The notes under the pieces were generated by a model. It did not search any database and had not been told where the DNA came from. It worked only from the letters and a program-made list of their open reading frames with translations. Positions 1-64,000 of a stretch of DNA of 64,000 bases are shown here, in pieces. Positions within the stretch are counted from its first letter, which is position 1; each line of letters opens with the position of its first letter. Location: the NCBI RefSeq assembly GCF_022810305.1, contig NZ_JALGQH010000023.1, forward strand, positions 1-64,000. Direction: 5' to 3'. The position numbers and the translations under genes were made by a program. The DNA is from Rhodococcus sp. ARC_M6 (GTDB taxonomy: Bacteria; Actinomycetota; Actinomycetes; Mycobacteriales; Mycobacteriaceae).

Positions 1-31
1 GGATTTCGGCCCAATCTTCCACGGACAGCAT
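1..31 (-). CDS. istA: IstA-type transposase, N-terminus only
   Basis: Starting at the ATG at 31 the minus strand reads MLSVEDWAEI, which is the characteristic N-terminus of actinobacterial IS21 IstA transposases (family knowledge). A perfect AGGAGG ribosome binding site lies at 41-46, nine bases before the start. Only ten codons are inside the window, so the rest of the gene, its DDE domain and the partner istB are not seen. The call rests on the peptide match plus the IS-like end beside it. Confidence 0.6.
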   Translation of the reverse strand, partial: MLSVEDWAEI

Positions 32-127
32 CCCTTCGTCCCTCCTGGCTCGACTAAAGCCAGGATCGCCGGTCAGGGGTCAATATTGAAGTGCCGTACC
101 TTGATCAGTTTTCACGTGCCGTCGACA
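1..127 (-). mobile_element. End of an IS21-family insertion sequence (cut by window edge)
   Basis: The minus strand read from 127 starts with TGTCGACGGCACGTG and repeats the core GGCAC about 25 bases further in, the pattern of TG-starting ends with internal terminal repeats in IS21 elements. It leads into the first codons of an istA-like gene. The outer boundary at 127 is inferred from the TG terminus; no target duplication can be tested because the other end is outside the window. Confidence 0.55.
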
Positions 128-612
128 AGAACTACGAGTTGCGAGGGACTCAGCGTGTGTGTGTCGTCCAAGCATGGCCACTCCTAACCGGTCCGGTACG
201 GAATCTGGACCAGTTCGCCCGAAACGTAAATCTCCGGATGAAAGGCTCGGTGTGCGTTCGTATCTTGGATCAGCCCGGACGTCGTCGATTGCACGGAGAA
301 GCAACACGTCGGGATGCATCAGTTGATTCAATCAGCAGACTGTGGTTGCCACAGTCCAGGAGACCCAGATTGCCATTACTTGACATAATGTAGATTATCG
401 GCAAATTTCCGACCTGCGGATATAGGTGCTGAGTTCCATTCCCGTCCATCGACATACTTACCTGCGCCTGCGCCTGCAGCTGCCCGCCCTATATACACAC
501 GCGCACAGATCGCCCAGCCGGCTTCCGTGCTTAGTCCGGCAGCCGGCGTTGTCCGTCGTACCCAGATCTTCCGCCGAGTCAGATCCTTGGTCAGACGATC
601 CCGCTGCGCATC
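128..612. other. Non-coding stretch beside the IS end
   Basis: I see no open frame with believable protein composition or a good ribosome binding site. A short inverted repeat ATAAT-GTAG-ATTAT sits near 384-397 just after a TTGACA-like hexamer; it may be a promoter or recombination remnant, but nothing confirms this. Confidence 0.3.
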
Positions 613-649
613 CCATGCCCGTCCAGTCGCACGGCCTGGACGGGCATGG
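613..649. repeat. Perfect 14-bp inverted repeat, 9-nt loop
   Basis: Arm CCATGCCCGTCCAG (613-626) pairs exactly with 636-649. No T-run follows on either strand, so a classical Rho-independent terminator is not obvious. It is the first of three consecutive palindromes before the GGDEF gene. Confidence 0.6.
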
Positions 650-670
650 ATGGATACAAGCACTCAGCGT

Positions 671-697
671 CCCGATCCGGCAGTGACCCGGATCGGG
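671..697. repeat. Perfect 10-bp inverted repeat, 7-nt loop
   Basis: CCCGATCCGG (671-680) pairs with CCGGATCGGG (688-697). Second of the three palindromes between the IS end and the GGDEF gene. Confidence 0.6.
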
Positions 698-722
698 ATC
701 GAAGTCCCCATCCCAGTGCCCT

Positions 723-755
723 CACCTCAATACGTCACTGTGACGTATTGAGGTG
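723..755. promoter_or_regulatory. Perfect 16-bp palindrome, candidate operator
   Basis: CACCTCAATACGTCAC (723-738), one central T, then its exact complement (740-755). A 33-bp perfect palindrome with TGACGTA-type half sites, 60 bases upstream of the GGDEF gene, is the form expected of a dimeric regulator site (TetR/FadR type). No candidate regulator gene is adjacent, so the cognate factor is unknown. Confidence 0.5.
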
Positions 756-814
756 CAAGTACCGGCGCGCATCATCGAACAATTCTGATGACCGACTAAG
801 ATCGGCGACATGCT

Positions 815-1954
815 TTGTTTTCGGCCCGCCTTTTCACGAGGTTTGCATCCTCAGTGAAACCTATACGCGACGTGGCCGAACGATGGCTGGCAGTACCTGA
901 CCAATTTGATCGATTTACCCGTTTTCTTCGTGACAACGGATTGCTGGTGACAACGCGGAATGTCATCGGGTTCATGGTGATTTCCATGGGCGTCACTATT
1001 CTTCTCAAACGCTTGGGTACTCAATCGTCGCAGGTAATCGACTTTCCCTTGGATTTGATCATCGGCGTACTCGCCGTGATCAGCGGGTTTGCATTGCCGA
1101 CACTCGCAACCACTCGGGAACGCTCGTACCAGTTTGTCATCGCCAGCGATCTCGCCATTGCGATCATTGTGCTCACCGAAGCGAATCTTGAACAACGACT
1201 GATGGGTTCACTCGTATTTGGACTTGTCGGCTCTTACATCGCGTTCTTTCACAACGTGCGAGCTCAGATTTGGCACCTATCGTTCTCGACGGTAGTCATC
1301 ATCGTTGCCAGCATCGGCGTGTTCTCAGATGCGCCGACCACTGCTTTCGATGTTCTCGGTCGAATCCTCTTTGCGATCAGCCTGATCACGATAATGCCGT
1401 TGCTGACTCAGATTGCGCTGGCACTTCTCAGCAACGACGCACAGAGTTCCGAACTCGATCCATTGACGGACCTGCTCAATCGGCGGGGCCTTACGCGCCG
1501 TACGTCGGAATTAGTACGGTCAAAATCCAGGGTCGGCCAGTCATTGCTGGTCGTGGTAGTTGATATCGATAGCTTCAAGCATTTCAACGACACCTACGGT
1601 CATGATGTCGGCGATCGCGTCATCCTCCGCACCGGGAATCGGCTGACCGAGTGGGCGCGACCGGACGCAGCCATTGCCAGAGTTGGTGGCGATGAATTTG
1701 TCGTCGTTCAGATCATGCCGCTGCATGCCGTCGGAGATTTGCTTTCCCGGATTCACGGTGTCATGAATGGTTCGATGGTCGAGCCGCGCTCGACCACGAG
1801 TATCGGAATCGCCATCCACAACGGTCTGTGGTCCGATACTGATGCGATGGATGCCGGAGTCGACGAACTTCACCGTCTGGCGGATTCCGCAATGTACGAG
1901 AGTAAGCGCCTCGGCGGAGATCATGTCCACACAATTGTGATGACGTCGCCCTGA
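815..1954 (+). CDS. Membrane-anchored GGDEF diguanylate cyclase
   Basis: Predicted to make cyclic di-GMP from two GTP. The N-terminal half (about residues 45-200) is strongly hydrophobic with several membrane-spanning segments. A C-terminal GGDEF domain begins at DPLTDLLNRRGL (about residue 215) and carries an intact RVGGDEF active-site loop near residue 290, followed by the usual TTSIGIA-type strand. No EAL phosphodiesterase domain follows and I see no canonical RxxD inhibitory site five residues before the motif. The start is uncertain: the TTG at 815 has no clear ribosome binding site, and the in-frame GTG at 854 is an alternative. It converges with the DUF5709 gene. A 33-bp palindrome lies just upstream. 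Confidence 0.85.
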   Translation: MFSARLFTRFASSVKPIRDVAERWLAVPDQFDRFTRFLRDNGLLVTTRNVIGFMVISMGVTILLKRLGTQSSQVIDFPLDLIIGVLAVISGFALPTLATTRERSYQFVIASDLAIAIIVLTEANLEQRLMGSLVFGLVGSYIAFFHNVRAQIWHLSFSTVVIIVASIGVFSDAPTTAFDVLGRILFAISLITIMPLLTQIALALLSNDAQSSELDPLTDLLNRRGLTRRTSELVRSKSRVGQSLLVVVVDIDSFKHFNDTYGHDVGDRVILRTGNRLTEWARPDAAIARVGGDEFVVVQIMPLHAVGDLLSRIHGVMNGSMVEPRSTTSIGIAIHNGLWSDTDAMDAGVDELHRLADSAMYESKRLGGDHVHTIVMTSP

Positions 1955-1981
1955 GCGGCGCAGCCCTCGAATCGCGCCGGC

Positions 1982-2461
1982 CTAGTCCTCGATGATGTGA
2001 ACGGCGGCTTCCTCTGCGGATGCGGCCGCACCGTCGACACCGACATCCTCGGCGACGAGTTCACTTTCCTCGTCTTCGTAGCGGCCTTCGTCTTCGGCGA
2101 CGAGTCGGCCGGCGCGACGGTTGCCGACCTCGCTGTGGGATGGGAATTCCGATTCCCGCACGGGATCGTCAGCGTAGGCGGGCTCGTACAACGGATCACC
2201 GAGTTTCGCTGCTGGATCGGGTTCTTCTTCGGCGAGGCGTTGGTCGAGGGTCTCCCCCGCATCCGGATCGCCCAGAAGGTAAGGACGCTCGGGCGGTGAG
2301 ATTCCCTCGTCGAGGATGTCGTCGACTCCTCGGTCGATCAGTGTGTCTTCGGGTTGTAGTTGATCGTCGGGATCGAGGCTGTAGCTGCCTTCGGCTGCCG
2401 CACCGGTGTCATCCGCATCATTCATAACTCCACGATTCCATGCGTCGGGGGCTTTCGCCAT
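1982..2461 (-). CDS. DUF5709 family acidic protein
   Basis: A small, very acidic, hydrophilic protein with the pattern of the actinobacterial DUF5709 family: YSLDPDDQLQPEDTL near the start, a Gly/Pro-rich middle (ERPYLLGDPDAGETLDQRL) and an RRAGRLVAEDEG segment near the end. The function of the family is unknown. There are two possible starts: the ATG at 2461, which lacks a good ribosome binding site, and an internal ATG at 2425 (MNDADDTG...), which resembles family N-termini but has a GGAG only two bases before it. It is co-directional with the lipase, 14 bases after its stop, so it may be the last gene of the NRPS-lipase transcription unit. Confidence 0.75.
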   Translation of the reverse strand: MAKAPDAWNRGVMNDADDTGAAAEGSYSLDPDDQLQPEDTLIDRGVDDILDEGISPPERPYLLGDPDAGETLDQRLAEEEPDPAAKLGDPLYEPAYADDPVRESEFPSHSEVGNRRAGRLVAEDEGRYEDEESELVAEDVGVDGAAASAEEAAVHIIED

Positions 2462-2475
2462 GTGAGCGAGTCATG

Positions 2476-3693
2476 TCAGCAGTTGCTCGGTGCAGGTTTG
2501 CCGTCGAATCGATCTTGGAGGTAATCGAATGCGTCCGGTAGGCCGAGGACTGCGGTGGTGAGGTGATCCGGACTGGGGTAAAGCTGGGATTCGACGGTAG
2601 CGCCCGCGGCGCAGTACCGGGCATTGGTGTTGAGTACCGAATCGACGGGAATCAAAGCGTCTGTGGGACTGTGCCATTCGAATATCGGCGCGGTGGGGAT
2701 GCCGGGATAGAGTTCGACGCTGTTGTCGTTCATGACGGTGATGGCTTGGGGACTGGTCAGCATCGCTATCGAGTCGGTGACTTGGCGGGCGCTTCGACCG
2801 GCTCCGGCGAGCAGGATGTCGTTGGTGCAGGCATTGGTCAGTTGTACTTCCATGGCGCGGCCGGCGGCATTGAGTTCGTTGCTCAGTGGCAGTTCGCTCG
2901 GGTATTCACGTTCGAGTCCCATCGCGGCGGCGAATGCGAGGCCGAATGCGGGATGGGGGTCTTGACCGAGTGCGTTGGCCATTTTGGCGATGTTCATCGG
3001 TACGCCGCCTTGGGCGACGCCGACGAGGTTGATCTCGGGGGCGTAGGTGGGTGCCAGAGCAGCAGCCCACGCTGTTGCCATGCCGCCGCCGGAGTACCCG
3101 GCGATCGCGACGGGGCTGGCTGAGACGCGCAGTTCGGGGACTTTCTGGGCGGCGCGGATGCCGTCGAGGGTGATTTGGCCGCCGAGGCGTGCTGCGCCGT
3201 AGGCGCTGTTGGGGCCCAGATGGTCGGGTAGTGCGACGGTCCAGCCTCGTTGTAGTGCAACGTTCAGGGCTGGGGCTTCGCGGAAGACCTTGTTGGGGTC
3301 GGAGGTGTAGAGGGTGCGTGATGGTGCGCATTCTGATCCGAGCGCGTTGACGATGTGCTGGTAGGACAGCAGTGGGCCGTCAGGTTGCTGGTTGGCGGGC
3401 ACGAGCACTGTGGTGACCGCAACGATCGGATTGTTCTCGGAGTTGGTCGAGCGGAAGCTGACCTGCCAGAACGAGGCGCCGGGGAAGGTGGGGAGGTCGG
3501 GAGCTCGGCGTACCGAAATCGGGGTTCCGACGGGGCCGGTCGCGGCTTCGGTTTGGGCGTAGAACGGGTCGGGGTCCGGGGCTGGGTATGCGGGCACAGC
3601 GCTTGCCGTTCCGTGCCCGGCTGTGAGTGCCAACGACAGCAACGCGGTTGTCAGCACTGTTCCGGTAAACCTACGTCGAGTTCTAGACTTCAA
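2476..3693 (-). CDS. Secreted lipase (LIP / secretory lipase family)
   Basis: An alpha/beta hydrolase of the actinobacterial secretory lipase family, about 405 aa. It has an N-terminal signal peptide (KSRTRRR, hydrophobic core, cleavage after ASA near residue 31), a nucleophile elbow GYSGGG, and a C-terminal region with Asp (SPTDALIPVDS) and His (PSPDHLT) suited to complete a Ser-Asp-His triad. I place the start at the TTG at 3693 because GGAGGGG sits eight bases upstream; a longer GTG start at 3708 would run through that ribosome binding site. It lies 94 bases downstream of the NRPS on the same strand, so it may be co-expressed and could hydrolyse or remodel an acylated product. That link is inference. 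Confidence 0.8.
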   Translation of the reverse strand: MKSRTRRRFTGTVLTTALLSLALTAGHGTASAVPAYPAPDPDPFYAQTEAATGPVGTPISVRRAPDLPTFPGASFWQVSFRSTNSENNPIVAVTTVLVPANQQPDGPLLSYQHIVNALGSECAPSRTLYTSDPNKVFREAPALNVALQRGWTVALPDHLGPNSAYGAARLGGQITLDGIRAAQKVPELRVSASPVAIAGYSGGGMATAWAAALAPTYAPEINLVGVAQGGVPMNIAKMANALGQDPHPAFGLAFAAAMGLEREYPSELPLSNELNAAGRAMEVQLTNACTNDILLAGAGRSARQVTDSIAMLTSPQAITVMNDNSVELYPGIPTAPIFEWHSPTDALIPVDSVLNTNARYCAAGATVESQLYPSPDHLTTAVLGLPDAFDYLQDRFDGKPAPSNC

Positions 3694-3787
3694 TGGTTTC
3701 CCCTCCACCTGATGGACATCGACACATGAACTCCAATAGGTGCCTTCCGGTACCTACCTGTTGTCTCATACCCCGGAGGAACGGGTT

Positions 3788-6700
3788 TCAGACATCTTCC
3801 GCGAGTAGGTGGCGCTTGATCGATGCGGCGACGTGGGCGATCGGTCCGGGTTCGATCATCTGGTTGTGCCGGCAGTCCACGTCGTCGACTGCGATGTCGC
3901 CGCCGACAAATTCGCGCCATTCGCTGACGTCGTGGCCGTTGTCGGCGGATTGCCTCGCGATGAAGAACTGGACGTCTCCGTCGAAACGCGTCGGCCGGTG
4001 TGCGTTGGTCAGGGCGACGGAGCGTGAGTATCCGGCGCTGATGCGTTCGAGGTGCTGCGCTTCGACTCCGGTACCGGGGCCGAGGGTGCGTTCGAGGAGG
4101 GCCGCGGCGTCGGCGAATGTTTCGATCTCGGTTTCGTCGGACGGAAGTCCCAGTCCTGCAATGAGTTCGGTGACCGAGAGTTCTTCCGGTTGATCATCGC
4201 TGCTTGCCGGGAAGCTGTCGAGGATCGCGACGGTGGATACCGGTACGGATCGCGTGTCGAGTTCGTGGGCTACGGCGTGGGCGATGACGCCGCCGAGTGA
4301 CCAGCCGACCAGGTGGATGGGACCGTCGGGTGCGAGTTCCAGAATGCGGTCGGCATAGTTCTTGGCTAGTTCGGTGAGTGTGTCAAAGGTCGGTCCGCCG
4401 CTGAGCGATGGCAACTGGAGCCCGTAGATGGGCCGGCCGGCGTCGATGTGGCTGACGAATCCTGAGTATCCCCAAGATAATCCGATGCCGGGGTGGATGA
4501 AGAACAGCGGCGGCTGTGTTCCGTCGGCGCGCAGGGTGATGACGGGAGCGAGTACGGCGGAGATGTCGGTCGGCTGGGTCTCATGTTCGATCAGGTCCGC
4601 GGCGCGGGCGACTCCGGCTGGGGTGGGGTCGAGGAAGATCGACTGCAGTCGTACGCGTCGGCCGATTCGTTTGTCGAGTTCGGCGGTGATGCGGGTGGCG
4701 ACGATGGAGTTGCCGCCGAGGTCGAAGAAGTTGTCGTCGATGCCGACTGTGTCGTGGCCCAGTACGGAGGCGAAGATGTCGGTGACGACGCGTTCGGTGT
4801 TGGTGGTGGGCGGTGCGTAGGGCACGGTTCGGTGTTCGAAGTCCGGTGACGGGAGTGCTCGTCGATCGAGTTTTCCGACGGGTGTCATCGGGATCTTGTC
4901 GACGACGATGATGGCGGCGGGCACCATGTGTGCGGGTAGGCGCGCGGAGAGGTGGTGTCTGAGTTCGGCTTCCGCGACGGTGTGGCCTTCGACGGGCTGT
5001 ACGTAGGCGACGAGGACGGTGTCGCCGGCCGGCGATTGTTGGCCGAGGGTCGCGGCGAAGCCGACTGACGGGTGAGCGGTGAGGACGGAGTCGATTTCGC
5101 CGAGTTCGATGCGGAATCCACGGACTTTGATCTGGAAGTCACTGCGCCCCATGTATTCGAGGGTGTGGTCGGCGCGCCAGCGGACGAGGTCGCCGGTGCG
5201 GTACATGCGGTGACCGGGTTGGCCGTACGGGTCGGCGACGAATCGGTCGGACGTGAGGCCGGGGCGATGGTGGTAGCCGCGGGCTAGGCCGGGGCCGGTG
5301 ATGTAGAGCTCGCCGATGACGCCGACGGGTACGGGGCGTAGGTGTGCGTCGAGGACGAGGTCGGCGAATCCGATGGCGGGATGACCGATGTTGATGTTCT
5401 CCCCTGGCCGCATGGGTGTACTGACGCTGGCTTGGATGGTGGATTCGGTGGGTCCGTAGCCGTTGAACATGCGGCGGTCGCGTCCCCAGATGTCGACGAG
5501 TTCAGGTGTGCAGGCTTCGCCGCCGACTGCGAGTACACGCAGTTCGGGTAGTGCGGAGCTTTCGATGGAGCTCAGCGCGGTGGGTGTGATGAAGGCGTGG
5601 GAGACGTGTTCGTCGGCGAAGATGTCGGCGAGTTCGGATCCACCGAAGACGGCCGGCGGAATGATAACCAGGCAGGCTCCGCTACCGAAGGCCATCATGA
5701 GTTCGAAGACTGATGCGTCGAAGCTCGGTGATGCGAGGTGGGAGATGCGTGAGGTTATCTTGACGTTGAATCGTTGATGTTCCTCGGCGTTGAGGTTGGA
5801 CAGGCCGCGGTGGGTGACGATCACGCCCTTCGGCTTGCCGGTCGATCCTGAGGTGTAAATGAGATACGCGGGGTGTTCGAGGTGGAGTGGGGATGTGCGT
5901 TCGGTGTCTGTGACGGGTGTGGCGTCCTGGGCGTCGAGAGTCTGCCGCGACAGTTCTGAGTCCAACACGATCCAGTCGATACTCTCGGGCAGCAGGTCTC
6001 GCCGGGAGCTGACTGTCAGGCCGAGGACGGCTCCGGAGTCGTCAAGCATGTGCACGATGCGGTCTTCGGGATAGTTCGGGTCGACGGGCAGGAATGCCGC
6101 ACCGGTTTTGGTGACGGCCCAGATTGCGATTACTTCCCAGGCGGATCGCGGAAGGCCCAGTGCTACAAAGTTTTCCGGTCCGATTCCGCGCGCGAGCAGC
6201 ACCTTGGCGAGTCGTGTCGATTCGGTATCGAGTTCTTCGTAGGTCAGGTTCCAGTCTTGGCTGGATACTGCTTGGCCGTTCGGGTTGAGTTCGACGGAGG
6301 CTGCGAGGATTTCCGGCCAGGTCTGTGCTCGGGTTGCACGCTCCCCCAGCGCCGGGACGAGTGCAGCGGACTCTTCGGTGCCGAGGATGTCGATGTCAGC
6401 GAGTTGGATGTCGGTGTCGGCCCCGACGGATTCGAGGATCAGACGCAGTCGCTGCGAAAACTCTTCGATGGTGCCGGGTTCGAAGAGGTCTACCGCGTAG
6501 ATGAATGCTGCTGATATTCCGTCCGGTTGTCCGTCGGCGTCGAAGGATTCACTGACGACGAGTTCAAGGTCTTCCTTGGCGGTTTTGGAGTCGGTTCCCA
6601 CAGCTTCTACGGTCAGGCCGGGGAGTTCGAGTACGACCTTTTCGTTGTTCTGCAGTTCGAGTGCCACTTGGAAGAGCGGTGAGTACGAGGTGGACCTGGT

Positions 6701-9700
6701 GGGGTTGATGACGTCGACGAGCCGTTCGAACGGCAGGTCGGCGTGCTGGTAGGCGGCGAGGTCCGTCTCTCGTATCCCGCGCAGTAAGTCGGTGAATGTT
6801 TGATCCGGGTCGACTGGGGTGCGGAGGACCAGTGTGTTGACGAACATTCCGACGAGGTTCTCGACTTCTTCTTTGCCGCGGCCGGCGATGGGGGTGCCGA
6901 TGCTGACTTCTTCGGCGCCGGAGAGTTTGGCGAGTAGGACTGCCAGTGCGCCGTGCAGTGCCATGAACATGGTGACGCCCTGTTCACGGGTCAATGCGGT
7001 GAGTGCTCGGTGTGTGTCGGCGTCGATGCGGAAGTCGAAGCGGTCGCCGTGGAAGGTTTGTTGGAGTGGGCGTGGGTGATCGGTGGGTAGTGCGATGACG
7101 TCGTCGAGTCCGGCGAGTTGTTCACTCCAGTAGTGCAGTTGACTGCTGATGATCGACGTCGGATCTGTTTCGGAGCCGAGGACGTCCTGCTGCCACAGGG
7201 TGAAGTCTGCGTACTGGACCGGTAGCGGTTCCCACGCGGGCGAGGTGCCGGCGGTGCGGGACAGGTAGGCAATCATGACGTCGCGTGCGAGGGGCGCCAT
7301 GGATGCGCCGTCAGCGCAGATGTGGTGGACGACGACGAACAACACGTGGGTCGCTGTCAGTTCCGGTGGGGTATCGAGTTGGTACAGCGACACCCGTAGT
7401 GGAAGTTCGTTGGCGACGTCGAACCCTTCTTGTGCGAGGGCGGTCATGCGTGGGAGTAGTTCGGAGTCGGTGACGGAAACGGTACTGATCGTGGGCAAGG
7501 CATCGTCGACGGTCAGGACGCGCTGTACCGGTTCACCGTTGACGGTCGGGAATACCGTTCGCAGGCTTTCGTGTCGGCCGACGACGTCGACGATGGCGGC
7601 TTTCATGGCGTCGACGTCGAGATCACCGGTGAGGCGGACGGCAAACGGAATGTTGTATGCCGCTGAGCTGGTGTCGAATTGGTTGAGGAACCACATCCGC
7701 TTCTGGGCGAGCGAGAGCGGAATGTTTCCGGTGCGTTCGGCTCGGGTGAGGGGTACGTGGATGCTGGTTGTGGGCGCTGCGGTGAGTTGCTCGGCGAGTT
7801 CCGCTGTGGTGGGTGATTCGAAGAGTGTTCGCACTCCGAGGTCCAGTTCGAGTGCCGTGTTGAGCCGCGAGACGACGCGGGTGGCGATCAGGGAGTTGCC
7901 GCCGCGGTCGAAGAAGTTGTCGTCGATGCCGATCTTGTCGACGTCGAGGATTTCGGCGAAGACGGCTGCGATTTGGCGTTCCAAGGGTGTGCGCGGTGCG
8001 CGGAATTCGGGGGCTGTCGCGGTGAAGTCCGGCGCGGGCAGCGCGTGGCGGTCGATTTTGCCGACGGCGTTGCGCGGTAGTTCGTCGACGATGGTGATGC
8101 TGGTGGGGACCATGTGCGTGGGCAACCGGCCGGACAGGTGGGAGACGACGGCTGCGGGGCTGAGGTCGGAGCCGTCGGTGATGGTCAGGTACGAGGCGAG
8201 TACGGTGCTTCCGCCGGGCCCTTCGACGCCGAGGGTGACGGAGTTGGTGACGCCGTCGATGGAGGTGATCGCGGTGTCGATCTCCCCCAGTTCGATGCGG
8301 AATCCGCGGACCTTGATCTGGAAGTCGCTGCGTCCGACGTATTCGATGGTGTGGTCGCTGCGCCAGCGGACGATGTCGCCGGTGCGGTACATCCGGTCGC
8401 CGGGCTTGCCGTAGGGGTTGGCGACAAACCGTTCGCTGGTCAGGGCGGTGCGGCGGTGGTAGCCGCGGGCGAGTCCGACGCCGGCGATGTAGAGCTCTCC
8501 TTGGGCGCCGACGGGTACGGGCTGCAATCGGGTGTCGAGGACGAGTTCGCTGACTCCGCGGATGGGTCCACCGATGGTGATCGGTGCGCCGACGGTCATG
8601 GGGGCACTGATGTCGGCCATGACGGTGGTTTCGGTGGGTCCGTAGGCGTTGGCCAGTTCGCGGCCGGGTGCCCAGCGCGTGACGAGGTCGGGTGGGCAGG
8701 CTTCTCCCCCGACAACGACGTGCCGGAATTCGTCGAGTCCGACGGGGCTGACTGTGGCGAGGGCTGCGGTGGTGATGAATGCGTGGGTGACGTGTTCGCG
8801 TTTGATGAGGTCGGCGAGTTCGGTGCCGCCGTAGACGTCGGTCGGTACGAGGACCATCGTGGCGCCCACACCGAACGCTTGGAGGTATTCGAAGATCGCG
8901 CCGTCGAAGCTGGGGGTGGCGAAATGCAGTGTCCGAGAAGTGTGGTCGGCGTGGAAGCGTCGTTGTTGGTCGAGTGCGAAGCTGTCGAGGCCGGCGTGCG
9001 TGACGACGACGCCCTTCGGTTTTCCGGTCGAGCCGGAGGTGTAGACGATGTAGGCGGCATTGCTCATCTCGAGTGCACCGAGGCGTTCATCTTGGCGCAT
9101 GGGGAGAGTGCAGGCGAGGGATACGTCCCGGTCGAAGGGTTCTTCGTCGATGACGAGCCACGATGCGGTGTTCGGCAGTGAGTCGACGGCATCGCTGACG
9201 GTGAGGCCGAACAGCACGTTGGAGTCGGTGAGCATGTGTTCGATGCGGTCGGCCGGGTAGGTGGGGTCGACGGGTACGAAGGCTGCTCCGGTTTTGGTGA
9301 CAGCCCAGACGGCGAGTACGGATTCGATCGAGCGGGCGATGCCGATGGCGATGGAAGTTTCGGGGCCGGCGCCTCGTTTGACGAGCTCCCTCGCCATTTG
9401 GTTGGAACGCCGGTCCAGATCGAAATAGGTGAGAGTGCTGGTGCCGGCGGACAGTCCGGTTCGGTCCGGCGCGGACAGTGCGATTCGATCGGGGAAGGTT
9501 GCGGCGACGTCGGCAAAGATTTCGGGAAGGGTTCGGGCCGAGCGGCCGGGGGCACCGAAGACGGGGACGAGGTCGCGGGTCTCGAATTCGGTCAGGAGCG
9601 ACACTCTGGCCAGGGGTTCGTCGGGTGTTGCAGCGATGTGTTCGATGGCGATGAGGATGCGTTCGGCGATTGTCGCGGCTTCGCGTTCGGTGAACTGGGT

Positions 9701-12700
9701 TGGTTGGTACTCCATCTTGATGTCGAGGGTGTCTTGTTCGGAGGCGACGACGGCTAGGGGGTAGTGCGCGGAGTCTCGTCCGTCTATCCCCATGACGTGC
9801 ATACCCGCGATGTCGGTGCCGGCGGAGAGTCCGGCCCGATCGACGGGGTAGGACTCGAAGACCGTCAACGTGTCGAAGGATGCGGCGGGGCCTACAGCGG
9901 CGGAGATGTCGGCGAGTCCGACGTAGTGGTGGTCCAGTACGTCTGCCTGTTCACCTTGGATTCGAATGCACAGCTCGGCCAACGATTCTCGTGCATCGAG
10001 CCGAATTCGAACGGGAACGGTGTTGATGAACAGTCCGACCATCGACTCGACCCCCGCAACTTGGGGTGGGCGTCCGGAGACTGTGCCGCCGAAGACGACG
10101 TCGTCGCGGCCGAGCAACTCCCCCAGCACAATCCCCCAGGCGACCTGGACGACGGTGGGCATCGTCAGTCCGTGGGAGCGGACGAAGGTGCGCAGTACGT
10201 CGGTGTGGTCGGCCGGCAGACTGACGGAGACAACTTCGCTCACGCGTTCGGCGTCGTCGGTTGTGGGGGCGAGCAGTGTCGGTGTGTCGATCCCGTGCAG
10301 GGTCTCTCGCCAGGCGGTGAGGGACGCTTCGGCGTCTTGTTCGCTGAGCCAGCTCAGGTAGTCGCGGTAGTGCGGGGCGCGCGGGAGGATTTCGGGATCG
10401 CCGTCGGTGGCGTAGAGGGTGAGCAGATCACGCAGGACCAGGGGCGTCGACCATCCGTCGAGGAGGATGTGGTGGTTGGTGATGACCAATCGGGCGGAGT
10501 CGGGTCCGGTTCTGGTCAGCATGAATCTGATGAGCGGCGCTGTTTCCATATCGAAACGCAGCGTGCGGTCGTCCTCCAGGATCCGCGTCCAGGCAGATTC
10601 TTGTTCCGCAGCTCCCAGGTCGGAAAGATCGAGTTCGGTCCACGGAACGTCGACGGCGGACCGAATGATCTGCAATGCCCGTCCCCCCGGTGCAGCGATG
10701 AACCCGGCTCGCAGGCTGGGGTGTCGATCCAGCAGAGCCTGCGCGGCGCGGCGCATCCGCTCCGGCTCGATCCGACCACCCAGTTCAAGGGTCAACTGCA
10801 CCATGTACGGGTCGATACCCGTGTCGTCGAACCGGGCGTGGAACAGCAATCCGGATTGCAGGGGCGAGAGTGACCAGACGTCGGTCAGATCGGGGAACCT
10901 GCGCGAGAGGTGTTCGATCGCGAGTTGGTCGAGGCTGACGAGGTCGAGATCCGACGGAGTGAGTTCGCGGCGGTCGGCGCCCGCGGTGTACCCGGCGAGT
11001 GCAGTCAACGCCAGAGTCCACAGTTCGGCGAGTTCCGACGCGTCGTCGGAGGTCAGGATGCCGCGAGGGAATGACCAGGTGCTGCGCAGAACGGGTCCGG
11101 CGGCGGTGTCGGTGGTGACGGTGTTGATGTCGAGGACCGAAGCTGCCGGCAGGTCTCCGCTGTGAACTTCGTCGAGCGTGACGCCGGGAACCGGCAACCA
11201 CGGCACCTCCCCGGCTCCCTCGTCGGCGCCGGCGAAGCGGCCGAGGTAGTTGAAGGAGATCTGCGGGGTGGTCAGCGCGGGCAGGGGCGCCGACTGGTCG
11301 AGATACTTCAACATTCCGAAGCCGATGCCGTTGTCCGGAATCGCGAGCAGCGTCTCCTTCACGGACTTCACGGCTGAAGCAATGGCATCGCCGCCGGACA
11401 GTGCGTCGATCACGCTGATCCCAGCCAGATCCAGACGCACCGGGAAGATGGTGGTGAACCATCCGACGGTGCGCGAGAGGTCTGCGCCCGGCACGGCATC
11501 TTCTTCGCGGCCGTGGCCTTCGAGGTTGATCAGGACGTCGGTGCCTCGTTTGCCGTGGGAGTGTCGCCATCCAGTGACGGCCAGTGCGAGCGCTGCGAGG
11601 AGTCCGTCGTTCACGGATCCCCCGAACGTGCGTGGGACAGCGGTCAGGATGGCGTCGGTGACTGCTGTCGGAATGTCCACGGTAATCCGGTCGACTGTGG
11701 ATCCGACGTCGACGGCGGGGTCGATGTGCCGTGAACCGAGCAAGGCGTCCTTACCGGCGGTGTTCTTCCACAGGGCCAGTTCCGTGCGCCGGGTGGGCGC
11801 GTGTTCTGCCAATCCGGTGGACCACCGGCGTACCGAGGTCCCCGAGACGGGCAATGGGGCTGCTGTGTTCTCGAGCGCGGCACCGTACGCGACCGCGAGG
11901 TCGGGCACGAGGATCCGCCAGGACACCCCGTCGACGGCGAGGTGATGAATGACCAGCAGCAACCGGCCGTGCTCGCGGCCTCCGACGGGGTCGAGCCAGA
12001 CGGCTGCGATCATCACGCCGTTTGTCGGGTCGAGCCGTCCCGACGCTTCGCGCATCGCACGTTCTGCGGCCTCGATGAAGTCGGGTCCGCTCTCAGAGGT
12101 GATTTCGACGCGCTGCAGAATCTCTTCGGCCCGGACACTGCCCGGTTCGGCCACGATCAGGCGATGCGGTCCGTCGACGTCACCAGGTTCTCTTCGCTGT
12201 CCGACGTCGAGTCGGCTGCGCAATGCGTCGTGGTGATCGAGTAGCGATTGCAGGGCCTGTTCGAGCGCACTCCCGACGACGTGACGCGGCAACGACAACA
12301 GTGCACTTTGGCTGTAGCTGCGGATCAGTTCGAGATTACCGCCGCTTCGTTGCAGCAGCCATTCCATGATCGGTGTGAGAGGCATACTTCCGGTTCCGCC
12401 GCCGGGCAGTTCTTCGAGCGTCGGCACCGCATCGGTGGGTTCGAGCGAGGCGACACGCGCCAGGCCGGCGACGGTCTTGGCTTCGAACACGTCGCGCGGA
12501 GTGAACGTCAACCCCGCGGCCTTGGCGCGGGAGACCAGTTGGATCGACATGATCGAATCGCCACCGAGCCCGAAGAACGAATCGTCGATGCCGACACTGG
12601 GCAACCCGAGAACATCGGCGAACAAATCTGCGAGCACCGATTCCGCTGCGCTGGAAGGACTTCGGCTTGAATCCGAGCTCGTGGCCAGCACCGCGAAATC

Positions 12701-15700
12701 CGGGGCGGGTAGAGCACGCCGATCAAGCTTTCCGTTGACGGTCAACGGCAACGCATCGAGTACGACGATGACCGTCGGAACCATGTAGGACGCCAACTCT
12801 GTCGAGACGGAGTTGATCACCGAGGCCGAATCGATTGTTGTGCCCGCTTCGGCCACCACGTACCCGACTATCCGCTCACTCGAGCCTCCGTCACTTCGCA
12901 CCATCGCTACCGATTGCGCGACGCCCGGGCAGCGGAGCATGGACGCTTCGATTTCACCGAGTTCGATGCGGAAACCGCGCACCTTCACCTGGAAATCGCT
13001 GCGACCTAGATACTCCAGCTGCCCGGCGCCGTTCCACTTCGCCAGGTCCCCACTTCGATACATTCGATCCCCCGAACCACCGAAAGGATCAGGTAGGAAC
13101 CGCGTAGAGGTCAATGCCGGCCGCCCGAGGTAGCCGCGGGTGACCTGATCACCCGCAACATACATTTCGCCGACGACACCGGGCGGTACGAGGCGTAGCC
13201 GCTGGTCGAGGACGTAGACGTTCATCCCGGGCAGGCCGCGGCCGATAATGCTGGCGGCGGCGTGATCCGCGTCGTCTCGGGTGAGTGCGATGCGAGAGAC
13301 GTGGACGGTTGTTTCGGTAATGCCGTACATGTTGACCAACTGCGGCGACCCGGCAGTATCGATCTGCTGCGACGCAGTGGCCCGTCGGCTGTACCACTTG
13401 CGGAGTTGGCCGAGGTCGAGGGCTTCGCCACCGAAGATGACGTAACGCAAGGCCAGATCGGGTTCTTGGTCGCTCGGACGGTGTGCGCGATCAGCTTCGG
13501 CCAGTTGGTAGAACGCGGTCGGGGTCTGGTTGAGGACAGTGACGCGTTCGCGGCGCAGCAGTTCGTCGAACATGTCCGGGGATCGGGTGGTGTAGTAGTC
13601 GACGACGACAAGGCGTCCGCCGTGCAGGAGTGGTCCCCACAGTTCCCAGACGGAGAAGTCGAAGGCGTAGGAGTGGAACATCGTCCACACGTCGGTGTGA
13701 TCGAACTCGAATGTCGGCGATGCGTTGTCCATCAGGGTCAGGACGTTGCGATGGCTGACGAGTACGCCCTTGGGCTGACCCGTCGATCCCGAGGTGTAGA
13801 TGATGTACGCAATTGACTCGGGGTGCAACGGCGCCAGGCGATCGGTATCGGTGATCGGGGACGGAGACAGGTGATCCAGCTGCACCGCGATCGCGCCTGA
13901 TCCCAGTTCGATGACGGAGAAGACCGAATCGACTACCTCGGTGGGCAGCATGCCCCGGAATTCGTCGGTGGCGATCAAGCATCGCGGCGCGGCGTCGTCG
14001 AAGAGGAACCGTACCCTCTCGGCGGGGTAGGTGACGTCGATCGGTAGATACGCGGCGCCGCTCTTGATGACGGCGAGTAGTCCGATCACGAGATCGACGG
14101 TGCGCGGCAGCGCCACCGCGACGAGGGACTCGGGACCGATGCCCTGGGCGATGAGCAATCGGGCCAGGCGGTTGGCGCGGGCGTCGAGTTCTGCGTAGGT
14201 GATGGCGGTGTGCTCGTCGCCGAGCGCGATGGCAGCACTGTGCTCAGCCACTCTGGAGGAGAATCGGCTCGAGATGGTTTCGGTGCCGGTGAGTTCGGCG
14301 TATCCCGGTGCATTCCACTCGGTCAGGACAGCGCGGCGCTCCACATCGTCGAGGATCTCGATGTCGCCGAGTGCGACGGTCGGCTCCTGCGCTGCCGCCG
14401 TGAGTAGTGAGGTAAAGCGGCGTGCGTAGGTCGCCATGAGGTCTGCGTCGAAAAGGTCACGGGCGTAAATGAATTCAGCAGAAATTCCGCCGGGTTCACC
14501 GCGTTCGCCATAGTGTTCGGTGACGGAAAGTTGCAGATCGAATTTGGCGACGGGTAGATCGATCTCCACTCCGGAGACGGTCAGACCGGGCAGGGTGAGC
14601 GTCGGCTCCACGTTGTTGCGGAATTCGAGGAGTACCTGGAACAGCGGAGTCTGCGACGTCGAGCGGTCGGGATGGAGGGCGTCGACCAGCCGTTCGAAGG
14701 GCAGATCGGCGTGGTGGAATGCGCCGAGGTCTACCTCGCGTACCTGGTCGAGGAGATCTGCGAAGGACGAGTCGGACGAGAGGTGGGTACGCAGGACCAG
14801 TGTGTTCACGAACATTCCGACGAGGTGGTCGAGTTCGGCTTCACCGCGTCCGGCGATGGGGGTGCCGATGACGATGTCGTCGGTCCCGGACAAGCGTGCT
14901 GCGAGGGTCGCCAACGCGCTGTGCATGACCATGAACATGGTGACACCGTGCCGACGGGCGACGTCGGCGAGTAGGCGGTGTGTGCTCGCGGGAATGTCGA
15001 ATGATGCGACGGCTCCCCTCATCGACTGCTGAGCCGGCCGGGGAAATGAGGTGGGGACGGTGATCGGTTCGGGCAGGTTCGCGAGTTGGCGTGTCCAGTA
15101 CGCGAGTTGCCGCGTGATTTCCGAGGTGTTGTCGTCCTCGCTGCCGAGGTGTTCGAGCTGCCACAGCGTGAAGTCGGCGTACTGGATCGGTAGTTCCGCC
15201 CACGTCGGTGCTGCGCCGACGCTGCGGGCTGCGTAGGCGGTGGCGACGTCGATGGCGAGGGGGTTCATGGAGAAGCCGTCGGCAATGATGTGGTGCGCCA
15301 CGATCACGAGGACGTGTTGGTCCGGAGCCAATTCGAAGACTGCGCTGCGCAGCGGCACCGATTGTGAGACGTCGAAGCCGGCAGATCCGAACTCCAGGAT
15401 CCGGTTGATCAGATCCCGTTCCTCGACGTGTTCGGGGTCGAGGTTCAGTGGGACGTCGGCAGCGGCGAGAATGCGCTGGGTGGGGGTTCCGTCGATGGAC
15501 GGGAACACTGTACGCAGGCTTTCGTGCCGGGCGAGAACATCCTCGATGGCAGCGGCCAGAGCGTCCTGATCGAGATGCCCGGTCAGCCGGACAGCGAGCG
15601 GAATGTTGTACGCGGGTGAGGTGATGTCGAACTGGTTGAGGAACCACATCCGCTTCTGGGCAACCGAAACCGGAATCGGGTCGGGGTACTCGCGTCGGGT

Positions 15701-18700
15701 CAACGGTGGGCGCGGCGCGCGGTCGGGGTCTGTGGTCTCGACGTGATGGGCCAGTGCCCGCACCGTTGGGGAATCGAACAGCGCGCGCACGCCGATGTCG
15801 GTACCGAGGGCAGAGTTGACTCGGGCGACGACGCGAGTCGCAGTGAGCGAGTTTCCGCCGGCGTCGAAGAAGTGGGTGGAGATGCCGATCGGACCTGTTT
15901 CGAGCACCTCTTCGAAGGCGGCTGCGACCAATCGTTCGAATTCCGTAGTGGGTGCAATGAAATCTGTTGCAGCAGTATCGAACTGGGGTTCCGGAAGTGC
16001 TGCTCGGTTAACTTTCCCGGTTCCGGTCAACGGCAGTTCATCGAGAATCATGACGCTCGCCGGCACCATGTGTGCGGGCAGTTGCCCACGGGCTTGCGCC
16101 GTGATGTCGTCGACGGTCACTGCTGCTTCACTGCCGATGAGGACGTACGACGCGAGTGCAGTGAGTTCGGCGGGACCCGCCACAGCCACGGTGATGGCGA
16201 ACTCGACTCCGGGCATCGAGGCAAGCGCAGTGTCGATTTCCCCGAGTTCGATACGGAATCCGCGGATCTTGACCTGGAAGTCGCTACGGCCCAGATATTC
16301 GATGGTGTGGTCGCTGCGCCAGCGCACCACGTCGCCGGTACGGTACATCCGGTCGCCGGAGTCTCCGTACGGATCTGCGACAAACCGTGCGCTGGTCAGG
16401 GCGCGGCGCCGATGGTAGTTGCGGGCAAGCCCGGCGCCGGCGATGTACAGCTCCCCCGGTACTCCCACGGATACGGGTTGGAGCCTGCGGTCCAGGACTA
16501 CTTCGTGGACTCCGCGAATCGGTCCACCCAGCACAACGACGCCGTCGGCCGGGATCGGGTCGCTGATGTTGGCGCCGATCGTGGTTTCGGTGGGTCCGTA
16601 CAGGTTGAAGAAGGATCGGCCTGGCGCCCAGGTACGGAGTAGTTCCGGTGGGCAGGCTTCACCGCCGACGATGACCGATGTCAGCGAGTCGATTCCGCTC
16701 GGGTCTACCGAGTTGAGGACAGCGGGAGTGAAGAAGCCGTGGGTGACCGCGTTGTCGCGAAGCACGGTTGCCAGTTCGGTCCCGCCGTACACGGTTGTCG
16801 GGACCAGAACCATCGTTCCGCCGTTCGGGAACGCCAGAAGGTATTCCAGCACGGAGGCGTCGAAACTCGGCGAGGAGAGTGCAACGGTGTGGGAGTGCTC
16901 GTCCACCCCGTACATCTCGCGTTGTGCGTCGGCGAAGTTTTCCAGTCCGGAGTGTGTGACGACAACGCCCTTCGGTTGCCCGGTGGAGCCGGAGGTGTAG
17001 ATCACGTAGGCGGCGTTGTCGAGACGAACCGGGACCAGGACCGGACCGCGAGATGGTGCGACGGAGACATCGTCGAGGATGATCCATCTGATGCCGGTAG
17101 GCAGGTTCGCGGCAAATTCGCCAGTGGTCAGTCCGATGTGGGCGTCGCAGTCGTCGAGCATGAACGTGATGCGCTCACGTGGGTATGTGGGATCGACGGG
17201 GACAAACGCGGCACCGGTCTTGGTGATCGCCCACATCGCGACGACGGATTCAACGGACCGGCTGATACCGATGGCCACCCGATCCTCGGGCCGGACACCG
17301 TCGGCGATGAGAACGTGTGCGAGTTGATCGGACCGTTCGTCGAGTTCCGCATAGGTGAGCCGGCGATTACCGGCGGACAGCGCGATCCGCTCCGGGAACT
17401 GCGCGGCGGTGTCGGTGAGGATCTGCGCGAGAGTGCGCGACGATCCTCCTGGCCGGCCGCGGGCGGGAACCAGCTCCCGCACTTCGCTCTCGGGCATCAG
17501 TGAGAGGTGTGCCAGCGGCGTTTCGGGATGGGAGGCAATCAGTTCGATGGTCCGCATCAGCCTATGAGCGATGGAGTCGACGTCTCGGTCGGCGAGGACA
17601 CCCGGGAAGTATTCGAACTTGAGCCGGAACTGTCCGTCGGCGGTGGAGGCGATAACAGCCAGGGGGTAGTGCGCGGCGTCTTCGGCGTCGTGGACGTCGA
17701 GGACGTGCATTCCGGCAATATCGGTGCCGGCAGATAGTCCCGTCCGATCCACCGGATACGACTCGAACACCGTCAACGTGTCGAAGGTGGCAGCGGCGCC
17801 CACCGCGGTCGAGATGTCGGGCAGCCCGACGTAGTGATGGTCGAGCAACGCGCTCTGCTCGTCTTGGACTCGAACACACAAGTCGGCCAACGATTCTTGC
17901 GCGTCCAACCGAACGCGAATGGGCACGGTGTTGATGAACAGTCCGACCATCGACTCGACACCGGCCACCTGATGTGGACGCCCGGAGACAGTGCCGCCGA
18001 AGACGACGTCGTCGCGGCCCATCAGGTCCGCCAGTACAATTCCCCAGCCGACCTGAACGAGCGACGCCATGGTCAGCCCGCGGGAGCGAATGAACTCGCG
18101 CAAAGCCTGTGTGTGGTGTTCGTCGAGCGAGATCAGCGTCGACCGTGAGGTGGCGGACAGTTCCCCGACGGAACGTGCTTCCGTGAGCATGGTCGGCTCG
18201 TCGAGTCCGTCCAAGGCCTGCGACCAGGCGCGCAGTGCCGTTTCGGTGTCCCGGTGCGAAAGCCAGTCGAGATACGCCCGGTACGGGTGCACGCGTGAGA
18301 GTGCACTGGTATCGGAATCCGTCGCGTACAGCGTGAGCAGGTCGCGCACCAGCAACGGCATGGACCAACCGTCGAGGAGGATGTGATGGTTGGTCAGGAT
18401 CAGGCGGTAGGTGTCGTCGCCGGTGCGTAGGAGCAGGAAGCGGAGCAACGGCGCGGTGGCCATGTCGAATCCGCGGATTCGATCTGCCCGCATGAGGTTC
18501 TGCAGTTCCGCTTGCTGATCACCGGCGGGCAGTGGGGAGATATCGATCTCGGTCCACGGCACGACGGCATCGCTATGCACGATTTGCACGGAATTGCCGT
18601 CGTCGTCCGTGACAAACGACGTCCGGAGGTTCTCGTGGCGGTCCAGGAGCGCCTGCGTGGCGCGGTGAAGTCGAGCGGGGTCGACGCCATCGAGTTCGAG

Positions 18701-21700
18701 AGTCAACTGGACGGTGTACGCGTCGACGGTGTGCTCGGCGTACCGCGCATGGAACAACAATCCCGCTTGCAACGGCGAGAGTGACCAGATGTCGGCGAGG
18801 TCGGGGATCTGCTCCTCGAAGCGTTCGATCGCGCTTTGACCGAGGTTCACGAGGGTGAGGTCGGACGGGGTGAAACCGCCGTGTTCGGTGCGCTCGGCAT
18901 GCTCGGCGAGCACGCCGAGGGCGCTCACCCACAGATCAGCGATTTCGCGGACGTCGCGTTCCTCGAGCATCTCCGACGGATACGCCCACGTGGCAGTCAG
19001 GTGTGGGCGTCCGTCGATATCGGTGACCACGGCATTGACGTCGAGGACCGAGGCGAGCGGCATGTCCGATCCGTGTGCGGACGCCTCGAGATCGATGTCG
19101 GATGTCAATGCCCAATCGCCCGTGGTGTCCTGATCTGCGTCCCCGCCGCCGAAGCGGCCGAGGTAGTTGAATGAGACCTGCGGCGCCTGAAGGCCCGAAA
19201 GTTGCTGTTGCCCTTCGTCATCGAGGTATCGGAGCAGGCCGTAACCGATGCCGCTGTCCGGAACGCTGCGGAGCAGTTCCTTCACGGACTTGAGTAGTGT
19301 GCCGGCGTTTCCGCTCCCGGCCATGACAGCACCGACGTCGACCCCGGAAAGATCGACCCGCACCGGGAACACCGTGGTGAACCAGCCGAGCGTGTGCACG
19401 ATATCGGCGCCGGGAACAACGTGAGCTTCACGGCCGTGGCCCTCCATCGAAACGAGCACGTCGTTGGTGCGCACTCCCCGCGAGGAACGCCACTGCGTCA
19501 GCGCCAGTGCCAGAGCGGCCAGCAGTCCGTCGTTGACTGATCCCCGGTACCGGGCGGGCAGAGCGGTCAGCACGGTCTCGGACACGTCCGCGGAGACTTC
19601 CACCGACACTCGGGCCTGCGTCGACGCCGTATCGCGGCGCGGATCGAGCGTGCGTGCACCGATCTGTGGATCGGCGCCGGTGAGCATGGACCGCCACAGG
19701 CCGATTTCGCCGCGGCGAGTGGGCGCGATCTCGGTGAGTGCCGTACTCCACCGCCGCAACGACGTCTCGGCAGTAACGGCTGTTCCAGGAGGGGTGTCTG
19801 TCACGACGGGAGTGAGACCGGCGTCGAGCTGATGGAACGCCGCGGCAAGTTCCGGTACCAGCACGCGCCAGGAAACACCGTCCACCGCGAGGTGGTGGAT
19901 CACCAGCAGTAGGCGTCCGGCGCCCGAGGTGCCCACCAACCAGGCCACGCGGACCATCGACGCGTTCCGCGGGTCCAGTGCGTCGCGGGCATCGTTGAGT
20001 GCGTCCACGATGGCCGCGTCGAAGTCCGCGGTTCCCGGTTCGGCGTTCACTCGCACTTCCCGGCAGACGTGGGCGGCGTCGATGCTGCCGACGTCGCCGA
20101 CGATCAACTGCCGAGTCGGTGTCAGTTCGAGCCGCGCGCGCAGTGCGCCGTGCCTGTCGAGAACAACTTGCATTGCCGCTGTGAGTTGTTCGATGGAGTG
20201 AAGGTCGGCTGGTGCGTTGAGCGCGGTGGCTTGGGAGAACGAGTCGAGACCGGCTGGATTGTCTCTCACGGTATCGCCGAACCTGCCGAGCCACCACTGT
20301 GCCACCGGTAGCAGCGGCATGGCGCCGATGTCGCCGCCGTCGAGCTCGTCGAGTACGACCGGCGCGGTGCCTTCGTCGAGTTCGATGACCGCCGCCAACC
20401 CCGCAACGGTTTTGGCTTCGAACACATCACGGGGGGAGAACACCAATCCGGCGCTGCGAGCGCGCGCAACAAGTTGGATCGACATGATCGAATCTCCGCC
20501 GAGCGCGAAGAAGGAATCGTCCACGCCGACACTGTCAACGGCCAGGACGTCGGCGAACAACGCCGCCAGGGTCGTTTCCAGTTCGGTTTCCGCACTGCGG
20601 GAGCGTGGGTGCTGGGCGGCGAAATCGGGTTGTGGGAGTGCTCGGCGATCAAGCTTGCCGTTGGATGTGCGGGGCAGTTCGTCGAGGATCACGATCGCCG
20701 ACGGGACCATGTGCGGCGCGAGGTGTGCGGTGACCACCGCGATGATGTCGCTGGGGTCCAGCGGCGCCGCTGCAGGATCGAACGGCACGACGTAACCGAC
20801 GATGCGGACGGGCCCGTTGTCGCGAGTGAAGGTGGTCGCGACGGATTGCGCCACACCGGGGCACTGAGCGAGTGCCGCTTCGATTTCGCCGAGTTCGATG
20901 CGGAATCCGCGGATCTTGACCTGGAAGTCGCTCCGGCCCAGGTATTCGAGTTCACCGGACGTGTTCCAGCGGACGAGGTCGCCGGTGCGGTACAGGCGCG
21001 ATCCGGGAAGTCCGGCGGGGTCGGCGACAAAACGTTCGGCGGTGGTCGCCGCCCGGTTTCGGTACCCGCGTGCCACACCGTCGCCGCGCACGTACAGCTC
21101 CCCCGCCACTCCGATCGGGACCGGATGCAATCTGGCATCGAGGACGGAGCAGGCGATCCCGAGTGAGGGGCGGCCGATCGTGACAGTGCGTGCCGGCGTC
21201 AACGGCCGCGTGATACTCGCGACGACAGTCGATTCCGTGGGTCCGTACGCGTTGATCATGATGCGGCCCGGGCGGACCCACGCGGCGACGAGTTCCGGTG
21301 GGCAGACGTCGCCGCCGGTTCCGACGGCTTCGAGCTCGTCAAGACTGCTCGCGTTCACAGTGGATAGTGCCGCCGGGGTGATGAAGGCGTGTGTGACGTG
21401 CTGATCGCGCAGCAATGCCGTGAGTTCGTCGCCGCCGAGAATTGTCGGTGGCGCAATCACCATCGCTGCGCCGGCGCTGACCGCCATCAGCAATTCCAGG
21501 ATGGAGGCGTCGAAGCTCGGTGAGCTGAAGTGCAGGGTCCGTGAGCGTGCGGTGACACCGAAGGTGGTGCGTTCCTGCTCGGCGAGCGCCGCCAACCCGC
21601 GGTGGGTGACCATGACGCCCTTGGGGAGTCCCGTCGAACCGGAGGTGTAGATGACGTAGGCGGGGTGGTCGAGGGAACGTGGGGCGTGAAGTTCGCGATC

Positions 21701-24700
21701 CTCGATCGCGCCGCCGGACGTGGCGGCGCATTCTGCGCGCACATCCAACGAATCGAGCACGAGGGTGCTCACGCCGTCCGGAATCGCGTCCTCGTGGGCG
21801 GCGACGGTCAACACTGTGAGGGCGCCGGAATCGGTGATCATGTGCCGAATGCGATCCGCTGGATACGCCGGGTCGACGGGAACGAACGCGGCACCGGTGC
21901 GTGCGAGCGCCCAGATTGCCACGACCGATTCCACCGATCGCGGCAAGGCGAGCGCGACAACTGTTTCCGGACCGGCCCCACGCGAGATGAGTACTCGCGC
22001 AAGCTGATTGGCTTGGCGATCGAGAATCTTGAACGTGATCTCGGTGTCGCCGAAGACGAGGGCGACGGAATCGTTGCGGTAATTCGCTTCGAGGATGTGG
22101 TGCAGCAGAGCGGGTTCCGGGGCGTTTCCGCTGGGAGTATTCTCGGTGCTCTCCACCAACTCGATGTCGCCGACCGGCACATGCGGCGATTGTGTGACGG
22201 CGTCCGCGATGCGGATCAGGTACTGCGCGAACCGCTCGACACTGGAACGGTCGAACAGTGCGGTGGCGTAGGTGAAACCGGCGTCGATACCGGCCGGTTC
22301 ACCGTGTTCGTCGAATTTCTCGGCGAGCGTCAACTGGAGGTCGAAGTTGGAGACCACTGTCGCCAGATCAAGGACGTCGACGTCCAGGCCCTCGAAACTC
22401 AGTGTCGGGTTCTCGGTGTTCTTGAACTCGAGCATTGCCTGGAATAACGGAGAGTGCGACGTGGACCGTTCGGGCGCCAACGCGTCCACGATCCGTTCGA
22501 ACGGAATATCGGCGTTGTCGAAAGCGTCGAGGTCGACGCCGCGCACCTGGGTGAGCACGTCGGCGAAGGAACGTGCCGGGTCGAGTCCCGTGCGCAGGAC
22601 CAAGGTTCCGACGAACATGCCGACCATGCGGTCGAGCAGTGCGTCGCCGCGCCCGGCGATCGGCGAACCGATCGCAATGTCGTCCATCCCGGACAGCCGT
22701 GAGAGCAGGAGTGCGAACATCGCGTGCGCTGCCATGAAGAGGCTGCTGCGATTGTCCTGCGCCGTCATGATCAACCGCCGGTGAACATCGGCAGAAATCT
22801 CGAACGGCACCACGGCACCGGACAGATCCTGCACGCGGGGGCGCGGGTGGTCCACCGGAAGTTGGAGCAGTTCGGGAAGCCCAGCCAGTCGTGCGCTCCA
22901 GTAGTCCAGTTGACCGGACAGCACGCTGGTGCCGTCGGTGATTTCCCCGAGCGCCCGCTGCTGCCACAACGCGAAGTCTGCGTACTGAACGGGCAACGGA
23001 TCCCAATCAGGCGCATTTCCCCGGGTACGGGCGGAGTACGCGGACATAACGCCTCGGGCCAGCGGTGCCATCGAGAAACCGTCGGCGCAAATGTGATGAA
23101 CCACCACGACGAGGACGTGCTCGCGTTCGGAGACCTGGATCAGTTCCGCTCGCAACGGCGGCGCGCTCGTGACGTCGAATCCTCGCTCCGTCAGCTGAGT
23201 TATCCGGTCCGACACTTCGTCTGCCCCGGCGAGCGAGAGCGGAAGGCTCGCCAACGCGTCGTGGGGTTCGACGACGACCTGGGCCGGAATTCCGTCGATC
23301 ATCGGGAATTGTGTGCGCAGCGACTCGTGCCGCGTCAGGACGTCGCCGATCGCGCTCTCCATCGCGCTGCGAACGAGTGTGCCGCGCAACCGGATGGCGA
23401 TGGCAACGTTGTAGGCGGAGGAGGTCGTGTCGAACTGGTTGATGAACCACATTCGCTTCTGTGCCAACGACAACGGGATTCGACTGGGGCGGGGCATCGA
23501 TTCGAGCGGAATGCCGGCCACCAGGGTGTGGGAGCGTTCGCAGATCGCCGCCAGTTCGGTAACTGTCGGTGCATCGAAGATATCGCGGATCGAAAGATTC
23601 AGTGCAAGAGCATCATTGATGCGGGCGATCGCACGCGCTGCGATCAGACTGTTGCCGCCTCGCTCGAAGAAATTGTCGTCGACACTGAGCGCGTCGATAC
23701 CCAACAGTTCCTCGAGTACGTGCGCCAACTGCGTTTCGACGGGTGTGCTCGGCGCCAGATAGGTGCGGACGCCGCCGAAGGAGGGAGCGGGCAAGGCTGG
23801 TCGATCAAGTTTTCCGGTGGAACCCAACGGGAAGCCGTCCATCTCGATGATCACGGGCGGCACCATGTACGCGGGAAGTTCCGAGCGGAGAACACGGCGG
23901 ATCTCGTCGTGATCGAGTGTTTCCCCCTTCGCCGCGATCACATACCCCACCAGTGAATCGCCGAGTGTGGCGTCGTGGTGCACGCGGGTCGCTGCCGCAA
24001 TGACACCGGGGGCGCGCAGCATCGCCGCTTCCACCTCGGGCAATTCGATCCGCAATCCGCGAATCTTGACCTGGAAATCGCGTCGACCGATGTAGTCGAG
24101 TTGACCGTCGGCGCGCCACCGCACGATGTCTCCGGTGCGGTACATCCGCGTCGAACCTGTCGGAGTGAAGGGATCGGCAACAAATTTGTCGGCCGTGAGA
24201 TCACTTCGTCCGAAGTAACCGCGGGCCAACTGCACGCCCGCGAGGTACAACTCGCCGTGGATCCCGACTGGAACCGGGTGCAGGCGCGAGTCCAGCACGT
24301 ACACCTGTGTGTTCCAGACCGGGGCACCGATCGGAACCGACGCGCCGGGTTCGTGCAGGAACTCGGCCGCGGTCACGTCCACGGCCGCTTCGGTCGGTCC
24401 GTACAGGTTGTACAGGTGCGCATTGCTGATACGGGTGAAGTCATGGGCAGTTGCCGACGGTAGCGCTTCACCACTGCTGAACACCTGGGACAGGCTCGCG
24501 CATTCGTCGCGCGACGTCGCGGCAACGAACTCCGCGAGCATCGACGGAACGAAGTGGGCTGTGGTCACGGCGCGCTCGGCGATCAGAGTGGACAGGTATA
24601 GCGGGTCGCGGTGACCGTCCGGTGCAGCGATCACCAATCTCGCCCCGGTGTTCAGGGGCCAGAACAGTTCCCACACCGACACGTCGAAGGTGATCGGCGT

Positions 24701-27700
24701 TTTCTGAAGGACGACGTCGGACGCTTCGAGAGAGTAGGTTCCCTGCATCCACCGCAGACGATTGACAATCGAACGGTGCGATACTGCAACACCTTTCGGA
24801 CGTCCGGTCGAACCGGAGGTGAAGAGGACGTAGGCGGTGTTGTCGGGCCGGAGCGGTGAAATTCGATCAGCGTCGGTGACCGATCGCGCAGTCTCCTCCG
24901 GTGCCAGGTCGACATCGATGATCTCGATATCCGTCGGCAGGTTTCCGTGGCTACCGGCCATCGCGAGGACACACACGGGGTCGGCTACGGAGAAGACGTA
25001 TCCGATCCGCTCGGCCGGATGATCCGGATCCACCGGGACGTACGCGCCGCCGCTGCGAATGACCGCATGAATGGCGACCAGCAGTTCCAACGAGCGCGGC
25101 ATTGCAACTGCGACGCGCTGATCCGGGCCGACACCGCGTGAGATCAACGTTCGTGCGAGCGCGTTCACCTGATTGTCGAATTGTGCGTAGGTCAGAACTG
25201 TGTCGCCGAACTGTAGTGCCGGCGCCTGAGGTGTCCGCGCTACCTGAGCGCGAACCAGATCATCAAGAGTGTATTCACCCAGTTCCCGGCGGGTTGCGTT
25301 CCACCGCTCGAGCACCAGGGCCCGCTCGCCCGGCGCACACAGATCGACGTCGCCGACCACGGATTCCGGGTGTGCGCTCACCTCGTCCAACAGGGAAACG
25401 AACCGGTCCGCCAACCCCGACATAGTGTCGGAATCGAACAGATCACTGGCGTAGTTCAATCGGCCGTCGAGGTGATCGGACTGCTCGGTGATGATGACCT
25501 GAAGATCGAATTTAGCTGCGCCGGTTAATAGTTCCTCCACCACGACGTTCAGCGACGGCAACGCCACCTCCGTCGGTGGGGAACCTTGCATCACCAGCAT
25601 GACCTGGAACAGCGGTGAATCACTCTCCAAGGCGTCAACCAGCAGGTCGTAGGGAATGTCGCTGTGCCGCAATGCCGCCACGTCCGTCGCGCGGGTACGC
25701 GAGACGGTGTCCTCGAAACTCGCGTCGCCGTCGATGACAGTTCGCAGCGCGAGCGTGTTCACGAACATGCCGACGACGTCGTCGAGGGCACGTTCACTGC
25801 GACCCGCGACCGGCGTGCCGATGACGACGTCGTTTCCGCCGCATTCTCGGGCGAGGAGTACCGCCAGAGCGGCGTGGACGACCATGAACACGCTGGCGTC
25901 GTGATCAGCAGCGATTGCTGCTATCCGCTGATACGTCGGTGTGTCGATCGTGAAATCAAGGTTATGGGCGCGCAGAGCGCCTTGCGCCGGCCGCGGATGA
26001 TCCATCGGAAGTTCCGGCAGTTCGTCGCGGGCATCGAGTTCATTCGTCCAGAAACGCAATTGTGAGCCGAGGATCGAATCCGGTGTCGCCGCATCACCGA
26101 GCGCGCGCCGCTGCCACTCGCTGAAGTCGCCGTACTGGACCTCGAGCGGTAGCCATGCGGGTACGCGCCCCGATACCCGGGCGGTGTAGGCGACCATCAC
26201 GTCACGGGCCAGCGGGGCCATCGACAATCCGTCGCCGGCAATGTGGTGCACGACCAGCACCAACACGTGATCCTGATCAGACACTTCCAACAGAACCATT
26301 CGCACCGGCGGAGCGGACGTGACGTCGAACCCGGCGCGTGCAACTTCGTCGGCGCGGGCACGCACCGCACCGGCCGAGCACACCTCGACAGTGAGTTCGG
26401 ATGCCACATCGTCCACGTCGAGAACGTGCTGTACCGGGCCGTTCGCCGACGCCGGGAACACCGTGCGCAGTGACTCGTGCCGGATGAGGACATCGCGCAA
26501 TGCAATCTCGAGTGCCGAGAAATCAAGGTCACCGGTCATCCGCACGGCGATCGGAATGTTGTACGCCGGCGACGCCGGATCGAGTTGGTTGGTCAACCAC
26601 ATCCGTTGCTGCGCCAACGACGCCGCAATCGGTTCGGGTCGTGGAATCCTCGTCAGTGCCGGCAGATGAACTTCCCGCGAGTCGGAATGATCAGCGCGTG
26701 CAGCCAATCCTGCCACGGTCGGGGCCTCGAACAGGTCGAGCACACTGAGCGAGGTGCCCAGCGCGCCGTTCACGCGGGCTACGACACGCGTCGCAACCAG
26801 TGAGTCGCCGCCGAGTTCGAAGAAACTGTCGTCTGCGCCGGCGCGGGTGATTCCGAGCAGGTCGCAGTACACGGCGGAAATTCGCTTTTCGGTGGAGCTT
26901 TCGGGGGCACGGTACTCGCGGGCCCCCACCGCTGTGTCGATGGACGGCAGCGAATTCCGGTCGATCTTGCCGGCCGGAGTCAGGGGAATCGTGTCAAGCA
27001 CGACGATGCGTGAGGGAACCATGTGCGGTGCCAGAAAGGCCGCCGCGTGCGCTGTCAACTCGGATACGTCGACACGCATCCCGGGTGCAGCCGTGACGTA
27101 ACACGCCAGCAGCGTCTCACCGCTGTTGCCGGTCACTCCGACGGTCACTGCCTCGTCGACGCTCGGATGCCGACGGACAACTTCGTCGATCTCACCGAGT
27201 TCGACGCGGAAGCCGCGGATCTTGATCTGGAAGTCACTGCGGCCCAGGTATTCCAACTCGCCGTCGCGGTTCCAACGAGCCAGATCGCCCGTCCGGTACA
27301 TCCGCTCCCCCGGCAACCCGTTCGGCGCGGGCACGAAGCGCAAGGCCGTCGTGGCAGCGCGTCCGTGATAGCCGCGGGCCAAGCCGACGCCGCTGACGTA
27401 CAGTTCCCCGGCGACACCCACCAGGACGGGATGAAGGCGAGAATCCAGCACCATCGCCGACGCTCCCCGCATCGGAACTCCGATCGTGACCGGAACGTCG
27501 CGGTGGAGCGGTCTCGACAACGTGGCAACCACTGTTGTCTCGGTGGGCCCGTAAGCGTTGAACATCAACCGGTGGCCGGCCCACTGTTCGACGAGAGTCG
27601 GCGAGCATGCGTCGCCGCCGGTCACGATCACCCGCAGAATCGGCAGGTGGTCCGGATCCACCGTCGCGAGAGCTGCCGGAGTGATGAAGGCGTGCGTTAC

Positions 27701-30484
27701 CTGCCCGTCGCGCAGGACATTCGCCAGTTCCTCCCCGCCGTACACCGTGGGCGGCGCGATCACCATGGTGGCGCCGGCGCCGAATGCAAGGAGCAACTCG
27801 AGAACGGAGGCGTCGAAGCTCGGGGACGAGAAGTGCAAGGTCCGTGAATCTGATGCGATACCGAACCTGATCCGCTGCTCGTCCGCGAAACTGCTCAATC
27901 CGCGATGAGTGACCACGACGCCCTTGGGCAGACCGGTCGAACCCGAGGTGTAGATCAGATAAGCGGGGTCGTCGATTCTCAGCGGCCGGATGCGGTCGGT
28001 GTCGTCGAGGGGCTCAGTCGAATGCTGCTGGCCTCCGGGTGCCAGCCACAAGGCGTCAACGCCCCAACTGTCTGCGACGCCGGGCAGGCAGATCCCGACG
28101 CGCGTCCCGGAATCGGTGAGCATGTGCTCGATACGGCCGGGTGGATAGTTGGGATCGACGGGTAGGAATGCGCCGCCGGCCTTGGCCACAGCCCAGGTGG
28201 CGATCACCGATTCCATCGAACGTGTCAGTGCAAGTGCCACGTACGTGCCCGGTCCGACGCCTTGAGTGATCAGTTCCCGGGCCAGGGCGTTCGATCGGCC
28301 GTCGAGTTCACGGTAGGTCAGAACCTGATCGCCGACGACAATCGCGTCGGCATCCGGGTTCAATTCGGCTGCAGCACAAAGTAGCTCGTCCAGGGTTTGG
28401 GCTTCCGATGCGGGCGAGCCGGACACCGAGCGCAGGTGCTCGAATTCCGTGTCGTCGAGAATCTGAAGATCACCGACGGGGGTGTCCGGGGCTTCGAGTG
28501 CGGCGGCCAGTATTCGCTGGATCCGAGTGCACACCAGGTGAGCGGACTGTTCGTCGAGAACGCTCTGGTCGAAGGCGACCGCGAAGGTCAGCGTTCCTTC
28601 TTGCTCCACGACATCAATTTCCAGACTGATGTCGATTGCCGGACTGAAGTCGTCGCGCCTGACGTCGGGACTCCCCTCGTTCAGTGCTACATGTATTTCT
28701 GCCGCGTCCACTGCGTCAGGGCTGACATGTCGGCGGATCTCGTCGTCATGGGCGGCAACAGCATTCAACAGATCCGTGAAGGGCCGATCCGGGGTGATCG
28801 TGATGCGCACCGGGACCAACTGCGAGTCCGACCCGAACCGAGCGCCGAGCACGATGTCGTCGGTATTCGTGATGTGCGAGAGCATGACCGCCAGTGCGGC
28901 GTGAACGACACTGAATACCGTGGTCTCGGTGTTCCGGGTCATTGCCACGACACGGTCGTAGACCTGTGGCGACATCAATGTCCGCACAGTGCCGAAATTC
29001 GCCCGCAACTCCGATGTCCGGGGACGATCGAGGACTACGGAGGCACCTTCGGGAGCGTCCATCAACTCGTAAGCCCAGAACGCTTCGAGTTCACGATCCC
29101 TCGTGATCTGCTCGCCGGCCTTGGCGCTGGAGCGATGCACCTGATCGAGTGGTGTTCCCGGGCCGGCTGCGATCAGTTCACTGACCAACTCCGAGAAGTT
29201 CGCCTGATGCTCGTCGAGCTCCTCCCGGGTGTAGCGATCGGGATTTGCTCGGAACTCGATCAAAGTCTTGACCGAAGTTCCACTCTGATAGATGTTGACC
29301 AGCAGATCCTCGACCGGACCCGACGTCACGATGTGGTACTCGCCGGTCATCGAACCCAGCGTGATTTCCTGGTGGAAGAGCATCACGTTCATCATCGGTC
29401 CGGACAACCGCGTGTCCTCGGCGGACAATCCGGCGTCACGTCGAATGTCCTCGAGGCTGCACCGTTGATGTCGCAGAGCGCCGAGCAGTTCCAACTGCAC
29501 CCGCCCCACCAGATCGTCGACAGTGTCTCCAGGGCGTACCTCGATGTGCAGGGGCGCGACGTTCACCAACATGCCGCCGGACCGTTGTAACGGCGCAGTA
29601 GTTCTCGCCGAAACCGGCAGATTGATCAGGACGTCTCCGTAGCCCGTACGACGCGACAAGTAGCAGGCCAACGCCGCGATCAGTACTGCCGCCGACGTGG
29701 CGCCCGAACGTGAACTCCATTCGTCCAAGGAGGCTAGCGAATCTTCTGACAGCTCCCCGGTCACCACCTGCGAGTGGGCTTGCGGTGGCGCTTCCCGATC
29801 CGAAAGCGTCGAACCGTGTTCCACGCCGGCAACGCGCTCCGCCCAGTACTCTCGGTCCGCATCGAAGCGACTCGATGCACGGTACGTCTGGTCCAATTCG
29901 GAGAGCTTCGCCAGATCAAGGGCCTTGTTGACGGCGGGTTCACGGCCTTCGAGTTCAGCCGTGTAGAGCGCCGCGATCCGGTTGACGATGGTCATGCCGC
30001 TGTAGCCGTCGAGCGCCACATGGTGAATTCGTGTGTACCACAGGTAATCTCGATCCCCCGTTTGCAGAATCGTCATCTCGACCAACCGGTCCCGGGTCAG
30101 ATCGAGAGTGGTCGCGTGGTCGTTGTCCATCCACTCCGACGCAGCTGCGCGGGGATCCTCATGGTTACGGAAATCGAAGTAGTCGACGGTTGCATCGATC
30201 GTGGGGTCGACTATCTGGCACGGTTCCCCGTCCGGGTACATCAACCGCAGGAACGGCGATTCGAACTCATGCGCCGCCGTCACCGCAGATCGAGACAACA
30301 AGCCGATATCCAGATCGCCATGGACCTCGATGTACTGCGCGACGAAGTACGGAACCGCCGGATGAAGCTGCTGCGCGAACCACATGCTCCGCTGCACCGC
30401 AGACAACGGGAAAGCGCCGGCCGGGAGTGTTCTCGGTGCAGACTCTCGGGTACTGACCTCGTTGTTCGAATTCTCGGTGCTCAT
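3788..30484 (-). CDS. Giant seven-module non-ribosomal peptide synthetase (about 8,898 aa)
   Basis: A single open frame encodes a complete assembly line: C, a half C domain, then A-T, C-A-T, C-A-T-E, C-A-T, C-A-T-E, C-A-T, C-A-T and a C-terminal TE. Carrier serines lie in GGDS/GGNS motifs at about residues 1228, 2279, 3332, 4879, 5977, 7532 and 8595. HHxxxDG motifs are intact in all seven full C domains (first at residues 154-160) and in both E domains. The first C domain has no upstream module, suggesting N-acylation of the first residue. Predicted product: acyl-X-Ser-(D)X-X-(D)Thr-X-X, released or cyclised by the TE. The ATG at 30484 is preferred over a GTG at 30493 because GGGGGTGG lies just upstream. 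No MbtH, acyl-AMP ligase, exporter or phosphopantetheinyl transferase gene is in the window. Confidence 0.95.
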   Translation of the reverse strand: MSTENSNNEVSTRESAPRTLPAGAFPLSAVQRSMWFAQQLHPAVPYFVAQYIEVHGDLDIGLLSRSAVTAAHEFESPFLRLMYPDGEPCQIVDPTIDATVDYFDFRNHEDPRAAASEWMDNDHATTLDLTRDRLVEMTILQTGDRDYLWYTRIHHVALDGYSGMTIVNRIAALYTAELEGREPAVNKALDLAKLSELDQTYRASSRFDADREYWAERVAGVEHGSTLSDREAPPQAHSQVVTGELSEDSLASLDEWSSRSGATSAAVLIAALACYLSRRTGYGDVLINLPVSARTTAPLQRSGGMLVNVAPLHIEVRPGDTVDDLVGRVQLELLGALRHQRCSLEDIRRDAGLSAEDTRLSGPMMNVMLFHQEITLGSMTGEYHIVTSGPVEDLLVNIYQSGTSVKTLIEFRANPDRYTREELDEHQANFSELVSELIAAGPGTPLDQVHRSSAKAGEQITRDRELEAFWAYELMDAPEGASVVLDRPRTSELRANFGTVRTLMSPQVYDRVVAMTRNTETTVFSVVHAALAVMLSHITNTDDIVLGARFGSDSQLVPVRITITPDRPFTDLLNAVAAHDDEIRRHVSPDAVDAAEIHVALNEGSPDVRRDDFSPAIDISLEIDVVEQEGTLTFAVAFDQSVLDEQSAHLVCTRIQRILAAALEAPDTPVGDLQILDDTEFEHLRSVSGSPASEAQTLDELLCAAAELNPDADAIVVGDQVLTYRELDGRSNALARELITQGVGPGTYVALALTRSMESVIATWAVAKAGGAFLPVDPNYPPGRIEHMLTDSGTRVGICLPGVADSWGVDALWLAPGGQQHSTEPLDDTDRIRPLRIDDPAYLIYTSGSTGLPKGVVVTHRGLSSFADEQRIRFGIASDSRTLHFSSPSFDASVLELLLAFGAGATMVIAPPTVYGGEELANVLRDGQVTHAFITPAALATVDPDHLPILRVIVTGGDACSPTLVEQWAGHRLMFNAYGPTETTVVATLSRPLHRDVPVTIGVPMRGASAMVLDSRLHPVLVGVAGELYVSGVGLARGYHGRAATTALRFVPAPNGLPGERMYRTGDLARWNRDGELEYLGRSDFQIKIRGFRVELGEIDEVVRRHPSVDEAVTVGVTGNSGETLLACYVTAAPGMRVDVSELTAHAAAFLAPHMVPSRIVVLDTIPLTPAGKIDRNSLPSIDTAVGAREYRAPESSTEKRISAVYCDLLGITRAGADDSFFELGGDSLVATRVVARVNGALGTSLSVLDLFEAPTVAGLAARADHSDSREVHLPALTRIPRPEPIAASLAQQRMWLTNQLDPASPAYNIPIAVRMTGDLDFSALEIALRDVLIRHESLRTVFPASANGPVQHVLDVDDVASELTVEVCSAGAVRARADEVARAGFDVTSAPPVRMVLLEVSDQDHVLVLVVHHIAGDGLSMAPLARDVMVAYTARVSGRVPAWLPLEVQYGDFSEWQRRALGDAATPDSILGSQLRFWTNELDARDELPELPMDHPRPAQGALRAHNLDFTIDTPTYQRIAAIAADHDASVFMVVHAALAVLLARECGGNDVVIGTPVAGRSERALDDVVGMFVNTLALRTVIDGDASFEDTVSRTRATDVAALRHSDIPYDLLVDALESDSPLFQVMLVMQGSPPTEVALPSLNVVVEELLTGAAKFDLQVIITEQSDHLDGRLNYASDLFDSDTMSGLADRFVSLLDEVSAHPESVVGDVDLCAPGERALVLERWNATRRELGEYTLDDLVRAQVARTPQAPALQFGDTVLTYAQFDNQVNALARTLISRGVGPDQRVAVAMPRSLELLVAIHAVIRSGGAYVPVDPDHPAERIGYVFSVADPVCVLAMAGSHGNLPTDIEIIDVDLAPEETARSVTDADRISPLRPDNTAYVLFTSGSTGRPKGVAVSHRSIVNRLRWMQGTYSLEASDVVLQKTPITFDVSVWELFWPLNTGARLVIAAPDGHRDPLYLSTLIAERAVTTAHFVPSMLAEFVAATSRDECASLSQVFSSGEALPSATAHDFTRISNAHLYNLYGPTEAAVDVTAAEFLHEPGASVPIGAPVWNTQVYVLDSRLHPVPVGIHGELYLAGVQLARGYFGRSDLTADKFVADPFTPTGSTRMYRTGDIVRWRADGQLDYIGRRDFQVKIRGLRIELPEVEAAMLRAPGVIAAATRVHHDATLGDSLVGYVIAAKGETLDHDEIRRVLRSELPAYMVPPVIIEMDGFPLGSTGKLDRPALPAPSFGGVRTYLAPSTPVETQLAHVLEELLGIDALSVDDNFFERGGNSLIAARAIARINDALALNLSIRDIFDAPTVTELAAICERSHTLVAGIPLESMPRPSRIPLSLAQKRMWFINQFDTTSSAYNVAIAIRLRGTLVRSAMESAIGDVLTRHESLRTQFPMIDGIPAQVVVEPHDALASLPLSLAGADEVSDRITQLTERGFDVTSAPPLRAELIQVSEREHVLVVVVHHICADGFSMAPLARGVMSAYSARTRGNAPDWDPLPVQYADFALWQQRALGEITDGTSVLSGQLDYWSARLAGLPELLQLPVDHPRPRVQDLSGAVVPFEISADVHRRLIMTAQDNRSSLFMAAHAMFALLLSRLSGMDDIAIGSPIAGRGDALLDRMVGMFVGTLVLRTGLDPARSFADVLTQVRGVDLDAFDNADIPFERIVDALAPERSTSHSPLFQAMLEFKNTENPTLSFEGLDVDVLDLATVVSNFDLQLTLAEKFDEHGEPAGIDAGFTYATALFDRSSVERFAQYLIRIADAVTQSPHVPVGDIELVESTENTPSGNAPEPALLHHILEANYRNDSVALVFGDTEITFKILDRQANQLARVLISRGAGPETVVALALPRSVESVVAIWALARTGAAFVPVDPAYPADRIRHMITDSGALTVLTVAAHEDAIPDGVSTLVLDSLDVRAECAATSGGAIEDRELHAPRSLDHPAYVIYTSGSTGLPKGVMVTHRGLAALAEQERTTFGVTARSRTLHFSSPSFDASILELLMAVSAGAAMVIAPPTILGGDELTALLRDQHVTHAFITPAALSTVNASSLDELEAVGTGGDVCPPELVAAWVRPGRIMINAYGPTESTVVASITRPLTPARTVTIGRPSLGIACSVLDARLHPVPIGVAGELYVRGDGVARGYRNRAATTAERFVADPAGLPGSRLYRTGDLVRWNTSGELEYLGRSDFQVKIRGFRIELGEIEAALAQCPGVAQSVATTFTRDNGPVRIVGYVVPFDPAAAPLDPSDIIAVVTAHLAPHMVPSAIVILDELPRTSNGKLDRRALPQPDFAAQHPRSRSAETELETTLAALFADVLAVDSVGVDDSFFALGGDSIMSIQLVARARSAGLVFSPRDVFEAKTVAGLAAVIELDEGTAPVVLDELDGGDIGAMPLLPVAQWWLGRFGDTVRDNPAGLDSFSQATALNAPADLHSIEQLTAAMQVVLDRHGALRARLELTPTRQLIVGDVGSIDAAHVCREVRVNAEPGTADFDAAIVDALNDARDALDPRNASMVRVAWLVGTSGAGRLLLVIHHLAVDGVSWRVLVPELAAAFHQLDAGLTPVVTDTPPGTAVTAETSLRRWSTALTEIAPTRRGEIGLWRSMLTGADPQIGARTLDPRRDTASTQARVSVEVSADVSETVLTALPARYRGSVNDGLLAALALALTQWRSSRGVRTNDVLVSMEGHGREAHVVPGADIVHTLGWFTTVFPVRVDLSGVDVGAVMAGSGNAGTLLKSVKELLRSVPDSGIGYGLLRYLDDEGQQQLSGLQAPQVSFNYLGRFGGGDADQDTTGDWALTSDIDLEASAHGSDMPLASVLDVNAVVTDIDGRPHLTATWAYPSEMLEERDVREIADLWVSALGVLAEHAERTEHGGFTPSDLTLVNLGQSAIERFEEQIPDLADIWSLSPLQAGLLFHARYAEHTVDAYTVQLTLELDGVDPARLHRATQALLDRHENLRTSFVTDDDGNSVQIVHSDAVVPWTEIDISPLPAGDQQAELQNLMRADRIRGFDMATAPLLRFLLLRTGDDTYRLILTNHHILLDGWSMPLLVRDLLTLYATDSDTSALSRVHPYRAYLDWLSHRDTETALRAWSQALDGLDEPTMLTEARSVGELSATSRSTLISLDEHHTQALREFIRSRGLTMASLVQVGWGIVLADLMGRDDVVFGGTVSGRPHQVAGVESMVGLFINTVPIRVRLDAQESLADLCVRVQDEQSALLDHHYVGLPDISTAVGAAATFDTLTVFESYPVDRTGLSAGTDIAGMHVLDVHDAEDAAHYPLAVIASTADGQFRLKFEYFPGVLADRDVDSIAHRLMRTIELIASHPETPLAHLSLMPESEVRELVPARGRPGGSSRTLAQILTDTAAQFPERIALSAGNRRLTYAELDERSDQLAHVLIADGVRPEDRVAIGISRSVESVVAMWAITKTGAAFVPVDPTYPRERITFMLDDCDAHIGLTTGEFAANLPTGIRWIILDDVSVAPSRGPVLVPVRLDNAAYVIYTSGSTGQPKGVVVTHSGLENFADAQREMYGVDEHSHTVALSSPSFDASVLEYLLAFPNGGTMVLVPTTVYGGTELATVLRDNAVTHGFFTPAVLNSVDPSGIDSLTSVIVGGEACPPELLRTWAPGRSFFNLYGPTETTIGANISDPIPADGVVVLGGPIRGVHEVVLDRRLQPVSVGVPGELYIAGAGLARNYHRRRALTSARFVADPYGDSGDRMYRTGDVVRWRSDHTIEYLGRSDFQVKIRGFRIELGEIDTALASMPGVEFAITVAVAGPAELTALASYVLIGSEAAVTVDDITAQARGQLPAHMVPASVMILDELPLTGTGKVNRAALPEPQFDTAATDFIAPTTEFERLVAAAFEEVLETGPIGISTHFFDAGGNSLTATRVVARVNSALGTDIGVRALFDSPTVRALAHHVETTDPDRAPRPPLTRREYPDPIPVSVAQKRMWFLNQFDITSPAYNIPLAVRLTGHLDQDALAAAIEDVLARHESLRTVFPSIDGTPTQRILAAADVPLNLDPEHVEERDLINRILEFGSAGFDVSQSVPLRSAVFELAPDQHVLVIVAHHIIADGFSMNPLAIDVATAYAARSVGAAPTWAELPIQYADFTLWQLEHLGSEDDNTSEITRQLAYWTRQLANLPEPITVPTSFPRPAQQSMRGAVASFDIPASTHRLLADVARRHGVTMFMVMHSALATLAARLSGTDDIVIGTPIAGRGEAELDHLVGMFVNTLVLRTHLSSDSSFADLLDQVREVDLGAFHHADLPFERLVDALHPDRSTSQTPLFQVLLEFRNNVEPTLTLPGLTVSGVEIDLPVAKFDLQLSVTEHYGERGEPGGISAEFIYARDLFDADLMATYARRFTSLLTAAAQEPTVALGDIEILDDVERRAVLTEWNAPGYAELTGTETISSRFSSRVAEHSAAIALGDEHTAITYAELDARANRLARLLIAQGIGPESLVAVALPRTVDLVIGLLAVIKSGAAYLPIDVTYPAERVRFLFDDAAPRCLIATDEFRGMLPTEVVDSVFSVIELGSGAIAVQLDHLSPSPITDTDRLAPLHPESIAYIIYTSGSTGQPKGVLVSHRNVLTLMDNASPTFEFDHTDVWTMFHSYAFDFSVWELWGPLLHGGRLVVVDYYTTRSPDMFDELLRRERVTVLNQTPTAFYQLAEADRAHRPSDQEPDLALRYVIFGGEALDLGQLRKWYSRRATASQQIDTAGSPQLVNMYGITETTVHVSRIALTRDDADHAAASIIGRGLPGMNVYVLDQRLRLVPPGVVGEMYVAGDQVTRGYLGRPALTSTRFLPDPFGGSGDRMYRSGDLAKWNGAGQLEYLGRSDFQVKVRGFRIELGEIEASMLRCPGVAQSVAMVRSDGGSSERIVGYVVAEAGTTIDSASVINSVSTELASYMVPTVIVVLDALPLTVNGKLDRRALPAPDFAVLATSSDSSRSPSSAAESVLADLFADVLGLPSVGIDDSFFGLGGDSIMSIQLVSRAKAAGLTFTPRDVFEAKTVAGLARVASLEPTDAVPTLEELPGGGTGSMPLTPIMEWLLQRSGGNLELIRSYSQSALLSLPRHVVGSALEQALQSLLDHHDALRSRLDVGQRREPGDVDGPHRLIVAEPGSVRAEEILQRVEITSESGPDFIEAAERAMREASGRLDPTNGVMIAAVWLDPVGGREHGRLLLVIHHLAVDGVSWRILVPDLAVAYGAALENTAAPLPVSGTSVRRWSTGLAEHAPTRRTELALWKNTAGKDALLGSRHIDPAVDVGSTVDRITVDIPTAVTDAILTAVPRTFGGSVNDGLLAALALAVTGWRHSHGKRGTDVLINLEGHGREEDAVPGADLSRTVGWFTTIFPVRLDLAGISVIDALSGGDAIASAVKSVKETLLAIPDNGIGFGMLKYLDQSAPLPALTTPQISFNYLGRFAGADEGAGEVPWLPVPGVTLDEVHSGDLPAASVLDINTVTTDTAAGPVLRSTWSFPRGILTSDDASELAELWTLALTALAGYTAGADRRELTPSDLDLVSLDQLAIEHLSRRFPDLTDVWSLSPLQSGLLFHARFDDTGIDPYMVQLTLELGGRIEPERMRRAAQALLDRHPSLRAGFIAAPGGRALQIIRSAVDVPWTELDLSDLGAAEQESAWTRILEDDRTLRFDMETAPLIRFMLTRTGPDSARLVITNHHILLDGWSTPLVLRDLLTLYATDGDPEILPRAPHYRDYLSWLSEQDAEASLTAWRETLHGIDTPTLLAPTTDDAERVSEVVSVSLPADHTDVLRTFVRSHGLTMPTVVQVAWGIVLGELLGRDDVVFGGTVSGRPPQVAGVESMVGLFINTVPVRIRLDARESLAELCIRIQGEQADVLDHHYVGLADISAAVGPAASFDTLTVFESYPVDRAGLSAGTDIAGMHVMGIDGRDSAHYPLAVVASEQDTLDIKMEYQPTQFTEREAATIAERILIAIEHIAATPDEPLARVSLLTEFETRDLVPVFGAPGRSARTLPEIFADVAATFPDRIALSAPDRTGLSAGTSTLTYFDLDRRSNQMARELVKRGAGPETSIAIGIARSIESVLAVWAVTKTGAAFVPVDPTYPADRIEHMLTDSNVLFGLTVSDAVDSLPNTASWLVIDEEPFDRDVSLACTLPMRQDERLGALEMSNAAYIVYTSGSTGKPKGVVVTHAGLDSFALDQQRRFHADHTSRTLHFATPSFDGAIFEYLQAFGVGATMVLVPTDVYGGTELADLIKREHVTHAFITTAALATVSPVGLDEFRHVVVGGEACPPDLVTRWAPGRELANAYGPTETTVMADISAPMTVGAPITIGGPIRGVSELVLDTRLQPVPVGAQGELYIAGVGLARGYHRRTALTSERFVANPYGKPGDRMYRTGDIVRWRSDHTIEYVGRSDFQIKVRGFRIELGEIDTAITSIDGVTNSVTLGVEGPGGSTVLASYLTITDGSDLSPAAVVSHLSGRLPTHMVPTSITIVDELPRNAVGKIDRHALPAPDFTATAPEFRAPRTPLERQIAAVFAEILDVDKIGIDDNFFDRGGNSLIATRVVSRLNTALELDLGVRTLFESPTTAELAEQLTAAPTTSIHVPLTRAERTGNIPLSLAQKRMWFLNQFDTSSAAYNIPFAVRLTGDLDVDAMKAAIVDVVGRHESLRTVFPTVNGEPVQRVLTVDDALPTISTVSVTDSELLPRMTALAQEGFDVANELPLRVSLYQLDTPPELTATHVLFVVVHHICADGASMAPLARDVMIAYLSRTAGTSPAWEPLPVQYADFTLWQQDVLGSETDPTSIISSQLHYWSEQLAGLDDVIALPTDHPRPLQQTFHGDRFDFRIDADTHRALTALTREQGVTMFMALHGALAVLLAKLSGAEEVSIGTPIAGRGKEEVENLVGMFVNTLVLRTPVDPDQTFTDLLRGIRETDLAAYQHADLPFERLVDVINPTRSTSYSPLFQVALELQNNEKVVLELPGLTVEAVGTDSKTAKEDLELVVSESFDADGQPDGISAAFIYAVDLFEPGTIEEFSQRLRLILESVGADTDIQLADIDILGTEESAALVPALGERATRAQTWPEILAASVELNPNGQAVSSQDWNLTYEELDTESTRLAKVLLARGIGPENFVALGLPRSAWEVIAIWAVTKTGAAFLPVDPNYPEDRIVHMLDDSGAVLGLTVSSRRDLLPESIDWIVLDSELSRQTLDAQDATPVTDTERTSPLHLEHPAYLIYTSGSTGKPKGVIVTHRGLSNLNAEEHQRFNVKITSRISHLASPSFDASVFELMMAFGSGACLVIIPPAVFGGSELADIFADEHVSHAFITPTALSSIESSALPELRVLAVGGEACTPELVDIWGRDRRMFNGYGPTESTIQASVSTPMRPGENINIGHPAIGFADLVLDAHLRPVPVGVIGELYITGPGLARGYHHRPGLTSDRFVADPYGQPGHRMYRTGDLVRWRADHTLEYMGRSDFQIKVRGFRIELGEIDSVLTAHPSVGFAATLGQQSPAGDTVLVAYVQPVEGHTVAEAELRHHLSARLPAHMVPAAIIVVDKIPMTPVGKLDRRALPSPDFEHRTVPYAPPTTNTERVVTDIFASVLGHDTVGIDDNFFDLGGNSIVATRITAELDKRIGRRVRLQSIFLDPTPAGVARAADLIEHETQPTDISAVLAPVITLRADGTQPPLFFIHPGIGLSWGYSGFVSHIDAGRPIYGLQLPSLSGGPTFDTLTELAKNYADRILELAPDGPIHLVGWSLGGVIAHAVAHELDTRSVPVSTVAILDSFPASSDDQPEELSVTELIAGLGLPSDETEIETFADAAALLERTLGPGTGVEAQHLERISAGYSRSVALTNAHRPTRFDGDVQFFIARQSADNGHDVSEWREFVGGDIAVDDVDCRHNQMIEPGPIAHVAASIKRHLLAEDV
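3791..4560 (-). other. NRPS type I thioesterase domain
   Basis: Alpha/beta hydrolase release domain with an oxyanion segment FFIHPGIG, nucleophile elbow GWSLGG (about residue 8730), acidic member in AILDSFP and catalytic His in CRHNQM. Hydrolysis and macrolactonisation, through Ser2 or Thr5 for instance, cannot be told apart from sequence alone. Confidence 0.8.
4580..7750 (-). other. NRPS module 7 (C7-A7-T7), probably aliphatic residue
   Basis: LCL-type C domain with HHICADGAS near residue 7719. The A7 code reads DAFFAGGIQK. The carrier is GGNSIVATRI, Ser near residue 8595, leading directly into the thioesterase. Confidence 0.65.
7760..10910 (-). other. NRPS module 6 (C6-A6-T6), probably aliphatic residue
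   Basis: DCL-type C domain (SLSPLQSGLLFHARF, NHHILLDGWS near residue 6671). The A6 code reads DGFFVGAVMK, resembling the isoleucine code DGFFLGVVYK at six positions. Carrier Ser near residue 7532. Confidence 0.65.
10915..15710 (-). other. NRPS module 5 (C5-A5-T5-E5), D-threonine
   Basis: C5 has HHIIADG. The A5 code reads DFWNIGMVHK, the standard threonine code. Carrier motif GGDSIMSIQ (about residue 5977) is followed by an E domain with HHLAVDGVSW near residue 6180, so the Thr should be epimerised (allo at one centre). Confidence 0.8.
15725..18845 (-). other. NRPS module 4 (C4-A4-T4), probably aliphatic residue
   Basis: C4 is of the DCL type (SLSPLQAGLLFHARY, NHHILLDGWS near residue 4033), consistent with taking a D-residue from module 3. 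The A4 code reads DALFIGLIGK, with no exact match known to me. Carrier Ser at 4879. Confidence 0.65.
18850..23505 (-). other. NRPS module 3 (C3-A3-T3-E3), D-configured aliphatic residue
   Basis: C3 has HHICADG. The A3 code reads DALFGGAVVK, close to A1. Carrier motif GGDSIMSIQ (Ser 3332) is the form that precedes epimerisation domains, and an E domain follows with HHLAVDGVSW near residue 3530 and a C-terminal YLGRFG motif. Confidence 0.7.
23520..26650 (-). other. NRPS module 2 (C2-A2-T2), serine
   Basis: C domain of the LCL type with HHIAGDG near residue 1413. The A2 pocket code reads DVWHFSLVDK, identical to the serine code of EntF, and its surroundings (FDVSVWELFWPL, HFVPSMLAEFV, NLYGPTEAAVDV) are EntF-like. 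Carrier Ser at 2279. Confidence 0.8.
26690..28400 (-). other. NRPS module 1 (A1-T1), probably aliphatic residue
   Basis: The adenylation domain has LIYTSGSTGLPKG near residue 845. The ten-residue pocket code read by alignment to GrsA is DALFVGAVVK. I know no exact match; Phe at the fourth position and Gly at the sixth are common in Leu/Ile/Val codes. Carrier Ser at 1228. Confidence 0.6.
28456..30427 (-). other. NRPS loading region: starter C domain plus half C domain
   Basis: Residues about 20-455 form a full condensation domain with HHVALDG (154-160). Residues about 462-677 then repeat only the C-terminal lobe of a C domain (FWAYELMDAPE ... FSVVHAALAVML ... IVLGARFG), with no HHxxxDG and no N-terminal lobe. 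Adenylation domain 1 follows directly. The half domain cannot catalyse on its own by the usual mechanism. Confidence 0.8.
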
Positions 30485-30648
30485 CACAACCACCCCCGGC
30501 TGGTGTGCTGGGTGTGGAGTGGAGAAAGTGTGGTTCGGGGATTGAACAAGTACATCGCACCGCCTCGATATCGAGAGTGGAAACCATGTGAACGATCCTT
30601 GTGAGCCCTGCCGGTGAGGTCATCGACCACGAAAGTGGGTCGGCTCGG

Positions 30649-30676
30649 AGTTCGAACCTCCCCGAAGGTCCGAACT
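30649..30676. promoter_or_regulatory. Imperfect 11-bp inverted repeat upstream of the NRPS
   Basis: AGTTCGAACCT (30649-30659) and AGGTCCGAACT (30666-30676) pair at 10 of 11 positions across a 6-base spacer, 165 bases before the NRPS start. It is a candidate operator or leader hairpin. Apart from it, 30494-30770 holds nothing else I can support. Confidence 0.4.
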
Positions 30677-30770
30677 AGTAAGGATTTGAGTTGTGTTTCG
30701 TTATGTGTCCGGCACGCCGCACTGGCGCGGTGCCGTGCACACAGCTACAAACTGGTTGCCCAGGCTAGCG

Positions 30771-31112
30771 TCATCGGAAACGTTCCGCTTCGCGGGCAAG
30801 TGCAGTCAACTGCTCGCACATCGAAATGAGCTCGGCAGTATCGGCACCTTCCGCGACCGCAGTCGCGACATCTTCCGCAGCGCAGCGCACTTCGAACATC
30901 CGATCAACGAGTTCGGATGCCTCGCCGGCCGTCAAGATGACAGCGTCAGCGGGAATTGCGGTGCCTTTCACAGCACTACGCTGCTCATACGCACGCTGAC
31001 GGCACGACTGGCAGCAATACCGCCGCCGCCGTCCAACTCCGACCGCCGCAACCGCACGACCGCACCAGACGCAGGGATTCCCGGCGCTTCTCGGTCGCAT
31101 GCTGGTCGTCAT
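30771..31112 (-). CDS. Small zinc-finger protein, Rv2049c-like
   Basis: 113 aa with a CVWCGR...RYCCQSCRQRAYEQR zinc-ribbon-like cluster (residues 14-45), the pattern of small FCS-type fingers, followed by an acidic helical tail (ASELVDRMFEVRCAAEDVATAV). In Mycobacterium a small conserved protein of this kind lies divergently beside rbpA (Rv2049c next to Rv2050), and the arrangement here is the same. The function is unknown; nucleic-acid binding is possible. I chose the ATG at 31112, with a second ATG at 31100 as the alternative. The ribosome binding site is weak. Confidence 0.75.
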   Translation of the reverse strand: MTTSMRPRSAGNPCVWCGRAVAAVGVGRRRRYCCQSCRQRAYEQRSAVKGTAIPADAVILTAGEASELVDRMFEVRCAAEDVATAVAEGADTAELISMCEQLTALAREAERFR

Positions 31113-31200
31113 GTCTGCACACTTTACTCGAGATTCGGAGGCCCTCAATGTGCGCGTGCAGTAACCGGTAAGATGGGGAGGTTGCGTCTTCTCGCCACAC

Positions 31201-31227
31201 GGGAACCAATCGGGGACTCGTGGCGTT
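31201..31227 (+). promoter_or_regulatory. SigR/SigH-type promoter of rbpA
   Basis: GGGAAC (31201-31206), 18 bases, then GTT (31225-31227) fits the GGAAY-N18-GTT consensus of thiol/disulfide-stress sigma factors. The -10 lies about 75 bases before the rbpA start. In Streptomyces coelicolor rbpA is a SigR target, which supports the reading. Confidence 0.55.
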
Positions 31228-31301
31228 GTAGATGAGTGTGAGCGTCTACGCCCCAACACCGGGCGCCCACCAGCGGTGACGAACGAAGAGAGGACACCAC
31301 C

Positions 31302-31640
31302 ATGGCAGATCGCGTACTTCGAGGTAGCCGTCTCGGAGCTGTTAGCTACGAGACCGACCGTGACCATGACCTCGCCCCCCGTCGTATGGCGAAATACAAG
31401 TGCGACAACGGTGAGATCTTTGACATCCCGTTCGCCGACGAAGCCGAGATCCCCGGCGTCTGGATGTGCCGCAACGGCCTCGAGGGTGCCCTCATGGAGG
31501 GAACTGCTCCCGAAGCCAAGAAGGTCAAGCCGCCGCGCACCCACTGGGACATGCTGCTCGAGCGTCGTTCCGTCGAGGAGCTCGAAGAACTCCTCAAGGA
31601 GCGTATGGACCTCCTCAAGGCCAAGCGTCGCGGAGCTTGA
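31302..31640 (+). CDS. rbpA: RNA polymerase-binding protein RbpA
   Basis: 112 aa, full length for the family. It shows the diagnostic N-terminus MADRVLRGSRLGAVSYETDR, the zinc-ribbon-like core domain (YKCDNGEIFDIPF ... WMCRNG), the basic linker (KKVKPPRTHWDML) and the C-terminal sigma-interacting domain (RRSVEELEELLKERMDLLK). RbpA binds RNA polymerase and group I/II sigma factors, stabilises open complexes and raises basal rifampicin tolerance. GAGAGGA lies nine bases upstream. It has its own SigR-type promoter and is followed by a clear terminator, so it is probably monocistronic. Confidence 0.97.
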   Translation: MADRVLRGSRLGAVSYETDRDHDLAPRRMAKYKCDNGEIFDIPFADEAEIPGVWMCRNGLEGALMEGTAPEAKKVKPPRTHWDMLLERRSVEELEELLKERMDLLKAKRRGA

Positions 31641-31670
31641 TTCTCTAGCGCTCTCCCGAGCACTTCGATC

Positions 31671-31706
31671 AAGACCGTCCGGTTGTTTACCGGGCGGTCT
31701 TTGTCG
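31671..31706 (+). terminator. Rho-independent terminator of rbpA
   Basis: AAGACCGTCCGG (31671-31682) pairs with CCGGGCGGTCTT (31690-31701) with one mismatch, 7-base loop, then TTGTCGTT. It sits 30 bases after the rbpA stop. Confidence 0.75.
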
Positions 31707-31940
31707 TTGGATGGGGTACTGCAATACAGACAACATCTGCGAGCCCTTCTCTGATACGAACTCACTCCGAAACTATTTCATTCCAACAACGTTCACCAAT
31801 CAGGCATACACCCGTGCCGGCAGGTGTCAGGCGTGAAGATCGCGCAAGACAACTATCGGCACGGATGAATGAGCCAGTGTTTGCTGTATCCCCCGGTCCA
31901 CCCGCAGCCAAACACCGCAGCCAAACACCGCAGTCGTTAG

Positions 31941-32054
31941 CAACCGGACTGGATAGCGATCACCTCTAACGGCAACGCCTACGTCGTCAACTGGACCACC
32001 ACCGGCACGGTGACGGTGATCGCGCTCGACCGAGCAGCTTCGGCTCGTAAATAG
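31941..32054 (+). pseudogene. Possible fragment of an exported Ig-like protein
   Basis: A 37-codon open stretch after a stop codon reads WIAITSNGNAYVVNWTT and TGTVTVIALDRAAS, then ends in TAG. It has the beta-rich, polar look of MPT63/DUF1942-type secreted proteins but no start, signal peptide or ribosome binding site. It may be the 3' end of a deleted gene. Otherwise 31707-32065 shows nothing convincing. Confidence 0.25.
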
Positions 32055-32065
32055 CCACCCCGCAT

Positions 32066-32150
32066 GAAGCTGGCACCGTTTCTGCACAGTGAGCTCTGTA
32101 TTCAGCATGCTGAAAACAGAGCTCACTAGAGGAAAAGGGGCCTAGCTTCC
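32066..32150. repeat. 85-bp hairpin repeat, copy 1
   Basis: Starts GAAGCTGGCAC, contains a hairpin (12-bp outer stem 32088-32099 / 32116-32127, inner TTCAG/CTGAA stem), then AGAGGAAAAGGGGCC and ends CTTCC. Copy 2 at 32684-32768 has the same length, identical flanks and a stem changed by compensatory substitutions. Confidence 0.8.
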
Positions 32151-32287
32151 GTGACCCGGCCGAACACATCGCACCGAACAACGCCACCTTGCGGTCTATG
32201 TCCGTTATCTTCCTCGATAGTGGTTGCATTCGTGGCCGCTCTGTATCCCGTGCAGGGATTCAGTCACCGCGATAAGGGAGTCCGTCT

Positions 32288-32677
32288 GTGAATGTTCTCG
32301 AAGCGCCCACTCGTTGGTCCCGGACCGCCGCGGTACTCGGCACCGGCGCACTCGCTGTCGCGATCACCCTGGGCGGTCCAGTCGGTACCGCATCAGCGGA
32401 CAGTCCGGTCACCGATTTCAACACCAACTTGATGTCGTTGCCCAACACCGCCGACACCGTCGTCACCGCTACCGTCACCGTTGATCTCCCGACCGCGGAA
32501 CGTCCGTTCGCGGTGACGATCACTCCTGCCGGTGCCCTCGGCGACGTTGCCGACGCGGTCAGCACCTACCTCACTCACGCGGTCAACGACGCGATTGCAG
32601 CGCTCGCGTTTATCCAGGCTGGGGCGCCGGCAGGTTTGCTCGAGAACCTCGGATCACCGGGGAGTTCAGGGTGGTAG
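32288..32677 (+). CDS. Small exported protein of unknown function
   Basis: 129 aa starting at a GTG, with AAGGGAG seven bases upstream. Residues 1-38 form a signal peptide (basic start, hydrophobic AAVLGTGALAVAITLGG, likely cleavage after TASA). The mature part begins DSPVTDFNTNLMSLPNTADTVV, is rich in Thr, Val and Ala, has a TVTVDLPTAERPFAVTITPAG segment that suggests a beta strand pair, and has no Cys. I recognise no family with confidence. The gene is bracketed by the two 85-bp hairpin repeats, as if the repeat pair and the gene moved or were duplicated as one unit. Confidence 0.7.
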   Translation: MNVLEAPTRWSRTAAVLGTGALAVAITLGGPVGTASADSPVTDFNTNLMSLPNTADTVVTATVTVDLPTAERPFAVTITPAGALGDVADAVSTYLTHAVNDAIAALAFIQAGAPAGLLENLGSPGSSGW

Positions 32678-32683
32678 TGAGCG

Positions 32684-32768
32684 GAAGCTGGCACAGTTCG
32701 TGCACAGTGAGCACCGTTTCCAGCACTCTGGAGTCGGTGCTCACTAGAGGAAAAGGGGCCTAACTTCC
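32684..32768. repeat. 85-bp hairpin repeat, copy 2
   Basis: Same architecture as copy 1. The stem is GTGAGCACCG / CGGTGCTCAC with an inner TCCAG/CTGGA helix, so at least three base pairs differ from copy 1 but remain paired. The last nine bases overlap the 3' end of the minus-strand membrane protein gene, whose TAG stop is inside the repeat. Confidence 0.8.
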
Positions 32769-33584
32769 ATCGCTCTCAGGAAGAACGCGAGCAGCTATGC
32801 GCCACATGATCACATAGGCAATCGCACCGACGACGATCAGCGCGACACCCACCGCGGTGGACACCGAATCCGTCACCAATCCCGCAATTCCGGTGATGAC
32901 TACAAAAACCGGTAGGAAGTCGAACAGTCGAGCGATCGGTTGCGGCGGATCAGTCGGCACTCCCAGAGCCTGGAGCGCTTTGTTCGGTGCGTACTCCGGA
33001 TACCACTCGGTGAACGAGACCGCAAAGATCATGCCGCCCAACTGCAGGATCCACCCGGTCCAGAAATTGCCGCTGGAGCCCAACACGGCGTCGCCGTAGA
33101 ACCCGACGATCGCAGACCACAGGAACGACAGTGCCCATACCAACGTGATGGTGTAGTTGATCCGCAGAAAGAGCGGTGTTGTCCACGTTTCCGGTGGTGC
33201 AGACTCTTTCGCGTACTGCATAGTGAACGGATTGCGCAGAAGCATCGAACCGAATGCGAAGACAACCAAGGCGATGTTGGTCATTTCGCCGCCCCACAGT
33301 TCGAACCATCGGATGGTGTCGGCCGACGCGAACAAACCAATTGCGGCGAGTATCCCGAAGTACAGAATGTCGAACATTCCCAACAACTTCAGTTTGCTGC
33401 CCCGACGGTGACTTGCAGCGGCGATCAGCAGCGTCAACCCGAGTGCCGCTGCGGCGGACGCCTCGAATCGGCCTGGTCCGGACACCAACGACAGCAAAAT
33501 CCACGGCGCTAATCCGGCGAGCGGAGAATTGAGAACAGAATCGACAATGCTGGGCTTGCGGACGGCGTTCTGCACTTCGGTCAT
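32760..33584 (-). CDS. Multi-pass membrane protein of unknown function
   Basis: 274 aa with about seven hydrophobic segments (for example LAPWILLSLVSG, ALGLTLLIAAAS, LYFGILAAIGLFAS, IALVVFAFGSML, ITLVWALSFLWSAIVGF, ILQLGGMIFAVSF, FLPVFVVITGIAGLV, ALIVVGAIAYVIMW). No enzyme or transporter motif is apparent. AGAGG lies eight bases before the ATG at 33584. The stop codon lies inside the second 85-bp repeat. It starts divergently from the lipoprotein remnant at 33702, so the 117-base gap should hold both promoters. Confidence 0.75.
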   Translation of the reverse strand: MTEVQNAVRKPSIVDSVLNSPLAGLAPWILLSLVSGPGRFEASAAAALGLTLLIAAASHRRGSKLKLLGMFDILYFGILAAIGLFASADTIRWFELWGGEMTNIALVVFAFGSMLLRNPFTMQYAKESAPPETWTTPLFLRINYTITLVWALSFLWSAIVGFYGDAVLGSSGNFWTGWILQLGGMIFAVSFTEWYPEYAPNKALQALGVPTDPPQPIARLFDFLPVFVVITGIAGLVTDSVSTAVGVALIVVGAIAYVIMWRIAARVLPESDGS

Positions 33585-33701
33585 GGACGTTGCCTCTGTT
33601 CACTCGGGGTGGACTTCCACCGCCGAATACCCACAAAGTGCAACAGTCACCGCCACAAAGAAGAATCGGCGCATATCCCGCAGTCACGCGATGTTCGGGA
33701 A

Positions 33702-34053
33702 ATGGATTCTTCAAGGATACTGGTCGGATTGTTAGCGGCAGCGGTGCTCTCGGGATGTACTACGTCCGACCCTGAGCGGGAACTGATGCCTCTACCGACG
33801 TTGTCCGCCGAAGACTTGGGGCCGTCGGATCCGCGAGATATGAACTGTCGCGTCGATCAAGCGATCCCACCGACCGTCTGGCTGATCGACGATCAGACTC
33901 GGGATGCGGCCGGTGCTCCCGCTGGGACGGTGCGGTGAATTCAAATGGGACGCCATCGAGGCCGGGAAAGCACTACCGGTGACCGAGCGCATCGTGCACC
34001 CGATCCCGGTTACGCCCGAACAAGAAGCTCAGTGGACCGATATTCCCGGCTAG
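33702..34053 (+). pseudogene. Lipoprotein gene with a one-base frameshift
   Basis: From ATG 33702 the frame gives a lipoprotein signal (ILVGLLAAAVLSGC, lipobox LSGC at the Cys) and then PTLSAEDLGPSDPRDMNCRV and IPPTVWLIDDQTR, before ending at 33938. The next frame continues without a break as PVLPLGRCGEFKWDAIEAGK ... EQEAQWTDIPG and stops at 34053. Removing one G from the GGG run at 33901-33903 joins the two into a 116-residue protein of uniform character. Either the gene is mutated or the base is a sequencing error. The function of the intact protein is unknown. Confidence 0.6.
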
Positions 34054-34065
34054 GCGAGTCCTGCC

Positions 34066-35364
34066 TCAGCGACGCTTCTTCGGTGCCGTCTCGCATTTCC
34101 CGGAGTACTTGTCGAGTCCGATGCCCTTGTTCGCCTTCTTGCTTCGACCCTTCGGACCCGATTTGGGACGCTGCATCCACTGACCATCGGTGTCCAGGCC
34201 AGGCATCCGCTCGCTGAGCGTTTTGCTGTATCGAGTCTCACCGTCGACGGTCAGAACGCCGTCTTGAACGTCGATGTGCGCGATCGTCGCCCAGAACGAG
34301 TTCTTGCCGTTGCCGACGAAGACAAGGATTTCGTCGGCGTCGGGGCCCGGTAGACCGTCCTTACCGGCCTTGCCATAGCGGATTGCGACGCGCGGTTTGC
34401 CGAACGTGTCGATGGCGCCGGCCCCGTTGTCCACGCTCTGATACACGTTGACCAGCAGATCCCCGTTCTCGTGCGGGATGACGCGAACCTGCTCGACGGC
34501 AGCCTTCTTGCCCTTGCCCGGTCCCGCACTGTCGCCGTAGTGGTAGATGTGCGGCCAGGTTTCCAGTCCGCCACGATGATTCGGTTCACCACTGATCACG
34601 ACGTAATCGTTGGTGTCCTCGTTGCGGCAGAAGAAGTACACGTCGAGGTCGCCTTCACCGTACTTCTTGACCTTGCCGTTGTCGTCGTATTTTGCGCCGC
34701 GGCCGTCCCATTCCAGACCCACGGTCAAGACCCAACTGGGGTCGCCCTGACTTTTACGCAAATCGATACGTGCTGTCTTGTCCGGGGAGTCCTTGGTGAG
34801 GCTGACGGACACCTTTTCGAAGCTGATGGTCGGCGCAGGACTGACCGTGGGCTGTTCCGGTTCCGGAGCACTGCTCGGCTCGTCGTCATCAATGTCGATA
34901 CCGTGTTCGGCGGCAAAGGCTGCCAGGCCGGCGCTGTATCCCTGCCCGACGGCATCGAGACGCCACCCGGTGCCGCGTCGATACAACGCCACCAACTGCA
35001 AGACGGTTTCCGTAGTCAAACCTGTTGGAACGAAGGATAATTGCTGCGAGGCTCCGCGCGTGTCCACTTGAATCGATACCACGTCGGAAAAGTTCTTACC
35101 CTGCGCCTCGGTACTGCCGGTGATCAGGACGCGGTGAACGTCGGCCGGAAGGGCAGCAAGGTCGACGGTGATCGCCTCATCCGATACGAGTGCCACGCCC
35201 GACGCTTTCGGGTTGTTGAAGAACACGAAGTCGTCGTCGGTGCGGACCTTGCCGTCTGCCCCGAGGAGAACTGCCGCAATGTCCACCACACCACCGGTGC
35301 CGATCGCGATGGTGTAACTCGCGTCGAGCAGATCGGTCTTGGAACCCTTACCTACCTCGGTCAT
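34066..35364 (-). CDS. Tandem TerD-domain protein
   Basis: 432 aa with two TerD-like beta-sandwich domains. Domain 1 (about 1-155) has DLAALPADVHRVLITGSTEAQ and LVALYRRGTGWRLDAVGQGY. An acidic, Pro-rich linker follows (DIDDDEPSSAPEPEQP), and domain 2 (about 180-380) carries SVSLTKDSPDKTARIDL, LDVYFFCRN and YGDSAGPGKG. A Lys/Arg-rich tail ends the protein. TerD domains bind calcium and belong to tellurite/stress-response systems; no terC, terB or terA homologue is present here, so a stand-alone stress role is more likely than classical tellurite resistance. Its ATG overlaps the lnt stop (ATGA), so translation is coupled to lnt. Confidence 0.85.
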   Translation of the reverse strand: MTEVGKGSKTDLLDASYTIAIGTGGVVDIAAVLLGADGKVRTDDDFVFFNNPKASGVALVSDEAITVDLAALPADVHRVLITGSTEAQGKNFSDVVSIQVDTRGASQQLSFVPTGLTTETVLQLVALYRRGTGWRLDAVGQGYSAGLAAFAAEHGIDIDDDEPSSAPEPEQPTVSPAPTISFEKVSVSLTKDSPDKTARIDLRKSQGDPSWVLTVGLEWDGRGAKYDDNGKVKKYGEGDLDVYFFCRNEDTNDYVVISGEPNHRGGLETWPHIYHYGDSAGPGKGKKAAVEQVRVIPHENGDLLVNVYQSVDNGAGAIDTFGKPRVAIRYGKAGKDGLPGPDADEILVFVGNGKNSFWATIAHIDVQDGVLTVDGETRYSKTLSERMPGLDTDGQWMQRPKSGPKGRSKKANKGIGLDKYSGKCETAPKKRR

Positions 35365-36959
35365 TGCTGCTCTCCTGTTTCGGGAAGTGTGCGTTCACGA
35401 CGCCGGATAATCACTGCCATCGTGATTGCGCCCGCCGCGAGGAGACACAGCACTACCTCGGGTGCGGGGCCCACGCGCGAAGCCACCGTTTTGTCTGTCG
35501 ACAGCGGTACATCGGCAACGAGGAATTCGGGGACAAAAAGATCGGTCTGCGAGGTTACGGAACCGTCGGGAGAAATGATCGCGCTGACGCCACTGGTGGC
35601 TGCCACGACAACGGCGCGGCCGTGTTCAACGGCTCGAACGCGGGACATCGCCAGCTGCTGGTACGTCATCTCGGTGTCACCGAAGGTGGCGTTGTTGGTC
35701 GGTACGGCGAGGAGTTGCGCTCCGTTGCGAACGGATTCCTGGAACGCCCGGTCGAAAGCCACCTCGTAGCAGGTGGCGATACCGATCGGCACGCCCGCGG
35801 CTTGGACGACGCCGTTGCCGTCACCGGGGACGAAGTTGCCGGCGCGGTCTGCGTATTCCGAGAATTTCCGGAAGAAGTCTCGGTAGGGCAGGTACTCGCC
35901 GAACGGTTGGATGATCTTCTTGTCGTGCTGCTCCTGCGGGCCTTTGTTTCCGTCCCAGACGATCACGGAGTTCGTGGTCGTGCGGTCTGCATTGACGAGC
36001 ACGGTGCCGACCAGAATCGGTGCACCGATCGATACGGATGCTCGGGTGATGTCGGCGGCCGCATCGATGTTGCGGAGCGGATCTATGTCGGAGGCATTCT
36101 CGGGCCAGATGACGATGTCGGGTTGTTTGACGCGTCCGGCGTCGACTTCCGCCGCCAACCTCAAAGTTTCGGCGACGTGGTTGTCGAGAACCTGCTTGCG
36201 TTGCGAGTTGAAGTCCAATCCCAACCGCGGCACGCTGCCCTGAATAGCTGCGACGGTGATCGTGCGATCACCGGAATCCATGGTGGCAAGAAACGGTGCA
36301 ACGACGCCAGCCAGAATGACGGGAACGATCGCAGCCGCAACTGCGCCGAAAAATCCTCGGTCCCGACGTTTGGCAGCAACCGCAATCGCTACTGCGGCCA
36401 ACCCGGTTCCGGTCAGTGCCACCGCAAAACTGAGTAGCGGCGCACCGCCGATGCTCGCGAGAGGTAGCAGCCACCCTTCGGATTGACCGAATGCGAGCCT
36501 GCCCCAAGGGAAGCCGCCGAACGGAACACTGGATCGGAGCCATTCTGTCAATGTCCACACGGCAGCAATCCACAGTGGCGCCCACGGCAACCGCGACACC
36601 AGTACGGCCAGCAGCCCGAACAGTCCGATGAACAGCGATTCCACGGCAGCGAGCGCTATCCACGGCACGGCGCCGACAAACACTCCGATCCAGGGCAGTA
36701 GCGGCACCAGGAAACCGAGGCCGGCGAGGTAGCCGTATCCGAAACCTGCACGCAGGCGCAGGCCCCCACGGCCGAAGTTGGTCAGCACACAGGTCAGTAG
36801 TGCAATGCCGACGGGTGCGAGAAACCACAGAGGCCTTGGCGGAAATCCCGCGAAGATCAGATACCCGCCGGCCGCCGAGTACAGCGAACGCAACCACATC
36901 GAACCGGTGAGCACCTCGACTAGCCGCGTGCGGTCACCGGTCGACTGTTCAACGCTCAT
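35361..36959 (-). CDS. lnt: Apolipoprotein N-acyltransferase Lnt
   Basis: 532 aa integral membrane enzyme that N-acylates the lipid-modified Cys of lipoproteins. The N-terminal 225 residues are a bundle of hydrophobic helices and the rest is a nitrilase-like domain. The catalytic triad is visible: Glu287 (WPENAS), Lys347 (HDKKIIQPFGEY) and Cys397 (GIATCYEV), matching E. coli Glu267-Lys335-Cys387. The gene overlaps the amidohydrolase upstream by 11 bases and the terD-like gene downstream by 4. In Mycobacterium tuberculosis the Lnt part is fused to the polyprenol-phosphate mannose synthase (Ppm1); here no mannosyltransferase domain or gene follows. Confidence 0.93.
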   Translation of the reverse strand: MSVEQSTGDRTRLVEVLTGSMWLRSLYSAAGGYLIFAGFPPRPLWFLAPVGIALLTCVLTNFGRGGLRLRAGFGYGYLAGLGFLVPLLPWIGVFVGAVPWIALAAVESLFIGLFGLLAVLVSRLPWAPLWIAAVWTLTEWLRSSVPFGGFPWGRLAFGQSEGWLLPLASIGGAPLLSFAVALTGTGLAAVAIAVAAKRRDRGFFGAVAAAIVPVILAGVVAPFLATMDSGDRTITVAAIQGSVPRLGLDFNSQRKQVLDNHVAETLRLAAEVDAGRVKQPDIVIWPENASDIDPLRNIDAAADITRASVSIGAPILVGTVLVNADRTTTNSVIVWDGNKGPQEQHDKKIIQPFGEYLPYRDFFRKFSEYADRAGNFVPGDGNGVVQAAGVPIGIATCYEVAFDRAFQESVRNGAQLLAVPTNNATFGDTEMTYQQLAMSRVRAVEHGRAVVVAATSGVSAIISPDGSVTSQTDLFVPEFLVADVPLSTDKTVASRVGPAPEVVLCLLAAGAITMAVIIRRRERTLPETGEQQ

Positions 36960-38556
36960 AAACGACGCGTCCGCGATGCACCGATCGAACGCATGTCGGG
37001 GCTGAAGCGTCGTCGCTCAAGCGCGGCAACGCCGGAACCCGTGAGCGCGGATCGGTAGACCAGCGCTGCACCGAATCGGCGGGTGCGCTCACCTCGAGAT
37101 CGCCGGCTTCCCAGATGACGTACGACGCCGGAGCACCAGGATTGAGCGTTCCGGCTGCGCCGTCGCGGACTCCCCCGGCGCGCCATGCGCCACGAGTCGC
37201 CGCCGAGAAGGCTGCGCGCGGTGAGATGCCGCTGCCGTCGGTGCGGTGATGCACTGCGGCCCGGACCATCGCCCACGGTTCAACCGGAGTGACTGGCGCA
37301 TCTGAACTGAATGCCAGTGAGACACCCTTGGCAGCGGCCGGGGCAAACGGGTTGAGCGCGACTGCGCGCTCGGCGCCCAGACGCGTTGCGTACAGGCCGT
37401 CGGTGCCGCCCCACAGTGCGTCGAAGACTGGTTGGACGCTGGCGATGACGCCCACTGTCGCAAATGTTTCGGCGTCGGTGATCGACATCATCTCGGCATG
37501 CTCGAGGCGATGCCCGAGTGCAGCGACCTTGGGTCCGCCGAGTTCGTCAGCGACCCGACGGAATGCTGCCGCTGCCGCGGAGACTGCGCCGTCACCGATG
37601 GCATGGAATCCCGCTTGGATTCCGGCGAGAGTGCAGGCGCGGATGTGCGCAGCGATGGCGTCGACGTCGAGGTAGGCATTGCCCGTCGAATCCGGTTGAT
37701 CTGCATAGGGTTCGAGCAACCAGGCGGTGTGGGATCCAAGGGAACCGTCGATGAAGAGGTCGCCGCCGAGTCCGTGAGCACCGGTCTTGTCGAGGAGGGC
37801 GCGTGCATCTTCCTCAGTGCTGACGTGCTCGCCCCAGTAGCCGCGAACCTCGACGCCGTGATCGTGCGCGAGGAGTTCCTGGAAGTCGGTGAGACCGGAG
37901 ATGTCCGGGCCGCCACACTCGTGGACTGCGACGATTCCGCGTGATGCGCACAGATCGAGAGCTGCGGTGCGGGCGGCGGCACGTTGTTCGGCGGTGAGGA
38001 GGTTGCGAGCCGACGCTCGCGCAAGATGGTGAGCGTCGAAGGTGAGCGGACCATCAGCGGAGTACCCGGCCTGGGACGCGAGCCCGTCGATCCCGTCGCG
38101 CAACGCACTCGAGCAGACGGCCGAGTGCACGTCGATCCGCGAGAGGTACACCTTGCGGCCGGGTGCTGCGGCGTCGAGATCGGCCGTTGACGGCGCGGTC
38201 GGCTGCGCCCATTCGGTGTCGTCCCAACCGTGGCCCCAGATGACGGCGTCAGGATTAGCGTCGGCGAATACCGTTACCCGCGAAAGACATTCGTCGAGCG
38301 AGGTAGTTCCGACCAGATCGAGTCCGACGATGGTGAGGCCCAACGCAGTGATGTGGACGTGAGTGTCGACAAAACCGGGAGTGACAAACGCACCGCCCAG
38401 ATCCTCGATTTCCGCGTCGGGATGAAGTGCACGTCCAGCGCGGTCCTCGCCCACCCAGACGACAATGCCGTCGGTGATGGCGAGCGAGGTCGCGTCAGGT
38501 GCAAAAGAACTGTAGATCCGGCCGTTGACCAGCAGACGAGTAGTCACGAATGCCAA
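36949..38556 (-). CDS. Amidohydrolase family 3 protein (YtcJ-like)
   Basis: 535 aa metal-dependent hydrolase of the amidohydrolase_3 family. It has an N-terminal beta domain (LLVNGRIYSSFAPDATSLAI), the metal-binding HVH (His66, His68 in TPGFVDTHVHIT), a GHRLEHAEM segment and the late Asp in SDAPVTPVEPWAM. Such proteins act on N-substituted amides or imides; the substrate is not known. The start is ambiguous: TTG at 38556, nine bases after the fxsA stop, or GTG at 38547. It is the second gene of the fxsA-lnt-terD operon. Confidence 0.88.
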   Translation of the reverse strand: MAFVTTRLLVNGRIYSSFAPDATSLAITDGIVVWVGEDRAGRALHPDAEIEDLGGAFVTPGFVDTHVHITALGLTIVGLDLVGTTSLDECLSRVTVFADANPDAVIWGHGWDDTEWAQPTAPSTADLDAAAPGRKVYLSRIDVHSAVCSSALRDGIDGLASQAGYSADGPLTFDAHHLARASARNLLTAEQRAAARTAALDLCASRGIVAVHECGGPDISGLTDFQELLAHDHGVEVRGYWGEHVSTEEDARALLDKTGAHGLGGDLFIDGSLGSHTAWLLEPYADQPDSTGNAYLDVDAIAAHIRACTLAGIQAGFHAIGDGAVSAAAAAFRRVADELGGPKVAALGHRLEHAEMMSITDAETFATVGVIASVQPVFDALWGGTDGLYATRLGAERAVALNPFAPAAAKGVSLAFSSDAPVTPVEPWAMVRAAVHHRTDGSGISPRAAFSAATRGAWRAGGVRDGAAGTLNPGAPASYVIWEAGDLEVSAPADSVQRWSTDPRSRVPALPRLSDDASAPTCVRSVHRGRVVYER

Positions 38557-38565
38557 GTCTGCCTG

Positions 38566-39129
38566 CTAGTACTGCGGACCCCGCGAACGGGTAGGTGTAT
38601 CAGTGTCGAGAATCTCACCTTCGAGAACAAGTTCCTTGCCGTTGCTGCTCACATATTCGGTGGTGGCTGTAGGTGTTTCGACGATGATTTCTCCGTCGAT
38701 AACTTCACCGTTGCCGCGCATCCGCGCTGCGTAGCCAACCGTTCCGGCAAAGGCGTCGCCGCCAGCCGCGAAGGCTGCCGCGCGCTTGCCCGCCAGAAGT
38801 ACTGCCAGTGGACGCAGAGCCCAACGCGTCGGGGGAATCAAGAGGAGCAGACCCAGGACGGACGTGACAAGACCAGGGACGAACATCAATGCCGATCCGG
38901 CTGCGACCAGGGCTCCGTCAGCGACAGCGAGCGTGGGGGAACCTTCGCCGCGTGTTGCTTTGCGGAATCCGTCCATGACTTTTCGCCACTGCGAACGCAT
39001 GAGCACCAACCCGACCAGCGAGCCCGCGAGGAACAGCAGCACTGTCCAGGCAATGCCAATGGCGTTGCCCACAAGAACGAGTGCGGCGATCTCGACGATG
39101 ACGTAAAGCAGGAACACGGCGGCAATCAT
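38566..39129 (-). CDS. fxsA: FxsA family membrane protein
   Basis: 187 aa. The conserved FxsA core fills the first 110 residues: YVIVEIAALVLVGNAIG, LLFLAGSLVGLVLMRSQ, then GALVAAGSALMFVPGLVTSV and LGLLLLIPPTRW. The C-terminus is a polar, acidic cytoplasmic tail. E. coli FxsA relieves exclusion of phage T7 by plasmid F; the general role is unknown. AAGGGGA lies eight bases upstream of the ATG. It is first in the operon fxsA - amidohydrolase - lnt - terD-like, and is likewise near ppm1/lnt in Mycobacterium. Confidence 0.9.
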   Translation of the reverse strand: MIAAVFLLYVIVEIAALVLVGNAIGIAWTVLLFLAGSLVGLVLMRSQWRKVMDGFRKATRGEGSPTLAVADGALVAAGSALMFVPGLVTSVLGLLLLIPPTRWALRPLAVLLAGKRAAAFAAGGDAFAGTVGYAARMRGNGEVIDGEIIVETPTATTEYVSSNGKELVLEGEILDTDTPTRSRGPQY

Positions 39130-39369
39130 GGACGTCCCCTTTCAGACTGTCTAGGGATACAACGTACGAGACCTCGATTTTTCTCCCGAGATTCAATGGG
39201 ACCGTGCACCCGTTTCATGTCTTGGGTCACAACCCGACGCTTTGATTGTGCTCGTCGTTAACTAACGCTCCGCTAACGATTCTAACCCTCAAGTTGACGT
39301 TTAGACTCTGCGCGTGATGGAGTCGCTTCAGGCCGGATTTCGTCGGCCGTCAACGTGAAGGAGCCCGAC

Positions 39370-40020
39370 ATGAGCCGACTCCCCGGCAAGAAGCTCGTCC
39401 GCCGCATTCCCGCTGCACTCGTCGGTGGCGCTGCCGTCGTAGCCCTGACCGCAGGATCCGCACTGTTCGGTGCCGGAACTGCCGCAGCAGCACCTCTCGA
39501 CCTCAATGGACTGATTGCACAGGCCGCCGCAATTTCCCCCGATGCGACCACGGCTATCCAGCAACTGATCGGCACGGCGGCCGTCGACCAGATCAACAAT
39601 GCGCTGGGACTTCCGGCATCCGGGAAAACCGAAGCGCAGAACTTCATGTATCCCGCACCAACACTCGGTTGCGGACTCGACGGCACTCCGGCGACAGTGA
39701 CACTCGGCACTGCCCAGGCAGGCCCGAACTTCCCGTCGATACCGTGGGTAGCCGCCGATCAACTCCGCTTCCAGGCGATTCCCGCCTACCCGTCCCTCCC
39801 CAAGATCTCGGGTTTGAGTGTCGCGTGGATAAACACGACTACATTCCAGGGCGGCATCGTGCCCCTGGACGACGTGATCCCCATTCTCAACACTCCCCTG
39901 CTGTCCAAGGTGGTCGACACCGGCGAGGGCAAGGTGCTGGCCACAATGTTCGGAAATGTGGATTACGTCGACGGAAAGTCCTGCACGGTACTTCCGACGG
40001 TCGGATCCTTCGACGCTTGA
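39370..40020 (+). CDS. Exported protein of unknown function
   Basis: 216 aa. A long signal peptide (SRLPGKKLVRRIPAALVGG, hydrophobic core, cleavage after TAAAA near residue 42) precedes a mature protein that starts PLDLNGLIAQAAAISPD. Two cysteines (GCGLDG and GKSCTV) could form a disulfide. The composition is that of small secreted proteins common in Rhodococcus and Mycobacterium. I prefer the ATG at 39370 because AAGGAG lies seven bases upstream, inside the codons of a longer GTG start at 39355. It converges with the response regulator, with a long inverted repeat between them. Confidence 0.8.
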   Translation: MSRLPGKKLVRRIPAALVGGAAVVALTAGSALFGAGTAAAAPLDLNGLIAQAAAISPDATTAIQQLIGTAAVDQINNALGLPASGKTEAQNFMYPAPTLGCGLDGTPATVTLGTAQAGPNFPSIPWVAADQLRFQAIPAYPSLPKISGLSVAWINTTTFQGGIVPLDDVIPILNTPLLSKVVDTGEGKVLATMFGNVDYVDGKSCTVLPTVGSFDA

Positions 40021-40077
40021 GTGGTAGCTGGCCTACGCGCTCGGAGTCACCAATCCGGTCTCGTAGGCCAGCACCAC
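40021..40077. terminator. Long inverted repeat between convergent genes
   Basis: GTGGTAGCTGGCCTAC (40021-40036) and GTAGGCCAGCACCAC (40063-40077) pair along 15 bases with a single bulged A, 26-base loop. It lies directly after the exported-protein stop and covers the response-regulator stop. A terminator for the plus-strand gene is plausible, though no T-run follows. Confidence 0.45.
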
Positions 40078-40692
40078 GGCTTGAACGCGGTCGCGGAGAT
40101 CCAGCTTCGTCAGAATTCGTCCGATGTGAGACTTGATCGTTGATTCGGATAGAAATAGTTGCTGCGCGATTTCTGTGTTCGATCGTCCCGTCGCAACTTG
40201 ACCGAGAACCTCACGCTCACGGTCGGTCAAGACGTCGAGAATGATCGGATCACGCCGAGGTGCCGGTCCGTCGACGATGAATCGCGACAGTAGTCGCCGC
40301 GTCACCTTCGGCGATACGACGGCATCGCCGGCTGCAACACTGCGGATCGCTGACACAAGGTCCTCGGGCGGCGTGTCCTTGAGCAGGAAGCCACTGGCCC
40401 CGGCGCGTAACGCCCCGAGTGCATGTTCGTCGAGGTCGAAGGTTGTCATCACCAGCACTCGAGATTCGATTCCCGACGCCAAAATCTGTTCCGTTGCACT
40501 GACGCCGTCGACGATCGGCATCCGTACGTCCATCAGGACGACATCCGGTTTCAGGGAAATTGCAGCGGTAACCGCCGCGGCCCCGTCCCCCGCTTCGCCG
40601 ACGACAGAAATATCCTCGTGCGCACCGAGGACCATGTTCAGCCCCATCCGCATAAGTTCCTGGTCGTCGACAATCAGCACGGAGATAGGCAC
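40033..40692 (-). CDS. NarL/FixJ-type response regulator
   Basis: 219 aa. The receiver domain has the acidic pair Asp9-Asp10, phospho-acceptor Asp55 (LMDVRMP), Thr83 and Lys105 (FLLKD). A LuxR-type helix-turn-helix follows (LTDREREVLGQVATGRSNTE ... STIKSHIGRILTKL, about 155-200). It should be a DNA-binding transcription factor switched by a histidine kinase, but no kinase gene is next to it, so it is an orphan in this window. The start is a GTG at 40692 with only a weak ribosome binding site. It converges with the exported protein at 39370. Confidence 0.93.
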   Translation of the reverse strand: MPISVLIVDDQELMRMGLNMVLGAHEDISVVGEAGDGAAAVTAAISLKPDVVLMDVRMPIVDGVSATEQILASGIESRVLVMTTFDLDEHALGALRAGASGFLLKDTPPEDLVSAIRSVAAGDAVVSPKVTRRLLSRFIVDGPAPRRDPIILDVLTDREREVLGQVATGRSNTEIAQQLFLSESTIKSHIGRILTKLDLRDRVQAVVLAYETGLVTPSA

Positions 40693-40784
40693 GGCGTAAA
40701 CCTATCGGGCGGACGGCGACGATGCCACCGACGTCACTTGTGCCCACGGAGACTTCGGACTTACGTCGGTATCACGGTTGGCCG

Positions 40785-41303
40785 TTACGTCTGATGCCCA
40801 GGCTCGAGCCCTCGAACATCGGAGTAGGTGATCGCGTCGTCTAATTCTTCAGGGGCAAAACCTGTTTCGGGATCGAGCAGGAAAGCTACATGATCGCCCA
40901 TGTCAATTCTTTCGATGATTCGCCCCACAAACCAGGCGGCAGCATCCTCGAGAATGGGTAGTTCGTGCGGGCCTCGGTGCCAGGTGCAATGAGCGAACTT
41001 GTCGATGTCGTCGCCAGTGGATTCTCCGAACAACTTCGCGATGTCGCCGCGCCGACTGGGAAGAAGATGAACGGCGAGGTATTCCGCACTCAAGGCGGTC
41101 CGATACGTACGGTTGTTTTTCGACAGACCAACAAGGAAACGCTGGGGCGTGATGCTGATCTGAGATGCAAACCCGACGAGGCACCCCGACTGTTTGCCAC
41201 CTGCACGGGTAGTGACAACAAACATCGGGTAGTCCAGCAATCCGACGATCTTGTCGAAGGCGCTGCTGACTACCGGTCGTGGACCCTCATCAGGAACTTG
41301 CAT
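40785..41303 (-). CDS. Flavin reductase-like FMN-binding protein
   Basis: 172 aa split-barrel flavoprotein of the HpaC/flavin-reductase family. The barrel strands are visible as YPMFVVTTRAGGKQSGCLVG, ITPQRFLVGLSKNNRTY and EYLAVHLLPSRRGDIAKLFG, with DDIDKFAHCTWHRGPHELPI and HVAFLLDPETGF towards the end. Members reduce FMN/FAD for two-component monooxygenases or act as stand-alone FMN proteins; no monooxygenase partner is nearby. GAGGAG lies seven bases before the ATG. It is divergent from the first methyltransferase gene, with 139 bases between them. Confidence 0.85.
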   Translation of the reverse strand: MQVPDEGPRPVVSSAFDKIVGLLDYPMFVVTTRAGGKQSGCLVGFASQISITPQRFLVGLSKNNRTYRTALSAEYLAVHLLPSRRGDIAKLFGESTGDDIDKFAHCTWHRGPHELPILEDAAAWFVGRIIERIDMGDHVAFLLDPETGFAPEELDDAITYSDVRGLEPGHQT

Positions 41304-41442
41304 CTTGTGACTCCTCGGTTCTCTTCGGCAGTTTTCCGACGCTACGCCTCGCCGAACTGCATGTGTGAGAAGGTGAAACGTATACCGATATCACTACTCC
41401 GGATAGATGCTGAACCAGTACGCATGACCCCGAGGAGTAACG

Positions 41443-42132
41443 ATGCTACTTCGTCTGCCAGGCGTATACCCACCGCAAGAAGACACATGGTTGCTCGCCG
41501 ACGCCATGGCGGCTGAGAGCCTCGGGCCCGGCTCACGGGTTCTCGATATCTGCACCGGAGCAGGCGCATTAAGCGTGCAAGCCGCCTCGGCCGGCGCCGG
41601 ATACGTCACTGCGGTAGATATTTCCCGACGCGCACTGGCCACCACCTGGATCAACGCCCATCTGCGCCGATTGTCGATCCGTGTCGTACACGGCGACCTG
41701 ACGTCGCCCGTTCGAGATCAGCGTTTCGACCTAGTGGTTTCGAATCCTCCGTACGTTCCGGCACACGACGACGTCCTGCCCACTCGGGGTATCGAGCGGG
41801 CATGGGATGCCGGAGTGGATGGGCGAATGCTTCTGGATCGAATCTGTGTGCAGGCACCCGGGGTGCTCACGGAGTCGGGCATCTTGTTGATCGCGCAATC
41901 GGTGCTGAGCGGGGTCGAAAAGACCCAAGCCATGCTGGAAGAACAGGGATTATCAGTCGAAATCGTTGCCCGAGCTGAAATACCTTTCGGGCGTGTACTT
42001 TCCGCACGCGCAGCACTGTTCGAGGCTCGCGGACTCATCGCTGTGGGGCAACGCACGGAAGAGATCGTTGTCCTTCGCGCGGTCCGATCACATGTCGAGG
42101 CCAACCCTTTACCAACGGGCACTGCGCAATGA
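41443..42132 (+). CDS. HemK2/Mtq2-like SAM methyltransferase, copy 1
   Basis: 229 aa class I methyltransferase. Motif I is VLDICTGAGALS, motif II VTAVDIS, and the catalytic loop is VVSNPPYVPAHDDV, the NPPY signature of enzymes that N-methylate glutamine (release factors) or a nucleobase. It begins RLPGVYPPQEDTWLLADA, as in the archaeal/eukaryotic Mtq2-type subgroup rather than PrmC itself. GAGGAG precedes the ATG. It ends in an ATGA overlap with the next gene. A close paralogue lies at 50725-51372 in the opposite orientation. The true substrate is unknown. Confidence 0.85.
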   Translation: MLLRLPGVYPPQEDTWLLADAMAAESLGPGSRVLDICTGAGALSVQAASAGAGYVTAVDISRRALATTWINAHLRRLSIRVVHGDLTSPVRDQRFDLVVSNPPYVPAHDDVLPTRGIERAWDAGVDGRMLLDRICVQAPGVLTESGILLIAQSVLSGVEKTQAMLEEQGLSVEIVARAEIPFGRVLSARAALFEARGLIAVGQRTEEIVVLRAVRSHVEANPLPTGTAQ

Positions 42133-42398
42133 AGATTGCCGGAATCCGTCCGTCGGCCACTGCTAACGATGTATCGGTAGAAGTGGCAACGTTCGTTCGA
42201 TCGATGGGCGTCCCGGACGTCGTGATTGAGATGCCCGGCGAGCGAAGCGACCCCGCCCACCTGTTGGTGTATCGCATTGCCGACCACATCATCGCCGCCT
42301 GGCCGCAGGAAATCTATGATCCACCCTGGTTGCGCGAGTTCACCCAGAAGACGACGTATGTCGGCGGGATCAGCCGCTTCCGGCCAGCACGTCGGTAG
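42129..42398 (+). CDS. Small protein coupled to the methyltransferase
   Basis: 89 aa, sharing the ATGA overlap with the methyltransferase stop, so translation is very likely coupled. The sequence (KIAGIRPSATANDVSVEVAT, DVVIEMPGERSDPAHLLVYR, WPQEIYDPPWLREF) is soluble and mixed alpha/beta with no motif I recognise. The paralogous methyltransferase at 50725 has no such partner and is followed by a CDGSH gene. It could be a substrate-selection partner or simply a co-expressed stress protein. Confidence 0.6.
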   Translation: MKIAGIRPSATANDVSVEVATFVRSMGVPDVVIEMPGERSDPAHLLVYRIADHIIAAWPQEIYDPPWLREFTQKTTYVGGISRFRPARR

Positions 42399-42486
42399 AC
42401 GCGCTGGCCGAGTCAACTGCGACGGCACCTTTATATTTCGACCTCGTATTGCGACCCCGATGACTTACGGCTGTGCGCCGCAATGC

Positions 42487-42822
42487 CTACCACGGAAGCC
42501 GGAAAGGCCGCACCCGCTTCGGGTGACGATCGCCATCCGAGCCGCTAGTGGCAGCGATGCGGACATTGCGAGCCTGCGGTGGGTGTGACGTCCGGTCGTG
42601 TTCGTACGCGACAAATTCCCCGTCTCGCAGTGTGTGGTAAATACCGTTTCCCGCAATCTCGGTGAAGTGCACGAAGACACTCGGGCCACCTTCCGCAGGC
42701 ACGATAAACCCGAATCCATGTTCGCAGTTGAACCAATCGACGACACCACGCTTCGTGGTTGTAGCAGTGAAATCACCTGGCTCGGATACAGCTATGTCGG
42801 GTATCCCCGTCTCGGTAGTCAT
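42487..42822 (-). CDS. Cold-shock-domain protein, extended
   Basis: 111 aa. After a 24-residue polar N-terminus comes a cold-shock domain: KRGVVDWFNCEHGFGFIVP with the RNP1-like GFGFI, then SVFVHFTEI as RNP2. The usual KGFGFI is modified and Cys occupies a position normally charged. The C-terminal 25 residues (SGSDGDRHPKRVRPFRLPW) are basic. It probably binds single-stranded nucleic acid. AGGAG lies ahead of the ATG. Its start overlaps the stop of the SPW-repeat gene by four bases, so the two are translated from one message. Confidence 0.8.
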   Translation of the reverse strand: MTTETGIPDIAVSEPGDFTATTTKRGVVDWFNCEHGFGFIVPAEGGPSVFVHFTEIAGNGIYHTLRDGEFVAYEHDRTSHPPQARNVRIAATSGSDGDRHPKRVRPFRLPW

Positions 42823-43277
42823 CGCGGCTCCTGTCGCGGTTCGCGTCGTTGAAGACCGCCGCCCATTCCCAGCGCAGCAGTAGCGAGGCCAAGAACGCAG
42901 ACCAGTGCTCCCACAACCGCATTGGACCAGATCATGGAAGTGCTGGTATCGACACCCGCAACAATCCACGGGGAGACAATCAGCCACATCCCGAGTAGTG
43001 GTGCAACGAATGTCATGCCGTGCGTGCGACCGTACGCGGATCCGAATGCCACGGCCAGCAACCCGATCGCAGCGCCACAAATCAAGTTAGTGACGCTCAG
43101 ATTGGTTTGTCCGGCGAAGCCGATGATCCACGCGGACGCCGCTGCATACAGTCCGGACAGCAACATCAGCCCTTCGACGACTTGGGCGGTTGGTTGTTCG
43201 GCCGCCTGATCGTAGCGCTCACGCAGCGCCATGATGTCAGGGTGAGTGTGCATCGGTGCGTGGGTAGATGATGACAT
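42819..43277 (-). CDS. SPW-repeat membrane protein
   Basis: 152 aa with four hydrophobic segments and the family's SPW signature: a first degenerate repeat SAWIIGFAGQT and a second LIVSPWIVAGVDTS. SPW proteins are small inner-membrane proteins of unknown function. GGAG precedes the ATG at 43277. The gene is followed, with a four-base overlap, by the cold-shock-domain gene. 43278-43495 upstream has no other gene and should carry the promoter, although I see no GTTT-N15-GGGTA site there. Confidence 0.8.
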   Translation of the reverse strand: MSSSTHAPMHTHPDIMALRERYDQAAEQPTAQVVEGLMLLSGLYAAASAWIIGFAGQTNLSVTNLICGAAIGLLAVAFGSAYGRTHGMTFVAPLLGMWLIVSPWIVAGVDTSTSMIWSNAVVGALVCVLGLATAALGMGGGLQRREPRQEPR

Positions 43278-43495
43278 GTGAATTCATCTCCTCGACCGGA
43301 GCGGAGGGCAAGGCAGTCCTTCCGATCCGTATAGATGTATCTAATGGAGTACGACGCTGCCCGAATCGGTCATCACCTCGTCGGAGTCGCCGAAATCGGT
43401 GGAGCGCACTCAACCACCACATACGTACCCAGTCGGGCATCGAACAATGCACTAGTCGAAGCAAAAAATCGAGAAGGTGTCGGTGCGCGGTGCGG

Positions 43496-43836
43496 TCACG
43501 GCCGGAAGACCCGCACGCATCCGTCCTTCTTCTCCTTGAACAATTCGTAACCATGCACGGCGTCGGTCAGCGGCATGTCGTGGGTGATCAATACCGACGG
43601 GTCGAGGTCGCCCGGCAGCACGTAATCGAACATTCGTGGCATATACCGCTGCCCTTCCGGCACGCGAGGACAGCTTGACGCAGAGAAGTAGCACGGTCGG
43701 TTTCCACGGGCAGTTGTTGTTTGGCCCGGTCGTACAGTTGTTGGATCCCGGTGCCATGGCCTTCCATACCAACGGCGTCGATGCACGAGTCGGGGCCGCG
43801 ACCACTCGTGGTTTCACGCAGGAACTCAGTTCCGTG
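43496..43836 (-). pseudogene. Remnant of a zinc-dependent alcohol/formaldehyde dehydrogenase
   Basis: Two minus-strand frames encode separate parts of one medium-chain dehydrogenase. About 43655-43836 gives SGRGPDSCIDAVGMEGHGTG and VETDRATSLRQAVLACRKG; then 43496-43645 in another frame gives DPSVLITHDMPLTDAVHGYE and KKDGCVRVF to a stop. The NAD-binding N-terminal half and roughly 45 residues between the two parts, compared with the family, are missing. Clearly a decayed gene. Confidence 0.7.
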
Positions 43837-44081
43837 AACCCGCCTCACTGAGGTGTTTCCCGCTCCGTTGTTCATCCGAACGATGCTGCCCTTCAAGAAA
43901 TGTCGCGACGACCGCCGACGAGTACCCACTGGCCTTGACCTCGCGCCCAACGGACAACTCGTCGATGGCCGGTGCACTACCTGGACGTCGCAGCGACTGA
44001 GCCGCGCGGCGTTGAGCGCAAGGCCTGGAAAAATTGCTCCTCCACACCCTTACGAAGGATCCAGAACGAATTAAGACCAGG
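43837..44081. other. No gene seen
   Basis: Short open frames here have no start signal or recognisable composition. Together with the flanking remnants this looks like degraded sequence. Confidence 0.3.
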
Positions 44082-44147
44082 CGATCAGTCGAATACGTCG
44101 AGTATCAGAAGAACGGCAAACACTAGAAACCCGACCGCGATGACACC
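44082..44147 (-). pseudogene. Duplicated 3' end of a DUF6480 gene
   Basis: 66 bases match 57697-57762 with one synonymous difference and encode the same C-terminus, IAVGFLVFAVLLILDVFD, followed by the stop. Upstream of 44147 the similarity ends abruptly, so only the tail of the gene is here. Confidence 0.7.
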
Positions 44148-44654
44148 ACCGCTTGGCGCTGGCTTGCCAACGGATATGCACTCGACGGCCATCCTCCACC
44201 AGAATTATCGGGTGATCATGGAGCTTTTGATCGAAGCTTGAAGAAACACGAACACTGCGGCGCCTCGGATCCGCCGCGATTGGTTCGGAACCTGCACCCC
44301 GAGATCCTGTGGCTCCCCGGGAGGACTGAGGTAATTCGGACGCATGATCGCCGGACACCTTGCTCATGTCCATTCGTCATCATGCGATTCGCCACCCGCA
44401 CACACAGGCTGAGTGTTCTCTGACGAGGAGTTGACAAGCCCTCATTTCCCAATGAACGCGGCAAAAAGTGGAAGTCAACGACGCCCCGTTACCTTCGATT
44501 GCCGCGAGGTCTGCGCAGGTGCGTATGGACTCGAACTGACAATTACTGCTCCCGCCGCGTTCGGATCCTTCTCCTACGCTTGTCGGACTTTCTCGGAGGA
44601 TGGCGGATGCGAAACGTGATGTGCAGCATCCCATTGCGGTGTGATCCAGCGGTG
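44148..44654. other. About 500 bases without a supportable gene
   Basis: Several short frames exist on both strands (for example 44413-44619 plus) but none has a convincing ribosome binding site or family resemblance. It lies downstream of the catalase gene and between two remnants. Confidence 0.3.
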
Positions 44655-46823
44655 TCAGACGGTGGGTGGCACATCGAAGCGCCCCCACACACGGTGTCTC
44701 TTGAGAAGCTGAGTTACTGCATCGAACGCCGTTTCTGCGTCAGCGTCGACGATGACGCCTGGTGCAGACTCGTCGATGCCGGCAGCAGCAAGCGCGCTCG
44801 CGCTCTCGCCCCATCCACCGATTGCCTTGCTGTGTCGGTACATTTCATTGAGAAGCGTGTCGACACGCGGATCCAGCTTGCCTTCGTCGAGACGGGAAAC
44901 GTCACCGCTCAACAGGACTGCGTCGAACTCGATCGAACGAGCTGTGAGGTACGTTCGCTGCACTGTCACCGCGTTCTCTCCCCCACCGATTTTCCCTCCG
45001 TGCGGTCCGAGGATGAGTGGCATGATCCCGGCGTCGACAATCTTCGCCCGCACAGCGGCAACGGTATCGAGATCGGAGTTCTCGTCGACTAGCAGCGCGA
45101 TGGTCCTGCCGTCGACAGGCCATTCCGCACCCACTTGGGAGAGTGCCGGGCTCGGTGCCGGATCCTCCAGTGGCTCTGCGGGTTCCGGCGTCGGCAGCCC
45201 CAGTCCGTTCGCGACAGTCGCCGCAAGACCGGGGTCGATGTTCGCCAAGATCCCCAGATTGCGGGTCTTGATGTTCTCCTCGAAGCACTTACCCAACTCG
45301 AAGGTGTACGCGTCGGCGACGTGCTTCTGCTCGACCGGAGAGATGCTTCTGTAGAAGAGTCTGGCCTGAGAAAAGTGATCGTCGAATGTCGCCGGCGCCT
45401 GACGCACCTTGCGGCCTGACACTTCTTCGGGCACTTCGATATAGGCGGCGCTCTCCGCAGATGCCAGGAAGGGACAACCACCGTCCAACGAGTTGGGGTG
45501 GTACGGCGCTACACCGGTGTGCACTCCGTCCTGGTGGAAGCCGTCGCGAAGCATGTCATTGACGGGTGCATGGGGACGGTTGATCGGGATCTGATCGAAA
45601 TTGGGTCCGCCGAGCCGCGTGATCTGGGTATCGAGATACGAGAACAAACGTGCTTGCAGGAGAGGATCGTTGGTGATGTCGATGCCGGGTACCAAGTGCC
45701 CCGGGTGGAATGCGACTTGTTCGGTCTCGGCGAAGAAGTTGGTGGGGTTGGCATCGAGAGTCATCGTCCCGATGATCTGCACCGGTGCAATTTCCTCGGG
45801 AACGATCTTGGTGGGGTCCAATAGATCGATGCCTTCGAACATCTCGTTTTCGGTATCCGGAAACACCTGCACACCGAGGTCCCAGGACGGGTAGGCACCT
45901 GCTTCGATGGCGTCGGCTAGGTCGCGCCGATGGAAGTCGGGGTCTACACCGCCGGCAATCTGTGCCTCTTCCCATACAAGCGAGTGAACCCCGGCCGCGG
46001 GCTTCCAATGGAACTTGACCAGATTGGTGCCGCCGTCAGGGTTCACGAGTCGGAACGTGTGTATGCCGAAGCCCTCCATCATGCGATACGAGCGAGGAAT
46101 GCCTCGATCGGACATGTTCCACAACGTGTGGGCGGTCGCCTCGGTGTGCAGGGAGACAAAGTCCCAGAACGTATCGTGAGCACTCTGCGCCTGCGGGATC
46201 TCTCGGTCCGGGTGAGGTTTCGCAGCGTGAATGACGTCGGGAAATTTGATTCCGTCTTGAATGAAGAAGACCGGGATGTTGTTGCCTACCAAGTCGAAAA
46301 CGCCTTCATCGGTGTAGAACTTGGTGGCAAATCCGCGGGTGTCACGAACAGTGTCTGCCGAACCTCGTGAGCCCAGCACGGTCGAGAATCTCACGAATAC
46401 CGGGGTTCGCGTACCCGACGTGAACATGGCTGCTTTGCAAATGCTTTCGGCGGCTCCGTTGGCAAGGAAGGTTCCGTGTGCGGCGGCACCACGCGCGTGG
46501 ACGACCCGCTCGGGGATCCTTTCGTGATCGAAGTGCGTGATCTTCTCACGAAGGTGGTGGTCCTGAAGGAGTGTGGGACCCCGCTCACCGGCAGTGAGTG
46601 AGTGATCAGTCTCGTACAGTCGCGTACCTGTTGCCGTAGTGAGATATTCACCTCGCTGCCCGCGACCGTTGCCCTTCACCGTCCCCTCTGCACCCGCAAC
46701 AGTACGCACCTGAGGCTGCCTCTGGTCGTCTTTGGGAGGCAGCGGTTGGCGCGGCTCGACAGGCTCGTGCAGATCCGGCGTCTGTGGAGCTGGCGCACCC
46801 GGTACAGATTCAGACGAAGGCAT
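44655..46823 (-). CDS. katE: Large-subunit (HPII-type) catalase
   Basis: 722 aa monofunctional haem catalase of the large clade. The core shows the distal His segment RVVHARGAAAHGTF, the Asn motif DLVGNNIPVFF and the proximal Tyr motif ARLFSYLDTQITRLGGPNF. After about residue 560 comes the flavodoxin/DJ-1-like C-terminal domain typical of KatE (GRTIALLVDENSDLDTVAAV, IMPLILGPHGG). It degrades hydrogen peroxide in the cytoplasm, usually in stationary phase. The ATG at 46823 is chosen because AGGAG lies eight bases upstream. No clear SigF-type promoter is visible in the 128 bases to the CsbD stop. A fragment of a second catalase is at 59222-59350. Confidence 0.95.
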   Translation of the reverse strand: MPSSESVPGAPAPQTPDLHEPVEPRQPLPPKDDQRQPQVRTVAGAEGTVKGNGRGQRGEYLTTATGTRLYETDHSLTAGERGPTLLQDHHLREKITHFDHERIPERVVHARGAAAHGTFLANGAAESICKAAMFTSGTRTPVFVRFSTVLGSRGSADTVRDTRGFATKFYTDEGVFDLVGNNIPVFFIQDGIKFPDVIHAAKPHPDREIPQAQSAHDTFWDFVSLHTEATAHTLWNMSDRGIPRSYRMMEGFGIHTFRLVNPDGGTNLVKFHWKPAAGVHSLVWEEAQIAGGVDPDFHRRDLADAIEAGAYPSWDLGVQVFPDTENEMFEGIDLLDPTKIVPEEIAPVQIIGTMTLDANPTNFFAETEQVAFHPGHLVPGIDITNDPLLQARLFSYLDTQITRLGGPNFDQIPINRPHAPVNDMLRDGFHQDGVHTGVAPYHPNSLDGGCPFLASAESAAYIEVPEEVSGRKVRQAPATFDDHFSQARLFYRSISPVEQKHVADAYTFELGKCFEENIKTRNLGILANIDPGLAATVANGLGLPTPEPAEPLEDPAPSPALSQVGAEWPVDGRTIALLVDENSDLDTVAAVRAKIVDAGIMPLILGPHGGKIGGGENAVTVQRTYLTARSIEFDAVLLSGDVSRLDEGKLDPRVDTLLNEMYRHSKAIGGWGESASALAAAGIDESAPGVIVDADAETAFDAVTQLLKRHRVWGRFDVPPTV

Positions 46824-46951
46824 GGAACAACTCCTCTTGATCACGGGATGGTTGTGCGAATTACGTTGTGCTGTATCGGATAGTTCGGTCGAGCCACCGA
46901 GCACCCTCGACTCAGGTACGCCCAGAGCCGAGGGCGACGAGTGCGCCTCGA

Positions 46952-47188
46952 CTATTGTTCGGACCGCTGTCGTGCTTCATCCGCGGCCGCTTTCGCGCGA
47001 GCTTTCTCGGCTGCTGCTTCCTTCTCAGCGACTTCTCGCTGACTCTCTGCCTTGTCCTGCTGGGCTCGCCCTTCCCGAGACAAGCTGTCGTTACCGGTAA
47101 CCGCACCAACAGCTTCCTTCGCCTTGCCCTTGACTCCTTCGACGACGCCCTTGACGCCTTCGCTCGGACCGCTCTTGTCGTCTGGCAC
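46952..47188 (-). CDS. CsbD family stress protein, copy 1
   Basis: 78 aa, hydrophilic and highly charged, with the CsbD core GVVEGVKGKAKEAVGAVTGN and an Ala/Glu/Lys-rich tail that should be helical or disordered. CsbD proteins are among the most strongly induced general-stress products (SigB-dependent in Bacillus); the molecular role is unknown. The start is a GTG with GGAGG five bases upstream. A perfect SigF-type promoter precedes it (47244-47268). A frameshifted paralogue is at 63288. Confidence 0.88.
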   Translation of the reverse strand: MPDDKSGPSEGVKGVVEGVKGKAKEAVGAVTGNDSLSREGRAQQDKAESQREVAEKEAAAEKARAKAAADEARQRSEQ

Positions 47189-47243
47189 GTGATCCTCCAG
47201 TTGTCGTTGCGATACGTATGTTGCGATTCGTACATTCAAGGCA

Positions 47244-47268
47244 CTACCCGCAGCGCGATCTGACAAAC
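47244..47268 (-). promoter_or_regulatory. SigB/SigF-type promoter of csbD copy 1
   Basis: Minus strand reads GTTT, 15 bases, GGGTAG, 56 bases before the GTG start. It matches the GTTT-N15-GGGTA consensus exactly. Confidence 0.65.
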
Positions 47269-47374
47269 ATCCGTGCACTGACGGCACGCCAGTCAGATAC
47301 CGACTGCGCCGATTTCGGTATAATCAGTATCTCCCGTTTCACTCACGGCATCGCCGGACGGGAAGAGAAGCGAC

Positions 47375-47551
47375 ATGTACGGGGTTGTTTCATTTCCCTC
47401 GCAAGCGAAGGGTAATGAGATTGGTCGTTACAGAATAACCATGCCGGATGGTTCCACTACAGATGAATTATTCGAATCGGACAATGAGGCTATCGGTGCC
47501 GCAATCCATGCGAACCTCGTTGACAGCCAAGGGATCACAGTGGAACGTTAA
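47375..47551 (+). CDS. YxITxPDG small protein, copy 1 (truncated by a TAA)
   Basis: 58 aa to the first stop. The conserved part GRYRITMPDGSTTDELFESD and EAIGAAIHANLVDSQGITVER matches the proteins at 59929 and 62212. The stop comes from a 6-bp CGTTAA/CGTTAT duplication: deleting it restores VERYTDDGDLLATHLPEVGY and the frame then runs to 47635. So this copy is probably broken at about two thirds of its length, unless the shorter form is functional. A TATAAT hexamer (47319-47324) lies upstream within an ATACCGA/TCGGTAT inverted repeat. It is divergent from csbD copy 1. The function is unknown. Confidence 0.6.
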   Translation: MYGVVSFPSQAKGNEIGRYRITMPDGSTTDELFESDNEAIGAAIHANLVDSQGITVER

Positions 47552-47628
47552 CGTTATACGGATGACGGAGATCTCCTCGCGACGCACCTACCGGAGGTCG
47601 GGTATCAGGGAACAGTGCGGCAGCGCCG

Positions 47629-47784
47629 TCAATAATAGTGCCGCCGCCCACCTACCGCGCGACCCGTCGACCCGAGCAACATCAAAATCAGTCCGATCAC
47701 CAGTACCACGATCCCGATTGTCCACAGGATCGAAATTCCGAACACGAACCCAACGATCAGCAAGATAATTCCAAGAATAATCAT
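47629..47784 (-). CDS. DUF6131-like small membrane protein
   Basis: 51 aa, almost entirely two hydrophobic helices (IILGIILLIVGFVFGISILW and IGIVVLVIGLILMLLG) followed by a basic tail ending GGRRHYY. It resembles the small actinobacterial membrane proteins of DUF6131. The start at 47784 is set by GGGAG seven bases upstream; a longer form from 47832 would swallow the promoter region. A perfect GTTT-N15-GGGTAT promoter lies 47 bases upstream, so it should be a general-stress protein. Confidence 0.75.
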   Translation of the reverse strand: MIILGIILLIVGFVFGISILWTIGIVVLVIGLILMLLGSTGRAVGGRRHYY

Positions 47785-47830
47785 GACAAACTCCCATTGC
47801 ACGAGCCTCACAAGACCCCGCATTATCGGC

Positions 47831-47855
47831 ATACCCTCATATAGGTGTCACAAAC
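47831..47855 (-). promoter_or_regulatory. SigB/SigF-type promoter of the DUF6131 gene
   Basis: Minus strand reads GTTT, 15 bases, GGGTAT: an exact consensus match, 47 bases from the ATG. Confidence 0.7.
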
Positions 47856-47933
47856 GCTGATCACGCAGCCAGATCAAGTACTTGCGGTGTTCCAGAAAGT
47901 ACCGGCACGCACCTCAGCGTCGCTGCAGGATCT

Positions 47934-48446
47934 TCACGACGATGTTGTCGACCCCCGCAGCGGCGGGGTATCGGTCTCGACAGGTCGCTGTGCTCGCCGT
48001 ATATCTCGGTGGCTTCGCAACGAGAGGCGTCCGACCGCTGCCGCGCCGAAGAACAAGATAACTGCACCGAGTCCTTCGAAGAAAGCCAGTTGCTGCAAAG
48101 CCGCGATCGCGGGTCTGCTCGCTGTGGGGTTACCAGGGTTTTCGATGTCGACAGATTCACTCAACTGAACAATCCGAGTAGCCCGCACCGAAGTCTCCGC
48201 CTCGAGCGAAAGAATCAACCGCACACCGACCAGATTGACCCCGTCGTCAACCAACCCGGTAATACGACGCAAAGTTTCCAGATCCGACTCGCTGTACCGA
48301 CTCGTTCCGCCACCAGTGCGCGTAGGCGTCAACAACCCCCGCCGCTCATACAAATGCAACGGCTGAGGGCCGGCGCCGGTCAACTCCGACATCACCGAGA
48401 TCCCGTAAACACCAGGCAGTGAGCGCGACTGAGACTCCAACGCCAC
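47934..48446 (-). CDS. MerR family regulator
   Basis: About 170 aa from the GTG at 48446. It opens ALESQSRSLPGVYGISVMSE, the N-terminus of an HspR-like MerR group, followed by the winged-helix core LHLYERRGLLTPTRTGGGTS and RYSESDLETLRRITGLVDDG. After residue 100 the expected coiled coil is replaced by an unusual hydrophobic stretch (LQQLAFFEGLGAVILFFGAA) and a basic tail, which suggests a frameshift or fusion in the effector half. A longer start at 48518 adds an unlikely N-terminus and would cover the palindrome at 48469-48487. It probably regulates itself and neighbouring stress genes. Confidence 0.7.
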   Translation of the reverse strand: MALESQSRSLPGVYGISVMSELTGAGPQPLHLYERRGLLTPTRTGGGTSRYSESDLETLRRITGLVDDGVNLVGVRLILSLEAETSVRATRIVQLSESVDIENPGNPTASRPAIAALQQLAFFEGLGAVILFFGAAAVGRLSLRSHRDIRRAQRPVETDTPPLRGSTTSS

Positions 48447-48468
48447 GGCCCACCGCCTCGTACCCTCG

Positions 48469-48487
48469 GCAAAGATCCGATCTTTGC
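48469..48487. promoter_or_regulatory. Palindromic site before the merR-like gene
   Basis: GCAAAGAT, CCG, ATCTTTGC: perfect 8-bp arms 22 bases upstream of the GTG. A suitable operator for a dimeric regulator, and an argument that translation starts downstream of it. Confidence 0.45.
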
Positions 48488-48704
48488 ATCCGATATGAAA
48501 GAATCTATTCCAATACATACAGATTTCTTTCAGTCAAACGGATACAATCATTCATGCTCTTGCTTAATCGCATTTGGCACGAAACCTGTCGTTACCCGAC
48601 GGAGCAGCGTGATGTTGCACTGCAAACGAGTATGTGACAGCGAGACCCAATGAGCAGGACAACGTCCACTGCATGATCCATCGCGCCACATTTGGGAGGG
48701 TCAC

Positions 48705-49202
48705 ATGATCGGCCATCGATCTCGATCGTCCGAGGAACACGCCGCCACGGTTTACCTGGTAGCACACCTTTGCGGCGCGATGCTGGGCCTGCAACTCGCG
48801 AGATCTCTCGCAGATTCCTACGGATCGTGGGCCGAGGGGCGTCTGGACTCCCTGCCGAGTGAGTTGGAATACGAAATCGGGCAGTTGCTGCAACTGATCG
48901 AAGACACACACGAGATTTCACTACCGCGCTATCGGCAGATCGACGCGGGGCTGAATCGACTGAGACGACTCGTCCACATCGACGTGTTGTGGCAACGCCG
49001 TCTCGTGCGCCTTGCCGCCCTCGAGGTCATGCGAACCGCACTGTGCGGCAAGAGCGCGATGTGGGAAGTGCTTCGCGACATACCGGCGGGCGAGACCGAG
49101 GAACAATATCGCGAACTCAATGCTCTGGTTTCGAAACAAATCGAGACAGTGACGGATCTGCACCACCGTGCCGCGACAGACGCTTTCAATCCGCCTGAAT
49201 GA
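48705..49202 (+). CDS. Helical hypothetical protein
   Basis: 165 aa with GGGAGGG well placed before the ATG. Predominantly helical: VYLVAHLCGAMLGLQLARSL, a long Glu/Leu-rich stretch (LPSELEYEIGQLLQLIEDTH) and LRRLVHIDVLWQRRLVRLAA. No Cys-cluster, Walker or helix-turn-helix motif is evident and I do not recognise a family. Its neighbours are stress genes. Confidence 0.65.
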   Translation: MIGHRSRSSEEHAATVYLVAHLCGAMLGLQLARSLADSYGSWAEGRLDSLPSELEYEIGQLLQLIEDTHEISLPRYRQIDAGLNRLRRLVHIDVLWQRRLVRLAALEVMRTALCGKSAMWEVLRDIPAGETEEQYRELNALVSKQIETVTDLHHRAATDAFNPPE

Positions 49203-49469
49203 GGGAGAGTGCGCCACTGACATTGCGTCACGGGCTTGCAGTTCAGTGCGTCGCGCGCCTGCAGTCCGCGAGGCCTGTCAGGGACCGGCTTCGAATCCAG
49301 ATCAAACCGGGACGTGAAAGAATATCTATCGCTTGTGGTACAAATTATATGCATGTTCTGAATCGAATCCCCGAGCTCGATTCGGCCTCCCGACTTGTCG
49401 GGTAGCGAAGCCGGGCCGAGTAGCGAAGCCACTCTGTCTGCGCCCGAGCCGCGCCGCAGTCGCCGAGTT

Positions 49470-49494
49470 GTTCGTCGTGCCTTCCAGTGGGTAT
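49470..49494 (+). promoter_or_regulatory. Near-consensus SigB/SigF-type promoter of the SDR gene
   Basis: GTTC, 15 bases, GGGTAT, differing from the consensus only in the last base of the -35. It lies 132 bases before the SDR start in the otherwise empty 49203-49625 gap, which also holds two GTAGCGAAGCC repeats near 49400-49430. Confidence 0.45.
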
Positions 49495-49625
49495 TCCCGA
49501 AGGCACCGCAGCTGTCCCACCCTGGAGGGCGGTCCGAGTTCAGAACGCGGTCTCGCCCCCGCTCGTCGGCACTGCACAAGCTCGTAGACACCGCACGAGC
49601 TGAGATCAGAAAGTGGAGGATGAAT

Positions 49626-50522
49626 ATGCCCGACCAATACGCAATGCAGGATCCCACCACGCAATACCCCACTCCGTCACGTGAACAGCAACCGGAGATC
49701 GCGCACCCTGGCCTCACCAACGAATTGAACTCCACCCCGGACCACGGGGAACACACCTATCGGGGTAGCGGACGCCTCCACGGAAGGCGCGCGATCATCA
49801 CCGGCGCGGATTCGGGCATTGGACGCGCAGTAGCGATCGCCTTCGCTCGCGAAGGCGCCGATGTGGTTGTGAGCTACCTCGACGAGGAAGAATCCGACGC
49901 ACGTGAGACGGTCCGCTGGATCGAGGAAGCCGGCCGAAAGGCGATCACGATGCCCGGCGATATACGTTCCGAAGAGCATTGTTCCGCACTGGTACAGACA
50001 GCGGTGCAAGAACTCGGCGGTCTGGACATTCTCGTCAACAATGCAGCGTTTCAAATGGTCCAGATGGGCGGTATCGCCGATATCACGTCCGAGCAGTTCG
50101 ATCGTGTGATGAAGACGAACCTGTACGCCCTCTTCTGGCTCTGCAAGAGTGCCGTCGCCGTTATGGAGCCCGGATCGACGATCGTGAACACGTCATCTAT
50201 TCAGGGTGCCGACCCGTCGCCTGAATTGCTCGACTACGCAACCACCAAAGCTGGCATCATCGACTTCACGAAAGGGTTGGCTGCAGAAGTGGCAGAGAAG
50301 GGCATCCGAGTGAATTCCGTTGCCCCCGGCCCGATCTGGACCCCTCTGATTCCGGCAACGATGCCTAAGGAGAAATTCGCGACCTTCGGAGAGAACGTGC
50401 CGCTCGGCAGGGCGGGACAGCCGGCTGAACTCGCGCCCGCATACGTGTTCCTCGCGTCGGGCGAATCAAGCTACACCACCGGAGAAATAGTGGGCGTGAC
50501 CGGCGGCAGGCCGATTACCTAG
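49626..50522 (+). CDS. Short-chain dehydrogenase, general-stress (YghA/Gsp39) type
   Basis: 298 aa NAD(P)-dependent oxidoreductase. A 45-residue polar extension (PDQYAMQDPTTQYPTPSREQ) precedes the Rossmann fold, as in stress-induced SDRs of Bacillus and E. coli YghA. The cofactor loop is ITGADSGIGRA, followed by LVNNAA, the catalytic Ser in NTSSIQ and the Tyr-Lys pair in DYATTKAG. The substrate is unknown. GTGGAGG lies directly before a first ATG at 49620 and seven bases before the second at 49626, so the second is the likely start. It ends five bases from the convergent CDGSH gene. Confidence 0.9.
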   Translation: MPDQYAMQDPTTQYPTPSREQQPEIAHPGLTNELNSTPDHGEHTYRGSGRLHGRRAIITGADSGIGRAVAIAFAREGADVVVSYLDEEESDARETVRWIEEAGRKAITMPGDIRSEEHCSALVQTAVQELGGLDILVNNAAFQMVQMGGIADITSEQFDRVMKTNLYALFWLCKSAVAVMEPGSTIVNTSSIQGADPSPELLDYATTKAGIIDFTKGLAAEVAEKGIRVNSVAPGPIWTPLIPATMPKEKFATFGENVPLGRAGQPAELAPAYVFLASGESSYTTGEIVGVTGGRPIT

Positions 50523-50527
50523 AGCGT

Positions 50528-50653
50528 TCATTTCTCTCCGGGCCGTCGAACTTTCCCCTTCTTGTGGGTGCCGTCACAGAAGGGCGGAATTCCCGTGCCA
50601 CCGCAACGGCACAACGCTGTCTTTGCGTTCGACGATCTGTTGGCAGAGCACAT
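50528..50653 (-). CDS. Mini CDGSH-type iron-sulfur protein
   Basis: 41 aa that are almost only a CDGSH finger: CRCGGTGIPPFCDGTHKKGK matches C-x-C-x2-T-x3-P-x-C-D-G-T-H. It should bind a [2Fe-2S] cluster through three Cys and one His. Related proteins are longer, with an N-terminal beta extension; here the frame upstream of the ATG at 50653 opens only about 20 codons after a TAG, so the gene may be shortened. A GTG at 50656 is an alternative start. It lies 71 bases downstream of methyltransferase copy 2 on the same strand and is probably co-transcribed with it. Confidence 0.65.
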   Translation of the reverse strand: MCSANRSSNAKTALCRCGGTGIPPFCDGTHKKGKVRRPGEK

Positions 50654-50724
50654 CACCGGTTGTTGGGATCGAGGCGAGACGTCACTACGCAGTTCACCCG
50701 CGCGAAACTAACGTCCGGCGAGAG

Positions 50725-51372
50725 TCATCTGACCGCGCGGATCACCACGATCTCTTCCGTACGCTGCCCGGTATCGATGAGTCCACGATCCTCGAAAAGT
50801 GCCGCACGCGCCGAAAGTACACGCCCGAAAGGTATTTCGACCCGGTCAGCGATCTCGACGGATAATCCCTGTTCTTCCAACATCGCCTGGGTCTTCTCGA
50901 CTCCGCTGAGCACAGACTGCGCGATCAACAGGACCCCCGACTGTGCGAGCACTGCAGGCGCCTGCACGCAGATTCTATCTAAGAGTATTCGTCCGTCCAC
51001 GCCCGCATCCCACGCTCGTTCGGCACCGCGGGTAGGCAAGACGTCATCGAGCGCGGGCACATACGGTGGGTTCGACACGATCACGTCGAAAAGCTGCCCC
51101 CGTATAGGTTCGGTCAGATTTCCGCGCATCACGCGAACCGAATACCGTCGCAGACGGGCATTGATCCAGGTGGTGGCCAACGCTCGACGAGAGATGTCCA
51201 CTGCAGTGACATGGCCGGCGCCCGCTGCGGCCGCGCACAGGCTCAATACGCCCGTCCCGGTGCAGATGTCGAGCACGCGCGAGTGAGGTCCGAGGTTCTC
51301 ACCTGCCAACGCGCCGGCCAGTAACCAGGTGTCCTCTTGCGGCGGGTAAACGCCTGGCAGTCGCACTAACAT
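50725..51372 (-). CDS. HemK2/Mtq2-like SAM methyltransferase, copy 2
   Basis: 215 aa, clearly paralogous to the protein at 41443: the same LPGVYPPQEDTWLLA start, DICTGTGVLS motif I, SNPPYVPALDDVLPTRG catalytic loop and SGVEKTQAMLEEQGLSVEI. It lacks the last 15 residues of copy 1 and the coupled 89-aa protein. GAGGAG precedes the ATG. The presence of two NPPY methyltransferases in one stress island suggests modification of a target under stress, but the target is unknown. Confidence 0.85.
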   Translation of the reverse strand: MLVRLPGVYPPQEDTWLLAGALAGENLGPHSRVLDICTGTGVLSLCAAAAGAGHVTAVDISRRALATTWINARLRRYSVRVMRGNLTEPIRGQLFDVIVSNPPYVPALDDVLPTRGAERAWDAGVDGRILLDRICVQAPAVLAQSGVLLIAQSVLSGVEKTQAMLEEQGLSVEIADRVEIPFGRVLSARAALFEDRGLIDTGQRTEEIVVIRAVR

Positions 51373-51626
51373 CGGTGTCTCCTCGAAAGTCGAGCGTTCT
51401 GCGGTTAGTAGCTGTTCGAATAGTGATGAGCGGGCATCCGCTGCCCTTTCACGGGTGCGGTGCAGGTGAAACGAACAATGCTACGTCCGCCCGCACGATC
51501 AGGAGTTACAGCAAGCATTGCATCCATGCGTGATATTATCTGTTTCCACGGATGCAGATTGCCCTTTCCGGTGCGGCCCGAAAGTCACCCCTCGACCAAC
51601 CTGTCGAGACGACCCCAGGAGGCACG

Positions 51627-51815
51627 ATGATCGACGAGCAAGCAGGTTCGCGCGACAATTCACCCGATGACGTCGAGACGGTGACGCCCGATTCAGGGCC
51701 CGACCATGACAACGCGGACAGTGACGTGCAGTCCGACCCATCCAGCGACCAAACTTGGTCCGATGAGGGCGGCGCCACGAAGCAGGGCCCGGCAACCGAT
51801 CCGCACGACGGGTAA
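51627..51815 (+). CDS. Small acidic disordered protein
   Basis: 62 aa, dominated by Asp, Ser, Pro and Gly (DDVETVTPDSGPDHDNADSD), with no hydrophobic core, so probably intrinsically disordered. A perfect AGGAGG lies six bases before the ATG, the main reason to accept it. It is co-directional with the Rho-N-domain gene 88 bases downstream. The function is unknown. Confidence 0.55.
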   Translation: MIDEQAGSRDNSPDDVETVTPDSGPDHDNADSDVQSDPSSDQTWSDEGGATKQGPATDPHDG

Positions 51816-51903
51816 AGGTCGGAACACTCTCGCCTGCACAGCTCAGGCGCCATTTTCGCCCAGCATCGAAACGTGATACACAACCGTCAAGGAGTGGTCC
51901 GCT

Positions 51904-52173
51904 ATGCCACAGAAGAGTTCACCGCCCCAACTCCAAGACCAAGACCTTTACTCGAAGCTACGGGAAAAGGGCGACTCCAAAGAGAAAGCTGCCCGCATAT
52001 CGAACGCTGCCGCGAATCGCGGACGTTCCAGCGTCGGAAAGTCGGGCGGCCAATCGCCGCCGTACGAAGACTGGACAGTGAAGGATTTGAAGAATCGCGC
52101 GAAAGAACTTGACCTCCATAACTATTCACAGCTACACAAGGAAGAATTGATCGATCTATTGCGGCACCATTGA
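51904..52173 (+). CDS. 89-aa Rho-N-domain protein, copy 1
   Basis: The N-terminal half carries a conserved [20 protein letters not shown] segment and a Gly/Ser-rich basic stretch. The C-terminal 40 residues form a SAP-like Rho_N helix-loop-helix (DWTVKDLKNRAKELDLHNYS, ELIDLLRHH). Such domains bind nucleic acid. The paralogue at 62832 has exactly the same length and layout. This copy lacks a recognisable SigF-type promoter in its 88-base leader and may be transcribed with the acidic protein gene upstream. Confidence 0.8.
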   Translation: MPQKSSPPQLQDQDLYSKLREKGDSKEKAARISNAAANRGRSSVGKSGGQSPPYEDWTVKDLKNRAKELDLHNYSQLHKEELIDLLRHH

Positions 52174-52298
52174 TGCTTCGGGGTGATATTCGGGACCGTT
52201 CGACAACAGCGCTGCGGTATTCACATGGCGCTATCAGTTCGACCGCCGACATCCGACAACGATCGTAGTCGGTACTGGTTCAGAGAACGGAGAAGACA

Positions 52299-52592
52299 GT
52301 GACTGAGGCAAAAGACAACTTGCCGGTTGACGACGCGCATACCAATCGATCGCACGTGGGCGAAGGGATCGCGGACGGACGCAATTATCCCGGTTACATA
52401 CTCATCGGACTTGCACTCGCCGCACTCGGATTAGCCTTGGTGGCTGCAGGTTACGGATTCAAGGGATGGGCACTGATCGCCGGGATAATCTGCGCGGTGA
52501 CACTGGTAGGCGGGGTATCGGCCGTGCTCCTCGAACGGCGACGCGTCAAGCGCCTTGAAGGTTTGGGCCTCACGGACCAAGAGGGTCATTGA
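52299..52592 (+). CDS. Small two-helix membrane protein
   Basis: 97 aa from a GTG, with GGAG seven bases upstream. A polar N-terminal 30 residues precede two hydrophobic helices (YILIGLALAALGLALVAAGY and LIAGIICAVTLVGGVSAVLL) and a basic, charged tail (ERRRVKRLEG). No family recognised with confidence; the form is typical of small stress-induced membrane proteins. Confidence 0.65.
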   Translation: MTEAKDNLPVDDAHTNRSHVGEGIADGRNYPGYILIGLALAALGLALVAAGYGFKGWALIAGIICAVTLVGGVSAVLLERRRVKRLEGLGLTDQEGH

Positions 52593-52825
52593 CGTTTCCG
52601 CTAGCACTCCAAGCCGGTTCGGTTGCCGAGCACGGGTGCAGTCCCGTTCGCCGTCAAGAGTTTGCTGTGGTTGGCGATCGGGGGTCATCCTGTTTGTCGC
52701 GACTGCGGTATGGGGATGGCTCAAGCGCAAGGCCACATAGTTTCCACCTGTGTACAGGGTCTGCAGCACGGATAGGTGATATCTGATCTGCGGTGCCGAG
52801 AGGTTCTACTGGAAAGGCATACAAC

Positions 52826-53263
52826 ATGGTCGACGTCACCCGAAAGTTTACCGCTGAGGTGCCGATCGAAAAGGCTGCCGAGTTCCTCCGAGACTTCGCC
52901 AACGCCCCCTCGTGGGATCCGGGAACCCAGACATGCCGGCAGATCTCCGATGGCCCGATCGCAATGGGAACCCAGTGGCACAACGTGTCCACTCTGTTCG
53001 GTATCACTACCGAACTGACATACACATTGGTCGCCGACGAGCCGACTCACGTTGTGTTCGAAGGAAAGAACAAAACTGCGAGCAGCGTCGATGACATCAC
53101 ACTGACCTCGCTGGGTCCGAACTCGACCGAGATCGACTACCACGCGCACGTGGAGTTCAATGGCGCTGCGAAGATCGCCTCTCCTCTCCTGAAAGCGGGA
53201 TTCGAGACCAAGGTTGCCCCCGAGACCGTGAAGAAAATGACGGAGGCACTGGAAGGACTCTGA
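52826..53263 (+). CDS. SRPBCC (START-like) family protein
   Basis: 145 aa with the polyketide-cyclase/START fold pattern: an opening strand VTRKFTAEVPIEKAAEFLRD, then FANAPSWDPGTQTCRQIS, alternating strands (ELTYTLVADEPTHVVFEGKN) and a long C-terminal helix (VAPETVKKMTEALEGL). Such proteins bind hydrophobic ligands; nothing points to a specific one. I take the ATG at 52826, with GGAAAGG upstream, instead of a longer form from 52793. Confidence 0.8.
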   Translation: MVDVTRKFTAEVPIEKAAEFLRDFANAPSWDPGTQTCRQISDGPIAMGTQWHNVSTLFGITTELTYTLVADEPTHVVFEGKNKTASSVDDITLTSLGPNSTEIDYHAHVEFNGAAKIASPLLKAGFETKVAPETVKKMTEALEGL

Positions 53264-53439
53264 ACGAGCACCAGCTGGCTGCAGCGGTAACACGCCAGTA
53301 TGCTGCCCGCTGTTCTTGCTGCCTGAAAGTAGGAACCCATGAGGAGGATTCCCGTTGATGCACGCTCGGCGTCGCAGCGGCTAGCCCGGGTATTTGATCG
53401 CACCACGGCCATACCCATCTGCGACTCGCTGGACTGACG

Positions 53440-53672
53440 GTGACGGTTTGGGTTGAGCCCACCTCAGAGTCGACTGCCACTTGTCCGAGCCGCAACCAGC
53501 ATCCGCCAACTTCGTACTCCACGACACCATCAGCCGGTTCGAGGTCGACCCCTGAGAGCTCGAGCACGTCCTCGTACCATCGCTTGGACGCTTCCAGGTC
53601 CGACACGGAAATACCGATGGTGACGCCTCTCAACCCAGACCGTTCCCCAGAACAGATTGCCACAACACCCAA
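53440..53672 (-). pseudogene. N-terminal fragment of a VOC (glyoxalase-fold) protein
   Basis: The minus strand encodes VTIGISVSDLEASKRWYEDV and VEYEVGGCWLRLGQV, the first betaalphabetabetabeta unit of a vicinal-oxygen-chelate protein. After about residue 75 the frame continues to 53157 but loses all family character and runs into the SRPBCC gene on the other strand. The second VOC unit is therefore missing or frameshifted. A complete VOC gene lies next to it at 53728. Confidence 0.55.
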
Positions 53673-53727
53673 TCATGGTGCCGCACAGAATCGTTCAACG
53701 TCGCTCCGTCTAACCGCAGGTAGCCCG

Positions 53728-54084
53728 TCAGGATTCGGACCAGACACCGAGCTCGTTTCCACTCGGATCTGTGAAGGTGAACCGGCGCCCACCCGGAAAC
53801 TCGTACGGTCCAGACCTGACCGTTCCACCGGCCTGCTCGACCGCGACGACCGACCCGTCCAGATCATCGGAATACAACAACACCAGCGGTCCGTTCCCAC
53901 CAGGAGCTCGTGTCGTGGTCAGTCCGCCGACTTCGCCGTCACCATCGACTGCGCGAATGCCGGCGTAGTGAGATCCATACTCGGTGAAGACCCAACCGAA
54001 CGCGGCTTCGTAGAAGGCACGAGTTGCCGGAAGGTCGATCGCTCCGAGCTCGATGTAATTGAAACCGTGATGTGTGTTGTCCAT
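53728..54084 (-). CDS. VOC family protein (glyoxalase/bleomycin-resistance fold)
   Basis: 118 aa. Two betaalphabetabetabeta units: FNYIELGAIDLPATRAFYEA with AFGWVFTEYG, and LVLLYSDDLDGSVVAVEQAG with YEFPGGRRFTFTDPSGNELG. Potential metal ligands include the early Glu12 and the late Glu111. The substrate cannot be deduced. The ATG at 54084 follows the family start, but no strong ribosome binding site is visible. The frame also stays open upstream to 54621 through repetitive DNA, which I do not count as coding. Confidence 0.75.
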   Translation of the reverse strand: MDNTHHGFNYIELGAIDLPATRAFYEAAFGWVFTEYGSHYAGIRAVDGDGEVGGLTTTRAPGGNGPLVLLYSDDLDGSVVAVEQAGGTVRSGPYEFPGGRRFTFTDPSGNELGVWSES

Positions 54085-54219
54085 TGCGTCATGGTGGACT
54101 ACCCCACCGACACGTGCGTTGACAACCGATGTCGAGAGAATAGCTCCGGGCCCGCCGGTGTCCTTTACCGCGGACCCGGGCGCTCCGAGGTGGATGATCC
54201 AATGCCCACTGGGCGCCTG

Positions 54220-54267
54220 AGCACCAGAGCGCACACGCCGAGCACCAGAGCGCACACGCCGAGCACC
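54220..54267. repeat. 21-bp tandem repeat, 2.3 copies
   Basis: Unit AGCACCAGAGCGCACACGCC plus G occurs at 54220-54240 and 54241-54261, followed by AGCACC. It lies in the gap between the VOC gene and the carbonic anhydrase gene, where 54268-54641 shows nothing else. Confidence 0.7.
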
Positions 54268-54641
54268 TCCGCACCTTTCATCTCGCATCGCGTCGGGGAG
54301 AAGAGAAATTCGAGTTTCAGCTACACGATCGTTGCCGTGTCCAGTCCGAGTCCATGCGTGTCGACGGAACTGTCCCCGATGCTGGCACCTCTCGGCCGAC
54401 CAACACGCATCAAGAAACAATCCCGGGGCGGGGCGGGCGTTTCGTTCGTTGATGTGGGGGAATTGCCCACCGGCGGCAAGCGTGTGAACGCGGTGTGCCA
54501 GTGAGCCATAAGCATCGATCCGAAACGATACGCAGTTCGAAGCCCGCCCTCCGAGTGACGGGCAGAAGGCGGACCAGGCGCAGCGGAATCGACCCGGACG
54601 GAATCGCCGCCGGCGCTCCATCCAAGTTCTGGAGGAACGGT

Positions 54642-55301
54642 TCAGACGCGGTGGTCGATACCGTCAGACTCGAAGCCTGTGGCGGTTTCTCCGACGTTGC
54701 CGACCGTGCCCTGCAGGCGCATCCGACCGTCCGACAACGTGTACGTGACACCGACGATCGCGCACGTACCCTGGTCCACCTTGTCGGCGATGATCCTGGA
54801 CCTCTGCAAGATCAACGAGCCGGTCTCCACGACGTGGCGGCCTTCGAGTTCGTCGACGGTGGTCAAGCCTTCGTTGCGGCCCATCAGGATGGACGGAGCA
54901 ACACGCTCGACCACGCTGCGAATGAAACCGTCGGGCACCGCATTCTGGTCCAGGGCGTCGAGCGTTGCCTTCACAGCACCGCACCCGTCGTGACCGAGGA
55001 CGACGATCAGCGGCACATCAAGGATGTCGACGGCGTATTCGATCGAACCGAGCACCGAATCGTCGAGTACGTGACCTGCGGTGCGCACGACGAACATGTC
55101 GCCGAGGCCCTGATCGAAGATGATCTCGGCCGCTACACGTGAATCGCCGCAACCGAACAGAACCGCAGTGGGATGCTGCTCGTTGACCAGTTTGGCGCGA
55201 TCGGCGATTCCCTGGCTAGGGTGAATGGACGCGTCGTTGACAAAACGCTCGTTGCCCTCGCGAAGGGACTTCCAAGCAGACAGAGGACTTGAACGTGGCA
55301 T
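54642..55301 (-). CDS. Beta-class carbonic anhydrase
   Basis: 219 aa enzyme interconverting CO2 and bicarbonate. The zinc ligands are in place: Cys51 and Asp53 in FGCGDSR, His104 and Cys107 in VLGHDGCGAV, with the TAGHVLDD and SIEYAV motifs of the actinobacterial Rv3588c-like group. The ribosome binding site is weak at 55301. The gene is followed on the left by the VOC gene cluster and preceded by a recombinase remnant, so it marks an edge of mobile DNA. Confidence 0.92.
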   Translation of the reverse strand: MPRSSPLSAWKSLREGNERFVNDASIHPSQGIADRAKLVNEQHPTAVLFGCGDSRVAAEIIFDQGLGDMFVVRTAGHVLDDSVLGSIEYAVDILDVPLIVVLGHDGCGAVKATLDALDQNAVPDGFIRSVVERVAPSILMGRNEGLTTVDELEGRHVVETGSLILQRSRIIADKVDQGTCAIVGVTYTLSDGRMRLQGTVGNVGETATGFESDGIDHRV

Positions 55302-55376
55302 TCATTCATTGTCCACACGACCATTTTCGCGTTTCCGTGGGGGTCGAAGCAACGCTGCCACCTCAGCTTCTGTCGA

Positions 55377-55518
55377 CTAGGTTGAGATCCGACGAATGAT
55401 ACGAGCTTTCGCTAGGTCAATTCGCTTAGGCTGCCCGCCGATACGACCACGAGCTCGAGCCGCTGCCAAACCTGCTGCCGTGCACTCCTGGATGAGCGTG
55501 CGCTCGATTATGTGGACA
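55377..55518 (-). pseudogene. 3' remnant of a serine recombinase (resolvase) gene, copy A
   Basis: VHIIERTLIQECTAAGLAAA and RARGRIGGQPKRIDLAKARI followed by a TAG: this is the end of the catalytic domain and start of the DNA-binding part of Tn3-type resolvases (ER-x-LI-x-ER-T-x-AGLAAARARGR-x-GG). The catalytic N-terminus with the Ser is absent. A similar remnant in the same orientation lies beyond metA. Confidence 0.65.
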
Positions 55519-55612
55519 GATCGTCTTGCGACACTGTTCTCGCGACGCTCCGCTGGAGCTATTGAAGCTCCGATCGCTGCCGGCAACCGGACGCGGACTA
55601 AGCTGCTGGGCA

Positions 55613-56527
55613 ATGCCTGTCACTGTGCCGCGCGATCTTCCCGCCAGGGCCATCCTCGAGGCGGAGCGAATCTTTGTCATGTCCGACGAGCGTGCTGGAC
55701 ATCAGGATATTCGCCCTCTGCGGATCGCCATCTTGAATCTGATGCCGATGAAAATCAGCACCGAGACGCAGCTGCTGCGGTTGCTCAGCAATAATCCGCT
55801 GCAGATCGAGATCACTCTGCTGCACATGGCCAGCCATGTCTCGCAAACCACCTCTGCAGAGCATCTCGAATCGTTCTACTCAACTTTCGATGACGTGGCC
55901 CACATGCACTTCGACGGCCTCATCATTACCGGGGCGCCGATCGAGAAACTCGACTTCGAGGACGTCGACTACTGGCCGGAGATGACCAAGATCCTTGACT
56001 GGGCCCGCAGCGCCGTGCAGTCGACTCTGCACGTCTGCTGGGGTGCGCAGGCGGCCCTCTACCACCACTACGGTGTCCGCAAACACGAAGTCCCACAGAA
56101 AATCTCCGGTGTATTCTCCCATCGGATCACTGGTGCGCGGTCGCCGATCATCACCGGGTTCGACGACGAGTTCCTAGCGCCACACTCACGGCACACCGGT
56201 GTCCACGCCGCCGACATCGAGGCAACCGGTGAGGTCGAGGTGTTGGCGGTGAGCGACGAGGCCGGGGTCTACTTGGCAGCCACCGCGGACAGCCGCCAGG
56301 TCTTCGTGACCGGTCACCCGGAATATGATGCGGACACCCTGGCACGTGAATACCGCCGCGACAGCGACCAAGGACTGCCGATCCCAGCTCCGGCGCACTA
56401 CTTCCCCGGCGACGATCCCACCGCCATCCCGCTCAACCGATGGCGCGGCCACGGACACCTGCTGTACTCCAACTGGCTAAACTACTGCGTCTACCAGAAG
56501 ACACCGTTCATTCCAGGCGAGGTCTGA
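55613..56527 (+). CDS. metA: Homoserine O-acetyltransferase, MetA type
   Basis: 304 aa of the E. coli/Bacillus MetA (class-I glutamine-amidotransferase-like) family, not the alpha/beta-hydrolase MetX usual in actinobacteria. Catalytic residues align without gaps to E. coli numbering: Lys47 (LMPMKIS), Cys142 (HVCWGAQ), His235 and Glu237 (VTGHPEYD). Residue 111 is Glu (ITGAPIE), the choice associated with acetyl-CoA in Bacillus cereus rather than succinyl-CoA. It makes O-acetylhomoserine for methionine synthesis. The start is the ATG at 55613, without a strong ribosome binding site. Resolvase remnants flank it on both sides, pointing to horizontal acquisition. Confidence 0.92.
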   Translation: MPVTVPRDLPARAILEAERIFVMSDERAGHQDIRPLRIAILNLMPMKISTETQLLRLLSNNPLQIEITLLHMASHVSQTTSAEHLESFYSTFDDVAHMHFDGLIITGAPIEKLDFEDVDYWPEMTKILDWARSAVQSTLHVCWGAQAALYHHYGVRKHEVPQKISGVFSHRITGARSPIITGFDDEFLAPHSRHTGVHAADIEATGEVEVLAVSDEAGVYLAATADSRQVFVTGHPEYDADTLAREYRRDSDQGLPIPAPAHYFPGDDPTAIPLNRWRGHGHLLYSNWLNYCVYQKTPFIPGEV

Positions 56528-56750
56528 CCGGCTAAGCCAGTCCCCCTCAACAATTCCGATATGCGCATGGCTATCCGCCGGTGGCGCTCGGCCTCACGGT
56601 CCCAGCCTTGCCCTTGGACGTCGGCGATGACCTGGTGCTCAATCCCTAACAACTCACTTGCTTCCACACGGCGCCGATTGTGCCTGCACACGCTGCGATC
56701 GGCCCAACGCCCACCAACAATAGGGTCTCGTCGACATCATCGGCGTCGGC

Positions 56751-56837
56751 ATGCCCCCAGTGCGGCCACGTGCCCGGGCTGCGGCGAGACCGACCTGGGT
56801 GCGTTCACGGATCATATTGCGTTCGATTATGTGGACA
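56751..56837 (-). pseudogene. Remnant of a serine recombinase gene, copy B
   Basis: The minus strand reads VHIIERNMIRERTQVGLAAA then RARGRTGG, homologous but not identical to the remnant at 55377-55518 and in the same orientation. Left of it (about 56530-56690, minus) a stretch IEHQVIADVQGQGWDREAER resembles the tail of an actinobacterial tyrosine integrase, though this is weak. Confidence 0.55.
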
Positions 56838-56991
56838 CCTCCTCGAATTCAAGTCGCACAGCATGTGTTGTCTTCGCGGATCGACTTTGCCGACAAGGAC
56901 TACTGATATCGCCCGTTCTTCCGCGGACCTCCCCTGCCTCTCTCAACTCGCCGTGGCGCGCAGAAGCGTCTGGTGCAGTGGCCAAAGACTC

Positions 56992-57288
56992 CTAATGCTG
57001 TGGATTCAGCGGAAACCGATCGATAACGCGCTGTGGGTCGACCGAGTGGGTCGGGAGTCGCCGAAGTAGGGCGTCGAGCACCATTCCGTCGAGCGCGGTT
57101 GCGAGCTCGGTGGCATCGGAGAGTGCCAAGCCACGGTCGCACAGAACGGCAATGAGGCGGTCCCGGCCGCGAACCAGTTCCGCAGCAAGCTCGGCGTCGT
57201 GAAATGAGGCGATGACAAGTTCGTAGCGGGCCGGGTTCGACCGGCCTCGGAGTCGAGCCACCGCGCAATCTGTTGGGTGGGGTCTCAT
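56992..57288 (-). pseudogene. C-terminal part of a TetR family regulator
   Basis: Residues from SNPARYELVIASFHDAELAA through AVLCDRGLALSDATELATAL to DGMVLDALLRRLPTHSVDPQ match the ligand-binding half of TetR/AcrR proteins (the LLDGxxLDALLR region). The N-terminal helix-turn-helix is missing and the first 15 residues are not family-like. Probably a truncated gene left by the rearrangement around metA. Confidence 0.55.
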
Positions 57289-57699
57289 CCGCTACCAGTC
57301 AAGGACGTGGGTCGAAGAGGCGTGACATGGATCGTCCGGAGTTCCGCAATGGCTCCGAGTACCAGCTGACGAAATTTGATCAGCGTTGTACGGTCACGTC
57401 GATCGGAACAAATGCGGACGGGCGAGGCTGCCTCGGGGCGGGCTCGTCGGGTGTCGGCACCGCACCATCCGGGCCACCTTCGGGTTCGCTCCCCTGACCG
57501 CCGTCCCGCCCGCCGAGAATCTTGTCGAGAAACTCACGCAACCACGCCAGGAGCGTCGCTGCATGTCCGGCGAGAACCGCAGCGGCACCGACCTAGGTGA
57601 GGCGCTGACCCGTGTCTAGCCGAGTTCCGTCCGCAGGGTGGGTCCGTCGCAATTCTCGGTCTCGGGCCGATCGGCGACATAGCACTCCCTCACAGACGA
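57289..57699. other. About 400 bases without a supportable gene
   Basis: Short plus-strand frames ending at 57619 have no ribosome binding site and no recognisable domain. Nothing else seen. Confidence 0.3.
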
Positions 57700-57939
57700 T
57701 CAGTCGAATACGTCGAGTATCAGAAGAACGGCAAACACGAGAAACCCGACCGCGATGACACCTACAGCCATCATTGTTACGATCCCCGTTGGGGGAAACA
57801 TTCGACTGGTGCGCGGTTCTGGCGCCGACAGGCCTGAGGTTTGACCCGAGTCCGGTGGTGTCGATCCAGGCCTTACCCCACCGCCTTGTTCAAGATCAGG
57901 GGTGTTCGTGGGATCCGGGTCCGGAGGTGGTGCAGTCAT
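57700..57939 (-). CDS. DUF6480 small membrane protein
   Basis: 79 aa. The N-terminus TAPPPDPDPTNTPDLEQGGG and GVRPGSTPPDSGQTSGLSAP is the Pro-rich signature of actinobacterial DUF6480. One C-terminal transmembrane helix follows (VIAVGFLVFAVLLILDVF). AAGGAG lies eight bases before the ATG. A near-consensus SigF-type promoter is 60 bases upstream. The last 22 codons are duplicated, with one silent change, at 44082-44147. Confidence 0.8.
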   Translation of the reverse strand: MTAPPPDPDPTNTPDLEQGGGVRPGSTPPDSGQTSGLSAPEPRTSRMFPPTGIVTMMAVGVIAVGFLVFAVLLILDVFD

Positions 57940-57998
57940 GCGAGCAACTCCTTCGCGGTTTCGACATCGACAACTATCAGAATCTCTGCATTGGTTGC

Positions 57999-58023
57999 CT
58001 ACCCACATGCACAACCCTCACAC
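57999..58023 (-). promoter_or_regulatory. Near-consensus SigB/SigF-type promoter of the DUF6480 gene
   Basis: Minus strand reads GTGT, 15 bases, GGGTAG; one mismatch in the -35. It lies 60 bases from the ATG. Confidence 0.4.
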
Positions 58024-58254
58024 CTGCGGGGAGGTCGGTATCACTGACCGTCACCTCAACCCACCGTCACATGGTCATAGGAACGGAGAAATCACCTCAT
58101 TCGTGCCTTCAGCGTGACTCGCGCGTAGCGAGCAACCGGCTGCGATGTCACGCTGCTCCCGCTACGAAGGTCGAGGTACTCGACTTCGCGTCCCGGAATT
58201 CGGATGCCGAGGCAACTCACCCAGAGCCCCTATTGATGTCGGCGCTGCCCGAAC

Positions 58255-59088
58255 TCACGTCGGCGAGATCGGCGCAAAGGGCCGGATTTCACCACCCTCA
58301 GGCCGGACCACCCCAGCCGAGGACTCCGGAACTTCATTCCACGCGCCTTCGAGGTCGCCAAGTGGCTCTGAGACCACGATGCGAGACCTACCGCCGAGGC
58401 GGTGCAGGAGCTCGACGTCGGGGTGGAGTGCGCGCAGTTTCGCGACTTCGGTGGAGAAGAACAGCGATCTTGATTGCCGCTCGCTGGAATAGCGGAATAT
58501 CCAGAGGGTTTCGCCGTCGGTGGTCGCGACGGTCATCTGAACCGGAGCCTCGACCCCGTGCGCGCGCCCGACCTTCTCGACGAAGCCGACGGCACGGGCA
58601 ACTGCATTAAGAGGGTCATCGACCAGGCCGAACGTCAGCGCCAGATAGAATAAAGTTTCCGAATCCGTGGAACCCTCGATGTCAAGGAACAAGGTCGGGT
58701 CGACCGCCATCACCAACTCGCGCCGGGTCTCGTGGAAGCCCCGCACGAGACCGTTGTGCATCCACAACCACTGACTGTGCCGGAACGGGTGACAGTTGCT
58801 GCGCTGCACGGTAGTTCCGGTCGAGGCGCGCACATGCGCGAACAACATAGGTGTGCGCACCTGGCCCGCGACCTCTCGTAGGTTCGGGTTGTTCCAGGCC
58901 GGCTCGATGCTCTTGAACACCGCCGGTTCGGTACCTTCTCCGTACCAGCCCAGACCGAAGCCGTCACCATTAGTGGTCGTCGCGCCGAGCTGCGAGTGCA
59001 GACTCTGATCGATCAGCGAATGTTGAGGGCGGAACAACAAATCCGCAGCGAGGATCGGCTCACCCGAGTACGCCATCCACCGGCACAT
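58255..59088 (-). CDS. Class II glutamine amidotransferase (YafJ/EgtC-like)
   Basis: 277 aa. The N-terminal nucleophile Cys2 is exposed after Met removal (MCRWMAYSGEP). Characteristic blocks follow: NGDGFGLGWYGEG, LFAHVRASTGTTVQRSNCHP and WMHNGLVRGF, which carry the glutamine-binding residues of Ntn-type amidotransferases. It is close to YafJ and to EgtC (gamma-glutamyl hydrolase of ergothioneine synthesis), but no egtABDE genes are present, so the EgtC role is unlikely here. Confidence 0.88.
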   Translation of the reverse strand: MCRWMAYSGEPILAADLLFRPQHSLIDQSLHSQLGATTTNGDGFGLGWYGEGTEPAVFKSIEPAWNNPNLREVAGQVRTPMLFAHVRASTGTTVQRSNCHPFRHSQWLWMHNGLVRGFHETRRELVMAVDPTLFLDIEGSTDSETLFYLALTFGLVDDPLNAVARAVGFVEKVGRAHGVEAPVQMTVATTDGETLWIFRYSSERQSRSLFFSTEVAKLRALHPDVELLHRLGGRSRIVVSEPLGDLEGAWNEVPESSAGVVRPEGGEIRPFAPISPT

Positions 59089-59221
59089 ACATCAATTCAA
59101 GCAGAACCGACTCTGTCTGCGACAGCCGTGCGTGGAAGAGATATCCTTGCGCGCAATCACTGCACTAGCGTTCGGGCACGAGGCCGAAACAGCCGCCAGT
59201 CACACATGTCTTCACGGGTTT

Positions 59222-59350
59222 TGGGGTGGTACGGCAGGCTCCCGTCTGCACTCTGTCCTGGTGGAATCCGTCTCGAAGTATGTCGTTGACTGGGGCGTGG
59301 GTGCGGTTGACAGGAATGTCGTCGAAGTTGGGTCCGCCAATGCTAATCCT
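59222..59350 (-). pseudogene. Fragment of a second catalase gene
   Basis: The minus strand reads GGPNFDDIPVNRTHAPVNDI and LRDGFHQDRVQTG, matching GGPNFDQIPINRPHAPVNDM and LRDGFHQDGVHTG of the intact catalase at 44655-46823. A frameshift follows, after which PYHPKT appears in another frame. Both ends are cut off. The rest of 59351-59869 holds no gene I can support. Confidence 0.75.
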
Positions 59351-59869
59351 GATTGACGATCAGCGAATCAGAAGCATTCGGATACCGGTGCTCGGATTGG
59401 CTTCGAGCACAACAGCGTATCGATGTGGAATCATCGCCGCATCCTGGCCGCGATCTCCACGGCGGATGACCGCTCGACCACCCGGCGCCTTCTGGACGCT
59501 CTCAACGGCCTTGCACAGCGGCACAAACGTTTTCGATCGACCCGCACATCAAATTGGCTGCACCGGCCGATCTCTAACTCGACACCGTGATCTCTCCGCG
59601 CGATGCATTTTTTTTCACGTACCGATATGATTCCCCGCGAACAGTCACCCCGTTGTATCGGTGGCAAACCACTCGCGCCGTATCCACCTGGGATTCCAGT
59701 CGTCATGCCGGCGAACGCCTGAACAAGGAGGTAGTTGACTACCTGCAACCGGCGTACATGCGGGGATGGCAGTAGCCGACGCGACTGATACTTAGTTATA
59801 GAATTCTCGAGTGGTGGCGTGACTACCGCGCGCTCGACACCGAGCAGTGACGGCGGAGCCGAGCGATAC

Positions 59870-59894
59870 GTTTGCCTGCCTCCGCTTCGGGTAT
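59870..59894 (+). promoter_or_regulatory. SigB/SigF-type promoter of the YxITxPDG gene, copy 2
   Basis: GTTT, 15 bases, GGGTAT: exact consensus, 34 bases before the ATG at 59929. Confidence 0.7.
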
Positions 59895-59928
59895 GCAAAT
59901 CTTGCTCTCGGAAGAAGTGTCATCAATC

Positions 59929-60162
59929 ATGGAAAACTACAGAATCACCTTGCCGGACGGTACGTCGATGGTAGCAATCTTCGACTGTGATCGAGAAGCG
60001 ATCGCATACGCTGTGTCGTTGAACTCCGGATGTAGCGACAACGTCTCGGTCACACGCATTACCGACACCGGTGAGGAACCCACAATGCTGTGTTCCGCTC
60101 GGACGACCCACGTCTCCACTCTCCCACGACGAGGTGAACGGCCTGGCAATACGCTCCTGTAG
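59929..60162 (+). CDS. YxITxPDG small protein, copy 2
   Basis: 77 aa. It begins ENYRITLPDGTSMVAIFDCD, then REAIAYAVSLNSGCSDNVSV and an Arg/Pro-rich tail. The pattern Y-R/K-I-T-x-P-D-G, F-x-x-D, AI and SDNV is shared with copies at 47375 and 62212. No known family is recognised. A perfect SigF-type promoter lies immediately upstream; the ribosome binding site GGAAGAAG is rather far from the ATG. Confidence 0.7.
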   Translation: MENYRITLPDGTSMVAIFDCDREAIAYAVSLNSGCSDNVSVTRITDTGEEPTMLCSARTTHVSTLPRRGERPGNTLL

Positions 60163-60327
60163 AAGCCTGGTGCGAATGTGTGAGTCAACCAAGAAATGGC
60201 CTGACTTCGCCGTCACCCTTTCGTATCAGGGCAGCCTCCTGGGTCACACCAATCCTGACTTTCACTGGCAGAGTTTTTGTTTTCAGAAACTCGACGAACG
60301 GCATATCAAATGCACAGGAGAACGACC

Positions 60328-60852
60328 ATGAGCGACGATCCACTACAGGACCTTCCCACCGACGCAGATCTCGATGCACTGTGCGAGCAACTGGCCGTCA
60401 TGGCACAAGAACGTGGTCTGACTGTAGCGACTGCCGAGTCTCTGACTTCCGGAAACATCGCCGCGCGCCTCGGCAAAGCATCGGACGCTGGATCATGGTT
60501 CAGCGGTGGCGTCGTAGCCTACAGCCGTGCCGTCAAGCATTCCGTGCTCCACGTACCGGACGGCTCCGTTGTCTGTGAAGAGGCCGCGCGCGTCATGGCG
60601 CGCAGCGTGGCAACTTTGATGGGAGCATCTTTGGCCTTGTCCGTCACCGGAGAGGGTGGCCCGCATCCACAAGAATCTGAACCTCCCGGCACTGTCTGGT
60701 TCGGAATCGTCGACCACGGCACGGCCGAGACCGAGAAACACGTATTCTCCGGGACGCCGGAGTCCGTTCTCACTGCGACGGTGGAACATGCGATACGACT
60801 GCTCGTGCGCCATGCATCACCCCAGACGAACTGCGAAACTACTGCACGCTGA
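60328..60852 (+). CDS. CinA C-terminal domain protein (NMN amidohydrolase-like)
   Basis: 174 aa, the size of stand-alone CinA-C/PncC proteins, which deamidate nicotinamide mononucleotide. The conserved start ATAESLTSGNIAARLG, the ASDAGSWFSGGVVAYSRAVK block and ALSVTGEGGPHP loop are all present; the usual TGIAGP reads TGEGGP. After a 17-residue acidic leader the domain is complete. AGGAG lies seven bases upstream of the ATG at 60328. Confidence 0.88.
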   Translation: MSDDPLQDLPTDADLDALCEQLAVMAQERGLTVATAESLTSGNIAARLGKASDAGSWFSGGVVAYSRAVKHSVLHVPDGSVVCEEAARVMARSVATLMGASLALSVTGEGGPHPQESEPPGTVWFGIVDHGTAETEKHVFSGTPESVLTATVEHAIRLLVRHASPQTNCETTAR

Positions 60853-61017
60853 GAACCGACGAGCTCCTGCACAATGCCTCCCGGGCATTGCGTGCGGAAG
60901 GGTCCGGGCTCCCACTTCGCACGGGTGATTCTCACGAGACGGAGTTTCAACTTTTGCTCACGTGCTCGATTGGGCACGTCATGGTTCATCAAGCCCGCCT
61001 CGGGGTACCGCCGATCC

Positions 61018-62070
61018 ATGAGCGGAAAACGGATAGTTGTCACCGGTGCCACCGGAAACGTCGGAAGCAGCGTCGTGGAAGCATTGAGCGCCCACGAATC
61101 AGTCGGCTCAGTGCTCGGCTTGTCCCGACGGGCCACCACATGGACGGTACCCAAAGTCGAGTTCGCGGTTGCCGATGTCTCGAAGGACAATCTTCATCGT
61201 CACTTCCAAGGAGCTGACGCAGTCATCCACTTGGCGTGGTTGTTCCAACCGACGCACCATCCGGAAGTTACATGGGAGAACAACGTCACGGGTTCGATAC
61301 GTGTCTTCCAGGCCGTCGCCGAGACCGAAGTCCCAGCGTTGATACATGCCTCGTCCGTCGGCGCGTACTCACCGGGCAGTCGACAACCCGCCGTGTCCGA
61401 GCAGTGGCCGACGCATGGATGGCCCGATGCTGCCTATCCGCGCGAAAAAGCCTATCTGGAGCGGTGTCTCGACGCTTTTCAGGATCGCCATCACACCAGA
61501 ACTGTGCGTATGCGCCCCGGTTTCACGTTTCAGAAGAAGTCCGCCTCTGCGCAACGACGACTGTTCGCAGGCCCACTGCTTCCCGGCTCCCTCGTTAAAC
61601 GCCCGTGGATCCCTGTGTTGCCACGACTACCCGAATTGACGATGCAAGTAATTCACTCGGCCGACGTTGCATCGGCTTACGTGGCCGCGGCACTCGGCCC
61701 ACACGCTGGAGCATTCAATTTGGCGGCAGATCCGCCGGTCGACATGGAAACCGTCGCAGAACTGCTGGGCGCTCGGCTGATCGATGTACCCGAACGCATG
61801 ATCAGAACGGGCATTCGAGCTGCCTGGTACGCACACGCAATACCGGCGACGCCGGGTCTGTTCGACACTGTCATGAGGATTCCGAAGATGGACTGCACTC
61901 GCGCGCGTCTCGAACTCGGCTGGCTCCCCACCTACACGCCGACCGAGGTTCTCCAAGAATTTTTCGACGGTCTACGCACTGGCGCCGGAGGCCCGACCGC
62001 CCCGCTCGCATCTGACCGGCCGGCGGGCCGGATCCGGGAGTTCACCAGCGGAATTGGGGCGCACGCTTGA
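61018..62070 (+). CDS. NAD-dependent epimerase/dehydratase (extended SDR)
   Basis: 350 aa. Nucleotide-binding loop VTGATGNVGSSV at residues 8-19, DAVIHLAW after the third strand, catalytic Ser in HASSVGAYSPG and the Tyr-Lys pair in AAYPREK. The C-terminal third provides the substrate-binding lobe. It may act on a nucleotide sugar or another carbonyl substrate; context does not tell. The ribosome binding site is weak. It stands 165 bases after the cinA-like gene. Confidence 0.85.
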   Translation: MSGKRIVVTGATGNVGSSVVEALSAHESVGSVLGLSRRATTWTVPKVEFAVADVSKDNLHRHFQGADAVIHLAWLFQPTHHPEVTWENNVTGSIRVFQAVAETEVPALIHASSVGAYSPGSRQPAVSEQWPTHGWPDAAYPREKAYLERCLDAFQDRHHTRTVRMRPGFTFQKKSASAQRRLFAGPLLPGSLVKRPWIPVLPRLPELTMQVIHSADVASAYVAAALGPHAGAFNLAADPPVDMETVAELLGARLIDVPERMIRTGIRAAWYAHAIPATPGLFDTVMRIPKMDCTRARLELGWLPTYTPTEVLQEFFDGLRTGAGGPTAPLASDRPAGRIREFTSGIGAHA

Positions 62071-62211
62071 TCGGTCGACGTCGACCTCGCGAGCCACTGT
62101 GTACCGTACCGATTCGAAGCGGTCGCACTGGTCAGCGATGAAGCCGGTATCGATTGACCGGGCCATTGCTGGTTGGGCAACACTTCCCCGGTGAAGAGCG
62201 GTTTTTCTGGA

Positions 62212-62427
62212 TCAGTTTCTCGGACGACGTTTCTTCCCTCGGGTAGCGTGACTGGCTCCGGCCTGGGTAGTAGGAATCAGGTGCCCGTTCTTTGCGTATC
62301 GTTCCACGACAACGTTGTCGCTCACCCCGAGATTAACTTCTGTGGCGCAACTGATCGCGTCCTTGTCCGACTCGAACGATTCGTCGGTCCAGGAGCCGTC
62401 GGGCATCGTGATCTTGTATCGGTCCAT
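62212..62427 (-). CDS. YxITxPDG small protein, copy 3
   Basis: 71 aa: DRYKITMPDGSWTDESFESD, KDAISCATEVNLGVSDNVVV, ERYAKNGHLIP, then a basic tail (RGKKRRPRN). It is the best-preserved member of the three-copy family and shows how the broken copy at 47375 should continue after VERY. AAGGAGG lies eight bases before the ATG. I see no SigF-type promoter upstream. Confidence 0.75.
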   Translation of the reverse strand: MDRYKITMPDGSWTDESFESDKDAISCATEVNLGVSDNVVVERYAKNGHLIPTTQAGASHATRGKKRRPRN

Positions 62428-62767
62428 GTCAATGACCTCCTTATCCCTTTCTGACGACAACTTCCGGAAGGGCTTCCGTGTCGCATCGAGCGAAGACGAC
62501 GCCCCAGCGACACGCGTCCGCGACGCACTCACAGGAGCAAGTCGCGGATGCCACTTGTTCGCCGATCAGCATCACGCCTAACCTTCTCGTGGCCTATAGG
62601 AAACGATGCTCAGCAGGGGTGAACGTAACCGCCAATAGCCGCCGTAGTGCCGAGACTTGAAAGTGTGCTGAGGCGTCAAGGGCACTATCGGATATTTCAA
62701 TGTGCATCGTCCATCCGCCGTGGATTTAACGATAGCTGGACGAGAGGTCTACGAACAGGCAGGAGGG

Positions 62768-62792
62768 GTTTTCCGGCGACCGCTCCGGGTAC
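62768..62792 (+). promoter_or_regulatory. SigB/SigF-type promoter of Rho-N gene, copy 2
   Basis: GTTT, 15 bases, GGGTAC: exact match to GTTT-N15-GGGTA, 39 bases before the ATG at 62832. The rest of 62428-62767 shows no gene. Confidence 0.65.
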
Positions 62793-62831
62793 CCCGAAAC
62801 GAACGTTGAGATACCAGAGAGGAATAACGTC

Positions 62832-63101
62832 ATGCCCCGCAAGGGATCCGATCCCCATCTCAAAGACCAGGAACTATATGAGGATCTGCGAGAGAAGGGC
62901 GACTCCAAGGAGAAAGCAGCCCGCATCTCGAACGCCGCAGCCAGCCGCGGACGCAAGAACGTCAGCAAGAAGGGCGGTCAGGCAGAGTCATACGAAGATC
63001 GCACGCTAGCTGACCTGAAGAAGCGCGCCAAGGAAATCGGCCTCACTGGCTACTCCTCGATGAAGAAGAGCGAGCTGATCGATTCGCTTCGAAATCACTG
63101 A
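62832..63101 (+). CDS. 89-aa Rho-N-domain protein, copy 2
   Basis: Same length and architecture as the protein at 51904: [20 protein letters not shown], a basic Gly/Ser/Lys linker ([12 protein letters not shown]), then a Rho_N SAP-like domain ([31 protein letters not shown]). Probably nucleic-acid binding. AGAGGA lies upstream of the ATG and a perfect SigF-type promoter precedes it. Confidence 0.82.
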
Positions 63102-63212
63102 CCAACTCGACCGATTCCTACGTCGACTCGGGCCGTACAGAGGAAATTCCGCAATCGCTCCGGTACTACCGCACCGCTCGGTGCAGTGGCACCCACCAGC
63201 GCTTCACCGTCA

Positions 63213-63237
63213 GTTTGACGCATAGTACGCCGGGTAA
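63213..63237 (+). promoter_or_regulatory. SigB/SigF-type promoter of csbD copy 2
   Basis: GTTT, 15 bases, GGGTAA: exact match, 50 bases before the ATG at 63288. Confidence 0.65.
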
Positions 63238-63287
63238 GCCGAGTTGTAGGCGAATCAGCCGAAGTTGAACAAAGGAAAGGAATGGCT

Positions 63288-63531
63288 ATGTCCGACAACA
63301 AATCAGGACCTGCAGAGGGTCTCAAAAGGCGTAGTAGAGGGAGCCAAGGGTAAGGCCAAGGAAGCAGTGGGGTCCGTCACCGGAAATGACAGCATGACCC
63401 GTGAGGGTCAGGCTCAGCAGGACAAAGCCGATGCCCAGCGTGAGGTTGCCAAGAAAGATGCAGCCGCGGAGAAAGCTCGCGGCAAGGCCGGGGCCCAGGA
63501 AGCACGCCAGCGCGCCGAACAAGAAGACTGA
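63288..63531 (+). pseudogene. CsbD family protein, copy 2, with a one-base frameshift
   Basis: From the ATG at 63288 (AAGGA upstream) the frame reads SDNKSGPAEGLK and then loses CsbD character. One frame over, GVVEGAKGKAKEAVGSVTGN and QAQQDKADAQREVAKKDAAA continue to 63531. Dropping one A from the AAAA run at 63324-63327 restores an 80-aa protein very like copy 1. The promoter and ribosome binding site are intact, so a recent mutation or a sequencing error are both possible. Confidence 0.7.
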
Positions 63532-64000
63532 CTGCCGCCACGGCACGAGCCGGAAGCTTACGAGTCGATAGGGCGCAGAACACTCCCCGGCTCATCACCG
63601 AGCCTGACGCACTCGCCGCTCGCGTCCAGGCACGGCGACACGAGCCATCTCGATTCCTCGTGATCCCTGACAATCTCCGCCGTTTAAGCGAGTTCTCCGT
63701 GACAAAAGCTCGTACAACCAGTCCCGATGCCGCGCGAACTCTGACGTAGCTCCCTCAGATTCCCGCACACTGTCACCGTCGTCGACCAAAGGCTCGGCCT
63801 GAGCTTTCGATTGCGCGGACTCAGCCGGGCGAAAGCTCGACATCTCGAGAGGGTGACTCGGTTGCGCCAGTGCTTGGCCACGAGACGCAGCGATACGACG
63901 AGCGTGTCCATCCCATCCCGGATTTCAACCGACCGCGCCACTCGGCCGCGAGGAGCCTCCGAAGGCTGCTCGCCTGTGATCTCCTGTGGAGGCTGGTCTG
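63532..64000. other. Window end, no gene supported
   Basis: Two overlapping minus-strand frames are open here. One includes ARSVEIRDGMDTLVVSLRLV, which looks protein-like, but composition changes abruptly around 63850 and no start or ribosome binding site is visible. It may be a fragment of a gene entering from beyond the edge. Confidence 0.25.

Follow-up and report, generated by a model that had tools for sequence, protein, structure and literature searches.

The locus examined here raises the question of which peptide a giant single-gene non-ribosomal peptide synthetase (NRPS) of Rhodococcus sp. ARC_M6 assembles, and whether that peptide belongs to a family already described. The gene lies on the minus strand of the window, by which we mean the whole stretch of 64,000 nucleotides that was analysed, from a genome of 6.34 Mb in 134 contigs. 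The family in question is that of the humimycins, whose members A and B share the pattern acyl-Tyr-Ser-D-Tyr-Phe/Tyr-D-Thr-Val/Ile-Val (PMC12024397, Table 1). Humimycin A is 3-hydroxymyristoyl-Tyr-Ser-D-Tyr-Phe-D-Thr-Val-Val (PMC12024397), and in our reading of the flattened table the Tyr and Ile of humimycin B, printed two columns apart, are residues 4 and 6. Both were predicted from IupU of R. equi and a synthetase of R. erythropolis (PMC12024397, PMC5550956); a review lists humimycins among products isolated from Rhodococcus, yet in its passages on them tells only the bioinformatic route (PMC7502451). Humimycins themselves were made by synthesis from predictions of the same kind as ours. 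Their clusters are described as carrying a conserved amidohydrolase, an N-acyltransferase and MbtH, and a look-alike synthetase, NRPS-5, as accompanied by an mce operon (PMC5550956).

For comparison, we read 31 synthetases: 24 humimycin-type (by our own rule: seven modules, Ser2, Thr5 and an A4 other than Ser), three of NRPS-5 type and four others.

Assembly line and acylation domain

The frame is uninterrupted by internal stops over 8,901 codons from a GTG at 30493, although translation more probably begins at the ATG at 30484, which has a G-rich stretch about 8 nt upstream. Pfam families in the protein are Condensation, AMP-binding, AMP-binding_C, PP-binding and one C-terminal Thioesterase. 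A motif scan counted seven A and seven T domains and found HHxxxDG in nine C or E domains; together with Pfam it yields seven full C domains (one starter, four LCL, two DCL), two E domains (modules 3 and 5) and one TE. The HHxxxDG, T-domain GGxS and TE motifs are intact. The order, read directly, is Cs-(half C)-A1-T / C-A2-T / C-A3-T-E / DCL-A4-T / C-A5-T-E / DCL-A6-T / C-A7-T-TE.

3788-30493 (-): open reading frame from GTG
3788..30484 (-): seven-module NRPS, humimycin-type in our reading, 8,898 residues from ATG
29129..30415 (-): starter condensation domain, HHVALDGYSG (Pfam, PDB matches, starter clade)
~28424..29101 (-): orphan C-terminal lobe of an LCL condensation domain, lacking the HHxxxDG lobe (Pfam, profile, tree)
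25334..26641 (-): C2, LCL (Pfam, motif, C-lobe tree, as for all C and E domains below)
22139..23479 (-): C3, LCL
18887..20221 (-): E domain of module 3
17471..18793 (-): C4, DCL
14330..15676 (-): C5, LCL
11231..12322 (-): E domain of module 5
9566..10879 (-): C6, DCL
6359..7729 (-): C7, LCL
3809..4546 (-): thioesterase, GWSLGG (Pfam, motif)

In a C-lobe tree of nine synthetases, the starter (9/9, support 0.998), E and DCL domains form separate clades. Pfam, motifs and this tree thus bear out the first-pass annotation, which had described an intact single-gene line of seven modules with two E domains, a DCL domain after each and a TE. Its D-Thr5 also stands, but residue 3, which it had not named as a D-residue, should be one too, given the E domain in module 3. 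Searches of 30300-34200 gave 0 sigma-70 promoters and 0 terminators, no more than shuffled sequence, and no Rfam family or tRNA was found across the window.

The first C domain falls in the starter clade and not among LCL domains, as expected for the acylated product that had been proposed. Its best PDB matches are RzmA-Cs (7c1k/7c1h/7c1p, 2e-60), ObiF1 (9e-58) and the CDA PS1 starter (5e-50), with EntF also matched. ObiF1 and EntF take aryl donors, so that their place among the best matches leaves a fatty acyl group short of proof. In RzmA, whose starter domain is the 7C1H series, Arg148 gates acyl length and small residues at this position admit longer chains (PMC7804268). Counting from HHxxxDG, the gate residue of the window domain is Gly, as in 23/24 humimycin-type lines (one was not read), and Ala in 3/3 NRPS-5 types; by analogy, Gly would favour a medium or long acyl group. 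The window domain therefore resembles the RzmA and CDA starters (7C1H, 4JN3) in sequence and clade, differs from RzmA in its gate (Gly against Arg) and, unlike both, is followed by an extra LCL C lobe.

This lobe had been overlooked in the first-pass annotation. It comprises the ~225 residues between the first C domain and A1, which match positions 192-276 and 391-455 of the Condensation profile alone. A segment of similar size occupies the same place in 30/31 synthetases; the stretch in equi_C12 is longer and differently built. A profile of the 30 segments, equi_C12 excluded, aligns to the C-terminal lobe of C domains and finds 125/128 LCL (mean 224 bits), 59/59 DCL (91), 31/31 starter (54) and 0/59 E domains, classes being assigned by motif and position with two known mislabels, both in tukis_C7b (labelled LCL by motif, one groups with E and the other with DCL domains in the C-lobe tree). 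In the C-lobe tree, the eight half domains tested join the LCL group (support 0.964), apart from the starters. PDB matches are weak (best 7e-9) and are to this lobe in other C domains. When eight blocks were compared in 13 pairs of synthetases, the orphan lobe had the lowest conservation in 12 pairs; between the window and R. erythropolis it stands at 34% and the remaining seven blocks at 63-80%. In the thirteenth pair, the window and Rhodococcus sp. IEGM 1379, it is level with others. We infer that the lobe is what remains of an LCL domain that the module once had, before a starter C was placed ahead, and it may serve as a spacer. The phrase 'truncated condensation domain' was not met in the literature among the matches listed, which is weak evidence of novelty. 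A five-module relative in R. fascians (L127/L128; a 6,776-aa frame with E domains in its modules 1 and 3) has no Ser module and keeps the flanking Lnt-amidohydrolase pair; it looks like the same Cs and half C set before modules 3-7.

Pocket codes and humimycin-type relatives

We re-derived the pocket codes by aligning all A domains, the closing K being assumed and not read. All seven codes of the first-pass annotation were reproduced letter for letter, including the Ser pocket in A2 and the Thr pocket in A5. Ser and Thr follow from textbook codes; the other residues are assigned by analogy with published humimycin readings, in which Tyr, Ile and Val are themselves predictions.

26924..28381 (-): A1, DALFVGAVVK, published analogue Tyr
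23789..25291 (-): A2, DVWHFSLVDK, Ser
20624..22111 (-): A3, DALFGGAVVK, published analogue Tyr, epimerised
15989..17431 (-): A4, DALFIGLIGK, a pocket of the window's clade
12704..14296 (-): A5, DFWNIGMVHK, Thr
8039..9556 (-): A6, DGFFVGAVMK, published analogue Ile
4904..6346 (-): A7, DAFFAGGIQK, published analogue Val

Over the whole protein, the window synthetase is 95% identical to that of Rhodococcus sp. IEGM 1379, 79% to that of R. globerulus, 69% to those of R. erythropolis and R. qingshengii, and 57% to those of R. equi (C4) and R. opacus. In a tree built from 29 seven-module synthetases, it joins R. globerulus and then R. erythropolis/R. qingshengii (support 1.0); the deeper branches of this tree are weak (one support 0.096). 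A plasmid search with the starter C returned 484 records, all below 60% identity.

The R. erythropolis orthologue (L117/L118) has the same layout of seven modules, Cs, E domains in modules 3 and 5 and TE. Its codes are identical to those of the window at A1, A2, A3, A6 and A7 and differ by one change at A5 (I/V) and three at A4 (DALFTGVISK); it also shares the Lnt-amidohydrolase flank and the downstream lipase. The R. equi synthetase (L121/L122) likewise shares the layout, the A1 and A2 codes and the Lnt-amidohydrolase flank, and departs by one residue each at A3, A5 and A7, by two at A6, and at A4 (DALFMGGVMK). We take the former as the humimycin B locus and the latter as IupU by inference, since matching loci to humimycins A and B in each species relies on second-hand descriptions. 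R. qingshengii has a second seven-module line as well, and downstream of it are encoded MlaE and five MlaD/Mce proteins. This other line so fits NRPS-5, and the humimycin B line would then be the orthologue of the window gene.

The window synthetase accordingly has seven C-A-T modules, E domains in modules 3 and 5, a TE, a starter C, Ser in A2 and Thr in A5, and it lacks the A4 pocket of either the humimycin A or the humimycin B line, which counts against our reading. Pocket 4 is, though, the most variable among humimycin-type synthetases: the 24 members carry 5, 1, 5, 10, 2, 5 and 4 distinct codes at A1 to A7, in an uneven sample in which 7/24 share one common set. With ten codes among 24 members, we did not treat the A4 mismatch as defining. 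A4 is also, narrowly, the least conserved A domain relative to R. erythropolis (66% against 69-79%), which suggests substitution within the pocket and not a domain swap.

By its sequence, the window gene is the ARC_M6 form of a synthetase described before in Rhodococcus, the humimycin-type one. We put at about 0.88 the probability that it encodes the humimycin-type lipoheptapeptide synthetase of this strain, predicted to make acyl-[Tyr-like]1-Ser2-D-[Tyr-like]3-X4-D-Thr5-Ile6-Val7. Synthesis would begin with acylation of aminoacyl-T1 by the starter C; the acyl group would most likely be a fatty one of medium or long chain, perhaps 3-hydroxylated. Modules 1-7 would build the peptide, residues 3 and 5 being inverted by the E domains and then accepted by the DCL domains, and the TE would release the lipoheptapeptide, linear or cyclised. 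X4 would be the residue that sets the product of the window's clade apart from humimycin A (Phe4) and humimycin B (Tyr4). Also counted against this reading is the outcome of a Pfam scan of 20 flanking ORFs, in which we recognised no acyl-ligase, ACP or exporter. What appears new here is a member of a described family whose pocket 4 differs clearly from that of its nearest described counterpart.

Flanking genes and native role

2476..3708 (-): CalA-type secretory lipase, PF03583, 79 bp downstream of the NRPS (Pfam)
35361-36959 (-): Lnt, probably outside the pathway (Pfam)
36949-38556 (-): amidohydrolase, probably outside the pathway (Pfam)

The downstream lipase matches lipase A in the PDB (2veo, 2e-47), which we take to be Candida CalA. 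In 28 genus genomes searched for both genes, a lipase match (E <= 1e-80) was found in 27 and a TE match (E <= 1e-50) in 26, and in 22/28 no more than ~200 bp separate the best lipase match from the end of the TE; two of these 22 (G218, G220) have only a broken synthetase frame. Both genes are present but apart in G134, G110 and G165, the lipase is absent from G066, and the TE match is absent from G049 and G221. In R. opacus the lipase also follows the synthetase, and Lnt lies ~34 kb upstream on the same contig. R. equi differs from the window here: the 2.4 kb read downstream of its synthetase holds an AurF-like gene and no lipase. Across the genus, the lipase thus accompanies the synthetase consistently, and this pairing suggests a functional tie in which it might act on the peptide after release. 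In the main text of PMC5550956, no word starts with 'lipase'.

The window flank contains both genes that PMC5550956 assigns to humimycin clusters besides MbtH, the amidohydrolase and the N-acyltransferase. Among 61 named loci, the window-type line lies beside this pair in R. erythropolis, R. globerulus and R. equi, among others. Lnt occurs in 59/61 and the amidohydrolase in 52/61 family genomes; in 52/52 genomes having the amidohydrolase, Lnt is no more than 1 kb away from it, including G011 and G043, in which a search scoring at most five candidates per genome found no match to the synthetase N-terminus. Since the pair stays adjacent with or without a synthetase match, we regard it as a housekeeping flank, probably outside the pathway, and rejected both genes as tailoring enzymes. 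MbtH is likewise no constant part of the cluster. It is not beside the window synthetase (the only match in this genome is on contig C85) and adjoins the synthetase in one of six relatives, R. equi, where it is directly upstream (G205:C4:264864-265016); in the other five it is on another contig. As MbtH is said to belong to humimycin clusters, its absence beside the synthetases of the window and these five counts against the humimycin-type reading.

Two further observations concern neighbouring genes. Upstream of the synthetase, the ORF 30771-31736 (-) is 75-96% conserved in the six nearest loci and 50-56% in three more; it has no Pfam or NCBIfam match, and by eye ends in a short Cys-rich, zinc-ribbon-like stretch. 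The ORFs 41443-42132 (+) and 50725-51372 (-), ~9 kb apart, look by eye like a paralogous pair of HemK-type methyltransferases (NPPYVPA).

The same enzyme, making roughly the same peptide, could serve natively as the source of a cell-envelope, surface or iron lipopeptide and not of a secreted antibiotic. The adjoining TE and lipase are spread through the genus in a way that we find broad for an antibiotic, and the 20 flanking ORFs scanned yielded no recognisable exporter or immunity gene. Together with this breadth, the reported effect of an R. equi iupU deletion on low-iron growth (PMC5550956) argues for a broader physiological role, although the same paper states that iron does not control the expression of iupU. 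The activity of the synthetic compounds argues instead for an antibiotic: they inhibit Firmicutes, the resistance of S. aureus mutants maps to SAV1754, a homologue of MurJ, and overexpressing SAV1754 raises the MIC (PMC10281381, PMC12024397). On balance, an envelope or iron role is a serious possibility with the odds leaning against it, and any antibiotic role of the natural product likewise stays conditional.

Remaining alternatives and meaning

The first-pass annotation had proposed a surfactant-like lipopeptide with five aliphatic residues and no known counterpart. DALVTGAVVK is a code for Tyr or Trp, and pockets 1 and 3 resemble it; a literature text search found neither this string nor any of the five unusual window codes. 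A new surfactin-like family would fit the Phe at code position 4 of these five pockets and the likeness of A6 to the bacitracin Ile code DGFFLGVVYK (PMC2866473). Against it, pocket 1 is identical to that of lines published as Tyr1, pocket 3 is identical to (R. erythropolis) or one residue off (R. equi) that of D-Tyr3 lines, and pocket 4 of the two template lines was read as Phe or Tyr, so that, by analogy with the published humimycin readings, only pockets 6 and 7 would be aliphatic. Aromatic specificities, which the annotation had itself listed as contrary evidence, are therefore largely what the pockets point to, though by published prediction. Moreover, orthologues have already been described as humimycin clusters (PMC5550956): the cluster is of a known type, if not identical to a known one, and the pattern thought to be without precedent is that of humimycins A and B. 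As the pockets match described lines, we rejected a surfactant new to the genus and consider this reading improbable.

A silent or inactive synthetase is less probable again: the degenerating C lobe before A1 would suit it, but catalytic motifs are present throughout an unbroken frame, and each of the 24 humimycin-type relatives read retains a full-length frame. Least probable of all is membership of the mce-associated NRPS-5 family, which we rejected on pocket codes and tree: despite a similar module and E-domain layout and 49-51% identity, the three members examined carry a Ser code in A4 (a feature of these three, not a published definition), other A1 and A7 codes and the Ala gate, they form a separate clade among the 29 synthetases, and no mce family was found among the 20 flanking window ORFs scanned. 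The NRPS-5 of Ceniceros 2017 in R. qingshengii (G204:C22) illustrates this, sharing the window's layout, Ser2 and Thr5 but having Ser at position 4, other A1 and A7 pockets and an mce operon nearby.

In that R. qingshengii synthetase (L123/L124), A2 and A4 are identical over 390/390 residues compared, both with Ser codes, and its A4 is only 38% identical to that of the window. This would reflect either a recent copy of A2 over A4 or an assembly-collapsed repeat.

Returning to the humimycin-type reading, its parts can be joined in a tentative composite, more apt to fail in some part than to hold as a whole. Lipoinitiation would have been gained by setting a whole starter C before an elongation module whose own LCL domain had been truncated between its two lobes, and the remaining lobe, between Cs and A1, would be a drifting spacer that marks the junction. 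The dedicated partner would be the CalA-type lipase, not the amidohydrolase or N-acyltransferase, trimming, transferring or esterifying the acyl peptide outside the membrane, and diversity would arise mainly through pocket 4.

At stake are the natural counterparts and the role of the humimycins. The synthetase is widespread in the genus, and with six pockets nearly fixed and one varied, the codes predict which residue differs between strains; the products of R. globerulus and R. erythropolis, for instance, would be expected to differ chiefly at residue 4. The secretory lipase next door in most genomes searched offers a concrete handle on the pathway, and the two supposed tailoring genes, the Lnt N-acyltransferase and the amidohydrolase, drop out of the humimycin model. 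The junction of starter C and orphan lobe, a natural C-domain join, may interest NRPS engineers. The seven-module synthetase itself is an ordinary but useful addition to the described humimycin-type family.
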